64,000 nt of DNA from Rhizobium sp. BT03 (GTDB lineage Bacteria; Pseudomonadota; Alphaproteobacteria; Rhizobiales; Rhizobiaceae): positions 62,001-126,000 of the forward strand of contig NZ_CP125641.1 in the NCBI RefSeq assembly GCF_030053155.1, written 5' to 3'. The notes beneath the pieces are model-generated. The model had not been told where the DNA came from. It saw only the letters and a list, made by a program, of their open reading frames with translations, and did not search any database. The position numbers and the translations under genes were made by a program. How positions within the stretch are numbered: the stretch's first letter is position 1; each line of letters starts with the position of its first letter. Below are positions 1-64,000 of the stretch, in pieces.

Positions 1-603
1 GACTACGTCGCCCAAGACTATTGGGACAAGAACAAGAACCGTCTCGAAAAGATTTCGCCGGTTTCGCACGGCCTCTATCAGGGTGTCGCCGTTCCGAAAT
101 ACGTTCCGATCGACTCGCTCGAACAGCTCAATGAAAACGCCGACAAGTTTGGCGGCAAGATCATCGGCATCGAACCGGGCGCCGGCCTGATGCGCGATAC
201 GTCGAATGCGGTCAAGGATTACGGCCTCAAGCTCCAGCTCGTCGAAGGCAGCACGGCCGCGATGACGGCGGCGCTGAAATCCGCCTACGATCGCAAGGAG
301 TGGATCGCGGTCACGATCTGGGAGCCGTCATGGATGGTCCAAAAGTACGAGGTCAAGTACCTCAAGGATCCGAAGGGCGTCTTCCCGCCGCCGCAGAGCT
401 ATTACTGGATCGGCCATAAGGGCTTCTCCGAAGAATACCCGCACGCCCGCGAAGTCATGGCCAGCGTCTACGTGCCGATCGCCGACATCACCACCATCAA
501 CGGTGAAGTCAAGGACGGCAAGACTATGGATCAGGCCGTGCAGGATTGGATCGGCGGCCATGCCGACCTGATCAAGCGCTGGGAAAACATCAAGAAGAAG
601 TAA
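1..603 (+). CDS. Betaine ABC transporter substrate-binding protein (5' end cut by window edge)
   Basis: The frame is open from base 1 and stops at 601-603, leaving 200 residues of the C-terminal part of an OpuAC/ProX-type periplasmic binding protein. Visible hallmarks are an IGIEPGAGL stretch near residue 55, WEPSWM near residue 107 and a YYWIGHKGF segment typical of quaternary-ammonium binders with aromatic-lined pockets. It should deliver glycine betaine, proline betaine or a relative to the permeases encoded just downstream. The signal peptide lies outside the window. A 10-bp hairpin follows the stop, then the ATPase and two permease genes on the same strand. Substrate identity is inference from the family and from the Rieske/racemase genes nearby. 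Confidence 0.9.
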   Translation, partial: DYVAQDYWDKNKNRLEKISPVSHGLYQGVAVPKYVPIDSLEQLNENADKFGGKIIGIEPGAGLMRDTSNAVKDYGLKLQLVEGSTAAMTAALKSAYDRKEWIAVTIWEPSWMVQKYEVKYLKDPKGVFPPPQSYYWIGHKGFSEEYPHAREVMASVYVPIADITTINGEVKDGKTMDQAVQDWIGGHADLIKRWENIKKK

Positions 604-612
604 GCATCTCGT

Positions 613-636
613 GGCCGCCCGACACGTCGGGCGGCC
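613..636 (+). terminator. Intercistronic hairpin after the binding-protein gene
   Basis: Perfect 10-bp inverted repeat GGCCGCCCGA (613-622) / TCGGGCGGCC (627-636) with a CACG loop, nine bases after the binding-protein stop. No T-tract follows, so partial termination or 3'-end protection of the binding-protein message fits better than full termination, because the transporter genes continue downstream. Confidence 0.6.
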
Positions 637-687
637 ATCTTGGAACCGAATAAAGAAGCCAGCGCCATTGGCTCAAAGGGGATCGCT

Positions 688-1779
688 ATGAAAGCTGTCA
701 ATATCGAAGCCAAAGATGTCCTGATCGACTGCCAATCCCTCTGGAAGGTCTTCGGAAGCAAGTCAGCTGCCGCGATGAAATCGATCAAGGAACGCGGCCT
801 CGGCAAGAATGAGGTCCTCAAGGAATTCAACTGCGTCGTCGGCGTCTCCGATGCAAGCATCGAGGTCCGGCGCGGCGAAATCTTCTGCATCATGGGACTG
901 TCGGGAAGCGGAAAATCGACGCTCATCCGCCTTCTCAATAAGCTGATCACACCGAGCTCCGGTAAGGTCCTCGTCAAGGGACGCGACCTTGCCAGCCTGT
1001 CGCCCGTCGATCTCAGGCAGATGCGCGCCAAGAACATCGGCATGGTGTTCCAGAGCGTCGCGCTGCTGCCGCACCGGACGGTGCTCGAAAATGCGGCCTT
1101 CGGCCTCGAAGTCCAGGGTATTGCGAAGGCGGAGCGAAACAAGACTGCTTCTGCCGCTCTCGAGAAGGTCGGCCTCGCCGACTGGCTGAGCCGTTATCCC
1201 AACGAGCTTTCCGGCGGCATGCAGCAACGCGTCGGGCTTGCCCGTGCGCTCGCCTCCGACCCCGAGATCATCCTGATGGACGAGCCGTTCAGCGCGCTCG
1301 ACCCGCTGATCCGACGCCAGCTTCAGGACGAGTTCCGCCAGCTGACCAAAGCTCTCGGTAAGTCCGCAGTCTTCATCACCCATGATCTCGACGAGGCGAT
1401 CCGCATCGGCGATCGCATCGCGATCATGAAGGACGGCGTCATCATCCAGACCGGCACGGCCGAGGAAATCATCCTCAACCCGGCGGACGCCTACGTCGCA
1501 GAATTCGTCGCGGGCATCTCCCGCCTTCACCTGATCAAGGCGCATTCCGTCATGCGCAGCGTCGCCGAATTCCAGCAGGGCGCACCGAACTTCGACATTG
1601 CCTCGCTGGCGCGCACGACGCCGGACGCCGATATCGACGAGCTCATCTCTTTAACGATGCAGTCGGAGCGCGACGCCATCGCCGTCGTCGACAATGATCG
1701 GGTCGTCGGCGTGGTCACGCCGCGCAGCCTGCTGATGGGTGTCAAGGGGACCTCCGCCCCCGATCTCACGGCGGCGTGA
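688..1779 (+). CDS. Betaine ABC transporter ATP-binding protein (ProV/OpuAA type)
   Basis: A 363-residue ATPase that energises the two following permeases. Walker A GLSGSGKST is at residues 70-78, followed by the signature LSGGMQQR, Walker B IILMDEP and a C-terminal tail with one CBS-like half (about 290-355, containing DAIAVVDNDRVVGVVTP). ProV/OpuAA proteins carry such CBS regions as ionic-strength or regulatory sensors; here it looks like a single CBS unit rather than a pair. I chose ATG 688 because AAAGGGG lies 6-7 bases upstream; an in-frame TTG at 640 would add 16 unlikely residues and overlap the area after the hairpin. The gene sits between the binding protein and permeases as one operon. 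Confidence 0.92.
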   Translation: MKAVNIEAKDVLIDCQSLWKVFGSKSAAAMKSIKERGLGKNEVLKEFNCVVGVSDASIEVRRGEIFCIMGLSGSGKSTLIRLLNKLITPSSGKVLVKGRDLASLSPVDLRQMRAKNIGMVFQSVALLPHRTVLENAAFGLEVQGIAKAERNKTASAALEKVGLADWLSRYPNELSGGMQQRVGLARALASDPEIILMDEPFSALDPLIRRQLQDEFRQLTKALGKSAVFITHDLDEAIRIGDRIAIMKDGVIIQTGTAEEIILNPADAYVAEFVAGISRLHLIKAHSVMRSVAEFQQGAPNFDIASLARTTPDADIDELISLTMQSERDAIAVVDNDRVVGVVTPRSLLMGVKGTSAPDLTAA

Positions 1780-1800
1780 CCCCAACTGGAGGTGATTGAC

Positions 1801-2649
1801 ATGGATAGTTCAGCCTTCACCGATGTTTTCGACGAATGGACGGACTCGGCGCTCGAATGGGTGAGCGACAACGGGGAGTCCCTCTTCGACTATATCAGAC
1901 AGGTTCTTGAAGGGCTTTATGACGGCATCCTCTGGCTCCTGCAGCTTCCGCCCTTCTATCTGATCGCCCTGGTCGTGGCGCTTATCGGCTGGCGGCTGGT
2001 CAATGTCTGGTTCGCCCTCTTGAGCTGCATCGCGCTGGCGCTTTGTTTTTGGATGGGGCTCTGGCCGGAGACGATGAGCACGCTGGCTCTTGTTCTGACC
2101 GCGACTGTGATCGCCTTGGCGATCGGCATCCCGATCGGCATCGCCGCCGGCTTCTTCACCGCCCTCGATCACTTCATGGAGCCGGGCCTCGATCTGATCC
2201 AGACGCTTCCGCCCTATATCTACCTGCTGCCGGCGATCGCCCTGCTCGGCTACGGGCCGGCAACTGCGTTGATCGCAACCGTGATCGTCGCGGTGCCGCC
2301 GGCAATCCGCCTGACCTCGCTCGGTATCCGCATGACCCCCAAGGAATTCATCGAACTTGGGGAGGCGCTCGGGATGACGCCGGCAAAGATGTTCTTCAAG
2401 ATCCGTCTTCCCTTTGCCCTGCCGAGCATCATGGCGGGTATCAACCAGAGCCTGATGATGGCCTTCGGCATGGTGGTCATCGCCGGCATCGTCGGCTCCG
2501 GCGGGCTGGGAGAGACGATCTACGGCGCGATCAGGACACTCGACATCGCCACTTCAATCAATGGAGCGATCGCCATCGTGGTATTGACCATGGTGATTGA
2601 CCGGATCACCCAGAGTGCCGCTCGCTTGGGAACAGGGAGGAAAGCATGA
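1801..2649 (+). CDS. Betaine ABC transporter permease 1 (ProW type)
   Basis: A 282-residue inner-membrane permease of the BPD_transp_1 family. Several hydrophobic segments are visible, and an EAA-type loop (EFIELGEALGMTPAKMFF, about residues 182-199) should contact the ATPase. The soluble N-terminal stretch of about 50 residues before the first membrane span is usual for ProW-like proteins. Start ATG 1801 is preceded by GGAGGTG at 1787-1793; an upstream in-frame GTG at 1792 overlaps that ribosome site and is less likely. The stop overlaps the next permease start (ATGA), indicating translational coupling. Two different permease genes rather than one homodimeric ProW imply a heterodimeric channel. 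Confidence 0.9.
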   Translation: MDSSAFTDVFDEWTDSALEWVSDNGESLFDYIRQVLEGLYDGILWLLQLPPFYLIALVVALIGWRLVNVWFALLSCIALALCFWMGLWPETMSTLALVLTATVIALAIGIPIGIAAGFFTALDHFMEPGLDLIQTLPPYIYLLPAIALLGYGPATALIATVIVAVPPAIRLTSLGIRMTPKEFIELGEALGMTPAKMFFKIRLPFALPSIMAGINQSLMMAFGMVVIAGIVGSGGLGETIYGAIRTLDIATSINGAIAIVVLTMVIDRITQSAARLGTGRKA

Positions 2650-3497
2650 ATCTTTCGACCTTGCAGTTTTCGCCCGGCGCCTTCCTGGCCCCATCAGTCG
2701 ATTGGCTCAACACCAATCTTCACCCGCTGTTTGCGGCCATCAGCTATCTGGTGGAAACGGTGCTTTCGGCAATCGAGGCAGCACTGCTCTTCGTGCCGCC
2801 CTATGCGCTGATCGCGATAGTCGTCGTCCTGGCATTCTTTGCCGTCGGCCTGCGCGCCGCGATCCTTGCCGGTCTCTGCCTCGGCTTCTGCCTGCTCGTC
2901 GGGCTGTGGACGGCATCGATGCAGACCCTTGCGCTGGTCAGCGTCGCCGTGATGATCTCGGTGCTCATCGCCTTTCCGATCGGCGTCCTGTGCTCGCGGC
3001 ATAAGACGCTGGAGACGGTGGTTCGGCCAATTCTCGACGTGATGCAGACCGTGCCGCCGTGGGTCTATCTCATTCCGGCGGTGATGATCTTCAGCCTTGG
3101 GCGCGTGCCGGCGATTATCGCCACCATCGTCTACGGCATTCCGCCGATGCTGCGCCTGACGACGCTGGCCTTCAACCAGGTGCCGAAGGTGTTCATCGAA
3201 CTCGGCAGCGCGATCGGCGCGCCGCCGCGCTCGATCCTCTGGAAGATCGAAATCCCTCTGGCCAAGCAGACGCTGCTGGTCGGGCTCAACCAGTGCATTC
3301 TTTTGTCGCTGGCGATGGTCGTGCTGGCCGGCCTCGTCGGCGCAGGCGGTCTCGGCGCCGAGGTGACGCGCGGCCTGACGCGCATGGAGATGGGGCTTGG
3401 CCTGAGAGCCGGCCTGGCAATCGTCGCGGTCGCCGTTCTGCTCGACCGGTTGTCCCGTGGCCTGCTCGACCGCGACAGGCTGCCGAAGGCGAGATGA
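2646..3497 (+). CDS. Betaine ABC transporter permease 2 (ProW type)
   Basis: A 283-residue permease paralogous to the preceding gene, with the same layout: N-terminal soluble segment, hydrophobic spans, and an EAA loop FIELGSAIGAPPRSILWKIE around residues 180-199. It probably forms the second half of the membrane channel. ATG 2646 overlaps the stop of permease 1 by four bases. Its own stop overlaps the start of the proline racemase-family gene (ATGA at 3494-3497), so the transporter and the enzyme are translated from one message. This is the main evidence that the enzyme acts on the imported compound. Confidence 0.9.
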   Translation: MNLSTLQFSPGAFLAPSVDWLNTNLHPLFAAISYLVETVLSAIEAALLFVPPYALIAIVVVLAFFAVGLRAAILAGLCLGFCLLVGLWTASMQTLALVSVAVMISVLIAFPIGVLCSRHKTLETVVRPILDVMQTVPPWVYLIPAVMIFSLGRVPAIIATIVYGIPPMLRLTTLAFNQVPKVFIELGSAIGAPPRSILWKIEIPLAKQTLLVGLNQCILLSLAMVVLAGLVGAGGLGAEVTRGLTRMEMGLGLRAGLAIVAVAVLLDRLSRGLLDRDRLPKAR

Positions 3498-4510
3498 GCA
3501 AGGGCACGAGGATGAGAAACAGCTTTTTCTGCATCGATGCGCATACCTGCGGCAACCCCGTCCGCCTCGTTGCCGGCGGCGGTCCGCTGCTTCCGCACGT
3601 GCCGATGGGCGAGCGCCGGGAAATCTTCGTCCGCGACCACGACTGGGTCCGCAGGGCGCTGATGTTCGAGCCGAGGGGGCATGACATCATGTCGGGCTCG
3701 ATCATCTATCCCCCCTATCGGGAGGACTGCGATTTCGCCGTTCTTTTCATCGAGGTCAGCGGCTGCCTGCCGATGTGCGGCGCCGGCACGATCGGCACCG
3801 TGACCGCCGCGATCGAAGAGGGACTGGTCAGACCGCGCAAGCCCGGCAGGGTCGCTATCGAAACGCCGGCGGGCAGGGTTGATGTGACCTATGAGGAGAA
3901 GGGCGGCTATGTCGATTCCGTTCGTCTCCACAATGTAGCGAGCTATCTCCATGAGGCGGATGTCGAGGTCGATGTGCCTGGTATGGGCCGTCTGCGCGTC
4001 GATATCTCCTATGGCGGCAATTATTATGCGGTCGTCGAGCCGCAAGAGAATTGGAGCGGGCTCGACGCCATGAGCGCCTCCGACATCGTCGGCTGCAGCC
4101 AGAAGCTCAGATCAGCGCTTGCCGATGTCTGCGATCCGGTTCATCCCGACGATGCCAGAATCCGCGGCGTACATCATGCGATCTGGTGCGACCGTCCGTT
4201 GAACGACGTTTCGGACGGACGCTGCGCGGTCTTTTATGGCGACAAGGCCATCGATCGGTCGCCGGGCGGCACCGGCACTTCGGCGCGCATGGCGCAGCTC
4301 CACGCCAAGGGGCGGCTCGATGTCGGGTCGAGATACCGGCATGAAAGCCTGATCGGAACCATTTTCGAGGGCCGGGTCGAAGCCGAGACGAGGGTCGGAC
4401 CTTATCGCGGCATCCTTCCAAGCATTGGCGGCTGGGCGCGGGTCATCGGCCACAACACCATTTTTGTTGACGAGCGTGATCCACTGGCACACGGATTTCA
4501 AATTCGATGA
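3494..4510 (+). CDS. Proline racemase / hydroxyproline epimerase-family protein with a missing catalytic Cys
   Basis: 338 residues, the usual length for the proline racemase superfamily (PF05544: proline racemase, 4-hydroxyproline 2-epimerase, trans-3-hydroxyproline dehydratase). These enzymes move the alpha proton of a proline-type substrate using two facing residues, normally Cys/Cys, Ser/Cys or Cys/Thr. Here the first motif is PMCGAGTIG (Cys95, with Ala replacing the usual His two residues later) and the second is DRSPGGTGTSA, where Gly258 stands at the usual Cys/Thr position. The active site is therefore altered, and the reaction cannot be assumed to be racemisation. ATG 3494 overlaps the permease stop; ATG 3512 is an alternative. 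The transporter, demethylase genes and regulator nearby suggest a betaine or proline derivative as substrate. Confidence 0.85.
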   Translation: MSKGTRMRNSFFCIDAHTCGNPVRLVAGGGPLLPHVPMGERREIFVRDHDWVRRALMFEPRGHDIMSGSIIYPPYREDCDFAVLFIEVSGCLPMCGAGTIGTVTAAIEEGLVRPRKPGRVAIETPAGRVDVTYEEKGGYVDSVRLHNVASYLHEADVEVDVPGMGRLRVDISYGGNYYAVVEPQENWSGLDAMSASDIVGCSQKLRSALADVCDPVHPDDARIRGVHHAIWCDRPLNDVSDGRCAVFYGDKAIDRSPGGTGTSARMAQLHAKGRLDVGSRYRHESLIGTIFEGRVEAETRVGPYRGILPSIGGWARVIGHNTIFVDERDPLAHGFQIR

Positions 4511-4550
4511 GCGCATTTTCCGAGTTTTGAGAGGCGGCAAGGAGATGAAT

Positions 4551-5564
4551 ATGCGACCGGAGCAGCATCGGCAGGGAGACGGCGCCGCGAAACCCGGTGC
4601 TCGGCTTAAAGTGGGATTCGTGCTGTCGCGGTCATTTACGCTGTCGGCCTTTGCACTCTTCATTGATACGCTGCGGCTTGCCAGCGACGAGCAGGATCGC
4701 TCCGGGAGGGTGCTTGCAGATTGGCAGGTGATCGGCAGCACGCGGCATCTGATCACCTCGAGCTGCGGAGTTCAGGTTGCCCCGACCTCCGATTTCGTCG
4801 ATCCGTTGAAATTCGATTACATCGTGGTCGTCGGCGGACTTCTGACTGTGGAGAACCCTGTCGACCAGCAGACCATCAACTTTCTCAGGCAGGCGGATGC
4901 CAAGAAGGTCCCGCTGATCGGCGTTTGCACGGGCTCGTTCATTCTTGCCGCCGCTGGCCTGATGAAGCGGCACGAGTCCTGCGTGAGCTGGCTGCATTAC
5001 AAGGAGTTTCGCGAGCGGTTTCCCGACCTCGGCGTTCGATCCGACCGGCTCTTCAATCTCGATCGCCAGCGCGGATCCTGCGCCGGCGGCAGCAGTTCGG
5101 CCGACATGGCCGCGTTGCTGGTCAGGAAATATATCAGCCGGGATGCCGAGCGAAATGCGCTTGAGGTGCTTCAGATCGAGAAGGCCCGGGCGCCGGCGGA
5201 CATCCAGCCCCGCCGCCCGCTGTATGACGACTATGACGACGCCCGCGTCAAGGCGGCGATGATTACGATGGAACAGTTCGTCGACGGCAGCATATCGATC
5301 CAGAAGCTTGCCGGGATGGTTGGGCTGTCACGGCGGCAGTTGGAGAGAATTTTCATCGACAAGACGGGAATGTCTCCCGCCAAGGCCTATAATCGGGTTC
5401 GCATGGAGCGGGCAAAATCGATCCTGGTCCAGTCGAAGGCGCCGCTTATCGAGATCGCGCTCGACGTCGGCTTCGAAAATGCCTCCCAGTTCACACGAAC
5501 CTTCAAGCGGACCTTTGGGCAGACCCCATCACAGCATCGCGCGGCGGCTTTGAGAGCTCACTGA
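4551..5564 (+). CDS. GlxA-family AraC transcriptional regulator
   Basis: A 337-residue regulator with an N-terminal DJ-1/PfpI (class I amidotransferase-like) domain (about residues 18-190, with Cys126 in GVCTGSF at the nucleophile-elbow position) and a C-terminal AraC double helix-turn-helix (about 235-335). This is the architecture of GbdR and CdhR, which sense betaine or carnitine metabolites and activate betaine demethylation genes. That precedent fits a role controlling the adjacent transporter/racemase operon and the Rieske genes. ATG 4551 is preferred because AAGGAG at 4539-4544 is 6 bases upstream; ATG 4545 directly abuts it. The gene is 40 bases downstream of the racemase gene and converges on the M24 gene with a 7-base gap. 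Confidence 0.88.
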   Translation: MRPEQHRQGDGAAKPGARLKVGFVLSRSFTLSAFALFIDTLRLASDEQDRSGRVLADWQVIGSTRHLITSSCGVQVAPTSDFVDPLKFDYIVVVGGLLTVENPVDQQTINFLRQADAKKVPLIGVCTGSFILAAAGLMKRHESCVSWLHYKEFRERFPDLGVRSDRLFNLDRQRGSCAGGSSSADMAALLVRKYISRDAERNALEVLQIEKARAPADIQPRRPLYDDYDDARVKAAMITMEQFVDGSISIQKLAGMVGLSRRQLERIFIDKTGMSPAKAYNRVRMERAKSILVQSKAPLIEIALDVGFENASQFTRTFKRTFGQTPSQHRAAALRAH

Positions 5565-5571
5565 ACGCACT

Positions 5572-6852
5572 TCAGATCTCTTCCCACGGAAACGTGTCCA
5601 GCCGCTCCGCGCCCTTTGATGTGATCAGCGCCTGGGTCTCCAGCTTGATGCTCTCCGATCCGGCTTCGGCGATCAGGCTTTCGACGTTGAGCACCATGTT
5701 CTCCTCGATGATGCCGCTGAAAGCGGGATCGAAATCCGGATGCAGCATCACGCCCGGCCATTCGTCGGCCATGCCGGTTCCGTGCAGGGCCAGCGTATAG
5801 CGATAAGGCTGGTATTTCTCCGGGATCTGCCAGGACCGTTCGTTGAACTCCCGGAACGTCATGCCGGGCCTGATGATGGACAGATTGTGCTCGATCTGAT
5901 CCCTGGCTGCTGCGAAAAGCTCCCTCTGCTTGGCGTTCATAGCGACATGTCCACAGGTCCATGAACGTGAGAGATCGGCGCAATAGCCGTAGGGGCCGAT
6001 CATATCGGTGTCGAAGGATATCATCTCGCCGCGCTTGATGACGTAATCGGAACATTCCTGATACCAGGGATTGGTTCTCGCGCCCGCGGTCAAGAGCTTG
6101 GTTTCCAGCCATTCGCCGCCGCTGCGCGCGTTTTCGAAGTGCAGCTCGGCCCAGATTTCCCGCTCGGTGCGGCCCGGCTCCGATACCTCGTACATCCGCG
6201 CCATGCCGGCTTCGCAGACGCGGATCGTCCAGCGCATCAACTCGATTTCTTCGGCGCTTTTGATCGACCGCGCCCGTTCGGCCAGCTCCTGGCCGTCGAG
6301 AAGGGTAAACCCGCGTTCCGTGAGTTCGAAGGCGCCTGATGGTTCGAGCCTGTCGACGGCGATGCGTCTGTTGCCGCCATTGCCGGTCACAAGATCCGCG
6401 ACTTCGTCAGCCCAGGCTTTCAGGCGGGGTTCTATGAGGTTGCCTGCCGTGAAGAAGATCCAGGACTTCGCCAGCCGGATCTCGTCGATGCCGGGCAGCC
6501 CGTCATTGACGTGCTCGGCGCCTTCGAATTCGAACATGATGGCCGGGCCGTCGGCCAGGATCAGTGCGTAGCGCGACGGATTGTGCATCGTCCAGATGCT
6601 CATATTCGACGAGTCGAAGGCGTAGCGGATGTTGACGGGATCGTAGAGCAGCAGGGCGCCGCAATCCCATTCGAGCATCTTCATGCGCAGCCGCTTCAGG
6701 CGGTAGCGGCGCGCCCGGTCGAGTGTCGTGGCCGGCACAGGACTGATGAGAGGCCGGTCCGCTCCATCGGGATTGAGGTAAGCCTGCTTCCGCTCGTCCT
6801 TAAAGACGGTTGAGCCGGCCAGCTCGACGGATTCGTTTTCGTCTCGCAGCAT
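5572..6852 (-). CDS. M24-family metalloenzyme, DddP-like (candidate DMSP lyase or betaine-related hydrolase)
   Basis: 426 residues with an N-terminal creatinase-like domain and a C-terminal pita-bread (M24) fold. The metal-ligand pattern is intact: Asp281 and Asp283 (FDTDM), Asp293 (CADLSR), His357 (LHGTG), Glu391 (NVES) and Glu405 (KLET). From memory, DMSP lyase DddP uses D295/D297/D307/H371 and E406/E421 with catalytic D377. The spacing of the first four ligands and of Asp363 here matches that set exactly, and the two Glu are shifted by one or two residues. Xaa-Pro dipeptidase, creatinase or ectoine hydrolase are alternatives. ATG 6852 has AGGGGAT upstream. The gene is co-directional with and just downstream of the reductase/Rieske pair, so it probably belongs to that operon. 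Confidence 0.8.
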   Translation of the reverse strand: MLRDENESVELAGSTVFKDERKQAYLNPDGADRPLISPVPATTLDRARRYRLKRLRMKMLEWDCGALLLYDPVNIRYAFDSSNMSIWTMHNPSRYALILADGPAIMFEFEGAEHVNDGLPGIDEIRLAKSWIFFTAGNLIEPRLKAWADEVADLVTGNGGNRRIAVDRLEPSGAFELTERGFTLLDGQELAERARSIKSAEEIELMRWTIRVCEAGMARMYEVSEPGRTEREIWAELHFENARSGGEWLETKLLTAGARTNPWYQECSDYVIKRGEMISFDTDMIGPYGYCADLSRSWTCGHVAMNAKQRELFAAARDQIEHNLSIIRPGMTFREFNERSWQIPEKYQPYRYTLALHGTGMADEWPGVMLHPDFDPAFSGIIEENMVLNVESLIAEAGSESIKLETQALITSKGAERLDTFPWEEI

Positions 6853-6892
6853 CCGAGTTATCCCCTGTTGTCGGTGAATAGTGCGGTGTCGC

Positions 6893-7984
6893 TCAGCGTT
6901 CGATGACGAGATTGCTGAGCGGCTTCGAGCAGCAGGGCAGGAAAAAGCCGGCGTCGATTTCCCTCTGGCGGATGCCGCCATTGTGGTTCATGTCGACCGT
7001 GCCTGATGTCAGCTTCGACTTGCAGGTGCCGCAAACGCCGTTGGCGCAGGAAGATGGAATCCTGACGCCTGACTTCTTCGCGCAGGAGAGCACGCTCTGG
7101 TCGCCTGTTACCTCGATGCTGCGGGCCTGCTTCGAGAAAGTGACCTGAAAGACCTTGGCGGCCGCTTCCTGGATCGCGGGGATCTCGGGTTCGTCAATGA
7201 CCGCGGCGTCAAAGCTTTCCTCGAGGTAATGCGAGGCGGGGACGCCGAGATCGGCGGCAATGCCGCGCGCTGCCGCCATGAACGGGGCGGGGCCGCAGCA
7301 CATCACCGTCCGTTCCGCAATATCGGGAACCGCGAGCCTGACATAGTCCGCCGAAATGCGGCCGGTGAGGCCAGGCCATGACGCCTCGCCCGCAACGGTT
7401 TCCGGCAGGAAGTGCAGCCGAAGGCCCTTGAGCCTGCGGGCGATGCAGGCGAGTTCGTCGCGGAAGATCAGATCCTGCGGCGTGCGCGCCGCATGCATGA
7501 AGACGACGTCGGCAGGCTCGCAGCTGTCGGCGAGTTCCCGCAGAATGGACATGACTGGCGTGATGCCGGAACCGCCGGAGAGCAGCAGAAGTTTCGGCTT
7601 CGACGCCTCAGGCCGGATGAAATTGCCAAGCGGGCCGTTCGCCTTGACGGACGCTCCCGGAACCAGGGTGTCGTGAAGCCAGTTGGAGATCTTGCCGCCC
7701 GGAACGCGTTTTACCGTAACGGAGAAGGCGTTCGTGCGATAAGGCGAAGACGAGATGCTGTAGCATCGGCTTTCCGCCTCTCCGTTATGCTCTAGGTCGA
7801 ACAGAAAATACTGTCCGGCCTTGAAGGCGAACCGCTTCCCGTCAGGAGATGCGAAGGTGAAAGTCTTGACGTCATGGGATTCCTGCTGGACGTCGAGACA
7901 GACGAGCGCATCGTCTTCCTCGGGATTCCAGACGTCGTGACGGGCGGCCCTTGCGAGCAGCACTTGCGGGGTCCTAGTATCCAT
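6893..7984 (-). CDS. Ferredoxin-type NAD(P)H reductase of a Rieske oxygenase (GbcB-like)
   Basis: 363-residue electron-transfer partner of the oxygenase. A FAD-binding motif RCYSISSSP is at 73-81, a nucleotide-binding motif GGSGITPVMSIL at 137-148, and a plant-type 2Fe-2S cluster lies at the C terminus (Cys313, Cys318, Cys321, Cys351). This domain order is that of GbcB and carnitine/stachydrine monooxygenase reductases, which pass electrons from NADH to the Rieske centre. The start ATG at 7984 lies inside the last codons of the Rieske gene (11-base overlap), so the two are translationally coupled. The M24 gene follows after 40 bases. Confidence 0.9.
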   Translation of the reverse strand: MDTRTPQVLLARAARHDVWNPEEDDALVCLDVQQESHDVKTFTFASPDGKRFAFKAGQYFLFDLEHNGEAESRCYSISSSPYRTNAFSVTVKRVPGGKISNWLHDTLVPGASVKANGPLGNFIRPEASKPKLLLLSGGSGITPVMSILRELADSCEPADVVFMHAARTPQDLIFRDELACIARRLKGLRLHFLPETVAGEASWPGLTGRISADYVRLAVPDIAERTVMCCGPAPFMAAARGIAADLGVPASHYLEESFDAAVIDEPEIPAIQEAAAKVFQVTFSKQARSIEVTGDQSVLSCAKKSGVRIPSSCANGVCGTCKSKLTSGTVDMNHNGGIRQREIDAGFFLPCCSKPLSNLVIER

Positions 7985-9227
7985 GAGCGCGCATCCGGTC
8001 GATGTACCAGCTGGCGAACTTGTCGAGGTTCGTCTCGGAAAAGCGGGAATAGGGGCCTGGCTGATAGGCGGGATCGAGAGCGCCGGCATGGGAACGGGCG
8101 ACGAGATCGGCGTCCTGATCCGTCGTGGCGACCCAGACATCCGTCAGCTTGTCGATGTCGTAATCAACCCCTTCGACGGCGTCCTTGTGCACCAGCCACT
8201 TGGTTCTCACCAGCGTCTTGCCGGCCGACAGCGGGATGACGGTTGCCACGACAGCATGGTCGCCCATGAAGTGGTTCCAGCTGTTATGACCCCAGAGATG
8301 CGTGTCGCCGAGATCCTTGCGGGTCATCTGGCCGAGGAGCTTGGAGGATGCGGCGGTGGCGTCGTGGGTCTGGGATTCGCCCGCACCTGATATAATCAGC
8401 CGCTGCGTGCGGAAGTTCGTGGCGCAGTCGGAAAGCTGCTCAACAGCAGCCGAAGGGAAACCGTCGGCCTCCCATGCCTGCGTGCGCTCCTCGTACATCC
8501 GGAAATGCTCCTCGGCCTGCTCACGATCCTCAGGGCTCAGCGTTTCCGGATCGAAGCCGAAGTCGAGATCGACGAAGGAGACGCAGAGTTCCGGGTGGTT
8601 GGCGGAGCAGTGATAGCACTCGCGATTGTTCTCCATCGTCAGCTTCCAGTTGCCGTCCTCGATGACGTCGGTCTGGTGGGCGATCTTGGCATTGCGGATA
8701 TCATAGGGAGCAAGGCGCTCGACCATCGCCTGTTCGAGTCCGGCAATGTCCTCGGGCGGATTGTCGGACAGGCAGACGTAGATCAGGCCGCCGATCGATT
8801 TGAAGGTGACGGGTTTCAGGCCGTGACAATCCTTGTCAAATTCCTTGCCCATATGGGGGGCGTAGCTGAGCTCGCCCGTGAGCTCATAGGTCCAGGTGTG
8901 ATAGGGACAGACGAGCTTCGAAACGATCGTCTTGCCCGGATTGAGAAGGCGAGAGCCGCGATGGCGGCAGACATTGTGCAGGACGCGGATTTCACCGTCG
9001 TCGTCGCGCAGCAGGATCAGGCTTGTCTTGCCGATATCGACGACCGTGGCGTCGCCGGGCTCCGGAACATCACAGTCGAGGCCGACGCAGATCCAGTGCT
9101 TGTGGAAGAAGACCTCGATATCCGCTTCGAATACGTCTTCGCGGATGTAGAGGCCGGCCGGCAGCGAGTGGCCTTCCGAGCGGGAGTCCAGCAGCGCCGA
9201 AATGGAAGAAGGAAGCCTGTTTAGCAT
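7974..9227 (-). CDS. Rieske non-heme iron oxygenase alpha subunit (GbcA/stachydrine demethylase-like)
   Basis: 417 residues. The Rieske 2Fe-2S ligands are Cys87-X-His89 and Cys107-X2-His110 (CRHRG and CPYHTW). The mononuclear iron site begins with NNRECYHCSANHPE (His206, His211), with an acidic ligand expected in the TTDQDAD region near residue 380. This subgroup (GbcA, Stc2, carnitine oxygenase) N-demethylates quaternary amines and releases formaldehyde. The sequence lines up with GbcA-like enzymes across the WLVHKDAVEGVDYD block, but I cannot separate glycine betaine from proline betaine specificity. ATG 9227 has AGAGG upstream. It is the first gene of a minus-strand operon with the reductase and the M24 gene, divergent from a LysR gene. 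Confidence 0.9.
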   Translation of the reverse strand: MLNRLPSSISALLDSRSEGHSLPAGLYIREDVFEADIEVFFHKHWICVGLDCDVPEPGDATVVDIGKTSLILLRDDDGEIRVLHNVCRHRGSRLLNPGKTIVSKLVCPYHTWTYELTGELSYAPHMGKEFDKDCHGLKPVTFKSIGGLIYVCLSDNPPEDIAGLEQAMVERLAPYDIRNAKIAHQTDVIEDGNWKLTMENNRECYHCSANHPELCVSFVDLDFGFDPETLSPEDREQAEEHFRMYEERTQAWEADGFPSAAVEQLSDCATNFRTQRLIISGAGESQTHDATAASSKLLGQMTRKDLGDTHLWGHNSWNHFMGDHAVVATVIPLSAGKTLVRTKWLVHKDAVEGVDYDIDKLTDVWVATTDQDADLVARSHAGALDPAYQPGPYSRFSETNLDKFASWYIDRMRAHGY

Positions 9228-9258
9228 GAGAACCTCTTATGCGAGAGTTTCCCTAGAT

Positions 9259-9273
9259 TGCACTTGCAGTGCA
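9259..9273. promoter_or_regulatory. Palindromic operator candidate between Rieske and LysR genes
   Basis: TGCACT-TGC-AGTGCA is a perfect 6-bp-arm palindrome in the 110-bp divergent promoter region. It lies 32 bases before the Rieske start and 65 bases before the LysR start, a position from which one regulator could control both genes. The protein that binds is not shown; the LysR product or the GlxA-type regulator are candidates. Confidence 0.45.
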
Positions 9274-9337
9274 GGGCTTTCAACGGCATAAAAAATCACG
9301 TTCGCATAATCTTTTCTCATGTGAAAAGGTCTCCAAG

Positions 9338-10225
9338 ATGCAATTTCGAAGACGGCTTCCATCACTGACGGCGCTGGTGACGCTGGAAGCGGTGCTGCGC
9401 AGGAAAAGCTTCACCCTGGCCGCGACCGAGCTCGGCGTCACCCAGGCGGCGGTCAGCAGGCAGATTGCGTTGCTGGAGGAGGAGTTCGGCCAGTCTCTGT
9501 TCGTGCGCAAGCACCGGGCGATCGAACCCACGGCGGCGTGCATCAGCCTTGGCGCGACACTGGCGAAGAGCTTTGCCGATATCGCCGAGAGTGTGGAAGC
9601 GCTCCAATCGCGCAGTCAGGACGTGGTGACGATCGGGGCGACCGTCGCATTCTCTTCCTTCTGGTTGCTGCCGCGGCTCGCCGAATTCCGCCGGGCAAAT
9701 CCCGGCATTCTGGTGCGGGTGATCTCACAAGACAGCCCGATCGCGCTCGACGGCGGAGAGGTCGATGTGGCGATCCGCTACGGTCTGCCGCCCTTCAGCG
9801 ATGGAACCGTCATCGCCTCGCGCGGCGACGTCATTTCCCCCGTCTGCTCTCCGGATTACCTCAGGCGTCGGGGAGATGGGCCGCTGGGCTCGGCCGACGA
9901 ATTCATCGAAACGGACGTCGTCGATCGGTCCTGGTACAACTGGTCGCAATGGGTTTCGCTGATTGGCGCCAATATCGAAGTCAAGCCATCGCTTCGGTTC
10001 AACCACTATACCGAAACCATCGCCGCCGCCCGCGCCGGGCAGGGGATCGCGCTGGGATGGCGCATGCTGGTCGGCACGTTTCTGGAGGACAGAACCCTGG
10101 TGCAGGCCGACAGCAGCGAGCTTGCCGCCGAAGGGCGTTACAATGTCATCGTGCCCGTCAAAGCCAAGCGAAGCAATACGCGCGATCTCGCCGCCGCCTG
10201 GCTGACGGCGTCATTGCACGGTTGA
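9338..10225 (+). CDS. LysR-family transcriptional regulator (GcvA-like)
   Basis: 295 residues. The N-terminal winged helix-turn-helix (about 8-66) contains FTLAATELGVTQAAVSRQI, and a LysR substrate-binding domain follows (about 90-290). The opening RRRLPSLTALVTLEAVLRRKSF is typical of the GcvA subgroup. ATG 9338 was chosen because the helix-turn-helix then starts near residue 15, as usual; an in-frame upstream start at 9269 would add 23 atypical residues. It is transcribed divergently from the Rieske operon, which LysR proteins commonly control. The ligand is unknown. Confidence 0.9.
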   Translation: MQFRRRLPSLTALVTLEAVLRRKSFTLAATELGVTQAAVSRQIALLEEEFGQSLFVRKHRAIEPTAACISLGATLAKSFADIAESVEALQSRSQDVVTIGATVAFSSFWLLPRLAEFRRANPGILVRVISQDSPIALDGGEVDVAIRYGLPPFSDGTVIASRGDVISPVCSPDYLRRRGDGPLGSADEFIETDVVDRSWYNWSQWVSLIGANIEVKPSLRFNHYTETIAAARAGQGIALGWRMLVGTFLEDRTLVQADSSELAAEGRYNVIVPVKAKRSNTRDLAAAWLTASLHG

Positions 10226-10240
10226 TCGAGAAGGCCAAAG

Positions 10241-11893
10241 CTACAAGCCCAACCCCGGAGTCGCCGTCCGGTGCACGCCCTTCGGAACAAAGGCGAAGCG
10301 ATCCGACAGGCCGACAAAATCGGCCGCCAGGTGGATGACGGAAAGCCACATTTCCGTTCCCTGCAAGCTCGGTTCGCCACCGTCGGCGAAGGGGAATCCT
10401 TCGCCATCCCGCCATCTATCCAGCGCTCGTGAAATGAGATTGCGGGCAATCGCCTCGCCATCGGCCCGCCTGTAATCGGTCTGCCGGGCAATCAGCAGCA
10501 ACGGATGGATCGTATCGAGCAGGTTGCAGGCATTGTATTTCTGAGCAACGAAGCCCTTGTGATTGCGGTAATTCAGGTGAACCGTTTCGAGCGAGGTATG
10601 CGGATGCGGGAGCGGCATGCCGAACTGCGCGTAGGTGCCGCGTGTCAGACGGTAAAAACCGTTCACCGGCTGGAGCCATCCTTCGAGCGCCGTCGGTTCG
10701 CCCCATAGGCCCGAGACTCTGTTGGCATTGCGGCTCAGCCACTCGAAGAGCGCCTGCCGTGGCCCTTTGATGCCGAAATACCTGGCGTTGAAATACATAG
10801 CGGTTCCGATGGCATCGATGACGCTTCCGGCGTGCCACGCGCGGCTCAACCAGGGCAGCGCGCTCAGCCATTGCTCCAGTTCCTGCGCATCGATCTGAAC
10901 CGCCTGGATCGGGTGTCGCGGCCTGGAGCCGAGCAGCTCGAGCGCATAGCCGACCGAAAGCACGTTGTAGAGTGCCTTCGGATCTTCTCTCAACGCCCGG
11001 TCCTGCCCATGCGAATGCGCCTCCGGAAAGAGGCCTGTCTCCCGATCCTGAAGACCCTGGAGTCGCTCGACGGTTTGCGCCGCATCGAGCCCGGGCGGCA
11101 GCTGATCGAAGCCGGCAGCGATCTCGATGGCGTCGCAGAGATGCCGGATCGCCGGCCGCCTGATCCCGTCCGCTTCCAGCGATTCATAGCCCTCGCGTGT
11201 TTTCCAGCGCGCAAGGATGTCAGGCCATTGTTCTTTCGCCTTCTGCCCGAGACTGGCCAGTCGATCTTCGATCTCTCCAATGCCGGATTTCCTGGCCGGT
11301 GCGCCCCGGCTCCGCAGCACCTTTGCCGGCACGCCGCCGGCAATCGCAAGCGCAGGAATATCTTGCGTGACCACCGCTCCGGCCGCAATGACGGCGCCGT
11401 TGCCGATCGTGACGCCATCGAGGATCACGCAATTGGCGCCGATCCAGACATCGTCGCCGATGACGATCCCGATGCTGACGACGCCCTGTCGATGGATGGG
11501 CCGGTCGGGATCGTCGAAGCCATGATTGAAGCCGACGATCGAGGCATGCGAGGCAATCCGGACCCCATTGCCGCACGTCACCTTGCCGGAAACGCAGGCA
11601 TAGGGATTGATCGAGCAATCGTCGCCGAGGATCACATCGCCCCGCACGAGCGCATGCCCCGCAATCCAGGACCGCTCGCCCATCGCCAGGCTCTCGGTGA
11701 AGATCGCCGCATTTTCGGCGATATAGGACGTCTCGGCCAATTCGGCGCCGCACGACCGTCGAAGCTCCGCTTTGCGGGCGAGGTGAGCGGGATGATGAAG
11801 GTCCGAGGCAATGCGTTCCCAGGGGAGATATTGAAGCCTGTGCGCTTCCCGTTGTTCGTTCGCCGATGCTGGCGAGCTGTTGGCCTGATCCAT
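10241..11893 (-). CDS. Hexapeptide acyltransferase fused to an alpha/alpha-toroid-like domain
   Basis: 550 residues. Residues about 52-195 form a left-handed beta-helix of hexapeptide repeats ([20 protein letters not shown], then [22 protein letters not shown]), as in maltose/CysE/NodL-type O- or N-acetyltransferases, with His124 (GFNHGF) a likely active-site base. Residues about 230-550 are alpha-helical with [22 protein letters not shown] and [13 protein letters not shown] blocks that resemble the alpha/alpha barrels of terpene cyclases, lanthipeptide cyclases or unsaturated glycoside hydrolases. That half is not assigned to a named family here. The gene converges with the LysR gene (15-base gap) and stands alone. 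Plausible roles are acetylation of a sugar, polysaccharide or lipid head group; the substrate is unknown. Confidence 0.8.
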
Positions 11894-12036
11894 CTTTTCC
11901 TCATTCCATATTTCGGCAGCAATGCGCTATAAACGGACATTGCCTCCATTGTAGAACGTTATTAGGCATACACAATTTCAATGTCCGCATGCCTTTTTGA
12001 GAATTCAATCATGTCCTGGACAGGTTACGAGTGCAT

Positions 12037-12729
12037 ATGAGTTTCGTCGTTTTTACACTGGTCGCGCTCGCCATTTGCGCCCTGCTGTTCATCGCCGCCA
12101 TAGCAATTGTCTTTCTCGGGCTGCGCCGTATCTGGCGGCGGACGCAGCCCAACCAATTCGTTCTAAGAAGCGTCATCATAGCTTGTGGTCTCGGGGCTAT
12201 TGCATTGCCCTACGTTGCCAACAAAGTTGGCGAGCGAAACTACGTTCTCGCACGTGTTCCCGAACCACTTGAAGTGGCTGAGATCGAATACCGCCTGGAA
12301 GAATCTTGGGGTGTCGGTTTCATGCCCGGAGACAACGAGACCGGTTTTGTTGTCTATCGGCTGACCAATGACAGCGCAGACTGGGCACGGAAACAGGGAA
12401 GCCAGCTAGGCGATATGCTTTCGGGAGCAAAGGGAACGTGGCATGAAACACCGGTCGACGACAGGAGCGACGAGACCGCGATAAGCCAATGGCACCCCTA
12501 CGACCGTGATCCGGAGATGATGGCAATGGAGCGTCTTCAGCGCCACCCTCCTACAATATATGAATACCTCGAAAAGTACGGTTTCATGATCTCGATCGAA
12601 AAAGATCGCGATCACGAAGCCGACCGGGCAATCCAGTCAGGTGGGTCGTTTTACTCCTACGGAAAGGGCGGCAGCGTCACGATCGTCGATCCGGCAAGGG
12701 GCAAAGTTTATTTCGCCTATGCTGGATGA
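12037..12729 (+). CDS. Hypothetical membrane-anchored protein
   Basis: About 230 residues. Two N-terminal hydrophobic segments (about 3-27 and 45-60) are followed by a soluble C-terminal domain of about 165 residues that should face the periplasm or cytoplasm depending on orientation. No family is recognised. An in-frame GTG at 12031 is an alternative start; no strong ribosome site is visible for either. Codon usage is less GC-rich than in the neighbours and the gene has no obvious operon partners, which is compatible with recent acquisition. It lies between the acyltransferase fusion and a decayed gene. Confidence 0.65.
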   Translation: MSFVVFTLVALAICALLFIAAIAIVFLGLRRIWRRTQPNQFVLRSVIIACGLGAIALPYVANKVGERNYVLARVPEPLEVAEIEYRLEESWGVGFMPGDNETGFVVYRLTNDSADWARKQGSQLGDMLSGAKGTWHETPVDDRSDETAISQWHPYDRDPEMMAMERLQRHPPTIYEYLEKYGFMISIEKDRDHEADRAIQSGGSFYSYGKGGSVTIVDPARGKVYFAYAG

Positions 12730-12768
12730 GCATCGATGGCCTGCCGCAATACTATGTACGTAAGTCTG

Positions 12769-13003
12769 TCAGAGCAGTTCGATGCGCACGGGAAATTCTC
12801 CCCGCACGAGCAGCGGCTCGAAACCAGAGTCGAAGCGGCCGCGCCGCATCAGTCCGTCCCAGGGGTGCTCGCCGTAGAAGAGGGCGAGGTTTCCCAAGGG
12901 CTTGAAGTAGGAAAATCGCCCGGCTGTTCGTTGCCGAAGAGGCCACCGCCTTCTTCCGTGAGTCGCGCGGCAGATGGGCGATCTTCTCGTTGTTCACCGG
13001 CAA
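12769..13003 (-). pseudogene. Decayed cyclophilin-like fold gene (N-terminally truncated, two frameshifts)
   Basis: Reading the minus strand, three frames supply consecutive pieces of one protein family: NNEKIAHLPR first (near 12960-13000), then LTEEGGGLFGNEQPGDF, then FKPLGNLALFYGEHPWDGL and RFDSGFEPLLVRGEFPVRIELL ending at a TGA at 12769-12771. This order matches the C-terminal half of the small cyclophilin-like fold proteins (pattern EKIA-LPR ... GNLA-FY ... GR-DSG ... V-IE), which are around 110-120 residues. The N-terminal half is missing because the remnant begins directly after the SDR stop codon. Family recognition is from memory of the consensus; the frame changes are seen in the sequence. 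Confidence 0.55.
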
Positions 13004-13750
13004 TTACCGAGCGCTGTCGATAGTGGCGCCGCCGTCGGGTGTAAGGCTGTAACCGGTGATGAACTGCGAATCTTTGCTGGCAAGGAACAGGACGACCGGG
13101 GCAATGTCGTCTTCCGGTGAGCCGAAACGCGCAAGCGCGTTCGCCGGCGGAGGAACGTTCTTTTCCGCGGCGCCCCAGGTGTCGGCGATCGGCAGAATGT
13201 TGTTCACGGTGATATTGTCGGCACCCCATTCGCGAGCCGCCGTGCGGGTCAGTGCGCGCACCGCCTCCTTGGCCATGTTGTAAGGACCATAACCAGCCAA
13301 GCCGATGGTGCCAGCCATGGAGCCGAAGTTGATGATCCGGCCTTCTCCGGCTTGCTTAAGGTGAGGATAGCAAGCCTGCATGAAACGCAGATATGCAATC
13401 GGTCCTGTGTCCAAGTTTCGTTGCAGTTGCTCGACGGAGAGGTCGATGACCGAAGACAAGACAGCAGCGCCGTCGAAAGCATTGTTTACGAGGATGTCGA
13501 TGCGGCCGTATGCAGAGATGACGGTATCCACCGCGGCGGTGATCTGATCGGCTTCACCGACGTCGCCGACGACACCGAGCGCGGTGCCGCCAGCGTCAAG
13601 AATGTCGGCAACCACGCGCTCTACGCCTTCGGAGGTTCGCGAAAGAACTGCGACCTTGGCGCCTTCAGCCGCAAAAAGCATTGCGGTGGCGCGGCCGATG
13701 CCACGGCTTGCGCCGGTGACGATGGCAACTTCTCCATTGAGTCTACCCAT
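13004..13750 (-). CDS. Short-chain dehydrogenase/reductase (SDR)
   Basis: 248 residues, the standard length for a classical SDR. The cofactor motif TGASRGIG is at 12-19, NNA at 89-91, catalytic Ser144 (INFGSMAG) and Tyr157-X3-Lys161 (YNMAK). It should reduce or oxidise a carbonyl/alcohol with NAD(P)H; the substrate is unknown. I chose ATG 13750 because GGAG sits 7 bases upstream; ATGs at 13756 and 13762 are possible. The gene follows the DoxX-like gene on the same strand after about 40 bases, and HxlR regulators often control SDR/quinone-reductase type genes in response to electrophiles. Beyond the stop lies the decayed cyclophilin-like gene. Confidence 0.9.
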   Translation of the reverse strand: MGRLNGEVAIVTGASRGIGRATAMLFAAEGAKVAVLSRTSEGVERVVADILDAGGTALGVVGDVGEADQITAAVDTVISAYGRIDILVNNAFDGAAVLSSVIDLSVEQLQRNLDTGPIAYLRFMQACYPHLKQAGEGRIINFGSMAGTIGLAGYGPYNMAKEAVRALTRTAAREWGADNITVNNILPIADTWGAAEKNVPPPANALARFGSPEDDIAPVVLFLASKDSQFITGYSLTPDGGATIDSAR

Positions 13751-13790
13751 GTACATCTCCATTCGATAGTGTTTGGGATTGATCGAGACG

Positions 13791-14186
13791 TCAGCGCGCG
13801 ACTGCGGCCTGAACGTAAGGGGAGGGAAGATCGCGTGCGTCGTTCTGCGTCATGAACGAGGCGACCAGTAGCGCCAGGCCAACCGCCGCCGGCAGAGCGC
13901 CGAGGGGTTTTCGAACGCCGATATGCGCCAGCCCCGACAGGAGCAGATGAAAGAAGATGCCGGCATAGGCGAGATCGCTGAGAGGCACGCTGACGCGCGC
14001 CAGGATCGCGATCGGGCGGAGAACCTTGATGGCGATCATGAGCGGAATGAGATAGGGAGCGTTAAATCCAAGGTCCGTCAGAGCCGCGCGAACCCAGTCT
14101 CTCTTTGTTGCATACAGGTAGGCCGAAGCAAGGTAGAGCGCGGATAGAAGTGTTGTGCTGATCCAGTATATGTAAAATTCAAGCAT
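13791..14186 (-). CDS. DoxX-like integral membrane protein
   Basis: 131 residues with four hydrophobic segments. The family-typical SDLAYAGIFFHLLLSGLAH block is near residues 69-87 and SFMTQN near 109-114. DoxX-like proteins are small four-helix membrane proteins linked to redox or thiol stress in several bacteria, but a molecular activity is not established for this branch. ATG 14186 follows AGGGATAAGCTT. It precedes the SDR gene on the same strand and is divergent from the HxlR regulator, suggesting a regulated two-gene stress operon. Confidence 0.85.
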   Translation of the reverse strand: MLEFYIYWISTTLLSALYLASAYLYATKRDWVRAALTDLGFNAPYLIPLMIAIKVLRPIAILARVSVPLSDLAYAGIFFHLLLSGLAHIGVRKPLGALPAAVGLALLVASFMTQNDARDLPSPYVQAAVAR

Positions 14187-14315
14187 AAGCTTATCCCTGT
14201 CGCTGCCGGCGCAGCAACATTCCTCTCATCTATTCTGTCGTTTGCCATGTTGAGAGCGCTATTTCGCTGCGCCCTCTGATGCACGGATGGAAAATGTCGT
14301 CTAAGGTTTAATTTT

Positions 14316-14337
14316 GCAAGTAGGATGATTTACTTGC
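14316..14337. promoter_or_regulatory. Inverted repeat, probable HxlR operator
   Basis: GCAAGTA (14316-14322) and TACTTGC (14331-14337) form perfect 7-bp arms around an 8-base spacer, ending 7 bases before the HxlR start. HxlR/YodB-type regulators bind sites built from TACTT/AAGTA half-sites, so autoregulation and control of the divergent DoxX/SDR pair are plausible. Confidence 0.55.
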
Positions 14338-14344
14338 TGTTAGT

Positions 14345-14725
14345 ATGGAAAAGCAGACTATGGGCGAAGAAGACATCAATATGCATGAAGAGATGCGGCG
14401 AGCCTTCGCGTTGCTTTCCGGCAAATGGAAGCTGGAAATCATGTGGCTGCTCAATCAGCGGGTCTATCGGTTCGGCGAATTGAGAAAGGCTATTCCCGGC
14501 ATCACCCAACACATGCTGACGGCGCAACTTCGCGAACTCGAAGCGGACGGTTTGGTATCCCGCACTATCTTTGCGGAGGTTCCTCCGCGCGTCGAATATG
14601 AGATCACGCAAAAAGCGCGGGGCCTCGGCCCCACGATGGAAGCTTTGACGGCATGGTGGAACGAGTACGGCAAAAGCGTGCCGGTGAAGCCGAGCGCACG
14701 CGGCCGGAAAGCGAGAGATCGCTGA
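14345..14725 (+). CDS. HxlR-family transcriptional regulator
   Basis: 126 residues. The winged helix core contains LLSGKWKLEIMWLL, RFGELRKAIPGITQHMLTAQLRELEADGLV and the wing VEYEIT, the diagnostic HxlR sequence. Many HxlR proteins sense quinones or aldehydes through an N-terminal cysteine; this protein contains no cysteine, so a direct ligand or another sensing mode is implied. ATG 14345 is used, with in-frame ATGs at 14360 and 14381 as alternatives since none has a clear ribosome site. It is transcribed away from the DoxX/SDR operon and has a HxlR-like inverted repeat just upstream. It converges with putR, 12 bases apart. Confidence 0.92.
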   Translation: MEKQTMGEEDINMHEEMRRAFALLSGKWKLEIMWLLNQRVYRFGELRKAIPGITQHMLTAQLRELEADGLVSRTIFAEVPPRVEYEITQKARGLGPTMEALTAWWNEYGKSVPVKPSARGRKARDR

Positions 14726-14737
14726 ACTGCTTCACAT

Positions 14738-15232
14738 TCACGAAAGACTCGACCCGAACTTGTCCCAGCCTTCCTTGATCGTCTCCATCGCCACATTGGT
14801 CGAGGTGTTGGCAACATGGGGCAGCGTCGAGATGCGCTCGCCCAGCACGCGGCGGTAGCGGCCGATGTCGCGGGTGCGGATCTTGAGGAGGTAGTCGAAC
14901 CGGCCGGCGATCATGTGGCACTCTTCGACTTCCCGGATCTTCTTGATGGCCTCGTTGAAGCTCTTCAGCGCATCCTCGCGGGTGTCGGAAAGCTTCACCT
15001 CGACGAAGGCGATGTGGTCGAGCTGCATTTTCGACGGATTGAGGACGGCTTTGAAGCCTTCGATATAGCCGTCGCTGATCAACCGCTTGAAGCGAATCTG
15101 GCATGGTGTCTTGGAAAGCCCGACGCGCGCGGCGAGATCGGTGATCGACAGCCTGCCGTCCTCGGCGAGCGCGGCGAGGATCTTTCTGTCGAATTGGTCC
15201 AATTCACTAAAGATGTCGGTTTCCGTGGCCAT
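14738..15232 (-). CDS. putR: Lrp/AsnC-family regulator of proline utilisation
   Basis: 164 residues, the standard Lrp/AsnC size. An N-terminal helix-turn-helix (about 20-60, with LSITDLAARVGLSKTPCQIRFKRL beginning near residue 30) is followed by a RAM ligand-binding domain containing HMIAGRFDYLLKIRT. In Rhizobium and Agrobacterium an Lrp-type PutR transcribed divergently from putA activates putA in response to proline. The same arrangement is present here, so the assignment rests on family plus position. ATG 15232 was chosen because an upstream extension to 15361 has no Lrp similarity. Confidence 0.9.
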   Translation of the reverse strand: MATETDIFSELDQFDRKILAALAEDGRLSITDLAARVGLSKTPCQIRFKRLISDGYIEGFKAVLNPSKMQLDHIAFVEVKLSDTREDALKSFNEAIKKIREVEECHMIAGRFDYLLKIRTRDIGRYRRVLGERISTLPHVANTSTNVAMETIKEGWDKFGSSLS

Positions 15233-15268
15233 TTGAACTATCGATGCTCTGTTTATAAGTTCATACAG

Positions 15269-15290
15269 CTTGAAAACGGTTGAAATCAAG
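15269..15290. promoter_or_regulatory. Possible PutR-binding inverted repeat
   Basis: CTTGA (15269-15273) and TCAAG (15286-15290) form short inverted arms in AT-rich DNA 37 bases upstream of putR, in the putR-putA interval. Lrp-type sites are degenerate and AT-rich, so this is only suggestive. Apart from the small gene at 15405-15587, I see no other clear structure in the 408-base interval 15233-15640. Confidence 0.3.
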
Positions 15291-15404
15291 TGAGATCGCG
15301 ATTCGCGACTGTGGTAGATTGTGCATCGGCAATCGGAGGAAGGGCGCAGCCGCTCGGGCATTGCCGGAATAGGTGGCTGCGACGCTTGAAAAGGGAGATC
15401 ATGG

Positions 15405-15587
15405 ATGCATGAGAGAAAAGCGGATGGCGATCAAAAACCGGATCTGCTCGCTCACTATCGGCCGGTGGCGATAAGAGCGGTCGCAGCCGCATTCACCCTC
15501 AAGCGCGACAAGCCCAATGCGCGCCCGCTTCGCGAGACGGAATATTCCGGCCCGAATTTTTACGGACGATGGCACCTGGGACGATGA
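15405..15587 (+). CDS. Possible 60-codon leader gene upstream of putA
   Basis: A small open frame with a textbook ribosome site, AAGGGAG at 15391-15397, 7 bases before ATG 15405. It encodes 60 basic residues with a short alanine-rich stretch (AIRAVAAAF) and a C terminus containing YSGPNFYGRWHLG. It ends 53 bases before the putA start. A three-codon frame (ATG at 15401) overlaps its start. It could be a real small protein, a regulatory leader peptide, or a chance frame. The ribosome site and non-random protein composition favour coding; no family is recognised. Confidence 0.42.
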   Translation: MHERKADGDQKPDLLAHYRPVAIRAVAAAFTLKRDKPNARPLRETEYSGPNFYGRWHLGR

Positions 15588-15640
15588 GCCCGGTGTTCCA
15601 TTTATCCGTTAGACGAAACATTCACTGATCAGGGACTCCC

Positions 15641-18600
15641 ATGTTGAACGCAGCGATCGACCCCGCATCCTCCAAAGAACCCGCCGGCGGCGCGCCGTTC
15701 GCCGCATTCGCGCCGCCGATCCGGCCGCAATCGGAACTTCGCCGGGCGATCACATCAGCCTATCGCCGCCCGGAAACCGAATGCCTGCCGCCGCTCGTTG
15801 CGGCCGCGCGCGTTTCCGAAGCGAAGCGCTATGACATCCGCAGCACCGCCCGCACGCTGATCGAGGCCTTGCGCGCCAAGCACAAAGGCACCGGCGTCGA
15901 AGGGCTGGTGCAGGAATATTCGCTTTCCAGCCAGGAAGGCGTGGCGCTGATGTGCCTTGCCGAAGCGCTGCTGCGCATTCCCGATACCGACACCCGCGAC
16001 GCGCTGATCCGCGACAAGATCGCCGAAGGCAACTGGACCTCGCATATCGGCGGCGGCAAATCGATGTTCGTCAATGCCGCCACATGGGGCCTCGTCGTCA
16101 CCGGCAAGCTGACCTCGACGGTCAACGACCGCAGCCTGTCGGCAGCGCTGACGCGGCTGATCGCGCGCGCCGGCGAGCCGGTCATCCGCCGCGGCGTCGA
16201 TATGGCGATGCGCATGATGGGCGAGCAGTTCGTCACCGGCGAGTCGATCGAGGAGGCGCTGAAGCGCGCCCGGCCGCTCGAAGCCCGCGGTTTCCGCTAT
16301 TCCTACGACATGCTGGGCGAGGCGGCGACCACCGCTGCCGACGCCGAACGTTATTTCAAGGATTACGAAAAGGCGATCCATGCCATCGGCAAGGCATCGG
16401 CCGGCCGCGGCATCTATGACGGCCCCGGTATTTCGATCAAGCTTTCGGCCCTGCACCCCCGTTATGTCAGGGCGCAGGCCGGCCGGGTGATGGGTGAGCT
16501 GCTGCCGAAGGTCAAGGCGCTCGCCGTTCTCGCCAAGTCCTATGATATCGGCCTCAATATCGATGCGGAGGAGGCCGACCGGCTGGAGCTGTCGCTCGAT
16601 CTGCTCGAGGAGCTTTGCTTTGCCCCTGATCTCGCAGGCTGGAACGGACTTGGATTCGTCGTCCAGGCCTATGGCAAGCGCTGCCCCTTCGTGCTCGACT
16701 ATGTCATCGATCTCGCCCGACGCTCCGGGCGCCGGATGATGGTCCGTCTGGTCAAGGGCGCCTATTGGGATGCGGAGATCAAGCGCGCCCAGCTCGACGG
16801 TCTCGACGATTATCCGGTCTATACCCGCAAGATCTACACCGACGTCGCCTACATCGCCTGCGCGCGCAAGCTGCTGAACGCACCCGATGCCGTCTTCCCG
16901 CAGTTTGCCAGCCACAATGCGCAGACGCTGGCGACGATCTATCATCTCGCCGGTCCCGATTTTGCAGTCGGCAAATACGAGTTCCAGTGCCTGCACGGTA
17001 TGGGCGAACCGCTCTATGACGAGGTCGTCGGCAAGGACAAGCTCGATCGGCCCTGCCGCATCTATGCGCCTGTCGGAACGCATGAGACGCTGCTCGCCTA
17101 TCTGGTGCGGCGTCTGCTGGAAAACGGCGCCAATTCCTCCTTCGTGCACCGCATCTCCGATCCGAATGTCTCGGTCGAGGCGTTGGTCGCCGATCCCGCC
17201 GAGACCGTTGCCGCCATGCCGGTCGTCGGCGCGCCCCACACGCAGATCGCCGCGCCGAAGGCGCTTTACGGCAGCGCCCGCGCCAATTCCGACGGTCTCG
17301 ATCTCTCCAATGAGGCGACGCTTTCCGACCTGGCTGAGACGCTCGCCGCCTCGGCTGCCAGCCCATGGCACGCGCTTCCGATCCTGGCCGATGGCTCCAC
17401 GGATGGGGTGACGCGCGACGTTCTCAATCCTGCCGATCACAGCGACGTCGTCGGCACGGTCACCGAGCTGAAGGTCGAAGAGGCCGCCCGCATCGTTGCA
17501 ATGGCTGCCGACTATGCGTCGCAATGGGCGGCGGTGCCGCCAGCGGAGCGCGCTGCCTGCCTGGAGCGGGCGGCCGATATCATGCAGGCCCGGATCAAGA
17601 CCCTGATGGGCATCGTCATGCGCGAGGCCGGCAAATCGGCGGCCAACGCAGTCGGCGAAGTGCGCGAGGCGATCGACTTCCTGCGTTATTACGCCGAGCA
17701 GGCGCGCAAGACCCTCGGTCCGTCCCATGCGCCCCTCGGCCCCATCGTCTGCATCAGCCCGTGGAACTTCCCGCTGGCGATCTTCACCGGGCAGGTGGCT
17801 GCCGCACTGGTGGCCGGCAATCCCGTGCTCGCCAAACCTGCCGGCGTCACGCCGATCATCGCGTCGGAAAGCGTCAAGATCCTCCATGAGGCGGGCGTGC
17901 CGGTGGGCGCCCTGCAGTTCGTGCCCGGCAGCGGCCGCCTAGGCGCCGGCATGGTGGGTGCCGCGGAAACGGCAGGCGTCATGTTCACCGGCTCGACCGA
18001 AGTCGCCCGGATGATCCAGGCGCAGCTCGCCGAACGGCTGTCTTCATCAGGCAAGCCGATCCCGCTGATTGCCGAAACCGGCGGCCAGAACGGCATGATC
18101 GTCGACTCCTCGGCTCTCGCCGAGCAGGTGGTGGCCGACGTCATCGCCTCGGCTTTCGACAGCGCCGGCCAGCGCTGCTCGGCGCTGCGCGTCCTCTGCC
18201 TGCAGGACGACGTGGCCGACAGGACCCTCAACATGCTGAAGGGCGCCTTCCGCGAGCTGACGATCGGCCGTACCGACCGGCTGAGCATCGATGTCGGGCC
18301 TGTCATCAACGATGGCGCAAAGGCCGAGATCGACCAGCATATCGAGCAGATGCGCGGCGCCGGCCGCAAGGTGGATCAGCTGCCGCTGCCCGAAAGTGCC
18401 GCGGCGGGAACCTTCGTTCCGCCGACGATCATCGAGATCAAGGCCTTGTCGGACCTGACGCGGGAGATCTTCGGGCCGGTCCTGCATGTCGTCCGCTTCA
18501 AGCGAAACGGCCTCGATCGCCTGATCGACGACATCAACGCATCCGGCTACGGCCTCACCTTCGGGCTTCACACCCGGCTCGACGAAACGATCGCGCATGT

Positions 18601-19348
18601 GACCAGCCGCATCAAGGCCGGCAACCTCTACGTCAACCGCAACATCATCGGCGCCGTCGTCGGCGTGCAGCCTTTCGGCGGCCGCGGCCTGTCGGGAACG
18701 GGTCCGAAGGCCGGTGGTCCGCTCTATATCGGCCGGCTGGTGCAGCGCGCTCCCGTGCCGCCGCAGCAGGATTCCGTCCATACGGACCTTGCCCTTCGCG
18801 ATTATATCGTCTGGCTCGACAAGAAGGGTTTGCCGGCCGAAGGGGAAGCGGCGCGCAGATATGCAAGCCGTTCGGCGCTCGGGCTCGAACGCGAACTCAC
18901 CGGTCCGGTCGGCGAGCGAAATCTCTACGCGCTCCATCCCCGCGGCCGCATTCTTGCCGTGCCGCAGACCGAAACCGGGCTCTATCGCCAGATCGCCGCA
19001 GCCCTGTCGACCGGCAACCACGTTGTCGTGGATGCGGGTTCCTTAGCGAAATCGGTCCTGGCAGACCTGCCGGCGGCCGTCGCCGGCCGGGTTTCCTGGA
19101 CGTCGGATTGGGAGAAAGACGGGCCGTTCTCCGGCGCACTTGTCGAAGGCGATCGCGACAGGGTTTTGGTGGTCAATCAGAAGATCGCTGCGCTGCCGGG
19201 GCCGCTTCTGTTGGTCCAGGCTGCGACGAGCGAGGAATTGGCTAGCGATCCCGAGGCCTATTGCCTGAACTGGCTGCTGGAGGAGGTGTCCACGTCGATC
19301 AACACCGCCGCAGCCGGCGGCAATGCCAGCCTGATGGCGATCGGCTGA
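15641..19348 (+). CDS. putA: Bifunctional proline dehydrogenase / L-glutamate-gamma-semialdehyde dehydrogenase
   Basis: 1235 residues. The N-terminal proline dehydrogenase (FAD, beta/alpha barrel; about 70-500, with DGPGISIKLSALHPRY and RLVKGAYWD motifs) oxidises proline to P5C and passes electrons to the quinone pool. The central aldehyde dehydrogenase (about 570-1050, with ISPWNFPLAIF, ETGGQNGM and the catalytic Cys near residue 844 in SAGQRCSALR) makes glutamate with NAD. A C-terminal region of about 185 residues resembles the extra domain of long PutA proteins. There is no N-terminal ribbon-helix-helix, so unlike E. coli PutA it should not act as repressor, consistent with the separate putR. 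A hairpin follows the stop. Confidence 0.97.
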   Translation: MLNAAIDPASSKEPAGGAPFAAFAPPIRPQSELRRAITSAYRRPETECLPPLVAAARVSEAKRYDIRSTARTLIEALRAKHKGTGVEGLVQEYSLSSQEGVALMCLAEALLRIPDTDTRDALIRDKIAEGNWTSHIGGGKSMFVNAATWGLVVTGKLTSTVNDRSLSAALTRLIARAGEPVIRRGVDMAMRMMGEQFVTGESIEEALKRARPLEARGFRYSYDMLGEAATTAADAERYFKDYEKAIHAIGKASAGRGIYDGPGISIKLSALHPRYVRAQAGRVMGELLPKVKALAVLAKSYDIGLNIDAEEADRLELSLDLLEELCFAPDLAGWNGLGFVVQAYGKRCPFVLDYVIDLARRSGRRMMVRLVKGAYWDAEIKRAQLDGLDDYPVYTRKIYTDVAYIACARKLLNAPDAVFPQFASHNAQTLATIYHLAGPDFAVGKYEFQCLHGMGEPLYDEVVGKDKLDRPCRIYAPVGTHETLLAYLVRRLLENGANSSFVHRISDPNVSVEALVADPAETVAAMPVVGAPHTQIAAPKALYGSARANSDGLDLSNEATLSDLAETLAASAASPWHALPILADGSTDGVTRDVLNPADHSDVVGTVTELKVEEAARIVAMAADYASQWAAVPPAERAACLERAADIMQARIKTLMGIVMREAGKSAANAVGEVREAIDFLRYYAEQARKTLGPSHAPLGPIVCISPWNFPLAIFTGQVAAALVAGNPVLAKPAGVTPIIASESVKILHEAGVPVGALQFVPGSGRLGAGMVGAAETAGVMFTGSTEVARMIQAQLAERLSSSGKPIPLIAETGGQNGMIVDSSALAEQVVADVIASAFDSAGQRCSALRVLCLQDDVADRTLNMLKGAFRELTIGRTDRLSIDVGPVINDGAKAEIDQHIEQMRGAGRKVDQLPLPESAAAGTFVPPTIIEIKALSDLTREIFGPVLHVVRFKRNGLDRLIDDINASGYGLTFGLHTRLDETIAHVTSRIKAGNLYVNRNIIGAVVGVQPFGGRGLSGTGPKAGGPLYIGRLVQRAPVPPQQDSVHTDLALRDYIVWLDKKGLPAEGEAARRYASRSALGLERELTGPVGERNLYALHPRGRILAVPQTETGLYRQIAAALSTGNHVVVDAGSLAKSVLADLPAAVAGRVSWTSDWEKDGPFSGALVEGDRDRVLVVNQKIAALPGPLLLVQAATSEELASDPEAYCLNWLLEEVSTSINTAAAGGNASLMAIG

Positions 19349-19356
19349 GAAAACGA

Positions 19357-19378
19357 GAGGGCGCGCAAATGCGCCCTC
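19357..19378 (+). terminator. Hairpin after putA
   Basis: GAGGGCGC (19357-19364) and GCGCCCTC (19371-19378) form an 8-bp GC-rich stem with a GCAAAT loop, 8 bases after the putA stop. No T-run follows, as is common for alphaproteobacterial 3' ends. Confidence 0.6.
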
Positions 19379-19400
19379 GATCGCCGCTGACAGAATTGCC

Positions 19401-19502
19401 ATCTCCTCCTCTTTCGTCATGCTCGGGCTTGTCCCGAGCATCTGCCTCCGGTCGATAGGGCAGCAGATCCTCGGCACAAGGCCGAGGATGACGAGGAGGA
19501 GA
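19401..19502. repeat. Complex palindromic intergenic repeat (REP/RIME-like)
   Basis: About 100 bases with nested symmetry. Outer arms are CTCCTCCTC...CGTCAT (19402-19420) against ATGACGAGGAGGAG (19488-19501). Inside are ATGCTCGGG-CTTGT-CCCGAGCAT (19419-19441) and ATCCTCGGC-ACAAG-GCCGAGGAT (19467-19489), joined by ATCTGC/GCAGAT. The folded form is a cloverleaf-like cruciform. Such elements occur in many copies between genes in Rhizobium. It lies 3' of putA in the 368-base putA-chemoreceptor gap; the rest of that gap (19503-19716) shows no gene and should carry the chemoreceptor promoter. Confidence 0.75.
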
Positions 19503-19716
19503 GAGCGAATTTGTCAGCAAATCGGAGGATGGCCTTCGATCATGTCCAATGCCTCTTGAGTAAACTCGACACCATTGACCATTTTTTTATGAGTTGCGAC
19601 TAACGTCGCCCCTGAGGCGTGACCATCGCCGGTCTGGGGCAGCGAATATAACGCTGTTGCCGATGTGAGTGGTCGCGCCGGAGAAGCAGGCAATTTCCTG
19701 AGGTGGGGGCTTCCTT

Positions 19717-22254
19717 ATGGCGTTGATTGACCGACTGTTGCAGCGTATGCGGATCGTGACGAAGGTGCTCTTCTTCGTGGTGCCGCTGATCGTGCTGATC
19801 GCCGGCATCGGTCTTTTCGGCTATTTCACCGCCGGTACGCTCAACGGCCAGATGACCCTGACCCGGCAGACGATCGATACGCTTTCCAGTTTCCAGCAAC
19901 TGCGATCCTCGCTGACCGCCTTTACCGACCTTCCGAGTGCGGCCACGCGCGATCGATTGATCGCCAACATCTCCGATCAGCAGAAGGGCGCGGCGACGCT
20001 CGATGCCATGCTGATCGATCCTGCACAAAAGCAGCAGATCGCCGCGGTGCGCGAACTGGGGGCTAAGATGCAGGGCGCCGCCGACGCGCTATGGGCTGTG
20101 TCGCAGGAGCGCGTCAATACCGAACAGGCGATCGACGACGCGGTGGCCGGGCTGTTTAAGGAAAGCCAGACGGCGCGCAAACAGCTCGACGTTCTCCAGG
20201 ATCAGGCGAATGGCAAGGAGGCCTTCGTCCGGGCGCTACTTCTCGACGCCTCGGCCTATAAGAATCTCGCGGGTCGCATTGCCAAACTGCGCAAGGCGAC
20301 CGCGGCGGCAGCCGACCCTCAGAAGCTCGGCCAGGCCATCGGCAGCCTTCTGCCGCCGCTGGTCAAAGAAGTCGGCGACAGCGGGGCGCTTGCCTCCGAC
20401 AAGGCTCAAAGCCAGATCGCTGCGCTGAAGCCGGTCCTGGACAAGCTCGCCCCCATGGCCAAGGACAGCAGCCTGACGCTCGAAGCTTACGCTCCCGTCG
20501 ATCAGGATCTGCAGGGCCTGCAGGAACAATTTGCAAAACTCGCCTCCGGCAATGCGGACACGGCGATCGAGCGCTTTACCGGCATGGATGCGAGCATTTC
20601 AACGCTTCGTTCGATGGTGGCGATCGTCAACACCGCCTTCAAATCGATCGACGATCTGCGCCTGCACCTGAGTGAACTGAACAGGCGGGTCGATGCAGAG
20701 TCGCGGGATGCGGTTCTCGCCGATCTCAAGGCATTGCGCGAAAGCGCTGCAAAGCTTGTTCCCTTGAGCGGCAAGAATGCCGCGCTGCAGGATCTTGCCA
20801 AGAAGATCGAGCCGTCGCTTGCGACGATCGAGAAGGACACCTCGCTTCTGATCTCGATCGCCGACCGGTGGCGCGCGGACAAGGAGGCGGCGACCGCGCT
20901 TGTGGCCGACGCAAGCCACACGCTCGAGCAGTTTGTCAGCACGGCGCAGGAGAGCGGCAGGGAAATCAGCCAGCGCTCGGCGACGATGTCGCTCGCGGCG
21001 ATGATCGCCGGCACCGTGCTTGCGATCATCGGCGGCCTCATGCTGATCGAAACCCTGCGCGGGCCGCTGAAGCGGATCACCCAGACGATGATGCGGCTTG
21101 CCGCCGGCGATCTGAACGTTGCCATCGGCGACGGCAAGCGTGGCGACGAAATCGGCGACATGATCCGCTCGGTGACCGTTTTCCGCGATCAGGCGCTTGA
21201 GAAGACCAGGCTGGAAGAGGTGGCCGAGGCAAACAGGGCGCGGGACGAACGGGAGCAGGCCCGCCGCGCCGCCGAGCAGGCGCGCATCGAGGCGGAACAG
21301 AGCGAGGCTCTGACGGCGCTGTCGGACATGCTGGGCAAACTTGCCAATGGCAATCTCGCGGCCGAGATGAGCGAGGATCTGGCCGCAGACTATGTCGCCA
21401 TGGCGCAAACCTACAATCACGCCATCGACGCGCTGCGCCTGACGCTCGCCGAGGTTCGCAACACGACCTACGAGATCGCCGAGGGCAGCACCAATCTTTC
21501 AGGAGCCGCCGACGATCTGGCGCGGCGCACGGAACAGCAGGCCGCAGCACTCGAGGAGAGCTCGCGGGTGCTGGGTGAACTGACCGACAGCGTGCGGACG
21601 ACCGCTGAAAACGCCCGCCAGACATCGCTTTCGGTTGCGGAAGCACACCGCCAGGTCGAGCATTCCGCAGCCGTCGTGGCGAAGGCCGTCGATGCCATGG
21701 GCGCCATCAACCGGTCGTCCGAGAAGGTCACCAGCATCATCGGTGTGATCGACGAGATCGCCTTCCAGACCAATCTTCTTGCCCTCAATGCGGGTGTGGA
21801 AGCGGCGCGCGCAGGCGAGGCCGGCAGAGGTTTTGCCGTGGTTGCTCAGGAGGTGCGTGAGCTTGCCCAGCGTTGCGCCAAGGCTGCCCGCGAGATCAAG
21901 GACCTCATCTCCAACAGCGCATCGCAGGTTGGCGCCGGCGTCACCCTCGTCGAGGAAACCGGCCATGCGCTTTCTGCCATCATGGATCACTTCACCTCGA
22001 TCAATGGACTGGTGCAGGTCATTTCTGCTTCCACGACCACGCAATACAAGGGCATCGACGAGGTGAACAACGCCGTTCGCGACGTCGAGCATATCACCCA
22101 GCACAACGCAGCAATGGTCGAGGAAAACACCGCGGAAATTCACAGGCTTCGGCAGCAGGTGGAACTGTTGAACGAAAGAATTTCCCACTTTCAAACCGCC
22201 GACGGCCGCAGGACTTCGCCTGCCAGCATCGTGCGGATGGCCGCGGTCTCCTAA
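19717..22254 (+). CDS. Methyl-accepting chemotaxis protein with a large periplasmic sensor
   Basis: 845 residues. TM1 is at about 14-36 and TM2 at about 426-447 (LAAMIAGTVLAIIGGLMLIETL region), enclosing a periplasmic all-helical sensor of about 390 residues, the size of a helical-bundle bimodular-type domain. HAMP follows (about 448-500), then a coiled linker with a second HAMP-like stretch and the signalling domain (about 600-815) with the hairpin tip IDEIAFQTNLLALNAGVEAARAGEAGRGFAVVAQEVR. There is no C-terminal pentapeptide tether for CheR/CheB visible. It follows putA by 368 bases; sensing of proline, betaines or organic acids is possible but not shown by sequence. Confidence 0.93.
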   Translation: MALIDRLLQRMRIVTKVLFFVVPLIVLIAGIGLFGYFTAGTLNGQMTLTRQTIDTLSSFQQLRSSLTAFTDLPSAATRDRLIANISDQQKGAATLDAMLIDPAQKQQIAAVRELGAKMQGAADALWAVSQERVNTEQAIDDAVAGLFKESQTARKQLDVLQDQANGKEAFVRALLLDASAYKNLAGRIAKLRKATAAAADPQKLGQAIGSLLPPLVKEVGDSGALASDKAQSQIAALKPVLDKLAPMAKDSSLTLEAYAPVDQDLQGLQEQFAKLASGNADTAIERFTGMDASISTLRSMVAIVNTAFKSIDDLRLHLSELNRRVDAESRDAVLADLKALRESAAKLVPLSGKNAALQDLAKKIEPSLATIEKDTSLLISIADRWRADKEAATALVADASHTLEQFVSTAQESGREISQRSATMSLAAMIAGTVLAIIGGLMLIETLRGPLKRITQTMMRLAAGDLNVAIGDGKRGDEIGDMIRSVTVFRDQALEKTRLEEVAEANRARDEREQARRAAEQARIEAEQSEALTALSDMLGKLANGNLAAEMSEDLAADYVAMAQTYNHAIDALRLTLAEVRNTTYEIAEGSTNLSGAADDLARRTEQQAAALEESSRVLGELTDSVRTTAENARQTSLSVAEAHRQVEHSAAVVAKAVDAMGAINRSSEKVTSIIGVIDEIAFQTNLLALNAGVEAARAGEAGRGFAVVAQEVRELAQRCAKAAREIKDLISNSASQVGAGVTLVEETGHALSAIMDHFTSINGLVQVISASTTTQYKGIDEVNNAVRDVEHITQHNAAMVEENTAEIHRLRQQVELLNERISHFQTADGRRTSPASIVRMAAVS

Positions 22255-22348
22255 AGGGATTCCCTCGGAGTCCTTCCGCATGGTGAACAAGCGTCGTCGA
22301 CGCTGACCGTCGAGGTGTCATTTTCCGCTCTACCGCACCCCGACCCCG

Positions 22349-23059
22349 TTAGGTTCCGCCCTGGTCCTTTGGCGCCACCAAACGCCGTTTCACGTTTTCA
22401 ATCCCAAGTACCGGGCTTGTCAGAACTGGAAGACCTTGGTGCATGCCCTGCACTGCACGAGCCATCGAGGCCTGCGCAAAAACGATCACGTCGACCCTCT
22501 GCGACAGCTCTTCCAGCGCTCGGCGGATTTGCGCGTCATGCGCTTCGACGTTCCCATCGGCGAGGAATTGAAACGCCCCGTGAACAAGCACATCGTCGAT
22601 CACGACATTTTTGCCCGCCTCGCATGCCTGGCGCCTCAGCAGATCTGCTGTCGGCACCAGCGTTGTAGATAATGTCGCTAGGACGCCTATGCGGTTTCCA
22701 TGCTCGACAGCGGCTTTGGCCATGCCTTCGTCAATACGGAACAGCGGCACAGGACAAAGCGGCGCAATGGCATCGACCGCCGGCCCAAGCGTTGAGCATG
22801 TGACGACGATCGCATCTGCCCCGGCGTCGACTGCTGACCATACGTAGGTAGCAAGCCTTCGTTTCGTCAGATGGCCTAACGACCCGCGCTCGATGGTATT
22901 TCTCAACAGGCTCTCATCGAGGATCGCGAACGGCTTCCAGTCGGGCAAATGTTCTTTAGCAAGGGCCCGAAACTCCGAAACAAGATCGGACACCGTGTGG
23001 ATGAAAGCCAGCTTTCTGACAGAGGCACTGGCAGTTTGAATTGACATATGATTTTCCAT
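22349..23059 (-). CDS. Aspartate/glutamate racemase-family protein
   Basis: 236 residues of the Asp/Glu/hydantoin racemase superfamily. The first catalytic cysteine is present (Cys88 in VVTCSTLGP), but the second half-site reads VIVFAQASMA (about 191-200) with no cysteine at the expected place. Two-base racemisation by the usual Cys/Cys pair is therefore unlikely; isomerase, decarboxylase or regulatory roles occur in such variants. Start ATG 23059 is used; ATG 23047 is possible. It is the last gene of a run of minus-strand genes (FAD oxidases, ABC transporter), 167 bases after the oxidase stop, and converges with the chemoreceptor. Confidence 0.8.
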   Translation of the reverse strand: MENHMSIQTASASVRKLAFIHTVSDLVSEFRALAKEHLPDWKPFAILDESLLRNTIERGSLGHLTKRRLATYVWSAVDAGADAIVVTCSTLGPAVDAIAPLCPVPLFRIDEGMAKAAVEHGNRIGVLATLSTTLVPTADLLRRQACEAGKNVVIDDVLVHGAFQFLADGNVEAHDAQIRRALEELSQRVDVIVFAQASMARAVQGMHQGLPVLTSPVLGIENVKRRLVAPKDQGGT

Positions 23060-23226
23060 CCGGGTGTTGGAAACTGATTGGGGGAAGTGTGCAGCAGTTC
23101 ATCACGTTAAACTCGGTGTGCGAATCCTTCTCTGGTTACGGATCGGGCAAGATCGCGCTTTGATCCCATAGAAATGCGCCAACTCGCAATCGCTCTGTGC
23201 CTGTTCTTCCACGCGAATGAATTGCG

Positions 23227-24552
23227 TCAGATGGCGCCAACCTCAATTTTCGATCTGTCCCTGAAACGCGAGAGGCGGAAGGGTGTCGGATCGACGATTG
23301 CCGTGTCGCCCCCGACCAGATCCGCCGCCAGATGGCCAATGCCAGGGCCGGCGCCGAAGCCGTGTCCGGAACAACCTGCGGCGACAAACACTCCGCCGAT
23401 ACTGTCCACCGGTGAAATCGCGGGTATGGCGTCCGGGGTGGAGTCGACATATCCACCCCAAGCAGACGTGACGCCGGCCTCGGCAACGGCGGGGAGCAGG
23501 GCTCTTATCCGCGCCATTATGGCAGCCGTCATCCGAGTGTCCGGAGCAGGATCGAGTACGCGAATGCGTTCGAAGGGGGTCGGCCTATCGAGACGCCAGC
23601 GACCGAGTGTTTCCGGACCCTGGAAAAACGAGCGGCCTATGCCGATCTCGACGGCCTTCCGTCGTTTCAGGAACATCGGCAGAAACGGGCGGGCATAGCG
23701 GATGCTCTGCGGCGTAAGCTCGAGCGTCGCTCTGCCGCTGACGGCTATGGTGTAGCTGCCATCGATCCGGCGCGTCAGGGCGCAATCAGAAGTATAGATT
23801 GCGCCTCCAAAATCGGGTGCAGGACCGGTCCGCAAGGCGGTCTGACGGACACTAGCCTGCGGCAGGGAAACCGCATGCATGCGCAGAAAAGCAGAAGCCC
23901 AGGCGCCGGCGGCACATAGCACCCTATTGGTGCGGATAAGGCCTTTCTCGGTGACGACGCCGCTTACTTGGCGATTGGTGATATCCAGGCCGCGCGCCGC
24001 GCAGTTCTGATGAATGGTCGCGCCATATTTGCGCGCGCCCTCGGCTATCCGAGGAGCGGCGAGCCAGGGCTCAGCCTTGCCGTCGTCCACCGCGTGGACA
24101 CCGCCCAGCCATTTGCGGCCGTCGGCCGCTGGAACAGCGGCGGCGGCCTCGCTGGCGGTCAGCATTCGGGTATTGACGTCAAACCTTCGGGCAACCTCGC
24201 GCCAACGTTCCCATTCACCGAGCTGCTTTGGATCAGCGGTTGCATAGAGGAGCCCGCAACGGCGAAAGCCAAGGTCATGCCCGATCTCTACGGTCAGCTC
24301 TTCCCATAGGCGCAACGCCAGATTGGCAAGCGGCAATTCACGTTCATCCCGGTTCTGCCGACGGCACCAGCCCCAGTTCCGGCTCGACTGTTCGCAGCCG
24401 ACATATCCCTTTTCGACAAGCGCTACCGATAGACCGCGCCGTGCCAAGAAATAGGCCGCGCTGGCGCCAACAATCCCGCCCCCGATGATGACGACATCTG
24501 ATGACGTGGGTAGAGTTTCATCGCTGCTGATGTGGTGGATTAAAGGGGACAT
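23227..24552 (-). CDS. FAD-dependent amine/amino-acid oxidoreductase (DAO family), copy 2
   Basis: 441 residues. An N-terminal Rossmann motif VVIIGGGIVGASAAYFL lies near residues 20-36, a conserved [19 protein letters not shown] block near 57-75, and a C-terminal SGHGFGAGPGIGHLAADL block closes the FAD site. DAO-fold enzymes oxidise secondary amines, N-methyl or D-amino acids. The protein has the same length and motif order as the oxidase at 25353-26678, so the two are paralogues from duplication. A truncated aldehyde dehydrogenase lies between them. ATG 24552 was chosen because it gives the same N terminus as the paralogue and has CGAGG upstream. It may act on the product delivered by the peptide/opine-type transporter upstream. 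Confidence 0.88.
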   Translation of the reverse strand: MSPLIHHISSDETLPTSSDVVIIGGGIVGASAAYFLARRGLSVALVEKGYVGCEQSSRNWGWCRRQNRDERELPLANLALRLWEELTVEIGHDLGFRRCGLLYATADPKQLGEWERWREVARRFDVNTRMLTASEAAAAVPAADGRKWLGGVHAVDDGKAEPWLAAPRIAEGARKYGATIHQNCAARGLDITNRQVSGVVTEKGLIRTNRVLCAAGAWASAFLRMHAVSLPQASVRQTALRTGPAPDFGGAIYTSDCALTRRIDGSYTIAVSGRATLELTPQSIRYARPFLPMFLKRRKAVEIGIGRSFFQGPETLGRWRLDRPTPFERIRVLDPAPDTRMTAAIMARIRALLPAVAEAGVTSAWGGYVDSTPDAIPAISPVDSIGGVFVAAGCSGHGFGAGPGIGHLAADLVGGDTAIVDPTPFRLSRFRDRSKIEVGAI

Positions 24553-24701
24553 GGCGGCCTCGAGGTGAATGATAGCCGGCAGTATCAAGAAAAGGGTGCG
24601 GCAGAATGCACTGGTTGCAGCGGATTCGCCGTATTTTGCATCGAATATCGTCGGTCGGAAAGTGACGGCGACTTTGAGCCGGCAGGCGCGTCAGAGCATG
24701 C

Positions 24702-25350
24702 CTAATCTGCGTGCCCGACAATGCCCTTGATCTCGGTGAATTCCTGCAATCCGAACTTCCCGTATTCGCGGCCGTTGCCGGACTGCTTATAGCCGCCGAA
24801 CGGAGCTGCGCTATCCCATGCGGATTGATTGAGGCGCACGATGCCGGTGCGAAGCCGACGGGCGAGCGTCCGCGCCTCCTGCGGGGTCGCCTTGGATATA
24901 GGCGGCGAGACCGCAAGGTGTGTCGTTGGCGATCGCGACAGCATCGTCCTCGGTGTCGTAGCCGATGATCGACAGTACGGGGCCAAAAATCTCCTCCCGT
25001 GCGATGGTCATCGAATTCTTCACGCACGCAAATACCGTCGGACGCACGTAATAGCCCGCGTTCAGATTGGATGGGCGCCCGGGACCGCCGGCCACCAATT
25101 CGGCGCCCTCGGCAATGCCTTTCTCGATCAGCGCCTGGATCTTAACGAATTGGGCAGCGCTCGCCACCGGACCAAGATCAGTGCCCGGGTCATGAGGCGG
25201 TCCGACCGTCAGCGATGCTGCCGCCCTTGCTGCGATGGCACTCGCTTCATCCATGCGCTCGGCCGGCACCAGCATCCGGGTCGGCGCATTGCATGACTGT
25301 CCGGAATTGGCGAAGCACCGGCGCAGGCAATGTCCCTCCGGCCGAGCCGA
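24702..25350 (-). pseudogene. Truncated and frameshifted aldehyde dehydrogenase
   Basis: On the minus strand, the first frame (from about 25330) gives [14 protein letters not shown] with the catalytic Cys, then [17 protein letters not shown] and [12 protein letters not shown]. Near 24890 the reading shifts to another frame that gives [42 protein letters not shown] and a normal C-terminal stop at 24702. Together they are the C-terminal 200 or so residues of an NAD aldehyde dehydrogenase; the N-terminal 270 or so residues, including the cofactor-binding and Glu motifs, are absent. The break falls at the end of the upstream oxidase gene, so a deletion joined the two. It is probably inactive. Confidence 0.85.
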
Positions 25351-25352
25351 AA

Positions 25353-26678
25353 TCAAAAGTCGGCCACTTTGCCCCAGGCGGATGTCCCGAAACGGTCCGG
25401 ATGATAGGGCCGGGGATCGACGATCGGCTCATCGCCTGTGGCGATATCGGCAATCAGATGACCGGCGCCCGGCCCGATGCCGAAGCCGTGGCCACTGAAG
25501 CCCGCAGCAAGGATGAAGCCGGGAAGGGAGGCGATCTCGCCGATCCCCGGCACGCCGTCGGGTGTGCTGTCGATATAGCCCGCCCAGGCCGCGCTGATGC
25601 CGGTTTTCTTCAAGGCGGGTAGAAGCTCGAGCGCGCGCGCATGCGTCAGGCGGATGGTCGCCTGATTGATCGCGGGGTCGAGGATGCGCATGCGCTCCAT
25701 CGGCGTCGGCCTGTCGAGCCGCCAGCGTGCAAGAGACTCGTGGCCGGAACGAAACCCCTCCAAGCCGCCGGGCGCGAGACTGCGCCATCGCCGGGCGAAC
25801 ATCGGCAGAAACTCTCGGGCGAAGCGGAACTGCTGCGCGGTCGGATCGACGCGGCCGCGGCCGCTGATCGCCAGCGTGTAGCCGCCATCGCTGCGCCGCG
25901 TAACGGAGACCGCAGACGTGTGGAGTGCGTCCGGCAGCCCGCTTGCCCCAGGCGAAACGGAAAGGATCGATGAACGGATCGATGCCTGCGGAAATCGAAT
26001 GCCGAGCTGGCGGCAGAAGGTAGAGGCCCAGGCGCCGCCGGCCAGGATCGCGATTTTTGTCCGGATCGTGCCGTGCTCGGTGATGACGCCGGCGATCCTG
26101 CCGCCTTCGATGTCGATGCCGCGGGCCGCACAGGATTGATGCACCGTGCCGCCGAGCTTCAGGATCGCCCGCGCGACGGCGGGCGCGGCGCGTGCCGGAT
26201 CGGCGGTGCCGTCGGTCGGCGAAAACACCCCGCCCTTCCACGAGGCGCCGGTGGCGCGCCCGCGTTCGGTTGCCTCTGCACCGCTCAGCATATGCGTCGT
26301 GACGCCGACCGAACGCGCGAAGTCGCGCCAGCGTGCCCAGCCGGCCAGTTCCTCGTCGCTATTGCTGAGATAGAAGAGGCCGCAGCGGCGAAAACCGGTA
26401 TCCTCCCCAGTCTCGGCAGCGAAGCGCTCCCACAGATCGAGGCTCTTCGTCGACATCGGCAGTTCCCGGGCGTCGCGGTTCTGCTGCCGGCACCAGCCCC
26501 AGTTGCGGCTCGATTGCTCCGCCCCGACAAGGCCTTTCTCGACGAGGGCAACCTTCAATCCGCGCCGGGCAAGATAATAGGCCGCGAAAATGCCGACGAT
26601 ACCGCCGCCGATCACCACAGCATCGGCGGCAACGGGCAGCTCCGCCGTGGTATCGACGCGATCGAGCGGTGCAGGCAT
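25353..26678 (-). CDS. FAD-dependent amine/amino-acid oxidoreductase (DAO family), copy 1
   Basis: 441 residues, paralogous to the oxidase at 23227-24552. Shared blocks include VVIGGGIVG (near 22-30), [16 protein letters not shown] (about 56-71), [19 protein letters not shown] (about 315-333) and [15 protein letters not shown]. The family oxidises amino acids, sarcosine-like or opine-like substrates through FAD with imine formation. The stop lies directly at the junction with the aldehyde dehydrogenase remnant. A degenerate intergenic repeat separates it from the upstream ABC ATPase gene (128-base gap), so it may be read through from the transporter operon or from its own promoter. Confidence 0.88.
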
Positions 26679-26700
26679 GGTGTCGTCTCCGTTTCATACT

Positions 26701-26780
26701 CTAGAGCGGTTCAGCCTTTCGCCGAAGCGCAGAACCTCTCTAACATTTTGTTTTTACCTGATTTCCGGTGGAACGTTGCC
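26701..26780. repeat. Degenerate dispersed intergenic repeat, copy A
   Basis: Contains AGAGCGGTTC ... GAACC (arms 26708-26712 / 26732-26736) followed by CTCTAACATTTTG at 26738-26750. The 13-base block is identical to the one at 36290-36302, where it also follows an AGAGCG hairpin. Such hairpin-plus-CTCTAACATTTTG units look like a mobile or recurrent intergenic element of rhizobia. Confidence 0.6.
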
Positions 26781-26805
26781 GGACAAACGATCGCGACGGC
26801 GACCC

Positions 26806-28461
26806 TCATTGCCGACAATAGGCCCGCACCAGTTCAGGATCCTGCTGGAGACCGTCGAGCCAGGCCGGATCAAGCGTCGGTACTGAGGAGAAGAGCAGCT
26901 GCGAATAGGGATGCGTCGGCGCCTTCACCGTCGAGGGCGTGATTTCCTCGACCTTCCGGCCGCCATACATCACCACGATCTCGTCGCAGATCGCCTCTAC
27001 CACAGAGAGGTCATGGCTGATGAAGATGTAGGAGAGACCGAGTTCCCGCTGCAATTCCTTGAGCAGGTCGATGACCGCGGCGGCAACCACCGTGTCGAGC
27101 GCCGAGGTAATCTCGTCGCAGAGGATCAGCTTCGGATCGGCGGCGAGCGCCCGGGCGAAATTGACGCGCTGCTTCTGCCCGCCCGAGAGTTCTCCCGGCC
27201 GGCGATGGCGCAGGCTGCGGGGCAGGCGCACCATGTCGAGAAGTTGATCGATCCGGGCATTTCGCGCCTGCCGATCCATACGATGGTAGAAAACCAGGGG
27301 CCTGGCGAGAATGTCCTCGACCGATTTTGCCGGGTTGAGAGCGGTATCGGCATATTGAAAGACGATCTGCATCTCGCGCAACTGGTCGCGCGAACGCTCG
27401 CGAGCGCTGCGGCGCAGCTCCGTGCCGTCGAAGACGATCTTGCCGATTGCCGCCGGCAGGATGCCGGCGATGGTGCGGGCGAGTGTTGACTTGCCGCACC
27501 CGGATTCGCCGATGATGCCGAGATTTCGCCCTTTCTCCACCTTCAGGCTGACGTGCTCGACCGCGCGAACGAGGGGCAGGCCGTCGGCCTGGCGCTGTCC
27601 ATAACCCGCGACAAGATCTTCGATCTTCAGAAGCGGCGCGGTCGCACTTGCTGCCAGTCCTGCCGCGCCGCGCGATTTCGGTTCAAAGGCCGCGAGCAGC
27701 TCTCTGGTATAGGGATGCTTCGCATTGTTGAGGATTTCATTGGTGGTGCCGGTTTCCTGGGCCTCCCCGCCTTTCAACACGACGATGCGGTCGGCGATCT
27801 GCGCGACGACGGCGAGGTCGTGCGAGACATAGACGCCTGATATGCCGCCCTTCTTCATGACCGATTTGAAAGCGCGCAGCACTTCGATCTGGGTCGTCAC
27901 GTCGAGCGCCGTCGTCGGCTCGTCGAAGATGACGAGGGTGGGGTCGCCGATCAGCGCCATGGCCGCCGCCAGGCGCTGCAGCTGGCCGCCGGAAACCTGA
28001 TGCGGGTAACGGCTGCCGATCGTCTCGGGTTCCGGCAGCGACAGTGCTCGGAAGAGTTCGACCGCCCGGGCACCCGCCTCCTCCGGCGACATCAGCTTAT
28101 GGATACGGGTGACTTCGATCACCTGGTCCATGATCGTTGTGGCCGGGTTGAAGGCGGCTGCGGCTGATTGCGGGACATAGGCGACTTCGGTGCCGCGCAC
28201 CTTGGCGCGCTGCTTCTCGGTGAGCGTGACCATGTCCTTGCCGCCGACCGAAACGCTGCCGCCTGTGATGCGGCAGCCCGCACGGGTATGGCCCATCAGG
28301 GTCAGGGCGATGGTTGTCTTGCCTGAGCCGCTCTCGCCGATCAGCGCGACGATCTCGCCCTCGGCAACGTCGAGGCTGACACCCTTGATGATCTCGACAC
28401 GCCGGCCGGAATCGGTAGTGGCCTCGATCTTCAGGTCGCGGATTTCAATGAAATTGCTCAT
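26806..28461 (-). CDS. Oligopeptide/opine-type ABC transporter, fused dual ATP-binding protein
   Basis: 551 residues carrying two complete nucleotide-binding domains in one chain, equivalent to DppD plus DppF. The first domain has Walker A GESGSGKT near residue 40, signature VSGGQLQR and Walker B LVIFDEP; the second has GESGCGKS near 320, LSGGQKQR and LILCDE. It powers uptake through the two permeases whose genes precede it. The stop of the DppC-type permease overlaps its start by four bases (ATGA), so it is translationally coupled. Fusion of the two ATPases is common in rhizobial peptide and glutathione-type importers and is not itself unusual. Confidence 0.93.
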   Translation of the reverse strand: MSNFIEIRDLKIEATTDSGRRVEIIKGVSLDVAEGEIVALIGESGSGKTTIALTLMGHTRAGCRITGGSVSVGGKDMVTLTEKQRAKVRGTEVAYVPQSAAAAFNPATTIMDQVIEVTRIHKLMSPEEAGARAVELFRALSLPEPETIGSRYPHQVSGGQLQRLAAAMALIGDPTLVIFDEPTTALDVTTQIEVLRAFKSVMKKGGISGVYVSHDLAVVAQIADRIVVLKGGEAQETGTTNEILNNAKHPYTRELLAAFEPKSRGAAGLAASATAPLLKIEDLVAGYGQRQADGLPLVRAVEHVSLKVEKGRNLGIIGESGCGKSTLARTIAGILPAAIGKIVFDGTELRRSARERSRDQLREMQIVFQYADTALNPAKSVEDILARPLVFYHRMDRQARNARIDQLLDMVRLPRSLRHRRPGELSGGQKQRVNFARALAADPKLILCDEITSALDTVVAAAVIDLLKELQRELGLSYIFISHDLSVVEAICDEIVVMYGGRKVEEITPSTVKAPTHPYSQLLFSSVPTLDPAWLDGLQQDPELVRAYCRQ

Positions 28462-29324
28462 GACACGCTCCGGTCGCGAATCTTCTGCGGCAGGTTGTCT
28501 ATCAGCAGGTTGACGCTGATCGTCAGGCTGGCAATCGCAAGCGAGGGAAACATCACCGCCGGCGCGCCGAACGGCAGCCCGCCGATATTTTCGCGCACCA
28601 GGGCACCCCAGTCGGCATAGGGCGGCTGTACGCCAAGGCCGAGGAAGGAAAGCCCGGATAGGAGCAGAACGATGAAGACGAACCGGATGCCGAGGTCGGC
28701 AAGCACGGGGCCGACAATGTTGGGCAGGATTTCCGAGCGAATGAGATAGAGAGTGCTTTCGCCGCGGATGCGCGCCACCGTGATGAAATCCATCGCATTG
28801 ATGTTGACGGCCAGCGCCCGGGCGAAGCGGTAGGCGCCGGGGATGTAGATCACCGACAGCGTCAGGACCAGAACCGGGACCGATGAGCCGACGGCGGCAA
28901 CGACCACCAGGCCGAACAGCTTGCTCGGGATCGAATTGAGGGCGTCGAGGAAGCGGCTGAGGATCGTGTCCAGCCAGCCGCCGGCGACCGCTGCGATCAT
29001 GCCGAGCACGACACCGCTGAAGCAGGCAATCGTCACCGCCGCCAGCGAGATGCCGACCGTGTACCGCGCGCCCATCAGAATCCGCGATAGCATGTCGCGG
29101 CCGAGATAATCAGAGCCGAGCCAGAGTTCCCGACTCATCGGGCCGAAATAGTCGAGATCGACAATTTCGCCGACGGGATAGGGGATGATCAACGGCGCGA
29201 AGATCGCGACGAGCGCCCAGGAGAGGATGACGGCAAGCCCGATCGCTCCGACGATGTTGAATCGATAGCCAAACGAGGTTCCGGACAGCCGGCCGGACGT
29301 GGTTTCGGAACTGCTCATGGTCAT
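28458..29324 (-). CDS. Oligopeptide/opine-type ABC transporter permease (DppC type)
   Basis: 288 residues. The N-terminal membrane span (about 30-50), the long periplasmic loop before GSDYLGRDMLSRILMGARYT and the EAA-type cytoplasmic loop AMDFITVARIRGESTLYLIRSEILPN mark the DppC/OppC family. It pairs with the DppB-type permease encoded upstream (four-base overlap at 29321-29324) and with the fused ATPase downstream. The hydrophobic segments number about six, as expected. Confidence 0.93.
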   Translation of the reverse strand: MTMSSSETTSGRLSGTSFGYRFNIVGAIGLAVILSWALVAIFAPLIIPYPVGEIVDLDYFGPMSRELWLGSDYLGRDMLSRILMGARYTVGISLAAVTIACFSGVVLGMIAAVAGGWLDTILSRFLDALNSIPSKLFGLVVVAAVGSSVPVLVLTLSVIYIPGAYRFARALAVNINAMDFITVARIRGESTLYLIRSEILPNIVGPVLADLGIRFVFIVLLLSGLSFLGLGVQPPYADWGALVRENIGGLPFGAPAVMFPSLAIASLTISVNLLIDNLPQKIRDRSVS

Positions 29325-30271
29325 CGGAGCCTCGGATTGGAAAGGATGGCGATGATATCGGCGATGGTGATCAGGAGTAGATAGCCCAGGCAGAAGATCA
29401 TCGCGCAGCTCTGGATCAGCGGCAGGTCGCGGGTGGCGACCGCATCCAGCATCAGCTTGGCGATGCCGGGATAATTGAAAATCGTCTCGACGATGATGAC
29501 GCCTCCGAGCAGATAGGACAGGGAAAGTGCAACAGCATTAACGATCGGGCCTAGCGCATTGGGCAGTGCATGGCGAAAGACGATGCGTGGCCGGGAGGCG
29601 CCCTTGAGCAAGGCCATTTCGACATAGGGTGTGTTGAGCGTCTCTATGACAGCCGCGCGCGTCATGCGGATCATCTGCGCCGAGACGACGAAGGTGAGCG
29701 TGATCACCGGCATCGCGTAGACACGCAACATGTCGGCCAGGCTATGGATTTCATTGGCGAAAGACAGCGCCGGCAGCCATTTCAGATAGACGGCGAAGAT
29801 CAGCGCGGCGGAGGTCGCGACCATGAACTCCGGCACGGAGATGACGCCGATGGTGATCACGGTGACGATCCGGTCGTAAAGCGTGCCGCGCAGCATCGCG
29901 GCGGTAATCCCGAGCGTCAGCGCAATCGGCACGGAGAAGAGCGCGGTGACGCCGGCGAGTTTCAGCGTGTTGACGAAGCGGCCGGCAATAAGGTCGGCGA
30001 TCGGCATCTGGTTGGCATAGGACGTGCCAAGGTCGCCCTGCAGTAGTCCGACGGACCAGCGCAGGAAACGAAAGAGTGCCGGCTCGTCGAGATGCATGGC
30101 CTTGCGAAGACCTTCAACGGCTTCCGGCGTGGCGGCCTGGCCGAGCAGGATCGTCGCCGTGTCTCCGGGCAGGAGCGTTGTCGCAAAGAAGACGGCGAAG
30201 GAGACGATCACCAGGGTGATCAGGGCGATGAGCAATCTGCTCAGCACAAGGGATAAGACCTGGTTGTTCAC
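29321..30271 (-). CDS. Oligopeptide/opine-type ABC transporter permease (DppB type)
   Basis: 316 residues with six predicted membrane spans. The DppB/OppB motif PGDTATILLGQAATPEAVEGLR follows the first span, and the EAA loop is near TPYVEMALLKGASRPRIVFRHALPNALGP. I chose GTG 30271 because AAGGGAG lies 6 bases upstream; a longer in-frame form from 30316 would add 15 residues overlapping the intergenic hairpin region. The gene follows the binding-protein gene after an 87-base gap that contains a GC-rich hairpin. Confidence 0.92.
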   Translation of the reverse strand: MNNQVLSLVLSRLLIALITLVIVSFAVFFATTLLPGDTATILLGQAATPEAVEGLRKAMHLDEPALFRFLRWSVGLLQGDLGTSYANQMPIADLIAGRFVNTLKLAGVTALFSVPIALTLGITAAMLRGTLYDRIVTVITIGVISVPEFMVATSAALIFAVYLKWLPALSFANEIHSLADMLRVYAMPVITLTFVVSAQMIRMTRAAVIETLNTPYVEMALLKGASRPRIVFRHALPNALGPIVNAVALSLSYLLGGVIIVETIFNYPGIAKLMLDAVATRDLPLIQSCAMIFCLGYLLLITIADIIAILSNPRLR

Positions 30272-30325
30272 GCGCGGCTCCCTTTTGGCGTTCGAGTTGA
30301 GTCTAAAGCAATACAAGTGGAAGAA

Positions 30326-30344
30326 CCGGGGCCTGCAGCCCCGG
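30326..30344 (-). terminator. Intercistronic hairpin after the peptide-binding-protein gene
   Basis: CCGGGGC (30326-30332) / GCCCCGG (30338-30344) with a CTGCA loop, 14 bases past the stop of the binding-protein gene in the direction of transcription and followed on the minus strand by TTCTTCC. It likely limits read-through into the permease genes or stabilises the upstream message. Confidence 0.55.
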
Positions 30345-30358
30345 CTCCCGGTGCTTTA

Positions 30359-31969
30359 TCAGGCTTCGAGCCAGACATATTCGGCAAATGCGTATCCCAT
30401 CTGGCCGCCAAGCGGGCTGGGCTCCAAACCCTTAAGCTTGGCGGTGGTGGCATCGACATTCGAAATATAGGCCGGAATGATAGTGCCGGCTTCCTGAGCG
30501 ACCATAGCCTGCATCTCGTTGTAGATCGACTTGCGCTTCTCCTGGTCGAGTGAACCGCGCGCCTCGATCAGCATCTTGTCGAACTTCTCCGACTTGTAGT
30601 GGCTTTCGTTCCACGGGGCGTCCGAGCTGTAGAGTAGGGAAAACAGGATGTCAGGGGTCGGCCGCGGGTTGATATTGCCGAAGTGGATCGGCGCTTTGAG
30701 CCAGTAATTGTCCCAGTATCCATCGGAAGGTACCCTCTGGACGTCGAGCTTCATACCGATTTCAGCGCCGGCGGCCTGAATGATCATGGCCATGTCGATC
30801 GACGAGTTCGCCGCATCAGAGGCGATGATGGGAATCGATTGGCCGAGAACACCGGCTTTTTCGAAGTGGAACTTCGCCTTCTCGGGATCGAAGTCCCGCG
30901 GCTTCAGGTTCGGGTCATGAAAGAAGTTCGCCGGTGAAATGGGTTGGTCGTTGCCAACCTCTCCAAGTCCGCGCAGCGCCGACTTGACGATCTGCTCGCG
31001 GTTGACGAGAGACTTCATGCCTTCGATGAAGTCCCGCTTGTTGCCGGGCTCCATATCCAGCCGCATATTGAGGTTGGTATAGCTGCCGGAAGTCGTCTTC
31101 GACAATGTAAACCCATCGCCCTGAGCCTCGACGAGGCGCATGGAGCGCGGATTGATCGTGGCTGCGAGGTGGATGTCGCCGGCAAGCAGGGCGTTGACGC
31201 GGGCGTTGTCGTCGCTGATCGCGAAATATTCGAAGGAATCGACGTTCGGGCCCGATTTCCAATAGTTCTTGTTCTTGATGCCGACCGAGCGCACGCCGGG
31301 CTCGAAGACCTCCTTGACGAAAGCGCCGGTGCCGTTCGCCTTTGAAAAGTCGGTCGTGCCGTCGGCAACGATCATGAAATGATGCAGAGACAGGATGGTC
31401 GGTAAGTCCGCGTTTGCATCGGCAAGGGTAATCTCGACGGTCTGCTTGTCGACGGCCTTGAAGCCGGTCATCTGGGCAGCGATCTTGGCGACCTTCGAGC
31501 CGACCGCGGGGTCGAGATGGCGCTTCAGCGAGAAGACCACGTCGTCTGATGTCAGCGGCTTGCCGTCGTGAAATGTGACGCCGCTCTTCAGCTTTACGGT
31601 CCAGGTCTTCGCATCCTTGGACTCGATCGCGTCGGCAAGCTCCATCTGCGGCTTGCCGCTCTGGTCGAGGATGGTCAGGCGGTTATAGAAAGAGCAGCAC
31701 CGGACATAATCGGTGGAGAGCGACGCCTTGGCGGGGTCGAGCGTATCGGCCGTGGAGGATGACCAGCCGGCTGCCTTGAGCGAACCGCCGGAAACCGGCG
31801 TCGCCGCAAGCGCCTTGCCGGCGCGGCCGAGCACGAGCCCGCCGGCAGACATGGCTACGCCGCCCGCCAGCATCATATGCAGCAACTCGCGACGGGTCGC
31901 GCCACGACGGATGGCGGTTTCGATCATGGCATCGTCGGAGCTGGTCCAATTGGTAATCTTGCTGTTCAT
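30359..31969 (-). CDS. Family 5 extracellular solute-binding protein with a Tat-type signal
   Basis: 536 residues, typical for SBP_bac_5 peptide/opine/nickel binders. The N terminus has a twin-arginine RR (26-27, in GATRRELLHMM) followed by a hydrophobic stretch (about 30-45) and an ALAA cleavage region near 53-56, indicating Tat export of a folded protein. The family signature LKSGVTFHDGKPLTSDDVVFSL is present near residues 105-126. ATG 31969 is preceded by AAGGGGAATGAG. It is the second gene of the minus-strand operon starting with the haloacid dehalogenase and supplies substrate to the Dpp-type permeases. Confidence 0.93.
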   Translation of the reverse strand: MNSKITNWTSSDDAMIETAIRRGATRRELLHMMLAGGVAMSAGGLVLGRAGKALAATPVSGGSLKAAGWSSSTADTLDPAKASLSTDYVRCCSFYNRLTILDQSGKPQMELADAIESKDAKTWTVKLKSGVTFHDGKPLTSDDVVFSLKRHLDPAVGSKVAKIAAQMTGFKAVDKQTVEITLADANADLPTILSLHHFMIVADGTTDFSKANGTGAFVKEVFEPGVRSVGIKNKNYWKSGPNVDSFEYFAISDDNARVNALLAGDIHLAATINPRSMRLVEAQGDGFTLSKTTSGSYTNLNMRLDMEPGNKRDFIEGMKSLVNREQIVKSALRGLGEVGNDQPISPANFFHDPNLKPRDFDPEKAKFHFEKAGVLGQSIPIIASDAANSSIDMAMIIQAAGAEIGMKLDVQRVPSDGYWDNYWLKAPIHFGNINPRPTPDILFSLLYSSDAPWNESHYKSEKFDKMLIEARGSLDQEKRKSIYNEMQAMVAQEAGTIIPAYISNVDATTAKLKGLEPSPLGGQMGYAFAEYVWLEA

Positions 31970-32003
31970 CTCATTCCCCTTTTCTTCTGTGGCGGTTTTA
32001 AAG

Positions 32004-32717
32004 TCAGGCGCGTGCAGCAGCCACGGCATCCGTAAGGCCTGCCATGGACGTGAAATGGAAATCGGGTTTGGTGAACTCGACCGGCTCGATCGTGCCGCCG
32101 TAACCCTTCTGGGCATGTCGCCGCTCGATCCAGCAATTGGCCAGCCCGAGTTCCCTGGAAATCCCGATATCGTGGTACTGGCTCTGGGCGACATGCAGGA
32201 TGTCGTCCTTCGAATGGCCTTGCGCGGCAACGTAGGCAAAGACCTTCTGGAAGAATGCGGGATCGGGTTTTTCGGTGCCCGTATCGTCGGCCGTGAAGGC
32301 GGCATAAAAGGGATTGCCGAGTTCCTTCTCGAACAAATCGAATGCCCAGCGGCGGGCATTGGTCATCGCGACAAGGCGGTAATCCTTGGCAAGTCTGGCC
32401 AGTGCTGCGGCGCTGTCTGCAAAACCCTTCCAGTTCTTCGCCGAGTCACGCAGCCGTTCGCCATATTTCTGATCGGCGGGCAGACCGAGCTTCGGCGCGA
32501 TCGCGAGGTAGACGCGCACGAGGTCGTCGGGAAAGAGGCCGGCATCCTCGGCGTAGCGGGCTGCGCGGTAGAGGCTCAGCGCCTGCTCGCCGTCGACGGT
32601 AATTCCCGCCTCGGCGGCGATCTCGGCGAGGCAGGTCTTGAGGCCGCTCTCGAAGTCGATGAGCGTGCCGACGACATCGAATGTCATATATTTGAATTCC
32701 GGAAGGCTCTTGCTCAC
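32004..32717 (-). CDS. Haloacid dehalogenase type II-like HAD hydrolase
   Basis: 237 residues, the size of L-2-haloacid dehalogenases. The nucleophile Asp14 lies in FDVVGTLIDFE; later motifs are MTNARRWAF (motif II Thr/Ser region) and DDTGTEKPDPAFF with the Lys/Asp of motifs III-IV. Proteins of this type either dehalogenate 2-haloacids or act as small phosphatases, and the sequence alone does not decide. Start GTG 32717 has GGGGAA upstream and gives the expected length; an ATG within (residue 11) is too late. It heads the peptide/opine transporter operon, 34 bases before the binding-protein start. Confidence 0.85.
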   Translation of the reverse strand: MSKSLPEFKYMTFDVVGTLIDFESGLKTCLAEIAAEAGITVDGEQALSLYRAARYAEDAGLFPDDLVRVYLAIAPKLGLPADQKYGERLRDSAKNWKGFADSAAALARLAKDYRLVAMTNARRWAFDLFEKELGNPFYAAFTADDTGTEKPDPAFFQKVFAYVAAQGHSKDDILHVAQSQYHDIGISRELGLANCWIERRHAQKGYGGTIEPVEFTKPDFHFTSMAGLTDAVAAARA

Positions 32718-33136
32718 GTGAATTCCCCAGTGTTCGGCTCCCAGTGGGAGCACGGTGTCTCGAAGAAGAATATTCTGTTCCCGCAGGCGAGATCGTTTTC
32801 CCGCTCTTCTGTGGAAGGCCTCGCATTTGCCGGGATCCGAGCCCTTCAGTGATCGTAGTGTGTCACCTGCACCGCGCCGGATTCTCCTGAAAGGCGTCAT
32901 ATGGCGGCACAAAATACCGAATCTGACCGTTTCGCGATATTCTGAGGCTTGCATCGCCCACGCGCCGGTTGGTGTTGTTCATGTTTTGTTCGAAGTGGGC
33001 GCTCGCGCGCTCGATGATAATACCTGCCGTTTCGGGGCCGCGCGAGGCGGCGCATGGCAAGGACGCCATCGTCGAAGGCGGGGAATGAAGAAGTCAAAGG
33101 CCGCGTGTTCAAGCGCCGTGCTGGCGGGGGATCGGC
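32718..33136. other. Long intergenic region, no gene recognised
   Basis: About 420 bases between the haloacid dehalogenase start and the hairpin downstream of otnK. Both neighbours are on the minus strand, so this must hold the promoter of the dehalogenase-transporter operon. Open frames exist on both strands but none has a ribosome site or recognisable protein. No clear palindrome is seen. Confidence 0.5.
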
Positions 33137-33167
33137 GGTGCCGGCGGGTTCCGTTTCCGCCGGCACC
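33137..33167 (-). terminator. Hairpin after the otnK gene
   Basis: GGTGCCGGCGG (33137-33147) / CCGCCGGCACC (33157-33167) is a perfect 11-bp stem with a 9-base loop, starting 20 bases past the otnK stop in the direction of transcription. It is the probable end of the acid-sugar operon; no T-tract follows. Confidence 0.6.
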
Positions 33168-33187
33168 TCTGCCAAGCTGGCGATAGG

Positions 33188-34468
33188 TCAGTGCATCATC
33201 GCCAGCGCTGCCGCAAAGAAATCCTCGCCTCCGAAGTTGCCTGACTTCAAAGCCAGAAGCATGTCGCCCTGGGCATTGCCGACCGTGCGCAGCACCGGCA
33301 CGCCGGCCGCAATCTCGGGCCCGATCAGAAATGCCGGAATAGCAAGCCTGTCGACCGCTGCGCCCGACGTTTCCCCGCCTGCAACCACGAGGCGCCGGAC
33401 GCCTCTTGCCACCAGTTCGGCGGCGATGATCGAGGTTGCAGTCTCGATCGCGTGGCCGGACGCCTCCCGCCCATGAAGGGATTGCAGCCGGGCCACGGTT
33501 TCGGGGGCAGCGCTTGCGGCGACCACGATGGGGCCGGCGGCGATGCGGTCTCCAGCCCAGGAAATCGCCGCGGCGATCTCATCCGGGCCGGCAAGCAGCC
33601 GTTCCGGGTCAAGCCGCAGGACCGGCATCGACCGTTCGGCGACCTCGAGCTGGCGCAGCGTTGCCTTGGAGCAACTGCCGGCAACGATCGCGGAAAGCCC
33701 GCCGACCGGGCGAATGGCATCGGCCGGCGCCGCCCCGCCGGACGATATCCGACCGGAGCGGACGAGCGCGCGGGCAAGGCCGAGACCGAGCCCGGATGCG
33801 CCGGTGGATACCGGTGTTTCCAATGCGATCTCGCCGAGCGTTTCAAGATCCCGCTCGAAAATCGCATCGGCGATGGCAGCGGTAACGCCGGCCGCGCGCA
33901 GGGCCTCGAGCCTCGCTTTGACGGCGCCGGGGCCGGCCGCGATGGCCGTGAGATCGACCAGCCCTACGGCGCCATGCGATTGCCGGGCGAGAACCCGCAC
34001 GAGATTGGCATCGTGCATCGGATTGAGCGGGTGGTCCTTGAGCGGGCTTTCGTTCAACGGCTGTCCGCCGACGAAGAGATGGCCAAGATAGACGGTGCGA
34101 CCCGTTTCCGGGAAGGCTGGGGTAACCAGCACGATCCCGCCGCCCGCAGCGTGGCTCAATGCTTCGGTGACCGGTCCGATATTGCCGGCATCGGTGGAAT
34201 CGAAGGTCGAACAGATCTTGTAGAGCACGTGGCTCGCGCCCCGCCGGCGCAGCCATCGTTCGGCGCTGGTTGCAGCCGTTACGGCGTCCATCGCCGGGAC
34301 GGAGCGGATCTTCAGGGAAACGACGACGGCGTCGACGTCGGGCAGCGCCAGCGACGGATCGGGGATGCCGACCGTCTGCACCGTGCGCAGGCCGTTCTTC
34401 GTTAGCGTGTTGGCGAGGTCGGACGCGCCCGTATAGTCGTCAGCGATTGATCCGAGCAAAATGGCCAT
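33188..34468 (-). CDS. otnK: 3-oxo-tetronate 4-kinase, four-carbon acid sugar kinase family
   Basis: 426 residues, the length of the OtnK/DtnK (former DUF1537) family. The N-terminal domain begins GSIADDYTGASDLAN, the characteristic DD-G-A-D substrate motif, and the C-terminal nucleotide-binding region has VVAGGETSGAAV near residues 340-351. In the L-threonate and D-erythronate pathways it phosphorylates 3-oxo-tetronate at C4 using ATP. It follows the isomerase gene by three bases in the order dehydrogenase-isomerase-kinase, which supports the OtnK rather than the D-threonate kinase assignment. Confidence 0.88.
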   Translation of the reverse strand: MAILLGSIADDYTGASDLANTLTKNGLRTVQTVGIPDPSLALPDVDAVVVSLKIRSVPAMDAVTAATSAERWLRRRGASHVLYKICSTFDSTDAGNIGPVTEALSHAAGGGIVLVTPAFPETGRTVYLGHLFVGGQPLNESPLKDHPLNPMHDANLVRVLARQSHGAVGLVDLTAIAAGPGAVKARLEALRAAGVTAAIADAIFERDLETLGEIALETPVSTGASGLGLGLARALVRSGRISSGGAAPADAIRPVGGLSAIVAGSCSKATLRQLEVAERSMPVLRLDPERLLAGPDEIAAAISWAGDRIAAGPIVVAASAAPETVARLQSLHGREASGHAIETATSIIAAELVARGVRRLVVAGGETSGAAVDRLAIPAFLIGPEIAAGVPVLRTVGNAQGDMLLALKSGNFGGEDFFAAALAMMH

Positions 34469-34471
34469 TGT

Positions 34472-35248
34472 CTAGCTCCGTGCAAAAGGTCTGAACCAGC
34501 CGAGGCCGTCCAGTGTGTGGCCGCGCGGGACGTATTCGCAGCCGATGAACCCGTCGTAACCCAGGCGGTCGATTTCGCCGAACAGATAGGGATAGTTCAG
34601 TTCTTCCCCGTCCGGCTCGTTGCGGGACGGCACGCTGGCGATCTGGATATGGCCGGTGACCGGCAGCAGGCGCCGCAACGCCATCGTGACGTCGCCATGG
34701 ATGATCTGGCGATGATAGATGTCGAACTGGAGTTTCAGGTTGGGCAGGCCGCATTCGGCAATCAGACTTTCGGCGGCGCCGAAGTCGTTGAGGAAATATC
34801 CCGGCATGTTCCGGCCGTTGATCGGCTCGAGCACGAGATCGATGCCTTTGTCCGCAAGCCGCCCGGCGGCATAAGTAACGGAGCGCCGATAAGAGGCGGC
34901 GGCGGCTTCGTCACGAGGGTCGGCGATGCCCGCCATCAGGTGCAACCGCCTGACGCCGGTCGCCGCCGCATAGTCGAGTGCCCGCTCGACATCCGCCTTC
35001 AGCGCATCGAACCGTGCGGGAAGGGCTGCGATGCCGCGCTCGCCTGCCGCCCAGTCGCCCGGCGGCAGGTTGAACAAGGCCTGCTGCAGATTGTTGCGGG
35101 CAAGCCGTTCGGCGATTGCCTCCGGCGCAGCTTCGTAGGGAAAGAGGTATTCGACGGCGGCAAAGCCGGCATCGGCTGCGGCGTCGAAGCGGTCGAGGAA
35201 TGGCCATTCGTTGAACATCATCGTCAGGTTGGCGGCGAAAACCGGCAT
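34472..35248 (-). CDS. otnI: 2-oxo-tetronate isomerase (hydroxypyruvate isomerase family)
   Basis: 258 residues of the Hyi/OtnI TIM-barrel isomerase family. It opens with FAANLTMMFNEWPFLDRFDAA, has a metal-site segment LVLEPINGRNMPGYFLN and a YDIYHRQI-like segment (QFDIYHRQIIHGD) with the conserved metal-binding Asp/His, and GHIQIASVPSRNEPDGEE near residue 200. OtnI converts 2-oxo-tetronate to 3-oxo-tetronate ahead of the kinase. Hydroxypyruvate isomerase is a close relative, but the operon context with LtnD and OtnK favours OtnI. The gene is two bases after ltnD and three before otnK. Confidence 0.88.
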   Translation of the reverse strand: MPVFAANLTMMFNEWPFLDRFDAAADAGFAAVEYLFPYEAAPEAIAERLARNNLQQALFNLPPGDWAAGERGIAALPARFDALKADVERALDYAAATGVRRLHLMAGIADPRDEAAAASYRRSVTYAAGRLADKGIDLVLEPINGRNMPGYFLNDFGAAESLIAECGLPNLKLQFDIYHRQIIHGDVTMALRRLLPVTGHIQIASVPSRNEPDGEELNYPYLFGEIDRLGYDGFIGCEYVPRGHTLDGLGWFRPFARS

Positions 35249-35250
35249 GG

Positions 35251-36189
35251 CTAGCGTTCCTCTTTGTTGGAACCGGGCAATTCCGCGCCGGAAAGCTGCG
35301 CATAGAGCCGCGCGAGCGAGGAATCGTCATCACGGCCCATGCCGGCGCCGGCGGCGGCCAGATACATTTGCAGCGCCGCTGCCGCGAGCGGCACCGGATA
35401 ACGCTCGGAGCGGGCCATGTCCTGGACGATGCCGAGATCCTTGACGAAAATCTCGATGCTGCTGAGCGGCGTATAGTCTCCGGCCAGCACATGCGGCACG
35501 CGGTTTTCGAACATCCACGAATTGCCGGCTGAGGCGGTGATCACCTCATAGACTTTGTCGAGGTCGAGGCCCTGCTTAGCAGCAAATGTTATGGCCTCGC
35601 AGGCGGCCGCGATGTGCACGCCGGCGAGAAGCTGGTTGATCATCTTGAAGGCCGCGCCTGCTCCGGCGGCGTTGCCGAGCTCGTACACCTTGCCGGCCAT
35701 GGCGTCGAGACCCGGACGGGCGGCGTCGAAAGCCTGTCTGGAGCCGGACGCCATGATCGTCAGTTCGCCCAGCGCAGCCTTGGCTGCGCCGCCTGAAATC
35801 GGCGCGTCGAGATAATGCAGGCCGAGAGCTTCCACCCTTCGTGCCAGATCGCGGGCAACGGCGGGATCCATGGTTGCCGAGGAGATGAAGACGGCCCCGG
35901 GCTTCATCGTGTTCGCGACGCCTTCCGGCCCGAACAACACGGCTTCGGTCTGGGCGCCGTTGACGACGACGGAGACGACGATGTCGGCGTCCTTCGCGGC
36001 GGCTGCCAGGGTCGCCGCCCCACGTCCGCCGTCGGCGATGAAGCGATCCACCGCCGCCGGCGTGATGTCATATCCGACGACATTGAGCCTGGCGCGCTTC
36101 ATCGACCGGGCCATCCCCAGCCCCATGGAACCGAGACCGATGACGGCCGCAACGACGGCAGGGCCTGGATTTTCAGCAAGTGGTGACAT
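35251..36189 (-). CDS. ltnD: L-threonate dehydrogenase-like (3-hydroxyisobutyrate dehydrogenase family)
   Basis: 312 residues. The NAD-binding motif IGLGSMGLGMARSM is near residues 17-30, the substrate motif LDAPISGGAAKAALGELTIMASG near 127-149, and the catalytic Lys lies in FKMINQLLAG (about 181). Members of this family oxidise 2-hydroxy or 3-hydroxy acids. LtnD makes 2-oxo-tetronate from L-threonate with NAD, and the downstream otnI and otnK genes plus otnC nearby give the complete route. The gene is the first of the enzyme trio and follows the MFS transporter gene after a 170-base gap containing a repeat element. Confidence 0.86.
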   Translation of the reverse strand: MSPLAENPGPAVVAAVIGLGSMGLGMARSMKRARLNVVGYDITPAAVDRFIADGGRGAATLAAAAKDADIVVSVVVNGAQTEAVLFGPEGVANTMKPGAVFISSATMDPAVARDLARRVEALGLHYLDAPISGGAAKAALGELTIMASGSRQAFDAARPGLDAMAGKVYELGNAAGAGAAFKMINQLLAGVHIAAACEAITFAAKQGLDLDKVYEVITASAGNSWMFENRVPHVLAGDYTPLSSIEIFVKDLGIVQDMARSERYPVPLAAAALQMYLAAAGAGMGRDDDSSLARLYAQLSGAELPGSNKEER

Positions 36190-36252
36190 CAGGAGGTTCT
36201 CCGGTCTCGTGAGAAAAACTCTGTGCCCTCCGGGTGCAGTCCCGGAGGGGCT

Positions 36253-36355
36253 TTAGAGCGCCGTGCGTCCATAAGACACGCTAAGGACGCTCTAACATTT
36301 TGAATTTGCGCATAATCCTTTGCGAAAATCGATTCCGATTTTCGGGGTGATGCGC
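36253..36355. repeat. Dispersed intergenic repeat, copy B (two hairpins)
   Basis: Arms TTAGAGCG (36253-36260) / CGCTCTAA (36288-36295) form the first hairpin. It runs into CTCTAACATTTTG (36290-36302), then GCGCAT (36308-36313) / ATGCGC (36350-36355) enclosing a perfect 9-bp stem CGAAAATCG-ATTC-CGATTTTCG (36323-36344). It fills the gap between the MFS stop and the ltnD start, so it may affect message processing within the operon. It shares the 13-base block with copy A at 26738-26750. Confidence 0.65.
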
Positions 36356-36359
36356 GCGT

Positions 36360-37676
36360 TCAGCGATTGACGGTTTTGGCGGGAACCGTCAACACGGCCA
36401 GCGAGCCGATGATCAACGCAGCCGCCAGCAGATACATGCCGGCGCTGTTGGTGCCGGTGAAGTCCTTCAGATAGCCTACTAGAAATGGCCCTAGGAAGCC
36501 GGCAAGGTTGCCGACCGAGTTGATCCAGGCGATGCCGGCCGCTGCACCCGTGCCGGCAAGAAAAGCTGTCGGGAGCGACCAGAAGAGCGGGGCGCAACTG
36601 ATGGCGCCTGCGGCGGCGAGCGAAAGGCAGATAATCGAGATCGTCGTGCTGGTCGCCATCGTCGCCGCGACAAAACCACCGGCGGCGATGACGGCCGGGA
36701 CGACGAGGTGCCACCGGCGTTCGCGCAGCCTGTCGGCCGAGCGCCCGAGGGCCAGCATGACGACGAATGTGCAGATATAGGGAATTGCGGAAATCAGGCC
36801 GATATTGAGGTTTCCGCTGACGCCTGAGGCTTTCACGATTGAAGGCATCCAAAAACTCAAGCCGTATTGCCCGAGCACGAAGCAGAAATAGATCAGGCAC
36901 ATCAGCCAGACGCGGCGGTCGGTCAGCGTTGCGGCAATGCTGTGCGGGCTGGTTGTCTTGACCCGGTTCTCCGCTTCGATGTTGTCCGTCAGCACGCGCT
37001 TTTCCTCATCGTTCAGCCATTTCGCGTCATGGATCGTATCATCAAGATAGAAGAAGGTCGCGACGCCGAAAAGAATGGCCGGAACGGCTTCGATCAAGAA
37101 CATCCATTGCCAGCCGGAAAGGCCGTGCGTGCCATGGAAACTGTCCATCAGGAGACCCGAAAGCGGATTGCCGAAAATGGCGGATATCGGGATCGCGGAC
37201 ATGAAGGTAGTGATGATTCTGGCGCGGCGATCGGCCGGATACCACGCTGTGAGATAGAGAATGATGCCGGGAAAAAATCCGGCTTCGGCAACGCCCAGTA
37301 GGAAGCGCAGCACATAGAAGACCGTTTCCGATGAGGTGAACATGAAGGCGGCGGAAATGATGCCCCAGGTGACCATGATGCGGGCAATCCACATCCGGGC
37401 GCCAACCCTGTTCATGATGACGTTGCTCGGCACCTCGAACAGAAAATAGCCGATGAAGAAAATGCCGGCGCCGATGCCATAGGCAGCTTCCGAGAGGCCG
37501 AGCTCGCTCGACATCTGCAGCTTGGCGAAGCCGACATTGACGCGGTCGAGATAGGCAACCACGTAGCACAACATCAAAAACGGCACGATGCGCCAGAACA
37601 CCTTGGCATAGGCGCGGTCTTCCGCCGTCTGGACGGGATGGGCGCCAACGGGCGGCGCTTGCGTCTGCAGAGTCAT
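36360..37676 (-). CDS. MFS transporter, anion:cation symporter (ACS) family
   Basis: 438 residues with about 12 membrane spans. The N-terminal segment FLMLCYVVAYLDRVNVGFAKLQM and the loop ADRRARIITTFMSAIPIS are typical of the tartrate/glucarate/phthalate permease group. It probably imports the four-carbon acid sugar (threonate or erythronate) processed by the following enzymes. ATG 37676 is preceded by GGAGGAG; an upstream frame extension lies within the operator region. It is the first gene of the minus-strand acid-sugar operon and is divergent from the LacI-type regulator. Confidence 0.92.
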   Translation of the reverse strand: MTLQTQAPPVGAHPVQTAEDRAYAKVFWRIVPFLMLCYVVAYLDRVNVGFAKLQMSSELGLSEAAYGIGAGIFFIGYFLFEVPSNVIMNRVGARMWIARIMVTWGIISAAFMFTSSETVFYVLRFLLGVAEAGFFPGIILYLTAWYPADRRARIITTFMSAIPISAIFGNPLSGLLMDSFHGTHGLSGWQWMFLIEAVPAILFGVATFFYLDDTIHDAKWLNDEEKRVLTDNIEAENRVKTTSPHSIAATLTDRRVWLMCLIYFCFVLGQYGLSFWMPSIVKASGVSGNLNIGLISAIPYICTFVVMLALGRSADRLRERRWHLVVPAVIAAGGFVAATMATSTTISIICLSLAAAGAISCAPLFWSLPTAFLAGTGAAAGIAWINSVGNLAGFLGPFLVGYLKDFTGTNSAGMYLLAAALIIGSLAVLTVPAKTVNR

Positions 37677-37742
37677 GATTTTTCTCCTCCAATTGTTGCC
37701 ACGGTCTCCTGTCGGTCCTCCCGCAGCACGCCAAGCCATTTT

Positions 37743-37810
37743 TGGCAGCGCTGCCATTTTCATTAATCTATTTTGGCAGCGCTGCCAACATCAAATTGGT
37801 AGCGCTGCCA
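37743..37810. promoter_or_regulatory. Triple LacI-type operator in the acid-sugar divergent promoter
   Basis: Three 14-bp palindromes: TGGCAGCGCTGCCA at 37743-37756 and 37774-37787, and TGGTAGCGCTGCCA at 37797-37810. Centre-to-centre distances are 31 and 23 bases. A half copy TGGCAGCGC sits at 37849-37857. The central GCGC-type palindrome is the usual LacI/GalR operator form, and the sites lie between the MFS start (37676) and the LacI start (37917), so the LacI product almost certainly binds here. Confidence 0.85.
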
Positions 37811-37916
37811 AAAAATCCTTGCTTCTTGGCGGGAGCAGTGAAAAATGGTGGCAGCGCGGCGGTTGCCGGCGGAGATGCCGGCAGCCATCCCAAAAGAGCT
37901 TGGGTTCAAACATACG

Positions 37917-38915
37917 ATGGAATTCAAACAGCAGGTGACGGTAACGCTCGCCGAGGTCGCGGAAGCGGCCGGTGTCGGCGAGAGCACGGTGTCGCGCGTG
38001 CTGCGCAATCACGGCTCGTTTTCCGGCAAGACGCGGGAGCGGGTGATGGCTGCCGTCGAGCGGTTGGGCTATGTGCCGAACCGGATCGCCGGGACGCTGG
38101 CCTCCACCGGTTCGCGTCTCGTTGCCTTCGTCATTCCCTCGCTGTCCAACATCGTCTTCCCCGATGTGCTGCGCGGAGCCAGCGCCGTCCTGGAGGAAAA
38201 CCGGTATCAGGCGGTGTTCTCCGTTACCGACTATGATCCGGGCAAGGAGGAAGCGCTCGCTGCTGCAATGCTCGCCTGGCGGCCGGCGGCGGTCATGCTG
38301 GCGGGATACGAGCATACCGAGGGAACGGTGAAGATGCTGCGCGCCAGCGGCTGCCGGATCGTGGAACTGCTCGATCTCGACGGAGAGGCGCTCGATCTCG
38401 CGGTCGGCTTTTCGAACCGCGCGGCCGGGCGGGAGAGCGCCGCTTTCCTGCTGAAGCGGGGCTATCGCCGGATCGGCTATGTCGGTCACGATCTCAACCG
38501 TGATACCCGCGCCGGCAAGCGGTTTTCCAGCTTTTGCGAAACGCTGGCGGCCGGCGGCGCCCCTCTCGTCGCGCGCGAGATTCTCGCCGGCGCTTCATCA
38601 GTGGAAAACGGCCGGCTGGGGCTGGAGCGTCTGCTTGCCCGGACGGCGGATCTCGATGCGGTTTATTTTTCCAACGATGATATGGCGCTGGGCGGCTACT
38701 TCCACTGTCTGGCCGAAGGGATCGCCATCCCCTCGAAGCTTGCCATTTTCGGCTATAACGGCCTCGATATCGGCCGGGCAATGCCGCAGCCCTTGTCGAC
38801 CATCCGAACGCCGCGTGTGGCGACAGGGCAGATCGCCGCGCAACTGGTCGTTGCCAACGCGCCGCCCCAGGCCGTCGATCTCGGATTTGAACTGATCGAC
38901 GGCGCAACCGCGTAA
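37917..38915 (+). CDS. LacI-family regulator of the acid-sugar genes
   Basis: 332 residues. The N-terminal LacI helix-turn-helix is at about 8-55 (VTLAEVAEAAGVGESTVSRVLRN, hinge helix near PNRIAGTLAS), followed by a periplasmic-binding-protein-like effector domain similar to the GntR/gluconate branch. ATG 37917 gives the usual start close before the HTH; in-frame ATGs at 37845 and 37875 are possible, and the former would overlap the half operator. It is divergent from the MFS-ltnD-otnI-otnK operon and precedes otnC by 15 bases, so it should co-regulate both directions. The inducer is probably threonate or a downstream intermediate. Confidence 0.9.
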   Translation: MEFKQQVTVTLAEVAEAAGVGESTVSRVLRNHGSFSGKTRERVMAAVERLGYVPNRIAGTLASTGSRLVAFVIPSLSNIVFPDVLRGASAVLEENRYQAVFSVTDYDPGKEEALAAAMLAWRPAAVMLAGYEHTEGTVKMLRASGCRIVELLDLDGEALDLAVGFSNRAAGRESAAFLLKRGYRRIGYVGHDLNRDTRAGKRFSSFCETLAAGGAPLVAREILAGASSVENGRLGLERLLARTADLDAVYFSNDDMALGGYFHCLAEGIAIPSKLAIFGYNGLDIGRAMPQPLSTIRTPRVATGQIAAQLVVANAPPQAVDLGFELIDGATA

Positions 38916-38930
38916 TCTTGGAGGAATGTC

Positions 38931-39599
38931 ATGTCCGACGCGCGCCAGCGTGAAGAAATCTGCCGATACGGCCGCTCGCTGTTCGAGCGCGGGCTGACGC
39001 CCGGTTCGTCGGGCAACATATCGTTGCGGCTGGAAGACGGCGGCTGGCTGGTGACGCCCACCAACGCCTCGCTCGGTTTTCTCGATCCGGCCCGGATCTC
39101 CAGGCTCGATGCCGAAGGCCGGCTGCTCTCCGGCGACAAGCCGACCAAGGAAATTCCGCTGCACACAGCCCTCTACGATACGCGCGGCAGCGCCCGCGCC
39201 ATCGTCCATCTTCACTCCACCCACGCGGTGGCGCTGACCATGCTGCCGGAGATCGATCCGCGCGCCGTCCTGCCGCCGATGACGCCCTATTATCTGATGC
39301 GCGCCGGCGAAACCGCCCTGGTGCCCTATTACCGTCCCGGCGATCCCGATGTGGCCGACGCCATCCGCGGGCTGGCGGGCAAGTATTCGTCGGTGCTTCT
39401 GGCCAATCACGGACCCGTCGTCGCCGGCGACAGCCTTGAGGCGGCGGTCTTTGCGACCGAGGAACTGGAGGAAACGGCAAAGCTCTATCTGCTGCTGCGC
39501 AACCTCAATCCCCGTTACCTCAGCCCGGGGCAGGTGGCCGATCTGGTCGATACGTTTGGCCTCGACCTTCCTTCGCATCACGATCACGACGACCATTGA
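38931..39599 (+). CDS. otnC: 3-oxo-tetronate 4-phosphate decarboxylase (class II aldolase family)
   Basis: 222 residues of the class II aldolase/adducin family. GLTPGSSGNISLRL near residues 19-32 binds the phosphate, and HLHSTHAV (around 87-94) and the later His of NHGPVV supply zinc ligands. OtnC decarboxylates 3-oxo-tetronate 4-phosphate to dihydroxyacetone phosphate, completing the route made by ltnD, otnI and otnK. The C terminus ends in a His/Asp-rich tail. It follows the LacI gene by 15 bases with GGAGG upstream and converges with the tartrate-type dehydrogenase. Confidence 0.88.
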   Translation: MSDARQREEICRYGRSLFERGLTPGSSGNISLRLEDGGWLVTPTNASLGFLDPARISRLDAEGRLLSGDKPTKEIPLHTALYDTRGSARAIVHLHSTHAVALTMLPEIDPRAVLPPMTPYYLMRAGETALVPYYRPGDPDVADAIRGLAGKYSSVLLANHGPVVAGDSLEAAVFATEELEETAKLYLLLRNLNPRYLSPGQVADLVDTFGLDLPSHHDHDDH

Positions 39600-39613
39600 A
39601 CCGCCAAGGTTCA
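39597..39613 (+). terminator. Small hairpin at the otnC stop
   Basis: TGAACC (39597-39602) / GGTTCA (39608-39613) with a GCCAA loop; the stem includes the otnC stop codon and is followed by GATTTA. Weak, but in the right place between convergent genes. Confidence 0.35.
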
Positions 39614-39661
39614 GATTTAGGTCGGGGCGGCCAACCCGCTCACCCCTCGTCGGCATTTGCT

Positions 39662-40705
39662 CTATTCGAGCGCCGACAGCACCGATGCGGTGATCGCGTC
39701 CGTCTTGTCCCTGCCGGGACTTGCACCGATGCCGCGTGCCGTCGTTGCCTCGATTGCGGCCATCACCTTGCCGGCGGCAGCCGCTTCTCCCAGGTGCTCC
39801 AGCATCATTGCGCCCGACCAGATGGCGGCGATCGGATTGGCGATGCCGAGATGGGCGATATCCGGCGCGGAACCGTGGACTGGCTCGAACATCGATGGCG
39901 CCGAGCGATCGGGATTGATGTTGGCGGAGGCCGCAAAGCCGAGACCACCCTGGATGGCGGCGCCTAGATCTGTCAGGATGTCGCCGAACAGGTTGGAAGC
40001 GACGACCACATCGAGGCTCTCCGGCGCCATGACCATGCGGGCGGCCATGGCGTCGATATGATAGCTGGTCACCTCGACATCGGGATATTCAGCGGAAAGC
40101 CTTTCGGTGATCTCGTCCCAGAAAACCATCGAATATCTCTGCGCGTTGGACTTTGTCACCGAGGCAAGCTTGCCGCGCCGCGCCCGCGCTTGTTCGAAGC
40201 CGAAACGCAGAATGCGCTCGACGCCCTTGCAGGTGAAGATCGAGGTCTCCACGGCCACCTCGCTGTCGGTCCCCTGATGGACGCGGCCGCCGGCGCCGGA
40301 ATATTCGCCTTCGGTATTTTCACGAATGCAGAGGATGTCGAAATTCTCCGACCGCAAGGGTCCCTGCACACCCGGCAACAGCCGGTGCGGGCGGATATTG
40401 GCATATTGCACGAAAGCCTTGCGGATCGGCAGCAGAAGCCCGTGCAGCGACACGGAATCGGGCACTTTGCGAGGCCACCCGACGGCGCCGAGCAGAATGG
40501 CATCGAAGGAGCGCAGCGTTTCGATGCCATTGCCGGGCATCATGCTGCCGTTCTCCAGATAGTAGTCGCAGGACCAGGGATAGCTTGTCGTCGCAAGCGA
40601 AAATCCGTTTCGTGCTGCCGCCTTTTCGAGCACGGCCTTGGCTGCCTCCGTTACATCGCGGCCGATGCCGTCTCCTGGCAGAAGGGCAATCCTGTAGGTC
40701 TTCAT
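39662..40705 (-). CDS. Tartrate/isopropylmalate-type NAD-dependent decarboxylating dehydrogenase
   Basis: 347 residues of the isocitrate/isopropylmalate dehydrogenase family. N-terminal LLPGDGIGRDV, the REN-TEGEYSG loop (CIRENTEGEYSGAG near 123-136), the metal-binding segment NLFGDILTDLGAA and the adenine-site FEPVHGSAPDIAHLGIANP are all present. The sequence is closest to tartrate dehydrogenase/decarboxylase (TtuC), which oxidises tartrate or D-malate and fits beside acid-sugar genes. It is a single gene on the minus strand converging with otnC; its own promoter should lie in 40706-41009. Confidence 0.88.
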   Translation of the reverse strand: MKTYRIALLPGDGIGRDVTEAAKAVLEKAAARNGFSLATTSYPWSCDYYLENGSMMPGNGIETLRSFDAILLGAVGWPRKVPDSVSLHGLLLPIRKAFVQYANIRPHRLLPGVQGPLRSENFDILCIRENTEGEYSGAGGRVHQGTDSEVAVETSIFTCKGVERILRFGFEQARARRGKLASVTKSNAQRYSMVFWDEITERLSAEYPDVEVTSYHIDAMAARMVMAPESLDVVVASNLFGDILTDLGAAIQGGLGFAASANINPDRSAPSMFEPVHGSAPDIAHLGIANPIAAIWSGAMMLEHLGEAAAAGKVMAAIEATTARGIGASPGRDKTDAITASVLSALE

Positions 40706-40904
40706 GGCAACTCCTCTCTCCGGCTGATCAGCACATTCCTGCTCTGCGGGTTGCGCCGTGCGGCAATGACTGTAGAGGGAGGCTCAGGCTTTATTTGCCG
40801 AAAGCGACCGGGATTTGGTCGATTGTTGTGTTTGCACCGGCATCGCCAGTGAATTCTATCGAACGATCTGTTCCGGGCCGGGCAGCGAAGTTTCCGGGCG
40901 CACA

Positions 40905-40934
40905 CGCCTGCGGCCGGCGAAAAACGCGCAGGCG
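40905..40934 (-). terminator. Hairpin downstream of the 68-residue gene
   Basis: CGCCTGCG (40905-40912) / CGCAGGCG (40927-40934) with a 14-base loop lies 76 bases past the stop of the small minus-strand gene. The 304-base interval 40706-41009 otherwise shows no gene and should include the promoter of the tartrate-type dehydrogenase. Confidence 0.35.
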
Positions 40935-41009
40935 GGCGAAGGTTTCAATTCGGCGAGAAAGCGCGGGGATCGGCGGAAATCGATTGGGCGGGATCCTCGG
41001 CTGCCGGAT

Positions 41010-41216
41010 TCACGCGCCGGGATAGACGGGCGTGGAGGCAAGAGCCTGTTGGCGTTCGGATTCGGGGCGGAACGAGCGGTATTGCCAGAAACCATCCGGG
41101 GATTGCCGCCGATAGACGGTTTCGAGCCAGAACACGGTGTCGTCGATCGGCAAGACCGGATGCCAGGCATACCATTCAGACCAGATCTTTCCGGCCTCGT
41201 TGCCCTCCATGGCCAT
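41010..41216 (-). CDS. Small hypothetical protein, 68 residues
   Basis: Rich in tryptophan and tyrosine, with KIWSEWYAWHPVLPIDDTVF at the N-terminal half and SPDGFWQYR centrally. No signal peptide or membrane segment. The start ATG 41216 has GGGAGTTGAG upstream, an acceptable ribosome site. The composition is non-random (aromatic residues at regular positions), which supports a real protein. No family name can be given. It stands alone between two regulatory-looking gaps. Confidence 0.7.
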   Translation of the reverse strand: MAMEGNEAGKIWSEWYAWHPVLPIDDTVFWLETVYRRQSPDGFWQYRSFRPESERQQALASTPVYPGA

Positions 41217-41503
41217 CGCTCAACTCCCCATGCTCGGAGGCATTCATGATTGAAAAGCAGGCCGTGAGGGTTTTCTGCTGTCACCGCTCACGGAACGTTT
41301 CTCGTCGTTTGGTAGGCCCCTGACCCCATCATCGGATATTCCACAATAGAGAATAACAAAGAAATATCATTCTTCAATGGAGATTATTTTCCCCACGCTG
41401 CGTGAAAATTCCTTGGCTGTATCGTGGAGCGTTTGGGGGCTTGCAAACGGATGAGGATCGACACGCTTCCCCAAAAAGGGCTCTTGCAGCGTCTCTTGAA
41501 ATT

Positions 41504-41520
41504 ATATCGTAATACGATAT
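41504..41520. promoter_or_regulatory. Perfect palindrome ATATCGTA-A-TACGATAT, site 1
   Basis: 17-bp perfect palindrome with one central base, 36 bases upstream of the small gene at 41556. A second, partly matching copy is at 42322-42338. Two copies 800 bases apart, each in front of a gene, point to operators of one regulator. The rest of the 339-base gap 41217-41555 shows AT-rich DNA but no gene. Confidence 0.6.
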
Positions 41521-41555
41521 ATTTAAATGGCACCGATCGTTGAGGAGTGAGCTTT

Positions 41556-41777
41556 ATGGAAAGCCGATTGCATCCCGCATTGCACCGCGCCGCGCCTTAT
41601 CCCGCCGATGAGGCATTCGAAAATCTCAGGCAGAGGGTTCATGCCTTGCTCGATAGTGGAAAAGCTTGCCGCTGGGAGCTTTTGCGGGCGGAGTGGCGGT
41701 ATGATGTGGCGCTGCTCACGAATGATTTTCGTCTTTGGATGCAGCATCTCGACAGCGGCTTCGATACCGCCCAATAG
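41556..41777 (+). CDS. Small hypothetical protein, 73 residues
   Basis: A soluble, charged small protein with FENLRQRVHALLDSGKACRW and LRAEWRYDVALLTNDFRLWM, predicted mostly helical. ATG 41556 follows GAGGAG at 41542-41547 with 8-base spacing, better than the in-frame GTG at 41547, which overlaps the ribosome site. The palindrome at 41504-41520 is immediately upstream, so the gene is probably regulated. No family is recognised and no operon partner exists. Confidence 0.62.
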   Translation: MESRLHPALHRAAPYPADEAFENLRQRVHALLDSGKACRWELLRAEWRYDVALLTNDFRLWMQHLDSGFDTAQ

Positions 41778-41838
41778 GCGAGTGTTCGATCATCGCCGGG
41801 CGGCGCATGCGGCGCCGCGTCTGGGAAAGCCGGGTGGC

Positions 41839-42150
41839 TCAGTTGATCGAACGCAAACCGAGATAGGCCGCCAGGCTGATGGCGGAGAGGGCGATCGTCA
41901 GCTTGGGCCTGGCATCGTCGAACATGGCCGCCAGCAACAGGCCGAGCACCAGGATGGCGGATGTCGCCCACAGATTCTGATCTGAGACGGTGAAAGCCAG
42001 CGTGCCCAGAAAAACGGCGCTTGCGACGATGGTCACGGGTGCGGACTTCTCGGCAAGATCGCCGCCCGGGAAATACGGCAGGAGAAAGCGCCGCATGCTC
42101 AAGCCGGAAGCGATGCTCAGAAGAAGACAGGTCAAGACAAGATGCACCAT
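41839..42150 (-). CDS. Small integral membrane protein
   Basis: 103 residues with about four hydrophobic segments (HLVLTCLLLSIASGL at the N terminus, then APVTIVASAVFLGTLAF, LWATSAILVLGLLLAA and IALSAISLAAYLGL). The ATG at 42150 lacks a good ribosome site; a longer in-frame version from TTG 42291 has AGGGAG three bases upstream and would add 47 residues rich in Cys and Arg, which look non-coding. Function unknown. The second ATATCGTAATACGA palindrome lies upstream, between it and the LysR gene. Confidence 0.6.
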   Translation of the reverse strand: MVHLVLTCLLLSIASGLSMRRFLLPYFPGGDLAEKSAPVTIVASAVFLGTLAFTVSDQNLWATSAILVLGLLLAAMFDDARPKLTIALSAISLAAYLGLRSIN

Positions 42151-42321
42151 GAGGTCGTCGCCGATCGATCTGCAGATGGAATTGCAGATGCAAACCCCGT
42201 GCCAGCTGCAAACGCTGCAGTTCCCGGCAAGTGGCGGCAACATCGGCCGCCCGTGGCTATTTCCTCGGCGACGCGTTGCTTTTTTCGGCAACTGCTCCCT
42301 TTTCGCTTGAGCGGATGAATT

Positions 42322-42338
42322 ATATCGTAATACGACTT
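42322..42338. promoter_or_regulatory. Palindrome ATATCGTAATACGA, site 2
   Basis: Matches site 1 (41504-41520) over ATATCGTAATACGA and departs from it only in the last three bases. It lies between the divergent small membrane protein gene and the LysR gene (68 bases before the LysR start). Confidence 0.5.
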
Positions 42339-42405
42339 GAGTGGCGGCGATGATTTTTGTATGGAGAATTATCCTCCTCTTTAATTCCGGAAACGAGATC
42401 TTTCA

Positions 42406-43311
42406 TTGGACCTTTCGTCGATCGAAATATTCCTCGCCGTCGCCGGCGATCGCAGCGTTACCAAGGCTGCCAAGGCCGTCGGGCGGGTGCCGTCGAATGT
42501 GACGACGCGCATCCGGCAGCTGGAGGAGGATCTCGGTGTTGCCCTCTTCAGCCGTGACGGCAAGAAGATGACGTTGACGCGGGAGGGCGAGACGTTTCTG
42601 ACCTACGCCAACCGCCTGCTGGCGCTCGCGCTCGAAGCGCGCCAGGCCGTGCGGCCTCTCGCTCCGTCAGGGACATTGCGCGTCGGCACGATGGAAAGCG
42701 CGGCGGCCAGCCGGCTGCCGGCGGCGCTGACGCAATTCAACCGGATGTGGCCTGAGGTGTCGCTTCATCTGACGATGGGCGCGTCCCGCGATCTCGCCCG
42801 CGCCGTTGTGGCCGATGCACTGGATTGTGCGCTGATTGCCCGCCCGCCGAAGACGATGCGCGGGGAGGACGCGGGTTTCGAGGCGGAGCTCAATGCGCTG
42901 GAGATGGAGCCGGTCTTTGTCGAAGACCTGTTGATCGTGCTGCCATCAGGGCATCCCGCGGTCAAATCCGCTGCCGATCTGCGTGTCGGGTCGATTGCCG
43001 CTTTGGAACCCGGCTGCACCTATCGCCGGATCGCCGAAAACTGGGCGCGCAAATCGAGTACCCTGCCGACGAGTGAGCATGGCTCCTATCATGCGATCCT
43101 GGCGAGCGTTGCGACCGGCAACACCGCAGGCGTGATGCCGAGATCCGTTCTCGACCTCATGCCCTGGCCGACATCGGTCCAGACCCATCCGCTCGGGCTG
43201 GTGGAGACGCTGCTGGTCTACCGCAAGGATGATCGCCCCAGCGCTTTCAACGCCTTCCACGAAGTCCTCAGCGCGACAAAAGGCAGGGATGTCAGGCTGG
43301 CGACAAACTAG
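42406..43311 (+). CDS. LysR-family transcriptional regulator
   Basis: 301 residues. The helix-turn-helix (about 1-60) contains RSVTKAAKAVGRVPSNVTTRIRQLEEDLG, followed by a LysR effector domain with GTMESAAASRLP and a VEDLLIVLPSGHP segment. TTG 42406 gives the standard LysR N terminus (MDLSSIEIFLAVA) and there is no better upstream ATG. It precedes the HPP gene by 58 bases in the same direction, so it may regulate or be co-transcribed with it. The effector is unknown. Confidence 0.9.
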   Translation: MDLSSIEIFLAVAGDRSVTKAAKAVGRVPSNVTTRIRQLEEDLGVALFSRDGKKMTLTREGETFLTYANRLLALALEARQAVRPLAPSGTLRVGTMESAAASRLPAALTQFNRMWPEVSLHLTMGASRDLARAVVADALDCALIARPPKTMRGEDAGFEAELNALEMEPVFVEDLLIVLPSGHPAVKSAADLRVGSIAALEPGCTYRRIAENWARKSSTLPTSEHGSYHAILASVATGNTAGVMPRSVLDLMPWPTSVQTHPLGLVETLLVYRKDDRPSAFNAFHEVLSATKGRDVRLATN

Positions 43312-43369
43312 CCCGCCCATCTTCCTTCCTCAGCCCGCCGGATAATCCTCGCTTCAAATTGGTCTTCTC

Positions 43370-44548
43370 ATGCAATCTCCCGTTTCCCCGAAGGTGGGGC
43401 CGAGCCGCTTCCGTCGCTTCCGGTTGTTTTCACCGATCCTGGCCGGAGCGACCTTGCGAGAGCGGTTGATCGCATGCCTCGGCGCTTTGCTGGCCATTGG
43501 CCTCACCGGCGTCATCAGCGGCTATCTGTTCGGCCAGGGGCCACATCTTCCCCTGATCGTCGCGCCGATGGGGGCATCCGCGGTGCTGCTTTTCGCGGTG
43601 CCGGCAAGCCCGCTTGCGCAGCCTTGGTCGATCATCGGCGGCAACACGATTTCCGCCCTGATGGGAATCATTGCCGCCTACTTCATCCGCGATCCGATCA
43701 TCGCGACCGGCGTCGGCGTATCGCTGGCCATCGGTGCGATGTCCTTCACGCGGTGCCTTCATCCGCCGGGAGGCGCCGCAGCACTGACCGCCGTGCTCGG
43801 CGGTCCTGTCGTTGCCGGCTGGGGGTTTCTCTTTCCCTTCGTGCCGGTCGCCCTGAACTCCTGCATCCTCGTCGGCCTTGGTCTGCTGTTCCACAAGCTT
43901 TCCAAGCGGAATTATCCGCACCTCGTTCCGAAGCCGGCGGAGAACACCCATCAGACGATCGATCTGCCATCGGCCGTGCGGGTGGGCTTTCGCGAGGAGG
44001 ATGTCGATGCCGCTCTCGCGGCGCTCGACGAAACCTTCGATATCGACCGCGCCGACCTCGGCCGGCTGCTGCAGCAGGTCGAGCTGCAAGCCGCCATCCG
44101 CTCGAACGACAAGATCAGCTGTGCAGATATCATGTCGCGTGACGTCATCGCCATCGGCGAAGCTGCGGAACCGGCTGCGGCGCGGCATCTTCTCCTGAAG
44201 CACAATATTCGGACGCTGCCGGTGAAGGATCCGGAGGACCGCCTTATCGGCACCGTCGGCTTGCGGGAATTGTCCGAAGGCACGGAGACCATCGCGCACG
44301 CGATCTCGAGACCGGCGGTAGCGAGGTCTTCTGATGCGGCTTTGTCGTTATTGCCCGTTCTGACCGACGGCCGTACGCATGCCGTCATCATTGTCGATGA
44401 CGACTACAGGATCCTCGGGCTGATATCGCAGACCGATCTCTTGAGCGCGGTGGCGCGGCTGCTGCCGAACGACAGCGCTCCGATCTCGGGCCGTGGCCTG
44501 AATGGCGGCGTAAAGCTGCTGTCATTGGGCAGCGCAGTTGGAGAATAG
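43370..44548 (+). CDS. HPP-family membrane protein with a CBS-domain pair
   Basis: 392 residues. About six hydrophobic spans (residues 30-180) include the family's signature CLHPPGGAAAL near 125-135. A soluble tail carries two CBS motifs: one starting SCADIMSRDVIAIGE near 248 and one near GRTHAVIIVDDDYRILGLISQTDLL near 335. HPP proteins are proposed nitrite or small-anion transporters in some organisms, and CBS domains usually bind adenine nucleotides; the substrate here is not evident. The gene is followed after three bases by a DUF6522-like gene and preceded by a LysR gene. Confidence 0.9.
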   Translation: MQSPVSPKVGPSRFRRFRLFSPILAGATLRERLIACLGALLAIGLTGVISGYLFGQGPHLPLIVAPMGASAVLLFAVPASPLAQPWSIIGGNTISALMGIIAAYFIRDPIIATGVGVSLAIGAMSFTRCLHPPGGAAALTAVLGGPVVAGWGFLFPFVPVALNSCILVGLGLLFHKLSKRNYPHLVPKPAENTHQTIDLPSAVRVGFREEDVDAALAALDETFDIDRADLGRLLQQVELQAAIRSNDKISCADIMSRDVIAIGEAAEPAAARHLLLKHNIRTLPVKDPEDRLIGTVGLRELSEGTETIAHAISRPAVARSSDAALSLLPVLTDGRTHAVIIVDDDYRILGLISQTDLLSAVARLLPNDSAPISGRGLNGGVKLLSLGSAVGE

Positions 44549-44551
44549 GCG

Positions 44552-44830
44552 GTGTTGATCGAGCGTGACCCGAACGGGGATTTTATCCTGGAATCGTCCG
44601 AACTGGCGGAACGGTTCGGATTGTCGCTGGCCGACCTTCGCCGCCATATGCGCCATGGCTCTTTCGTCAGCTCCGTGGAAATCGGCAGGGCTGAGCACGA
44701 GGGGACGAAACGGGTGTCGCTTCGGCTCGGCAACAGGCTTTGGCAAGCCGTTCTGAACGATAAGAATGAAGTTCAGCACGAGCAGATGACCGTTCTTCGG
44801 GGGAGATCCTCCGGACAGCACCCGCGCTGA
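44552..44830 (+). CDS. DUF6522-like small protein
   Basis: 92 residues matching from memory the DUF6522 pattern: an acidic RDPNGDFILESSELAERFGL start, LRRHMRHGSFVSSVEIGRAEHEGTK centrally and RLGNRLWQAVLND towards the end. The family has no known activity. GTG 44552 is preceded by GGAG at 44540-44543. The three-base gap to the HPP gene indicates co-translation, so a role with the HPP protein is likely. It converges with etfA (12-base gap). Confidence 0.72.
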   Translation: MLIERDPNGDFILESSELAERFGLSLADLRRHMRHGSFVSSVEIGRAEHEGTKRVSLRLGNRLWQAVLNDKNEVQHEQMTVLRGRSSGQHPR

Positions 44831-44842
44831 CTCCTGCGCAAT

Positions 44843-45772
44843 TCAGAGCGCCTTTTCCAGTTCCGGCAGGGCCTCGAACAGATCGGCGACGAGGCCGTAG
44901 TCGGCGACCTGGAAGATCGGCGCCTCCTCGTCCTTGTTGATGGCGACGATCACCTTACTGTCCTTCATGCCGGCCAGGTGCTGGATGGCGCCTGAGATGC
45001 CGGCGGCGATATAGAGCTGCGGCGCCACCACCTTGCCGGTCTGGCCGACCTGCCAGTCGTTCGGCGCATAACCGGCATCGACCGCCGCACGGGATGCACC
45101 GACGGCAGCGCCGAGCTTGTCGGCAAGCGGCAGGATGACCTCCCTGAACTTCTCGGCAGAACCGAGCGCCCGGCCGCCGGAGAGGATGATCTTCGCCGAG
45201 GTCAGTTCCGGACGGTCGGAGGCCGACAGCGCATCGCCGACGAAACGCGACAGACCCGGATTGGAGATTGCCGGGATTGCCTCCACCGTTGCCGAGCCGC
45301 CTGTCGCGGCGGAAGCAAACGAGGCGGTGCGCACGGTGATGACCTTCCTGGTATCGCTTGCCTGCACCGTCTGGATGGCATTGCCGGCATAGATCGGCCG
45401 CTTGAAGGTATCGGATGAGATCACTTCGATGATCTCCGAGACCTGGGCGACATCGAGCAGGGCGGCGACGCGCGGCAGCACGTTCTTGCCGACCGAGGTG
45501 GCGGCCGAGAGGATGGTGTCGTAGGCACCGGCGAGCGAGACGATCAGGTCGGCGAGCGGCTCGGCCAGATTGTTGGCGAGTTCGTCGCTTTCGGCCAGCA
45601 GCACCTTCGCCACACCGGCGAGTTTGGCCGCGGCATCGGCCGCCGCCTTGGCGCCCTTGCCGGCGACGAGAACATGAATGTCGGAGCCGATCTGGGTCGC
45701 TGCCGTCAGCGCCTTGGCGGTCTGGTCGGAAAGGCTGACATTGTCGTGGTCGGCCAGAAGAAGAATGGTCAT
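44843..45772 (-). CDS. etfA: Electron transfer flavoprotein alpha subunit
   Basis: 309 residues, the standard EtfA length. N-terminal ILLLADHDN and [28 protein letters not shown]-terminal FAD domain with [12 protein letters not shown] and the conserved [42 protein letters not shown] block (described in parts). With EtfB it takes electrons from flavin dehydrogenases and passes them to ETF:quinone oxidoreductase. It is the last gene of the liv-aldehyde dehydrogenase-etf operon, 23 bases after etfB. The likely donor in this window is the FAD oxidoreductase at 59102-60295. Confidence 0.96.
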
Positions 45773-45795
45773 GATGGTGTTCTCTCTTTCCTGCC

Positions 45796-46557
45796 TTAAA
45801 GCACGCCGGCTTCGTTCTTCAATTTGTCGACCAGTTCGGCGACCGACTTGACTTTGACGCCGGCCTTGCGGCCCGACGGTTCCTCGGTCTTCAGCACCTT
45901 CAGCCGCGGCGTGGTGGAGACACCGAAATCATCAGGGCTCTTCTTGTCGAGCGGCTTCTTCTTCGCCTTCATGATGTTCGGCAGCGAGGCATAACGCGGT
46001 TCGTTGAGACGCAGATCCGAGGTGATCACCGCCGGCAGCTTGATCTCGATCGTCTGCAGACCGCCATCGACCTCGCGGGTCACGGTTGCCTTGCCCCCAG
46101 AACCTGAGGTTTCGATCTCGATCTTCGAGGCGAAGGTCGCCTGGGCGGTGCCGAGCAGGGCCGCCAGCATCTGGCCGGTCTGGTTCGAATCGTCGTCGAT
46201 CGCCTGCTTGCCGACGATGATCAATCCCGGCTGTTCGGCATCGGCGACCCCCTTGAGGATCTTGGCGACGGCGAGCGGCTCGACCGCATCGTCGGTCTCG
46301 ACCAGGATTGCCCGGTCGGCACCCATGGCAAGCGCCGTGCGCAGCGTCTCCTCGGCCTTCGCAGGGCCGATCGACACCACCACCACCTCTTCAGCCTTGC
46401 CGGCTTCCTTCAGCCGCAGCGCCTCTTCCACCGAGATCTCGTCGAACGGGTTCATCGACATCTTCACATTGGCAAGCTCGACACCGGAACCATCCGGCTT
46501 CACCCGGATCTTCACGTTGTAGTCGACGACGCGCTTGACGGGCACGAGAATCTTCAT
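45796..46557 (-). CDS. etfB: Electron transfer flavoprotein beta subunit
   Basis: 253 residues, standard EtfB. It opens [19 protein letters not shown], has [19 protein letters not shown] near residues 34-52, [11 protein letters not shown] near 93-103 and the AMP-binding [21 protein letters not shown] segment near 127-147. ATG 46557 is preceded by AGGGGGA. It forms the heterodimer with EtfA. The gene is only 10 bases after the aldehyde dehydrogenase, so the ETF pair is part of the transporter operon and not a separate housekeeping locus. Confidence 0.96.
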
Positions 46558-46567
46558 TTGTATCCCC

Positions 46568-47998
46568 CTATGCGAGTGTGTAGGCAGTCTTGACCGAGGT
46601 GTAGAATTCCGCGGCATATCGGCCCTGTTCGCGGGGGCCGAAGGACGAGCCCTTGCGGCCGCCGAACGGCACGTGGAAGTCGACGCCTGCCGTCGGCAGG
46701 TTGACCATCACCATGCCGGCCTCGGCGTTGCGCTTGAAATGCGTCGCATGCTTCAGGCTGGTGGTGGCGATGCCGGAGGAGAGGCCGAAGCTGGTATCGT
46801 TGGCGACAGTGAGCGCTTCGTCATAATCCCTGACCCGAATGACGGCGGCGACCGGGCCGAAGATTTCTTCCCGCGCGATCCGCATCTGGTTGGTCGCTTC
46901 GGTGAAGAGCGCCGGTTCGAGATAGAAGCCGGGCGTTGCCCGTTCCAGCCTGTTGCCGCCGAAGGCCAGTCTTGCGCCTTCCTTTTGGCCGATGTCGATA
47001 TAATCGGTATCCTGCTTCAGTTGGCCTTGATCGACGACCGGGCCGATATGCGTTCCGCTCTTGAGAGCGTCATCGACGACGAGAGTCTCGAGACGTTTTG
47101 CAAGTGCGGCCACGAAGCGGTCGTGAATGCCTTCGGTGACGATCAGCCGTGAAGATGCCGTGCAGCGCTGGCCGGTGGAGAAGAAGGACGAATTGGCGGC
47201 CGCTTCGATGGCGACGTCGAGATCGGCATCGTCGAGGACCACGAAGGGGTTCTTGCCGCCCATTTCCAGCTGGAACTTGCGGTTATGCTCTATCGAGGCA
47301 AGCGCGACGCGTTTTCCGGTCGCCGCTGATCCGGTGAAGGTGAGCGCATTGATATCGGGACTGTCGAGCATGGCCTGGCCGACCACGCTGCCGCGTCCCA
47401 TGACGAGGTTGACGACGCCGGCGGGTGTGCCCGCCCGATGGAGGATTTCGACGAGGGACCAAGCGCAGCCGGGCACGAGATCGGCAGGTTTCAGCACGAC
47501 CGTATTGCCATAAGCAAGTGCGGGCGCGATCTTCCAGGCAGGAATCGCGATCGGGAAATTCCACGGGGTGATGACCCCGACGACGCCCACCGGTTCGCGC
47601 GTGATATCGATGCCGACGCCGGGGCGGACCGATGGCAGCGTTTCTCCCGACAGGCGGAGAACCTCGCCGGCGAAGAAATCGAAAATCTGGCCGGCGCGGG
47701 TGACTTCGCCGATTGCCTCGGTCAGGGTCTTGCCCTCCTCGCGGGCAAGCAGGCTTCCAAGCTCCTCCTTGCGCGCCAATATCTCGTCGCCGGTCTTCTT
47801 CAGGATGGCATGGCGTGCCAGGATCGGCGACTGCGACCAGACCGGCAAAGCCGACTTTGCGGCCGCGATCGCCGTCCTGACGTCATCTGCGCTGGCGCGG
47901 GAGAATTCGCCGACAATGTCATTGGTGTTGGACGGGTTGATGTTCAGCGAGATATCGCCTGCAACCCATTCCCCGGCAATCAGGTTCTTGTGCAGCAT
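46568..47998 (-). CDS. NAD(P)-dependent aldehyde dehydrogenase, alpha-ketoglutarate-semialdehyde dehydrogenase type
   Basis: 476 residues with all ALDH active-site elements: Asn147 (PWNFP), Glu245 (LEMGGKNP) and nucleophile Cys279 (FFSTGQRCT). The C-terminal block [25 protein letters not shown] is characteristic, from memory, of alpha-ketoglutarate-semialdehyde (2,5-dioxovalerate) dehydrogenases, the terminal enzymes of hydroxyproline, arabinose and glucarate breakdown that give alpha-ketoglutarate. Succinate-semialdehyde dehydrogenase is an alternative. ATG 47998 is 13 bases from the livF stop. Its place inside a branched-chain-type transporter operon suggests that the imported compound yields a semialdehyde. 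Confidence 0.85.
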
Positions 47999-48011
47999 GA
48001 AGGTCTTCCGT

Positions 48012-48746
48012 TCAGTGCAGTCCGAGATAGGCTTTGCGGACGTCTTGGTTGTCGAGAAGCGAGGCGCTGTCGCCGGAGAGATGGATACGGCCGTTGACCA
48101 TGACATAGGCGCGCTGAGAGAGCTTCAGAGCATGGTTGGCGTTCTGCTCGACGAGAAAGATGGTCTTGCCCATCGCCGCGATCTCTCCCAGGACTTCGAA
48201 AACCCGCTTGACGATCAGCGGCGCCAGACCCAGCGACGGTTCGTCGAACAGGATCAGCTCCGGCCGCGCCATCATCGCGCGGGCGATGGCGAGCATCTGC
48301 TGTTCGCCGCCCGACATCGTGCCGGCGGTCTGGTTCCGGCGCTCCTTGAGGCGCGGGAAGAGCTCGAACATGATGTTCCGGTCCTCTTCGAACCAGGCCA
48401 TGCCGATCGGCGTCGTGCCCATCATCATGTTCTCTTCGACCGACATTTCCTGATAGATCTGACGCCCCTCGGGAACGAGCGCTATGCCGCGTCGGGAAAT
48501 CCTGTTGGTTGGCATGCGGGAGATGTCTTCGCCGCGATGCAATATCCTGCCCGACGAGGCGCGCGGCGCGCCGAAAATGGAGGACAGCAGCGTGGTCTTG
48601 CCGGCTCCGTTCGCGCCGATCAGGCTGACGATTTCACCGGCGGAGATATGAACGTTGATGGCCTTCAGCGCTTCGATCGGACCGTAATGGGCATGAACGT
48701 CGGCGAATTCTAGAAGCGGCACCGGCGTGTCGGATGGCTGGCTCAT
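48012..48746 (-). CDS. livF: Branched-chain-amino-acid-type ABC transporter ATPase (LivF)
   Basis: 244 residues. Walker A GANGAGKT near 40-47, signature MSGGEQQM and Walker B LILFDEP. The short length without the extra LivG segment and the motif LVPEGRQIYQEMSVEENM identify the LivF member. It pairs with LivG to drive the permease. The gene overlaps livG by four bases and precedes the aldehyde dehydrogenase. Confidence 0.95.
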   Translation of the reverse strand: MSQPSDTPVPLLEFADVHAHYGPIEALKAINVHISAGEIVSLIGANGAGKTTLLSSIFGAPRASSGRILHRGEDISRMPTNRISRRGIALVPEGRQIYQEMSVEENMMMGTTPIGMAWFEEDRNIMFELFPRLKERRNQTAGTMSGGEQQMLAIARAMMARPELILFDEPSLGLAPLIVKRVFEVLGEIAAMGKTIFLVEQNANHALKLSQRAYVMVNGRIHLSGDSASLLDNQDVRKAYLGLH

Positions 48747-49561
48747 GCATGGACCTCCTCTTCGCTGACGCCGAGATAGGCCGCGACGACGGCCGGATCG
48801 TTGGCGACGTGTTCAGGCGTGCCGTCGGAGATGACCTCGCCATGATCGAGCACGACGATGTGGTTTGAAATGCGCATGACGAGGCCCATGTCATGCTCGA
48901 TGACGAGCACCGTCTGGTCGTGGTCGGCGCAGAGCCGCTGGATGACCTCCGCAAGATCCCGGGTTTCCGAGGGGTTCAGGCCGGCGGCCGGTTCGTCGAG
49001 GCATATGAGGCTCGGGCTCGTGCACATGGCGCGGGCGATCTCGACGCGGCGCTGCCGGCCATAGGGCAGCTCGCCGGCAAGGCGGTTGGCGTCCTCGGCA
49101 AGATTCATCTGTCTCAGCCAATGATAGGCGCGGTCGACTGCCTCGTCTTCGGCCTTGCGGAAGGTCGGGGTGCGGAAAACGCCGCTCAGAATATTGTTGC
49201 GGGTCGCGAGGTGCTGGGCGACCAGAAGGTTCTCGATGACGGACATTTCCTTGAACAGGCGGATGTTCTGGAACGTCCGGGCGATCCCGGCGCGGGTGAC
49301 GAGGTGCGAGCCGCCGGTGATCGGTTTCGTCACCAGCTCGCCGATATCGGCCGGGCCATCGCGCCCGTTCAGGATGATGCGGCCTTCGCTGGCGCGATAG
49401 AAGCCGGTGATGCAGTTGAACATCGTCGTCTTGCCGGCGCCGTTCGGGCCGATCAGCGCGGTCACCGCGCCGCGTTCGACGGTGAAGCTGACGTTCCGGT
49501 TGGCGACGATGCCGCCGAAACGCATCGTGACGTTCTGTACGTCGAGGATGGTTTTGCTCAT
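48743..49561 (-). CDS. livG: Branched-chain-amino-acid-type ABC transporter ATPase (LivG)
   Basis: 272 residues. Walker A GPNGAGKT near 36-43, then the LivG hallmark ARTFQNIRLFKEMSVIENLLVAQH and the signature LPYGRQRRVEIARAM (the family's L-YG-QR-EIARA variant). ATG 49561 overlaps the livM stop (ATGA), so translation is coupled; a longer upstream reading would run through livM in another frame. It is the partner of LivF. Confidence 0.95.
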   Translation of the reverse strand: MSKTILDVQNVTMRFGGIVANRNVSFTVERGAVTALIGPNGAGKTTMFNCITGFYRASEGRIILNGRDGPADIGELVTKPITGGSHLVTRAGIARTFQNIRLFKEMSVIENLLVAQHLATRNNILSGVFRTPTFRKAEDEAVDRAYHWLRQMNLAEDANRLAGELPYGRQRRVEIARAMCTSPSLICLDEPAAGLNPSETRDLAEVIQRLCADHDQTVLVIEHDMGLVMRISNHIVVLDHGEVISDGTPEHVANDPAVVAAYLGVSEEEVHA

Positions 49562-50868
49562 CGCCCCGCCTCTGCCTTGCTCGGGAAGGACAGTGCGCTG
49601 CCGACGCCTTCTTCCATCGTGCTCGGAAAGAAAGCCGGGCGCTTGATGCGGACTAGCCCGCGCGGCTTCCAGATCATCATGACGACCATCAGAATGCCGA
49701 AGACCAGCACCCGGTATTCGGCGAACTCGCGCAGGAGCTCGGGAAGAATGGTGAGGACCAGAGCCGCGGCGATGACGCCTGCCGTCGATCCCAGGCCGCC
49801 GAGCACGACGATTGCCAGGATCAGCGCGGATTCGAAAAAGGTGAAGGATGTCGGGTTCACGAAACCCTGTTGTGCGGCGAAGAAGACGCCGGCCAGCCCG
49901 CCGGTGGAAGCGCCGAGCATGAAGGCGGTGAGCTTGGTGAAGACGTGATTGACGCCGAGCGAACGGCAGGCGATCTCGTCTTCGCGCAGTGCTTCCCACA
50001 TGCGGCCGAGCGGTATGACGCGCAGCCGCTCCACCGCGTAGATAACGAAGCAGACGACGAGAAACAGCACGAAATAGAGGAACCAGAACTTGTAATCCGC
50101 ACTGTAGGGGATGCCCAGATATTCATGAATGGGCACGCCGCCCTGTTTGGCCGTGCGGGTGAATTCGAGGCCGAAGAAGGTCGGCGGCGGAACCGGAGCG
50201 CCGTTGGGGCCGCCGGTGAACTCAAGCCAGTTGTTCAGCACCAGGCGGATGATTTCACCGAAGCCGAGCGTGACGATAGCAAGGTAATCGCCATGCATCT
50301 TGAGGACGGGAAAGGCGAGAACCATGCCGCAAAGGCCGGCGAGGAACGGGGCAAGGATCAGCGCGCTCCAGAATCCCAGGCCAAGATATTGCGATCCGAG
50401 CGCCAGTAGATAGGCGCCGACGGCGTAGAAGGCGACGTAGCCGAGGTCCAGCAGGCCGGCAAGCCCGACGACGATGTTTAGCCCCAGGCCGAGCAGGCAG
50501 TAGATCAGCGCGAGGATCGCAATGCCTAGGAAATATTTGTCGGCAAAAAACGGCAGGCTCAGCCCTGCGACAAACAACAGGGCAAGGACGAGCATCGGCG
50601 ACCGTTCCTTGCCGTTCATGACGGTCACGCCGGCGCTGTTGCCTGCCATGCGCAGGCTGAACTTTCGACCGAGGCTGCTCATCTGAAATAGCGAGAGCGC
50701 CGATCGGCCCACCGTGACAATGGCGGCGAGCAGCAGCGCCCGCGTCAGTTCGTTGGTGAAAGAAAATCCGTCGAGCACCAGTCCCGAGATCGGGCCGAAC
50801 AAGATGATGGAGACCGTGAAGGTGAGGAGCGCTTGTTTGAGGAGCGTGTGAAGGCGATTGGGTTCCAT
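49558..50868 (-). CDS. livM: Branched-chain-amino-acid-type ABC transporter permease (LivM)
   Basis: 436 residues, about 100 longer than the shortest LivM proteins because of an N-terminal extension with its own hydrophobic segments. The core includes NIVVGLAGLLDLGYVAFYAVGAY near 130-152 and the cytoplasmic loop MWEALREDEIACRSLGVNHVFTKL near 300. The N-terminal extension is common in rhizobial LivM. GGAGGAGCAG precedes ATG 50868. It is the second channel subunit beside LivH. Confidence 0.94.
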   Translation of the reverse strand: MEPNRLHTLLKQALLTFTVSIILFGPISGLVLDGFSFTNELTRALLLAAIVTVGRSALSLFQMSSLGRKFSLRMAGNSAGVTVMNGKERSPMLVLALLFVAGLSLPFFADKYFLGIAILALIYCLLGLGLNIVVGLAGLLDLGYVAFYAVGAYLLALGSQYLGLGFWSALILAPFLAGLCGMVLAFPVLKMHGDYLAIVTLGFGEIIRLVLNNWLEFTGGPNGAPVPPPTFFGLEFTRTAKQGGVPIHEYLGIPYSADYKFWFLYFVLFLVVCFVIYAVERLRVIPLGRMWEALREDEIACRSLGVNHVFTKLTAFMLGASTGGLAGVFFAAQQGFVNPTSFTFFESALILAIVVLGGLGSTAGVIAAALVLTILPELLREFAEYRVLVFGILMVVMMIWKPRGLVRIKRPAFFPSTMEEGVGSALSFPSKAEAGR

Positions 50869-50883
50869 GATTTCTGCTCCTCC

Positions 50884-51801
50884 TCAGACTTTCTGGATTT
50901 CAGGACGGCCAAGCAGGCCATACGGTCGGAAAAACAGAAGGGTGATGAGCAGCGCGAAGGCGAAGACGTCCTTGTAGTCGGTGCTGACATAGCCGGCGAA
51001 CAGCGCCTCCGTCAGGCCGAGGACGATGCCGCCGAGCACAGCACCCGGCAGCGAGCCGATTCCGCCGAGAACCGCGGCCGTGAAGGCCTTGATGCCCATG
51101 ACGAAGCCGATGAAGAAGTTGAAAGACCCGTAATTGAAGGTGACCAGCGTTCCACCAACGGCGGCGGTCGCTGCGCCCATGACGAACACCGTCGAGATGA
51201 TCCGGTCGGTATTGACCCCCAGGATCGCCGAGATGCGGATATTCTGCTGGGTGGCGCGGCACTCGCGGCCGATCCTCGTGTAGTTGATCACATAGGTGAG
51301 CAAACCCATGGCGATCAGCGAGGCGAACAGGATGACCGTCTGCATATAGGTGATCTGCGCGAAGTGAGTTTCGTTGCCGATCCGGAACGCTCCCTGGATC
51401 AGCGTCGGTACGCCCTGGTCGCGCGCGCCCTGGGCGATCTGGACGTAGCTCTGCAGCATGAGCGAGATGCCGATCGCCGAGATGAGCGGAGCAAGCTTGG
51501 TCGAGCCGCGAAGCGGTCGATAGGCCACGCGCTCGATCACCCAGCCATAAACGGCGGTGATTGCGCAGCTGATCACCAGCACGGATATCAAGGCGAAGGG
51601 AACCGACTGGACGCCGAAATAAGCAAGCACGGCAAGGGTGATGGCGGCGATATAGGCCGATACCATGTAGACGTCGCCATGGGCGAAGTTGATCATCCGG
51701 ATGACGCCGTAGACCATGGTGTATCCGACCGCGATCAGGCCGTAGATCGTCCCGAGCGTGATGCCGTTGAATAATTGTTGAACCAGGATGTAAAAGTCCA
51801 T
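50884..51801 (-). CDS. livH: Branched-chain-amino-acid-type ABC transporter permease (LivH)
   Basis: 305 residues with about eight hydrophobic segments. LFNGITLGTIYGLIAVGYTMVYGVIRMINFAHGD at the N terminus is the LivH signature (given here only by its key parts: LFNGI, GLIAVGYTMVYG and NFAHGD). The EAA-like loop GRECRATQQNIRISAILGVN lies near residue 185. It forms the channel with LivM. The 76-base gap to livK holds a hairpin. Confidence 0.94.
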   Translation of the reverse strand: MDFYILVQQLFNGITLGTIYGLIAVGYTMVYGVIRMINFAHGDVYMVSAYIAAITLAVLAYFGVQSVPFALISVLVISCAITAVYGWVIERVAYRPLRGSTKLAPLISAIGISLMLQSYVQIAQGARDQGVPTLIQGAFRIGNETHFAQITYMQTVILFASLIAMGLLTYVINYTRIGRECRATQQNIRISAILGVNTDRIISTVFVMGAATAAVGGTLVTFNYGSFNFFIGFVMGIKAFTAAVLGGIGSLPGAVLGGIVLGLTEALFAGYVSTDYKDVFAFALLITLLFFRPYGLLGRPEIQKV

Positions 51802-51837
51802 GGTGAACCCCTCTTATGTTTTCGGGGATGGATAAGC

Positions 51838-51861
51838 CGGCCGAACCTTGCGGTCCGGCCG
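51838..51861 (-). terminator. Intercistronic hairpin after livK
   Basis: CGGCCGAACC (51838-51847) / GGTCCGGCCG (51852-51861) with one mismatch and a TTGC loop, 16 bases past the livK stop in the direction of transcription. It is the third binding-protein gene in the window followed by such a hairpin. Confidence 0.55.
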
Positions 51862-51877
51862 ATCCGGCAAAATTGCC

Positions 51878-52993
51878 TTACTTCACCAAAACAGGGCTTC
51901 CCTTGTCGTCGAAATTGTAGAAGACGAACTTGAAGTCCTTGATGTCGCCCTTCGCATCCCAGGTGATCTTGCCGATGGCGGAATCGACGGTGTTGTTGCG
52001 AAGATAGTCGGCCTGGGCCTTCAGCTCGTCGCCGGCCTTCAGCGCGGCGACGACCGCCTGCGCATTGGCATAGCCGTAGAGCACGTAGTTGGCGGGCGTA
52101 ATATTGGCTTTCTTCAGCGCATCCTGGACGCCCTGCGTGGACGGATCCGCCAGCGGATCCGGTGTCGCCGAATAGTAGACGTTCTTCAGATTCTGAGCGC
52201 CGCCGGCGGCTGCGACGAGTTCTGCCTGGGCGAAGGCGTCGCCGCTGACGACGGCCACGTCGACACCCTGCTCCTTCAACTGGCGGATCAGCGGGCCGCC
52301 TTCGGGAATGAGCCCGCCGAAGTAGACGGCGTTGGCACCGGAGCTCTTGATCTTGGTGACGAGCGCATTGAAGTCGCGTTCGCCGCGGGTGAGACCCTCA
52401 TACATGACCGGCTTTACGCCGCGCGCTTCGATCGTCTTCTTGACGGCGTCCACCAGGCCCTGGCCATAAGTGTCCTTGTCATGGATGAGGGCGATCTTGT
52501 CCCGCTTCAGCGTATCCAGAATGAAGCTGCCGGCCACCACGGCCTGCTGGTCGTCACGGCCGCAGCCGCGGAACAGATTATCGAAGCCGCGATCGGTCAC
52601 GGTCGGGTTGGTCGAGGAGGGCGTCATTTCGAGGATGCCGGCGTCATTGTAGACTTCGGACGCCGGGATGGTGTTGGACGAGCAGAAATGCCCGATCACG
52701 GCCTGGACCTTGTCCTGGTCGACGAAACGGTTGGCGACCGCCACTGCCTGCTTCGGTTCGCAAGCGTCGTCACCCTTCACCAGTTCGATCTTCTTGCCGT
52801 TGATGCCGCCATTGGCGTTGACGTCGCCGACATAGGCCGAGACGCCGCTGAACACCTGCTCACCGAAGGTCGCATTGGCGCCGGTAAAGGGGCCGGCGAC
52901 GCCGATCTTGATCGTGTCGGCTGCGAAAGCGCTGGAAAAGAGCAGGGCGGAGGCGAGCGTGGTCGCCGTAAGAAGCGTTGAGATGGATTTCAT
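51878..52993 (-). CDS. livK: Leu/Ile/Val-type periplasmic amino-acid-binding protein
   Basis: 371 residues of the Peripla_BP_6 (LivK/LivJ) family. The Sec signal peptide is residues 1-24 with cleavage after AFA. The mature N terminus DTIKIGVAGPFTGANATFGEQV and the segment DDACEPKQAVAVANRFVDQDKVQAVIGHFCSSNT (partly shown: DDACEPKQ, IGHFCSS) are diagnostic, with the two Cys forming the usual disulfide. It is the first gene of the livKHMGF-aldehyde dehydrogenase-etfBA operon; AGAGGGAAAGCAC lies before ATG 52993. The family binds many amino-acid-like compounds, so the ligand is open. Confidence 0.95.
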   Translation of the reverse strand: MKSISTLLTATTLASALLFSSAFAADTIKIGVAGPFTGANATFGEQVFSGVSAYVGDVNANGGINGKKIELVKGDDACEPKQAVAVANRFVDQDKVQAVIGHFCSSNTIPASEVYNDAGILEMTPSSTNPTVTDRGFDNLFRGCGRDDQQAVVAGSFILDTLKRDKIALIHDKDTYGQGLVDAVKKTIEARGVKPVMYEGLTRGERDFNALVTKIKSSGANAVYFGGLIPEGGPLIRQLKEQGVDVAVVSGDAFAQAELVAAAGGAQNLKNVYYSATPDPLADPSTQGVQDALKKANITPANYVLYGYANAQAVVAALKAGDELKAQADYLRNNTVDSAIGKITWDAKGDIKDFKFVFYNFDDKGSPVLVK

Positions 52994-53163
52994 TGTGCTT
53001 TCCCTCTGGTTGAAGCAACTCTGATGTTCTTGTCTTTCGGGATGCGGGTTCGGCCCGCATTCACTCTTTGCCGTCACGCGAAGTCATTATTTTTATTCAG
53101 TTATTCGTCGTTCTCAAAAAAACGCTTGGAAAGCGCGTTTCGAGATTTTTGACTGTTTTTCCA

Positions 53164-53194
53164 ATTGACACTTATATGATAAGTGACATATACG
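53164..53194 (+). promoter_or_regulatory. hyuA promoter with an operator in its spacer
   Basis: -35 TTGACA at 53165-53170 and -10 TATACG at 53189-53194 (18-base spacer) or ATATAC at 53188-53193 (17-base spacer). The spacer holds the perfect palindrome CACTTAT-ATG-ATAAGTG at 53169-53185. A repressor bound there would block RNA polymerase. The -35 region plus half the palindrome (ATTGACACTTATATG, 53164-53178) recurs with two changes at the start of the FCD regulator gene (62762-62776). The rest of the 308-base divergent region 52994-53301 shows no gene. Confidence 0.65.
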
Positions 53195-53301
53195 AAGATC
53201 GTCAAGCGGAAATGTTGCAGCGGCGCTGGCAACAGTGAAGAATGGCTGGATGCGGGGCCGCATGAGTGCGGACTCGAACGTGAGAACTGGGGAACAAGAC
53301 G

Positions 53302-55383
53302 GTGAGCAGCACGCCACGAAACTGCCGGGTGGGCGTCGATATCGGCGGCACCTTTACGGATATCGCTCTCGACCTCGATGGGACGCTTCACTCGACGAAG
53401 ATATTGACCGATTATACGGCGCCGGAGCGGGCGATCCTGAAGGGCGTCAAATCCGTCGCCGAGATGGCGGGCATCGCCCTTTCGGAGATCGGCATCCTTA
53501 TCCACGGCACAACGCTTGCCACCAACGCTCTCATCGAGCGGCGCGGCGCCAGGACCGCTTTCGTGACGACCGAAGGGTTTCGCGATGTGCTGGAGATGCG
53601 CACCGAGAACCGTTTCGAACAATATGATCTCAATATTTCCCTGCCGCCGGCGCTGATCGCCCGCGCCGACCGCTTCGTCATACGCGAGCGTATCGATGCT
53701 ACCGGCAAGGTCCTGCTCGATCTGGACGAGGCCTCGGTCGCCGCAGCCGTCGGGAAGATTGCGGCGGGCGGCTATGAAAGTGTCGCGATCGGCTTCATTC
53801 ATGCCTATGCCAACGGCGCGCATGAAATTGCCGTCCGCGATGCGATCCTGAAGCGGCTTCCCGATATTTCCGTTTCGATCTCGTCGGAAGTTTCGCCGCA
53901 GATGCGCGAGTTCGAGCGCTTCAACACGGTCTGCGCCAATGCCTATGTTAAGCCGGCGATCAAATCCTATCTCGACCGTCTCGTCGTGTCGCTGAAGGAG
54001 ATCGGCGTCGGCTGCCCGGTCTTTATGATCCACTCCGGCGGTGGGATCGTTTCGGTCGAGAGCGCCTCCGAATTTCCGGTGCGCCTCGTCGAATCCGGTC
54101 CTGCGGGCGGCGCGATTTTTGCGGCCGACATCGCCCGCCAATATGGCCTCGATACAGTTCTGTCCTTCGACATGGGCGGCACGACCGCGAAGATCTGCCT
54201 GATCGAAAACCAGGTGCCGAAGACAGCAAAGACTTTCGAGGTCGCGCGCACCTATCGCTTCCGCAAGGGATCCGGCATGCCGATTTCCATCCCTGTCGTC
54301 GAAATGGTGGAAATCGGCGCGGGCGGCGGTTCGATCGCTTCGGTCGACGGCATGCGCCAGATCCGCGTCGGGCCGCATTCGGCTGCCTCCGAGCCGGGGC
54401 CGGCCTGTTATCAGCGCGGCGGCAAGAATCCGACGGTAACCGACGCGGACCTGATCCTCGGTAAGCTCGATCCCGATAATTTCGCCGGCGGCGCCATCCC
54501 GCTTTCCATCGAGGCGAGCCGTAAGGCGATGAGCGACGATATCGGCGCAGTCATCGGCCTCGACCCGGAAGCTTCCGCCTACGGCACCTGCGAGATGGTG
54601 GATGAGAACATGGCAAATGCCGGCCGCGTCCATACCGTCGAGAACGGAAAGAACATTTCCGATTTCACCATGATCACCTTCGGCGGCGCAGGCCCGCTGC
54701 ATGCCGCGCGGCTCTGCGAAAAGATGGGGATCTCGACCTTCCTCGTGCCACCCGGCGCCGGCGTCGGTTCAGCGATCGGCTTCCTCAAGGCGCCGTTCGG
54801 CTATGAATCGGTCCGCAGCGCCGTCTTCAACCCGTCGCATTTCGAATATGCCGAGGCCAACCGGCTGCTGGAAACCATGAAGGCTGAAGCGCTCGGCTTC
54901 GTCGAAGGCGGTCTCGACGCCGGGGCTCCGGTCATCGAACGCACGCTCTTCATGCGCTATGCCGGGCAGGGCTGGGACATTCCGGTGCCGCTTGCTGAAG
55001 ACAACTTCGATTCAACGAGCGCTGAAGCGATCGCAGCCGCGTTCGAGCGTGAATATGAGCGCTTCTTCGGTCGTGCCATCGAAGGTTTGGATATCGAGAT
55101 CGTCAGTTGGTCGGTCAAGGCGAGTTCGCCGCTGCCGCCGGTCGAGCGCATCCCTTCCGTCGCCGAAGGCGGTGTCGTGCCGCCGGTCAAGACCCGCCGC
55201 CTGTTCGAGGCCTCGCAGGGCGCCTATCTCGACGCCGGCATTCACGAGCGGACCACGCTGAGGCCGGGCGACGTCGTCAAGGGTCCCGCCGTCATCGTCG
55301 AGCGCGAGACATCGGCGGTCCTTACCGCCTCCTTCAAGGCCATCGTCCAGCACGACGGCTGCCTGCTCGTAACCCGGATCTGA
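53302..55383 (+). CDS. hyuA: Hydantoinase/oxoprolinase family subunit A
   Basis: 693 residues. The N-terminal Hydant_A_N region begins RVGVDIGGTFTDIALD, with an actin-like ATPase core (VLSFDMGGTTAKICLIE near 285-301) and GGSIASVD near 337. In N-methylhydantoinase and 5-oxoprolinase the A subunit uses ATP to phosphorylate and open a lactam or imide ring; acetone carboxylase is a more distant relative. GTG 53302 has GGGGAA upstream. It is the first gene of a six-gene operon with hyuB, an aminotransferase, NAD dehydrogenase, FAD oxidoreductase and TPP enzyme. Which ring compound it hydrolyses is unknown. Confidence 0.92.
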   Translation: MSSTPRNCRVGVDIGGTFTDIALDLDGTLHSTKILTDYTAPERAILKGVKSVAEMAGIALSEIGILIHGTTLATNALIERRGARTAFVTTEGFRDVLEMRTENRFEQYDLNISLPPALIARADRFVIRERIDATGKVLLDLDEASVAAAVGKIAAGGYESVAIGFIHAYANGAHEIAVRDAILKRLPDISVSISSEVSPQMREFERFNTVCANAYVKPAIKSYLDRLVVSLKEIGVGCPVFMIHSGGGIVSVESASEFPVRLVESGPAGGAIFAADIARQYGLDTVLSFDMGGTTAKICLIENQVPKTAKTFEVARTYRFRKGSGMPISIPVVEMVEIGAGGGSIASVDGMRQIRVGPHSAASEPGPACYQRGGKNPTVTDADLILGKLDPDNFAGGAIPLSIEASRKAMSDDIGAVIGLDPEASAYGTCEMVDENMANAGRVHTVENGKNISDFTMITFGGAGPLHAARLCEKMGISTFLVPPGAGVGSAIGFLKAPFGYESVRSAVFNPSHFEYAEANRLLETMKAEALGFVEGGLDAGAPVIERTLFMRYAGQGWDIPVPLAEDNFDSTSAEAIAAAFEREYERFFGRAIEGLDIEIVSWSVKASSPLPPVERIPSVAEGGVVPPVKTRRLFEASQGAYLDAGIHERTTLRPGDVVKGPAVIVERETSAVLTASFKAIVQHDGCLLVTRI

Positions 55384-55393
55384 GGATCGTCAC

Positions 55394-57061
55394 ATGAACA
55401 AATCCATGATCGATATCCATATGCAGGTCATGTGGAACCGGCTGATTTCCGTCGTCGAGGAGCAGGCGCAGACGCTGATCCGCACGGCCTTCTCCACCTC
55501 CGTCCGCGAGGCGGGCGATCTGTCGGCCGGCGTTTTCGACCTCGACGGCCGCATGCTGGCGCAGGCGGTGACCGGTACGCCCGGCCACGTCAATGCGATG
55601 GCGGAATCCGTCGCGCATTTCATTGCCGATATCGGGCCGGAGAATATCTTCGAAGGCGACGTCTACATCACCAACGATCCGTGGAAGGGGACGGGCCACC
55701 TGCACGACATCACCGTCGTCACGCCCTCCTTCCATCGCGGCAAGCTGGTCGGTTATTTCGCCTCGACCGCCCATGTCGTCGATGTCGGCGGCCGCGGGTT
55801 CGGCCCGGATGCGCGCGAGGTCTATGAAGAAGGCATCTTCATCCCGATCATGAAGTTCTTCGAGCGCGGCGAGTTGAACCGGACGCTGATCCACATCGTC
55901 CGCAACAATGTGCGCGAAAGCGACAAGGTCGTCGGCGACTTCTATGCGCTCGCCGCCTGCAACGAGACCGGCCATCGCCGGCTCATCGACATGCTGACGG
56001 AATTCAATCTCTCCGACTTGTCGACGATCGGCACCTTCATCCTCAAGCACAGCCGCGAGGCCACGCTGGAGCGGCTGAGGAACCTTCCGCATGGCGCCTG
56101 GAGCTACAGCCTCGATCTCGACGGCTATGACGAGCCGGTGCATCTGGCAGCCAGGCTCAGCATCGGTCCCGAGGGCATCGTCGTCGATTTCGACGGCACC
56201 TCCGGCATGAGCAAGTTCGGCATCAACGTGCCGCTCGTCTATGCAAAGGCCTATGCCTGCTACGGCATCAAATGCGTGGTGGCGCCTGAGATTCCGAACA
56301 ATGCGGCCTCTCTCGCCCCCTTCGACGTGGTGGCGCCTGAAGGCTGCATCCTCAACGCCAAGCGGCCGGCGCCGGTCGCGGTGCGCCACGTCCTCGGCCA
56401 TTTCGTGCCGGATCTCGTTTTGGGCGCGCTGCATCAGGCGCTCCCGGGCCAGGTGCCGGCCGAAGGCGCGAGCGCGCTCTGGAATCTGCATATGAGCGTG
56501 CGCCCGCTTTCCGACCAGATCGGCGGCAAGGGCGCGGAAATCCTGATGTTCAATTCCGGCGGTTCCGGTGCGCGTGCCTCGCTCGACGGCTTGAACGCCA
56601 CCGCCTTTCCGAGCGGCGTGCACACGATGCCGATCGAGGCGACGGAGAATGTCGGCCCGGTGATCGTCTGGCGCAAGGAACTGCGCGAGGGTTCAGGAGG
56701 AGCGGGCGGGCAGCGCGGCGGTCTCGGCCAGATGATCGAGATCGAGGCGGCCGAAGGCTTCAGCTTCCGTTTCTCCGCCATGTTCGACAGGCTCGGCCAT
56801 CCCGCGCGCGGTCGTGACGGCGGATTGGACGGCGCGGCCGGCGCCGTTGCGCTCGATGACGGCACGGTTCTCAAGGGCAAGGGGCTGCAGTTCGTGCCGG
56901 AAGGCCGCCGCCTCGTTCTCTCGCTTCCGGGCGGCGGCGGTTACGGCGATCCGGCCGCCCGCCCGAGTGAGGCGGTCGAACACGATCTCAGGCATGGATA
57001 CATCACCGAAGAACAGGCTGGCGCCTACGGCCGGAGCCGGACCCAGGGAGGCAAGGTATGA
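55394..57061 (+). CDS. hyuB: Hydantoinase/oxoprolinase family subunit B
   Basis: 555 residues of the Hydantoinase_B family. It begins with MWNRLISVVEEQAQTLIRTAFS and has HVNAMAESVAHFIADI, YITNDPWKGTGHLHDITVV (about 93-111) with the acidic and His metal-site residues, and the C-terminal GGAGGQRGGLGQ and LPGGGGYGDPAARPSEAV blocks. It forms the catalytic partner of the A subunit. The gene is 10 bases after hyuA, and its stop overlaps the aminotransferase start (ATGA), so the whole set is expressed as a unit. Confidence 0.92.
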   Translation: MNKSMIDIHMQVMWNRLISVVEEQAQTLIRTAFSTSVREAGDLSAGVFDLDGRMLAQAVTGTPGHVNAMAESVAHFIADIGPENIFEGDVYITNDPWKGTGHLHDITVVTPSFHRGKLVGYFASTAHVVDVGGRGFGPDAREVYEEGIFIPIMKFFERGELNRTLIHIVRNNVRESDKVVGDFYALAACNETGHRRLIDMLTEFNLSDLSTIGTFILKHSREATLERLRNLPHGAWSYSLDLDGYDEPVHLAARLSIGPEGIVVDFDGTSGMSKFGINVPLVYAKAYACYGIKCVVAPEIPNNAASLAPFDVVAPEGCILNAKRPAPVAVRHVLGHFVPDLVLGALHQALPGQVPAEGASALWNLHMSVRPLSDQIGGKGAEILMFNSGGSGARASLDGLNATAFPSGVHTMPIEATENVGPVIVWRKELREGSGGAGGQRGGLGQMIEIEAAEGFSFRFSAMFDRLGHPARGRDGGLDGAAGAVALDDGTVLKGKGLQFVPEGRRLVLSLPGGGGYGDPAARPSEAVEHDLRHGYITEEQAGAYGRSRTQGGKV

Positions 57062-58269
57062 ATATGATTGCATTCGAAAGCGCGCGTGTCGCGACGATCA
57101 AGTCCTCGCCCTCCATGGCGGTCTCCATGGCCGCCAAGGCAATGCGGGCCAAGGGAGAGCATGTCATCGACCTGTCGCTCGGCGAGCCCGATTTCGATAC
57201 GCCCGCTCACATCGTCGAAGCTGCGATCGAGGCGATGAAGCGCGGCTTCACGCGCTATACGGCGCCGGACGGCCTGCCGGAACTGCGCCAGTCTATCGTC
57301 GCCAAGTTCAAGCGCGAAAACGGCCTCGACTATGCCATGGACGAAATCTCCATCGGCAACGGCGCCAAGCAGATCCTCTTCAACGCTTTCCTCGCCACCT
57401 TGGAGCCCGGCGACGAAGTGGTCGTGCCGGCGCCCTACTGGGTCTCCTACACCGACATCGTCATCCTGCATGGCGGCGTGCCGAAGGTCGTTGCCTGCGG
57501 CGTCGAGGATGCCTTCAAGATCACGCCGGAACGCCTCGAAGCGGCGATTACGCCAAGGACGCGCTGGTTCCTGTTCAACTCGCCATCGAACCCGACCGGC
57601 GCGATCTACACGGCGGACGAGTTGAGGGCGCTGGGCGCGGTGCTGGCGCGCCATCCCCATGTCGCCATCATGTCGGACGAGATCTACGAGCATATCGTCT
57701 GCGCCGACGTGCCGTTTACCTCCTTCGCCGTCGCCTGCCCGGAGCTGAAAGAGCGCACGCTGATCATCAACGGCGTTTCGAAGGCCTATGCGATGACGGG
57801 ATGGCGCCTCGGCTATGCGGCTGGTCCGAAGCAATTGACCAAGACCTTGAACAAGCTCCAGTCGCAGAGCACGACCTGCCCGTCCTCCATCACCCAGGTC
57901 GCGGCCGCTGCCGCCCTCGACGGCCCTCAAGACTTCGTCACGACGGCGGTTGCTGAATATAAGGCGCGCGGCCAACTTGTCGCCAAGGGTTTCGCCGCGA
58001 TACCGGGCCTCGAAGTGCGGGCGCCCGAAGGCGCCTTCTACCTCTTCCCCAAATGCGCCGGCTATATCGGCAGGACGGCGCCTGACGGCACCCGGATTTC
58101 CAACGATACGGAACTGGCCTCCTATCTCCTGAAAGAGGGGAAGGTCGCCACCGTCCCCGGTGCCGCTTTCGGCGTCGAGCCCTATATCCGCCTTTCGTTC
58201 GCAACATCGCGCGAAAATCTCGCCATTGCCATCGAGCGCACCGCCGATGCGCTGGCCAGACTTCGCTAA
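57058..58269 (+). CDS. Class I PLP aminotransferase (aspartate aminotransferase family)
   Basis: 403 residues. The N-terminal LSLGEPDFDTPAHI motif, SPSNPTG (near 180-186), the PLP-binding Lys242 in NGVSKAYAMTGWRLGY and the C-terminal RLSFATS motif (Arg for the substrate carboxylate) are all present. It transfers an amino group between an amino acid and a 2-oxoacid such as alpha-ketoglutarate. The start ATG 57058 overlaps the hyuB stop. In this operon it could deaminate the amino acid released by ring opening. Confidence 0.93.
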   Translation: MNMIAFESARVATIKSSPSMAVSMAAKAMRAKGEHVIDLSLGEPDFDTPAHIVEAAIEAMKRGFTRYTAPDGLPELRQSIVAKFKRENGLDYAMDEISIGNGAKQILFNAFLATLEPGDEVVVPAPYWVSYTDIVILHGGVPKVVACGVEDAFKITPERLEAAITPRTRWFLFNSPSNPTGAIYTADELRALGAVLARHPHVAIMSDEIYEHIVCADVPFTSFAVACPELKERTLIINGVSKAYAMTGWRLGYAAGPKQLTKTLNKLQSQSTTCPSSITQVAAAAALDGPQDFVTTAVAEYKARGQLVAKGFAAIPGLEVRAPEGAFYLFPKCAGYIGRTAPDGTRISNDTELASYLLKEGKVATVPGAAFGVEPYIRLSFATSRENLAIAIERTADALARLR

Positions 58270-58281
58270 GGGGAAAATATT

Positions 58282-59094
58282 ATGACCGATTATCAGCGCA
58301 CGCTTCTTACCGGCGCGGCTGGCGCTCTCGGAACCCAGCTGCGCGAATCCGGAACAAGGCTCGGCAAGATCGTCAGGCTGTCGGCGCGCAAACCCTGCGA
58401 AAACCTTGCTCCGCACGAGGAGGATGTTCCGGCTGATCTTTCCGATTTCGACGCCGTCTTGAAAGCGGTGGAGGGCTGCGACGCCATCATCCATATGGGC
58501 GGCCAGGGGCTGGAAGCGTCCTGGAACACCATTCTCAACGCCAATATCGTCGGCAGCTACAACATTTATGAGGCGGCCCGGCAGCACGGCGTCAAGCGTA
58601 TCGTCTATGCCAGCTCCGTTCACGCTATCGGTTTTTACGAGCGCACCGAGACGATCGACGGCAACGCGCCAACCCGCCCCGACAGCCTCTACGGCGTGTC
58701 GAAGACCTTCGTCGAAAACCTCGGCCGCTATTATTTCGACAAGTTCGGCATCGAGACGGTCAGTCTGCGCATCGGCTCCTCCTTCCCGGAGCCGACGGAC
58801 CGGCGCCATCTCATCACCTGGCTTTCCTATCGCGATTGCCGCCAGCTCGTCGAAAAGAGCCTGTCGGCCGAACGCGTCGGCTTCATGGTCGCCTATGGCA
58901 TGTCCGACAACAGCCGGGCTTTCTGGGACAACCGTACGGCGGCTTCCCTCGGTTACAAGCCGGAAGACAGCGCCGACGACTACGAAGAAAAGGTCTTCGC
59001 GAAGACACAGCAGGGCGATCCCAACGATCCGGCCGTGCGCTTCCAGGGCGGCAGCTTTGCCGCCGCCGGCCATTTCGAAGACGAGAAGAAGTGA
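58282..59094 (+). CDS. NAD-dependent epimerase/dehydratase-family dehydrogenase (uronate dehydrogenase-like)
   Basis: 270 residues with an extended-SDR Rossmann motif TGAAGALGTQLRE (about 9-21), DLSDFDAVLKAVEGCDAIIHMGG near 52-74 and the catalytic Tyr-X3-Lys in LYGVSKTFVEN near residue 135-145. Its size and motif pattern match uronate dehydrogenases and related sugar-acid dehydrogenases. The reaction on the pathway compound is unknown, but NAD-linked oxidation of a hydroxyl is likely. It follows the aminotransferase by 12 bases with AGGGGAAAAT upstream. Confidence 0.87.
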   Translation: MTDYQRTLLTGAAGALGTQLRESGTRLGKIVRLSARKPCENLAPHEEDVPADLSDFDAVLKAVEGCDAIIHMGGQGLEASWNTILNANIVGSYNIYEAARQHGVKRIVYASSVHAIGFYERTETIDGNAPTRPDSLYGVSKTFVENLGRYYFDKFGIETVSLRIGSSFPEPTDRRHLITWLSYRDCRQLVEKSLSAERVGFMVAYGMSDNSRAFWDNRTAASLGYKPEDSADDYEEKVFAKTQQGDPNDPAVRFQGGSFAAAGHFEDEKK

Positions 59095-59101
59095 GACGCC
59101 G

Positions 59102-60295
59102 ATGCAAGCATCCAAGTCATCCTATGACGTGGTGATCGTCGGCGGCGCGGTGGTCGGCAGTTCGGCCGCCTATTTCCTCGCGACCAATCCCGATTTCAAG
59201 GGTTCGGTCCTGGTGATCGAAAAGGACTGGACCTATCAACGCTCGGCCACCGCGCTTTCCTCCAGTTCCATCCGCCACCAGTTCTCCAATGCAATCAACG
59301 TCAAGGTCTCGCAATTCGGCACGGAGTTCATCCGCAACTTCAAGGAAAACGTCGCCATCGATGACGACACGCCGGAGATCGGCTTTCACGAGGCCGGTTA
59401 CCTGTTCCTTGCCGAGGACGAGCGCGGCGATCAGGTCTTGAGACGCAATCACGAGACCCAGCTTTCCTGCGGCGCCGAGGTGACGCTTCTCGATCCTGAC
59501 AGCCTCGGCCGGCGGTTTCCCTGGCTCAATCTCGAAGGGCTGACGCTCGGCAGCACCGGTGAGCGTGGCGAGGGCTGGTTCGACAGTGTCGGCCTGCTGC
59601 AGGGCTTTCGCAAGAAGGCTCGCTCGCTCGGGGTCGAATACATCGAAGACGAGGTCGTCGCCGTCAACAGAGAGGGAGACCGCGTCGTATCCGTATCGAC
59701 GAAGAGCGGTCAGACGATCGCATGCGGCACGATGGTCAATACCTCAGGCACCAACGGCAAGAAGGTTGCGCGGATGGCCGGTCTCGACGTTCCCATCGAG
59801 CCGCGGCGGCGCTCGCTGTTCGTCGTCGATTGCCGCACGCCGCTCGAGGGAAAAGTCGGCCTGACGATCGATCCGACGGGCGTTTTCTTCCGGCCGGAAG
59901 GCAAATTCTATCTGATGGGCACCTATCCCAAACACGATCCGGAAGTGGACCCGAACGATTTCGACGTCATGCATGACGAATTCGACGAGGAAATCTGGCC
60001 GATCCTGGCGAACCGGGTTCCGGCCTTCGAAGCGATCAAGGTCGTCAACTCCTGGGCCGGCCATTACGACTACTGCACCCTCGACCACAATGTCGTCCTC
60101 GGGCCGCATACGGAAGTCGGAAATTTCCTCTTTGCAAACGGCTTCTCAGGCCACGGCCTGCAGCAGTCGCCGGCGATGGGCCGGGGTCTCTCGGAGCTGA
60201 TCGCCTATGGCGGCTTCAAGACCCTCGATCTTTCGCCATTCGGCTATGAGCGGGTGACGGTGAACCGGCCCTTCCTCGAAGACGCCGTCATCTAA
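59102..60295 (+). CDS. FAD-dependent oxidoreductase (DAO family) probably linked to ETF
   Basis: 397 residues. The FAD motif VVIVGGAVVGSSAAYFLA is at residues 10-27, SSSSIRHQFSNAINVKVSQFG (parts) near 53-72, and a C-terminal NGFSGHGLQQSPAMGRGLSELI block closes the FAD site. The fold is shared by sarcosine/dimethylglycine dehydrogenases and glycerol- or D-amino-acid oxidases. ETF genes in the divergent operon are the natural electron acceptor for a dehydrogenase of this kind. ATG 59102 gives the normal Rossmann start; a longer frame upstream overlaps the preceding gene. It is unrelated in close sequence to the two DAO copies at 23-27 kb. Confidence 0.88.
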   Translation: MQASKSSYDVVIVGGAVVGSSAAYFLATNPDFKGSVLVIEKDWTYQRSATALSSSSIRHQFSNAINVKVSQFGTEFIRNFKENVAIDDDTPEIGFHEAGYLFLAEDERGDQVLRRNHETQLSCGAEVTLLDPDSLGRRFPWLNLEGLTLGSTGERGEGWFDSVGLLQGFRKKARSLGVEYIEDEVVAVNREGDRVVSVSTKSGQTIACGTMVNTSGTNGKKVARMAGLDVPIEPRRRSLFVVDCRTPLEGKVGLTIDPTGVFFRPEGKFYLMGTYPKHDPEVDPNDFDVMHDEFDEEIWPILANRVPAFEAIKVVNSWAGHYDYCTLDHNVVLGPHTEVGNFLFANGFSGHGLQQSPAMGRGLSELIAYGGFKTLDLSPFGYERVTVNRPFLEDAVI

Positions 60296-60315
60296 CGAAC
60301 AGGAGAGGGAACCCG

Positions 60316-62001
60316 ATGAGAAACGAAACATCAAAGCGCAGCGGCGGCCAGGTGCTCGTCGATGCCTTGCGCATCCACGGCGTCGATCGTGTGTTCGGCG
60401 TGCCGGGTGAAAGCTATCTTGCCGCCCTCGACGCCTTCCACGACCTAGAAGAGGCCATCGAATTCGTCATCTGCAGGCAGGAGGGCGGGGCTGCCTATAT
60501 GGCGGAAGCCTACGGCAAGATGACCGGCAAGCCCGGCATCTGTTTCGTGACCCGCGGGCCGGGCGCCACGAATGCGTCTATCGGCGTGCATACGGCTTTC
60601 CAGGATTCGACGCCGATGATCCTGTTCATCGGCCAGGTGGCGCGCGACCAGATGGAGCGCGAAGCATTCCAGGAGATCGATTATCGCCGGATGTTCGGCC
60701 AGATGGCGAAATGGGTGGTCGAGATCGAGGACGCCGCCCGCATCCCCGAACTCATCAGCCAGGCGTTCCACCGCGCCGTCAACGGCCGGCCGGGACCGGT
60801 GGTCGTCGCGCTTCCCGAGGATATGCTGACCGATATGGTCGATGTCGCCGACACGCCGCCCCACAAAAAGGTCGAAGCCTTTGCCGGCGAACAGCAATTG
60901 GAGGAACTGCTCGGTCTTCTCTCGCAGGCCAAGCGCCCGATGGCGGTCGTCGGCGGCGGCGGCTGGACGCAGCAGGCCGTTGCCGATCTGAAGGCCTTTT
61001 CGGAAGCCTTCAGCCTGCCGATCGCCGCGTCCTTCCGTTGCCAGGATCTGTTCGACAACGAGCATCAAAACTATGCCGGCGATCTCGGCCTTGCCGCAGG
61101 GCCGAAGCTGATCCGGCATATCAAGGATTGCGATCTGCTGATATCGATCGGCGCCCGTCTCGGGGAGATGACGACAGGCGCTTATACGCTGATCGACATT
61201 CCCGTTCCGAGGCAGTCACTCGTTCACATCCATCCTGGCGCCGAAGAACTCGGGCGGGTCTATCACGCAAGCCTGCCGATCAATGCCAGTGTCGCCGGTT
61301 TCTTGTCGCAGGCGGCAAAGCTGAAGCCGCCTGTCGCACCGGTATGGACGGATTGGACCAGGACTGCCCATACCGACTACCTCGAAAACCTCAAGCATCC
61401 CGAGGTGCCGGGTCCGGTGCAGATGGGCGACATCATGGAATGGCTGCGCGGCCATCTCAAACCCGATGCCATCCTGACCACCGGCGCCGGCAATTATTCC
61501 GCCTGGGCGCATCGTTTCTATCAGTATCGCTCGTTCCGCACCCAGCTCGGGCCGACCAACGGCTCCATGGGTTATGGCGTGCCGGCGGCGGTCGCCGCCA
61601 AGATCACCGATCCCTCGCGCACGGTGGTTGCCTTTGCCGGCGACGGATGTTTCCTGATGAACGGCCAGGAACTCGCAACGGCGATGCAATATGACGCCCG
61701 GGCGATCTTCCTCGTCATCAACAACGGCATGTACGGAACGATCCGCATGCATCAGGAGCGCAGCTATCCCGGCCGTGTTTCCGGCACCCGCCTGACGAAC
61801 CCGGATTTTGCCGCGCTGGCGCGGTCCTACGGCCTGCATGGCGAGACCGTGGAGAAGACGGAGGACTTCGCCGGCGCTTTCGAACGCTGCGAGGCATCGG
61901 GCAAGCCCGGCCTCATCGAAATCCGAATCGACCCGGAAGCGCTGACGCCGAAAATGAGCCTGACGCAGATTCGCCAGCAGGCGATTGCTCAGGGAAAATG
62001 A
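60316..62001 (+). CDS. Thiamine-diphosphate-dependent enzyme (acetolactate synthase-like)
   Basis: 561 residues with the three-domain acetohydroxyacid-synthase fold. The catalytic Glu56 is in RQEGGAAYMAEAYG, and the ThDP/Mg motif GDGCFLMNGQELATAMQYDA...INN is near residues 440-470. The central domain (about 190-330) has VVGGGGWTQQA and lacks an obvious quinone-site match to pyruvate oxidase. Such proteins ligate or cleave 2-oxo acids; members include acetolactate synthase, sulfoacetaldehyde acetyltransferase, oxalyl-CoA decarboxylase and glyoxylate carboligase. The specific reaction is not clear. It is the last gene of the hyu operon, followed by a strong hairpin. Confidence 0.9.
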   Translation: MRNETSKRSGGQVLVDALRIHGVDRVFGVPGESYLAALDAFHDLEEAIEFVICRQEGGAAYMAEAYGKMTGKPGICFVTRGPGATNASIGVHTAFQDSTPMILFIGQVARDQMEREAFQEIDYRRMFGQMAKWVVEIEDAARIPELISQAFHRAVNGRPGPVVVALPEDMLTDMVDVADTPPHKKVEAFAGEQQLEELLGLLSQAKRPMAVVGGGGWTQQAVADLKAFSEAFSLPIAASFRCQDLFDNEHQNYAGDLGLAAGPKLIRHIKDCDLLISIGARLGEMTTGAYTLIDIPVPRQSLVHIHPGAEELGRVYHASLPINASVAGFLSQAAKLKPPVAPVWTDWTRTAHTDYLENLKHPEVPGPVQMGDIMEWLRGHLKPDAILTTGAGNYSAWAHRFYQYRSFRTQLGPTNGSMGYGVPAAVAAKITDPSRTVVAFAGDGCFLMNGQELATAMQYDARAIFLVINNGMYGTIRMHQERSYPGRVSGTRLTNPDFAALARSYGLHGETVEKTEDFAGAFERCEASGKPGLIEIRIDPEALTPKMSLTQIRQQAIAQGK

Positions 62002-62009
62002 TCGGGAAT

Positions 62010-62034
62010 GCGCCGCCTGAAAGCCAGGCGGCGC
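62010..62034. terminator. Bidirectional terminator between convergent genes
   Basis: GCGCCGCCTG (62010-62019) / CAGGCGGCGC (62025-62034), a perfect 10-bp stem with an AAAGC loop, 8 bases after the TPP-enzyme stop and 3 bases after the regulator stop on the other strand. It serves both genes by position. Confidence 0.75.
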
Positions 62035-62037
62035 GCT

Positions 62038-62769
62038 TCAATCTTCCGCGTCGATGCTCGCCGGCTCGTCAAGCATCGTGCGGTAACGATGCAAGCTTTC
62101 TTCCAGGTGGGTGATCAGCGCGTTCTTCGCGGCCTTGACGTCACCCTGGGTGATCGCGGCCAGAATGGCGGCATGTTCCTTGTTTATCTTCTTCAGATAA
62201 CCGCTGTAGCCGCGCGCCGATTGCCGATGCTTGAGCACGAGATCGAAATTGATGCTCTCCATCACCGCTTCCAGAAAACTCGGAAAATGCGGATTGCGGG
62301 TGGCACGGGCGATCGCAAGGTGGAATTCGTAATCGGCGCGCGCCTCGACGACGGCATCATCGGTGACCAGGTTTTCGAGGGCGTCGTAGGCCCGGGCGAT
62401 CTCGGCAAGCGCCTCTGGCGTACGCCTCGCGGCTGCAAGCGCGACGGACTGGATCTCGACGCCGAGCCGCAATTCCAGGATTTGCATCGCCGAGCGAATA
62501 TCCTCGATGCGGCTGATCTCGAAATTGAGAGTCTTGGCATCCTTGTCGGAAACATAGACGCCGGCGCCCTGGCGCGCGGTCACCCTGCCGCCGACCTTGA
62601 GCGAGGTGAGCGCCTCGCGAATGACGGTTCGGGAAACGCCGAATTCCTCGCACAGCTGGGCACTTGACGGAATTTTCTCGCCGGGTGCATAAAGGCCGGA
62701 GTCGATGCGCTCCATCAGCTTCGCAACGACGATTTCCGCGAGATTGCCTCGTTGCGTGATGATTGACAC
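62038..62769 (-). CDS. GntR-family regulator, FadR/FCD subfamily
   Basis: 243 residues. A winged helix-turn-helix (about 8-70, with AQLCEEFGVSRTVIREALTSLKVGG) is followed by an FCD effector domain (about 85-215) with Asp/His metal-ligand-like residues (DYEFHLAIARATRNPHF near 139-155). FCD regulators typically repress catabolic operons and release on binding a carboxylic acid. GTG 62769 has GGAG upstream; a longer start ATG 62811 adds 14 residues and lacks a ribosome site. It converges on the hyu operon end and is the likely repressor of the hyu/liv genes. Confidence 0.9.
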   Translation of the reverse strand: MSIITQRGNLAEIVVAKLMERIDSGLYAPGEKIPSSAQLCEEFGVSRTVIREALTSLKVGGRVTARQGAGVYVSDKDAKTLNFEISRIEDIRSAMQILELRLGVEIQSVALAAARRTPEALAEIARAYDALENLVTDDAVVEARADYEFHLAIARATRNPHFPSFLEAVMESINFDLVLKHRQSARGYSGYLKKINKEHAAILAAITQGDVKAAKNALITHLEESLHRYRTMLDEPASIDAED

Positions 62770-62801
62770 TTGTGTGCTCCGGTTTCCACGATCGAATTTA
62801 G

Positions 62802-62827
62802 CACATATCACATGTCATGCCACATAT
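62802..62827. promoter_or_regulatory. Direct repeats upstream of the FCD regulator
   Basis: CACATAT occurs at 62802-62808 and 62821-62827, 19 bases apart, within the 60-base gap between the Fe-S oxidoreductase stop and the regulator start. Two turns of the helix separate them, as for a dimeric or tandem binding site. Weak evidence of autoregulation. Confidence 0.35.
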
Positions 62828-62829
62828 GA

Positions 62830-64000
62830 TCACGAGATGTCCGGCTTTTCGGAAATTATCCGGTTGATGACCTGAAACGGATGCGGGATACGCTTGCCGT
62901 CGATTTCCTTTACCTGGGAGCGGCACGAATATCCTGTCGCCATGAGGATATAGGCTTCACCGGCCGCATCAAGCTCGGGCTTCCAGCTCATTGCGTAGAG
63001 ACGTTCGGAGATCGGCCGGTTGCGGGCCTCGTGGCCGAAGGTGCCGGCCATGCCGCAACAGCCGGTTTGTGCCGCCTGAAGGTCGATGCCGAGGCTTTCG
63101 AATATTTTCTGCCATTGTGCGACGGAGGCGGGCGCATTGGTGCGCTCGGTGCAATGGGCCATCAAGCGGAAGCTTTTGCCTTCGGCAGCGGAAGGCGAGG
63201 CGGCGAGCCGATCGAGGTTGGCGACCAGCCATTCCTGCGGCAGCAGGACATTGGCCTTCGATATCCCGTTATATTCGCTGCGAAAGGCGAGCGTCATCGA
63301 TGGATCGAGCCCGACGAGCGCCACGCCTGTTTCATCCAGTCGCTCGAGATAGCGGGCCGTCCGCTTGGCCGCCGCCTCGAAGCGTCCGAGATAGCCATGA
63401 ACATGCAGGGCTTTGCCATTGGTGTGGGAGGCTGCAAGGAACGGCGTGAGCCCGATTTCCCTGGCGAGCCCGATTGCGGCAAGCGCAACGTCAGGATCGA
63501 AATAGGCGGTGAAGGCGTCGGCGACGAAGACGACGCAGCGCTGCCGTTCTTGCGGCGGCAGAGCTTCGATCGTTTGAGAGGTCGCAAGCGGCACGCCGAG
63601 GCGGGCGGCTTCCCTGGCGAGCGAGGTCCGCGGCAGATGCGGCAGGGAGGTCAGCCCGGCGACACGCATCATCGTCCTGCCGGCGCGCGTGCCCACGACC
63701 AGATTATAGGCGGGCCGGATGCGCCGGACAAGCGGCAGGGTGGTTTCGATCGCCGCGACCAGCGGATCCTTCAGCGGGCGGAGGTAGCGTCCGTAATAGA
63801 GTTCGAGGAATTTCGAGCGGAAGGCCGGCACGCTCACCTTCACCGGACATTGCCCCGCGCAGGCCTTGCAGGCTAGGCACGTGTCCATCGCCGCGCGCAC
63901 CTCGTGGGAAAAGTCATCGCGGTTTGCCGGGTTCAGCGAATTGAAGGCGCGCCGCGCGAGGCTGGCGAACGGAATGCTCCGCCGCAGGCGCGCCGCCTCC
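62830..64000 (-). CDS. FAD/Fe-S oxidoreductase of the YdiJ/GlcD-GlpC type (5' part outside window)
   Basis: The last 389 residues of a larger protein whose start lies beyond base 64000. Visible are a 4Fe-4S ferredoxin motif CLACKACAGQCP near residue 43 of this fragment and a C-terminal Cys-rich domain with QTGCCGMAGTFGHE near residue 310. This is the layout of the C-terminal half of YdiJ-like D-2-hydroxyacid dehydrogenases, whose N-terminal half (FAD binding) is off the window. Only one complete 4Fe-4S motif is seen in this part. It lies upstream of the FCD regulator on the same strand (60-base gap). Confidence 0.85.
   Translation of the reverse strand, partial: EAARLRRSIPFASLARRAFNSLNPANRDDFSHEVRAAMDTCLACKACAGQCPVKVSVPAFRSKFLELYYGRYLRPLKDPLVAAIETTLPLVRRIRPAYNLVVGTRAGRTMMRVAGLTSLPHLPRTSLAREAARLGVPLATSQTIEALPPQERQRCVVFVADAFTAYFDPDVALAAIGLAREIGLTPFLAASHTNGKALHVHGYLGRFEAAAKRTARYLERLDETGVALVGLDPSMTLAFRSEYNGISKANVLLPQEWLVANLDRLAASPSAAEGKSFRLMAHCTERTNAPASVAQWQKIFESLGIDLQAAQTGCCGMAGTFGHEARNRPISERLYAMSWKPELDAAGEAYILMATGYSCRSQVKEIDGKRIPHPFQVINRIISEKPDIS

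Follow-up and report, generated by a model that had tools for sequence, protein, structure and literature searches.

Several described systems degrade compounds of related kinds. Bacterial pipecolate degradation by AmaA and AmaB starts with FAD-dependent oxidation of this six-membered cyclic imino acid and leads to 2-aminoadipate via an aldehyde dehydrogenase. Hydroxyproline catabolism comprises an epimerase, an oxidase, a deaminase and KGSADH, and the oxidative uronate pathway consists of uronate dehydrogenase (UDH), KdgD and KGSADH; true uronate dehydrogenases convert a ring hemiacetal to a lactone. The N-methylpyrrolidone system nmpABCDEF reportedly brings together hydantoinase-type opening, a DAO-type FAD enzyme and a semialdehyde dehydrogenase, starting from a xenobiotic lactam; we know of no udh-like gene, ThDP enzyme, YdiJ or ETF in it. 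In the caprolactam pathway, the lactam is opened by the caprolactamase CapAB (part of PMC8453981; see also PMC6061476), and other hydantoinases are mentioned in sections of PMC5979394 and PMC5011921.

We analysed a window of 64,000 nt from Rhizobium sp. BT03 (NZ_CP125641.1, 62,001–126,000); all coordinates below are positions in this window. It carries two divergent operons whose combination of genes was not found among the matches listed in the open-licence literature (titles and abstract starts). We tentatively propose, giving it close to an even chance, that this cluster serves the catabolism of a hydroxylated cyclic imino acid via a lactam intermediate and its ATP-driven opening.

Organization of the locus

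The original prediction described operons of eight and six genes diverging from a single 308-base region, and all 14 genes were found at the predicted positions. In the minus operon, livK (start 52993) is followed by livH, livM, livG, livF, aldH, etfB and etfA (end 44843); the plus operon extends from hyuA (53302) to thdp (62001), and the gap (52994–53301) is exactly 308 bases. The FCD regulator and the YdiJ-like gene predicted at the end are both present, in a gntR–ydiJ unit that adjoins the operons and continues beyond the window edge, with only the C-terminal part of ydiJ inside. The FAD gene and the FCD/GntR gene agree in position with the annotation of a near relative (C104) once this is converted to window numbering, and the arrangement recurs outside this genome. 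The features are as follows.

44843..45772, minus strand: etfA, electron transfer flavoprotein alpha (PF01012, PF00766)
45796..46557, minus strand: etfB, electron transfer flavoprotein beta (PF01012)
46568..47998, minus strand: aldH, aldehyde dehydrogenase closest to the 2-oxoglutarate-semialdehyde type (NF042993)
48012..48746, minus strand: livF, importer ATPase
48743..49561, minus strand: livG, importer ATPase
49558..50868, minus strand: livM, importer permease (NF008450, 453.5 bits, exceeding the cut-off of 366)
50884..51801, minus strand: livH, importer permease
51878..52993, minus strand: livK-type solute-binding protein (PF13458; NF011933 below cut-off)
53165..53191, plus strand: hyuA promoter-like stretch and candidate operator, TTGACA and then the palindrome ACTTATATGATAAGT at 53170–53184
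53302..55383, plus strand: hyuA, ATP-dependent lactamase/hydantoinase subunit (PF01968, PF05378; nearest solved relative N-methylhydantoinase 7hk5)
55394..57061, plus strand: hyuB, metal-site lactamase subunit (PF02538)
57058..58269, plus strand: aat, class I aminotransferase (PF00155; nearest solved relative aspartate aminotransferase 6f35)
58282..59094, plus strand: udh-like enzyme, proposed hemiaminal-to-lactam dehydrogenase (48–49% identical to 3rft and 3ay3)
59102..60295, plus strand: dao, FAD amine dehydrogenase of the DAO fold, proposed to be ETF-linked (PF01266)
60316..62001, plus strand: thdp, proposed 2-oxo acid decarboxylase (NF006052, 916.2 bits, exceeding the cut-off of 539)
62038..62769, minus strand: GntR/FCD regulator (PF07729, PF00392)
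62830..64000, minus strand: ydiJ, D-2-hydroxyglutarate dehydrogenase, C-terminal part only in the window (full gene 1484.6 bits)

HyuA and HyuB have the Pfam domains and, on inspection of translations and alignments by eye, the motifs of ATP-dependent lactamases/hydantoinases, which are marked by ATP motifs in subunit A and an Asp-His-Asp-His metal site in subunit B (part of PMC8453981). Their scores (454.8 and 164.3 bits, respectively) are far under the caprolactamase CapAB NCBIfam equivalog cut-offs of 1000. A carboxylase function was rejected because the nearest solved relatives of HyuA are hydrolases, N-methylhydantoinase (359.8 bits) and 5-oxoprolinase (307.3 bits), versus 245.3 bits for acetophenone carboxylase. 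The predicted alpha-ketoglutarate-semialdehyde type of AldH stands as its nearest family, but its 535.9 bits fall short of the NCBIfam equivalog cut-off of 770 for 2-oxoglutarate-semialdehyde dehydrogenase (NF042993); the sole Pseudomonas aldehyde dehydrogenase scanned (L026) is an SSADH (TIGR01780 cut-off exceeded). A specialised role of the ETF pair appears doubtful because the genome has a second copy on this contig at a distance of ∼ 53 kb (97.8% DNA identity) and a third on contig C1 (96.0%).

The full ydiJ gene (L097:830-3910, 1026 aa) directly precedes gntR in the same orientation, and its product passes the NCBIfam equivalog cut-off for D-2-hydroxyglutarate dehydrogenase (1484.6 versus 1350 bits). 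Beyond the window (about C2:127970-129422) are two SDR genes, 60% identical to SDR family F6 and 43% to F8, respectively; both families recur in relatives of the cluster. No other 27-mer in the 300 bases preceding hyuA is as well conserved as 53165–53191 (92% agreement versus a mean of 45% among 15 relatives). With at most one mismatch, the motif CACTTATATGNTAAG has exactly two sites in the 6.9-Mb genome, one between livK and hyuA and the other between ydiJ and an SDR gene.

Conservation of the cluster

LivK was found in eight of the 297 genomes of the family, all eight of which also carry HyuA at no less than 57% identity (probability 5.8e-9, with genomes counted as independent despite their kinship). 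HyuA of at least 84% identity occurs in six sampled genomes, and in one of these (G011, where hyuA lies close to the end of its contig) no LivK reached the threshold. The two operons form one system, given that every LivK-bearing genome carries HyuA and that a motif is shared between two genomic sites; the prediction of a single catabolic system thus withstood a check for sides that are not conserved together.

We analysed the flanks (up to 10 kb, several cut by contig ends) of 80 HyuA loci drawn from at least 589 confirmed relatives and leaning to the close ones. Among these 80, hyuB was present in 80, the udh-like gene in 75, aat in 55, thdp in 54, dao in 47, SDR F6 in 55 and SDR F8 in 48. 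The identity thresholds were 60% for liv and etf and 45% for SDRs, YdiJ and GlcD, so that the F8 gene of this genome itself, at 43%, would not count. A D-2-hydroxyacid theme is visible in the same 80 loci, with YdiJ in 11 and a GlcD-like gene in 23, never both; the one GlcD-like protein scanned has human D2HGDH (6lpn, E 1.1e-67) as its best named solved relative. Lineages differ in their partners. Of 15 Burkholderiaceae loci, 11 have etfB within 10 kb and nine have etfA, and neither aat nor thdp was found in any (flanks up to 10 kb). None of the 10 Pseudomonas loci had ydiJ, or etf or liv at 60% identity or above, and weaker Liv-type matches occur there. In two Paenalcaligenes loci, hyuAB and udh occur with no dao found in the flanks. 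These lineage gaps count against the pathway proposed below. In its favour, an LhpI-type reductase (cut-off exceeded) is encoded beside a D-amino-acid-dehydrogenase-like gene in locus L037, and both families are also found in L043 and L047; the SSADH of L026 and the HpaI-family gene of L137 (see below) likewise count for it.

The uronate dehydrogenase-like protein and its flavoenzyme partner

The gene previously credited with NAD dehydrogenation can be specified as a member of the uronate dehydrogenase family. Its product keeps the catalytic residues, with Tyr136, Lys140, Ser111, His113, Ser165, Arg174 and Phe258 present as in all 74 relatives, and lacks the signature formed by Ser75 and Asn112 (sugar contacts in solved enzymes), which are replaced by Gly and Val, respectively. 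Ser75 is kept in three of the 74 relatives, Asn112 in 14 and both in a single one, from a uronate-type cluster (L051). In uronate dehydrogenase, Ser74 (that paper's numbering) faces the C2 hydroxyl of the substrate (part of PMC4476818). Databases name such proteins uronate dehydrogenase or dTDP-glucose 4,6-dehydratase (names among 120 listed of 6117 relatives).

Among solved proteins, the FAD enzyme is nearest to 1y56_B, a proline dehydrogenase subunit, and then to dimethylglycine dehydrogenase; it matches the AmaA model only at E 6.7e-5. In the family sample, all 15 dao matches of at least 60% identity have a udh-like gene no more than 13 bases away. Of the 106 matches below 60%, just 15 have one within 25 kb (40 compared by script and 66 by eye, the latter with no udh row within 25 kb), so most FAD homologues do something else or act without a udh-like enzyme, which counts against the proposed pathway. 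For all 121 dao matches, the udh-like gene is within 200 bases in 24 and within 25 kb in six more (55 of 121 dao and 37 of 111 udh rows measured by script, 66 dao rows by eye). The pairing of the two genes suggests that the lactam is produced in the cell rather than imported. The FAD enzyme, earlier singled out as the probable ETF-linked dehydrogenase, likely is the ETF partner, judging by gene linkage, including the etf genes in the Burkholderiaceae loci.

Proposed pathway and alternatives

The reactions, their order and regulation, and the substrate, which we infer from the gene families, their conservation, the residue changes and the shared motif, would be as follows. The substrate would be taken up by the Liv importer, and the FAD enzyme would oxidize a ring C–N bond, passing electrons to EtfAB. 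The cyclic imine would hydrate to a hemiaminal, which the udh-like enzyme could oxidize with NAD to a lactam, by analogy with the ring hemiacetal oxidized by true uronate dehydrogenases. HyuAB would then hydrolyse the lactam at the expense of ATP to an open amino-dicarboxylate, from which the aminotransferase would make a 2-oxo acid, to be decarboxylated by the ThDP enzyme. The aldehyde dehydrogenase would oxidize the semialdehyde, and YdiJ the resulting D-2-hydroxy-dicarboxylate. By our own stereochemical reasoning, (2S,5R)-5-hydroxypipecolate would yield D-2-hydroxyglutarate and then 2-oxoglutarate, and trans-4-hydroxy-L-proline would yield D-malate; the SDR pair may act on another hydroxyl epimer.

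The predicted substrate class, a cyclic compound resembling an amino acid, is supported, and the import of a ready-made lactam or hydantoin is less so. A 5-hydroxypipecolate-type substrate fits best and 4-hydroxyproline nearly as well; D-malate would suit the YdiJ step equally. Plain pipecolate or proline was set aside because neither needs a D-2-hydroxyacid dehydrogenase, and creatinine/N-methylhydantoin because the udh-like, ThDP and YdiJ genes would be left without a role. As a precedent, 6-oxopipecolate accumulates together with piperideine-6-carboxylate in ALDH7A1 deficiency (part of PMC11424414). Counting against a 5-hydroxypipecolate-type substrate, 5-hydroxypipecolate was detected in one of 22 legume samples (part of PMC11854323), and three Mesorhizobium loci are flanked by a gene most similar to trans-3-hydroxyproline dehydratase, though under the cut-off, which points to proline-type rings.

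A lactam route from hydroxyproline, through 4-hydroxy-5-oxoproline, 4-hydroxyglutamate and 4-hydroxy-2-oxoglutarate to D-malate, or to pyruvate and glyoxylate with an HpaI-type aldolase, is rather unlikely. It would account for the trans-3-hydroxyproline dehydratase-like and DHDPS-family genes in L068 (with the family recurring in L069 and L074), for the gene of an HpaI-family aldolase, scoring under its cut-off, that stands between dao and aat in L137, and for the resemblance of the FAD enzyme to 1y56_B. However, the YdiJ score and the KGSADH-like aldehyde dehydrogenase suggest a C5 end product, and to our knowledge all uronate dehydrogenase substrates have six-membered rings. The family of HyuAB and the presence of a Liv importer would also suit an imported lactam or hydantoin opened first by HyuAB, with the remaining enzymes degrading the open product; this is improbable, as the udh-like/FAD pair would be left without an evident role, and that pair also occurs without hyuAB in stretches of ∼ 19 kb (L133 and L135).

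Still less probable is a pathway for an amino- or imino-uronate in which the udh-like enzyme acts on a sugar acid, despite its 48–49% identity to true uronate dehydrogenases. UdhOg, changed at the same Asn, still oxidizes uronates, if weakly; it also has a Gly-to-Phe change, and the study describing it raised other uronic acids as possible substrates (part of PMC4476818). That Gly-to-Phe change occurs in 31 of the 74 udh-like relatives. In L051, hyuAB lies beside genes for KdgD (cut-off exceeded), a KGSADH-like aldehyde dehydrogenase and a udh of the true signature, but Ser75, Asn112 or both are absent in 73 of the 74 relatives, and KdgD was not found among the scanned cluster genes of the window. 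That an amino-acid importer/ETF operon merely adjoins an unrelated catabolic operon is very improbable: the liv–aldH block and hyuAB are on different contigs in G075 and G157, but the LivK–HyuA co-occurrence, the shared motif and the association of liv–aldH with ydiJ–gntR–SDR in L140 and L141 argue for a common function.

A bolder proposal, which we consider rather unlikely as a whole, is that the udh-like partners of DAO-type flavoenzymes constitute a new class of NAD-dependent hemiaminal (cyclic imine hydrate) dehydrogenases making lactams, and that the cluster encodes a complete and widespread route leading from a 5-hydroxypipecolate-type plant imino acid via a lactam and D-2-hydroxyglutarate to 2-oxoglutarate. 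Such a class might explain the poor uronate activity of UdhOg (part of PMC4476818). If our preferred reading of a hydroxylated cyclic imino acid is right, cyclic amino acids would have a second degradative route, in which a lactam is formed and then opened with ATP in place of semialdehyde oxidation; proteins named uronate dehydrogenase or dTDP-glucose 4,6-dehydratase would gain a testable function; and the cluster may mark soil bacteria able to use the hydroxylated imino acids of plants.

Comparison with known systems

With the oxidative uronate pathway the cluster shares a UDH-family dehydrogenase and a KGSADH-like aldehyde dehydrogenase; the ordinary form of that pathway was set aside, KdgD was not found among the scanned window genes, and Ser75 and Asn112 are changed in the udh-like enzyme. 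It shares a DAO-type flavoenzyme and a KGSADH-like aldehyde dehydrogenase with the epimerase route of hydroxyproline, the standard version of which was set aside; neither proline-racemase-family (epimerase) nor DHDPS-family (deaminase) genes were found among the scanned window genes. FAD-dependent ring oxidation is common to the AmaA/AmaB route, which proceeds by way of an aldehyde dehydrogenase instead of forming a lactam. The trio of hydantoinase, DAO-type FAD enzyme and semialdehyde dehydrogenase is reportedly that of nmpABCDEF, whose xenobiotic lactam start is unlike the substrate proposed here. Two-subunit, ATP-dependent lactam opening resembles that by CapAB and, unlike the caprolactam pathway (part of PMC8453981; see also PMC6061476), the cluster adds an importer, a flavin step, a udh-like enzyme and a ThDP enzyme.

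Organization of the cluster

Checks against the sequence and by profile scans confirmed the genes and coordinates of the original prediction. Two operons diverge from the 308 bases between the livK and hyuA start codons, and ydiJ followed by gntR forms a separate unit facing the plus-strand operon:

44843–52993, minus strand: livK-livH-livM-livG-livF-aldH-etfB-etfA
53302–62001, plus strand: hyuA-hyuB-aat-udh-dao-thdp, where aat encodes a class I aminotransferase, udh (58282–59094) a uronate-dehydrogenase-like protein, dao (59102–60295) an FAD enzyme and thdp a ThDP enzyme
62038–62769, minus strand: gntR
62830–64000, minus strand: ydiJ, truncated by the window

The full-length ydiJ product (1026 aa) exceeds the NCBIfam YdiJ cut-off, and two SDR genes lie beyond ydiJ on the opposite strand, outside the window. 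The gene at 43370–44548, adjoining the etf end of the minus-strand operon, encodes a CBS-domain membrane protein of the HPP family. The 6.9-Mb genome comprises seven contigs, with the window at C2:62001–126000. Among the plasmid-collection records listed, the nearest is pRSpC104a of Rhizobium sp. C104 (98.1% identity over a 6998-base query). In that strain ydiJ (L089:29830–32908) matches as two abutting, unannotated pieces and, judging by this alignment, may be interrupted.

Conservation and phylogenetic distribution

The cluster is a real, co-conserved catabolic system and is apparently co-regulated; its pieces can be assigned to one system because of the co-occurrence of LivK and HyuA, a shared motif and a recurring gene set. 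A LivK search (E up to 1e-150) of 297 genomes from the same family gave matches, 75–100% identical, in eight genomes, all of them among the 31 with HyuA at 57% identity or more (P = 5.8e-9 if genomes were independent, which related genomes are not); the two operons are thus co-conserved, as predicted. In five of the eight, livK adjoins hyuA. Genome G189 has livK divergent from aat-udh-dao, with hyuAB of another type further along, and G075 and G157 carry a liv-aldH block with SDR, ydiJ and gntR on a separate contig. LivK was not found at this threshold in G011 (HyuA 87%), where hyuA lies near a contig end, and neither HyuA nor dao was found at the thresholds used in the four other genomes listed for the same genus in the sample. 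In the G189 stretch (L139, G189:C1:29001–48000) the neighbouring genes are otherwise close, but the hyuAB-thdp set is of a different type (63% HyuA), an apparent replacement of the lactamase.

Allowing one mismatch, CACTTATATGNTAAG occurs twice in the entire 6.9-Mb genome, in the livK/hyuA and ydiJ/SDR gaps, and its reversed control not at all. The hyuA copy falls within the best conserved 27 of the 300 upstream bases (92% versus a mean of 45%, 15 relatives). Two related loci (L140 and L141) have a weaker match, with 4 of 17 bases different, in the ydiJ/SDR gap; the motif was not found in their gntR-livK gap. We infer that GntR binds this motif.

The gene set recurs across the 80 HyuA loci listed out of at least 589 confirmed relatives (flanks up to 10 kb; identity thresholds 60% for liv and etf, 45% for SDRs, YdiJ and GlcD-like proteins), and its distribution is patchy. 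These loci carry hyuB (80), udh (75), aat (55), SDR family F6 (55), thdp (54), SDR family F8 (48), dao (47), the GlcD-like family F11 (23) and YdiJ (11). Within the same flanks, a subset of 15 loci whose HyuA identity is at least 84% has dao and udh (14 each), aat and thdp (12 each), YdiJ (10) and LivK (8). All ten Pseudomonas loci contain aat, udh, dao and thdp, eight also ALDH, and none has close liv, etf or ydiJ genes in its flanks; the two Acinetobacter loci have the same core plus ALDH. All 15 Burkholderiaceae loci have udh and dao, 11 have etfB, and none has aat or thdp in the flanks searched. Both Paenalcaligenes loci have udh and ALDH, with dao not found in their flanks. The remaining 36 loci (23 from Mesorhizobium) include 32 with udh, 30 with thdp and 6 with dao; three Mesorhizobium-type genomes have a dao-like gene (52–53%) 19–20 kb from udh, beyond the flank (stretch examined in L132 and L136). 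Pseudomonas putida 700447 (NZ_JANHKS010000001.1; L029, L033) has two tandem hyuAB-aat-udh-dao-thdp-ALDH-gntR clusters, with hyuA genes ∼17 kb apart.

The uronate-dehydrogenase-like enzyme

The udh product, the NAD dehydrogenase of the original prediction, belongs to the uronate dehydrogenase family, with 48–49% identity to two solved enzymes. The first product of uronate dehydrogenase is a lactone. PMC4476818 describes oxidation of uronic acids towards aldaric acids and places Ser74 (that paper's numbering) against the substrate C2 hydroxyl. It also describes UdhOg, a family member of very low activity in which Ile replaces the conserved Asn and Phe a conserved Gly; the authors suspected that its natural substrates are other uronic acids, activity on mannuronate being no better. 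All 74 udh relatives from HyuA loci share the same seven residues, among them the catalytic Tyr and Lys. Three retain Ser75 and 14 retain Asn112, with L051 (Paenalcaligenes) alone having both; 31 share the Gly-to-Phe change of UdhOg.

In the family sample udh lies within 13 bases of dao for all 15 dao matches of at least 60% identity; for the 106 weaker matches it is within 200 bases in 9, within 25 kb in 6 more and beyond that or absent in 91. Some weaker pairs are in stretches without hyuAB (L133, L135). By eye, L133 and L142 have udh-dao beside a different Liv importer, with an alpha/beta-hydrolase-like gene near and hyuAB absent from the stretch. A second gene of this family in the same genome (C2:307568–308332), 41% identical to that of the window, perhaps encodes a true uronate enzyme. 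In the Paenalcaligenes loci L051 and L052, hyuAB is near udh, a KGSADH-like ALDH and, by eye, TRAP-type importer genes; L051 also has KdgD above its cut-off and, in the scan, an ornithine-cyclodeaminase-family protein. This cluster is possibly an amino-uronate pathway.

The etfBA genes

The original prediction held that ETF genes in a transporter operon imply a dedicated flavin dehydrogenase. The choice of dao as partner is favoured by the Burkholderiaceae linkage and by a Burkholderia vietnamiensis plasmid on which a dao-like gene (48.5%) lies two genes before etfBA in a stretch without hyuAB; the ETF itself looks like a recent copy of a general ETF because its genes have two nearly identical duplicates elsewhere in the genome, which match them at 97.8% and 96.0% of DNA positions:

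44843–46557: window etfBA
C2:51747–53467: second copy (L098)
C1, around 3120152–3121353: third copy (L004, L007)

Such similarity suggests recent copying or gene conversion. By eye, the stretch upstream of the window that holds the second pair (C2:44326–53467) contains betaine-uptake/N-demethylation-like genes.

Proposed pathway

We tentatively read the cluster, with confidence falling just short of even, as a lactam route for a hydroxylated cyclic imino acid, all its reactions being predicted. A secondary-amine dehydrogenase of the dao fold would yield a cyclic imine, whose hydrate would be a cyclic hemiaminal, with nitrogen in place of the ring oxygen of a pyranose hemiacetal; the uronate-dehydrogenase-like enzyme would oxidize this to a lactam and HyuAB would open it, ATP-dependent lactam opening being described for the family to which HyuAB belongs (PMC8453981). 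Aminotransferase, ThDP enzyme and ALDH could then give a dicarboxylate one carbon shorter. The last step would be a D-2-hydroxyacid dehydrogenase, YdiJ or the GlcD-like protein, because two different families of such enzymes recur. They never share a locus among the 80 listed: YdiJ occurs among the Rhizobium relatives and at a single Halomonas locus, the GlcD-like protein at 23 others. For the one GlcD-like protein scanned (L072), the top solved match is 3pm9, an unnamed oxidoreductase, and the best named solved relative is human D2HGDH. Working back, (2S,5R)-5-hydroxypipecolate would lead to D-2-hydroxyglutarate and trans-4-hydroxy-L-proline to D-malate. Published work places 6-oxopipecolate in the same metabolic neighbourhood, in human ALDH7A1 deficiency (PMC11424414), and reports 5-hydroxypipecolate in 1 of 22 samples of legume material (PMC11854323) and hydroxypipecolates, partly tentative, from Amorpha (PMC12299671).

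A proline-type ring processed by the same lactam route is nearly as good a candidate. A gene nearest to trans-3-hydroxyproline dehydratase lies beside three Mesorhizobium loci and an HpaI-family aldolase gene lies between dao and aat in the G186 operon (L137, G186:C1:412000–431000), both below cut-off; no ThDP or ALDH genes of the window system were labelled in the latter stretch. An LhpI-type pyrroline/piperideine-2-carboxylate reductase, above cut-off in L037, fits both ring sizes. The lactam-route reading is itself weakened because parts of the gene set are absent from the flanks of loci in three groups: the downstream genes in Burkholderiaceae, dao in Paenalcaligenes, and close homologues of liv, etf and ydiJ in Pseudomonas. 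It is also slightly less likely because distant FAD homologues are weakly linked to udh, most of those at ∼50% identity in the family sample having no udh neighbour.

In the open-licence literature searched, as partial listings, we found no description of this combination of known families. The most interesting claim is the predicted activity of a uronate-dehydrogenase-family protein as a hemiaminal dehydrogenase that makes lactams, which is directly testable.
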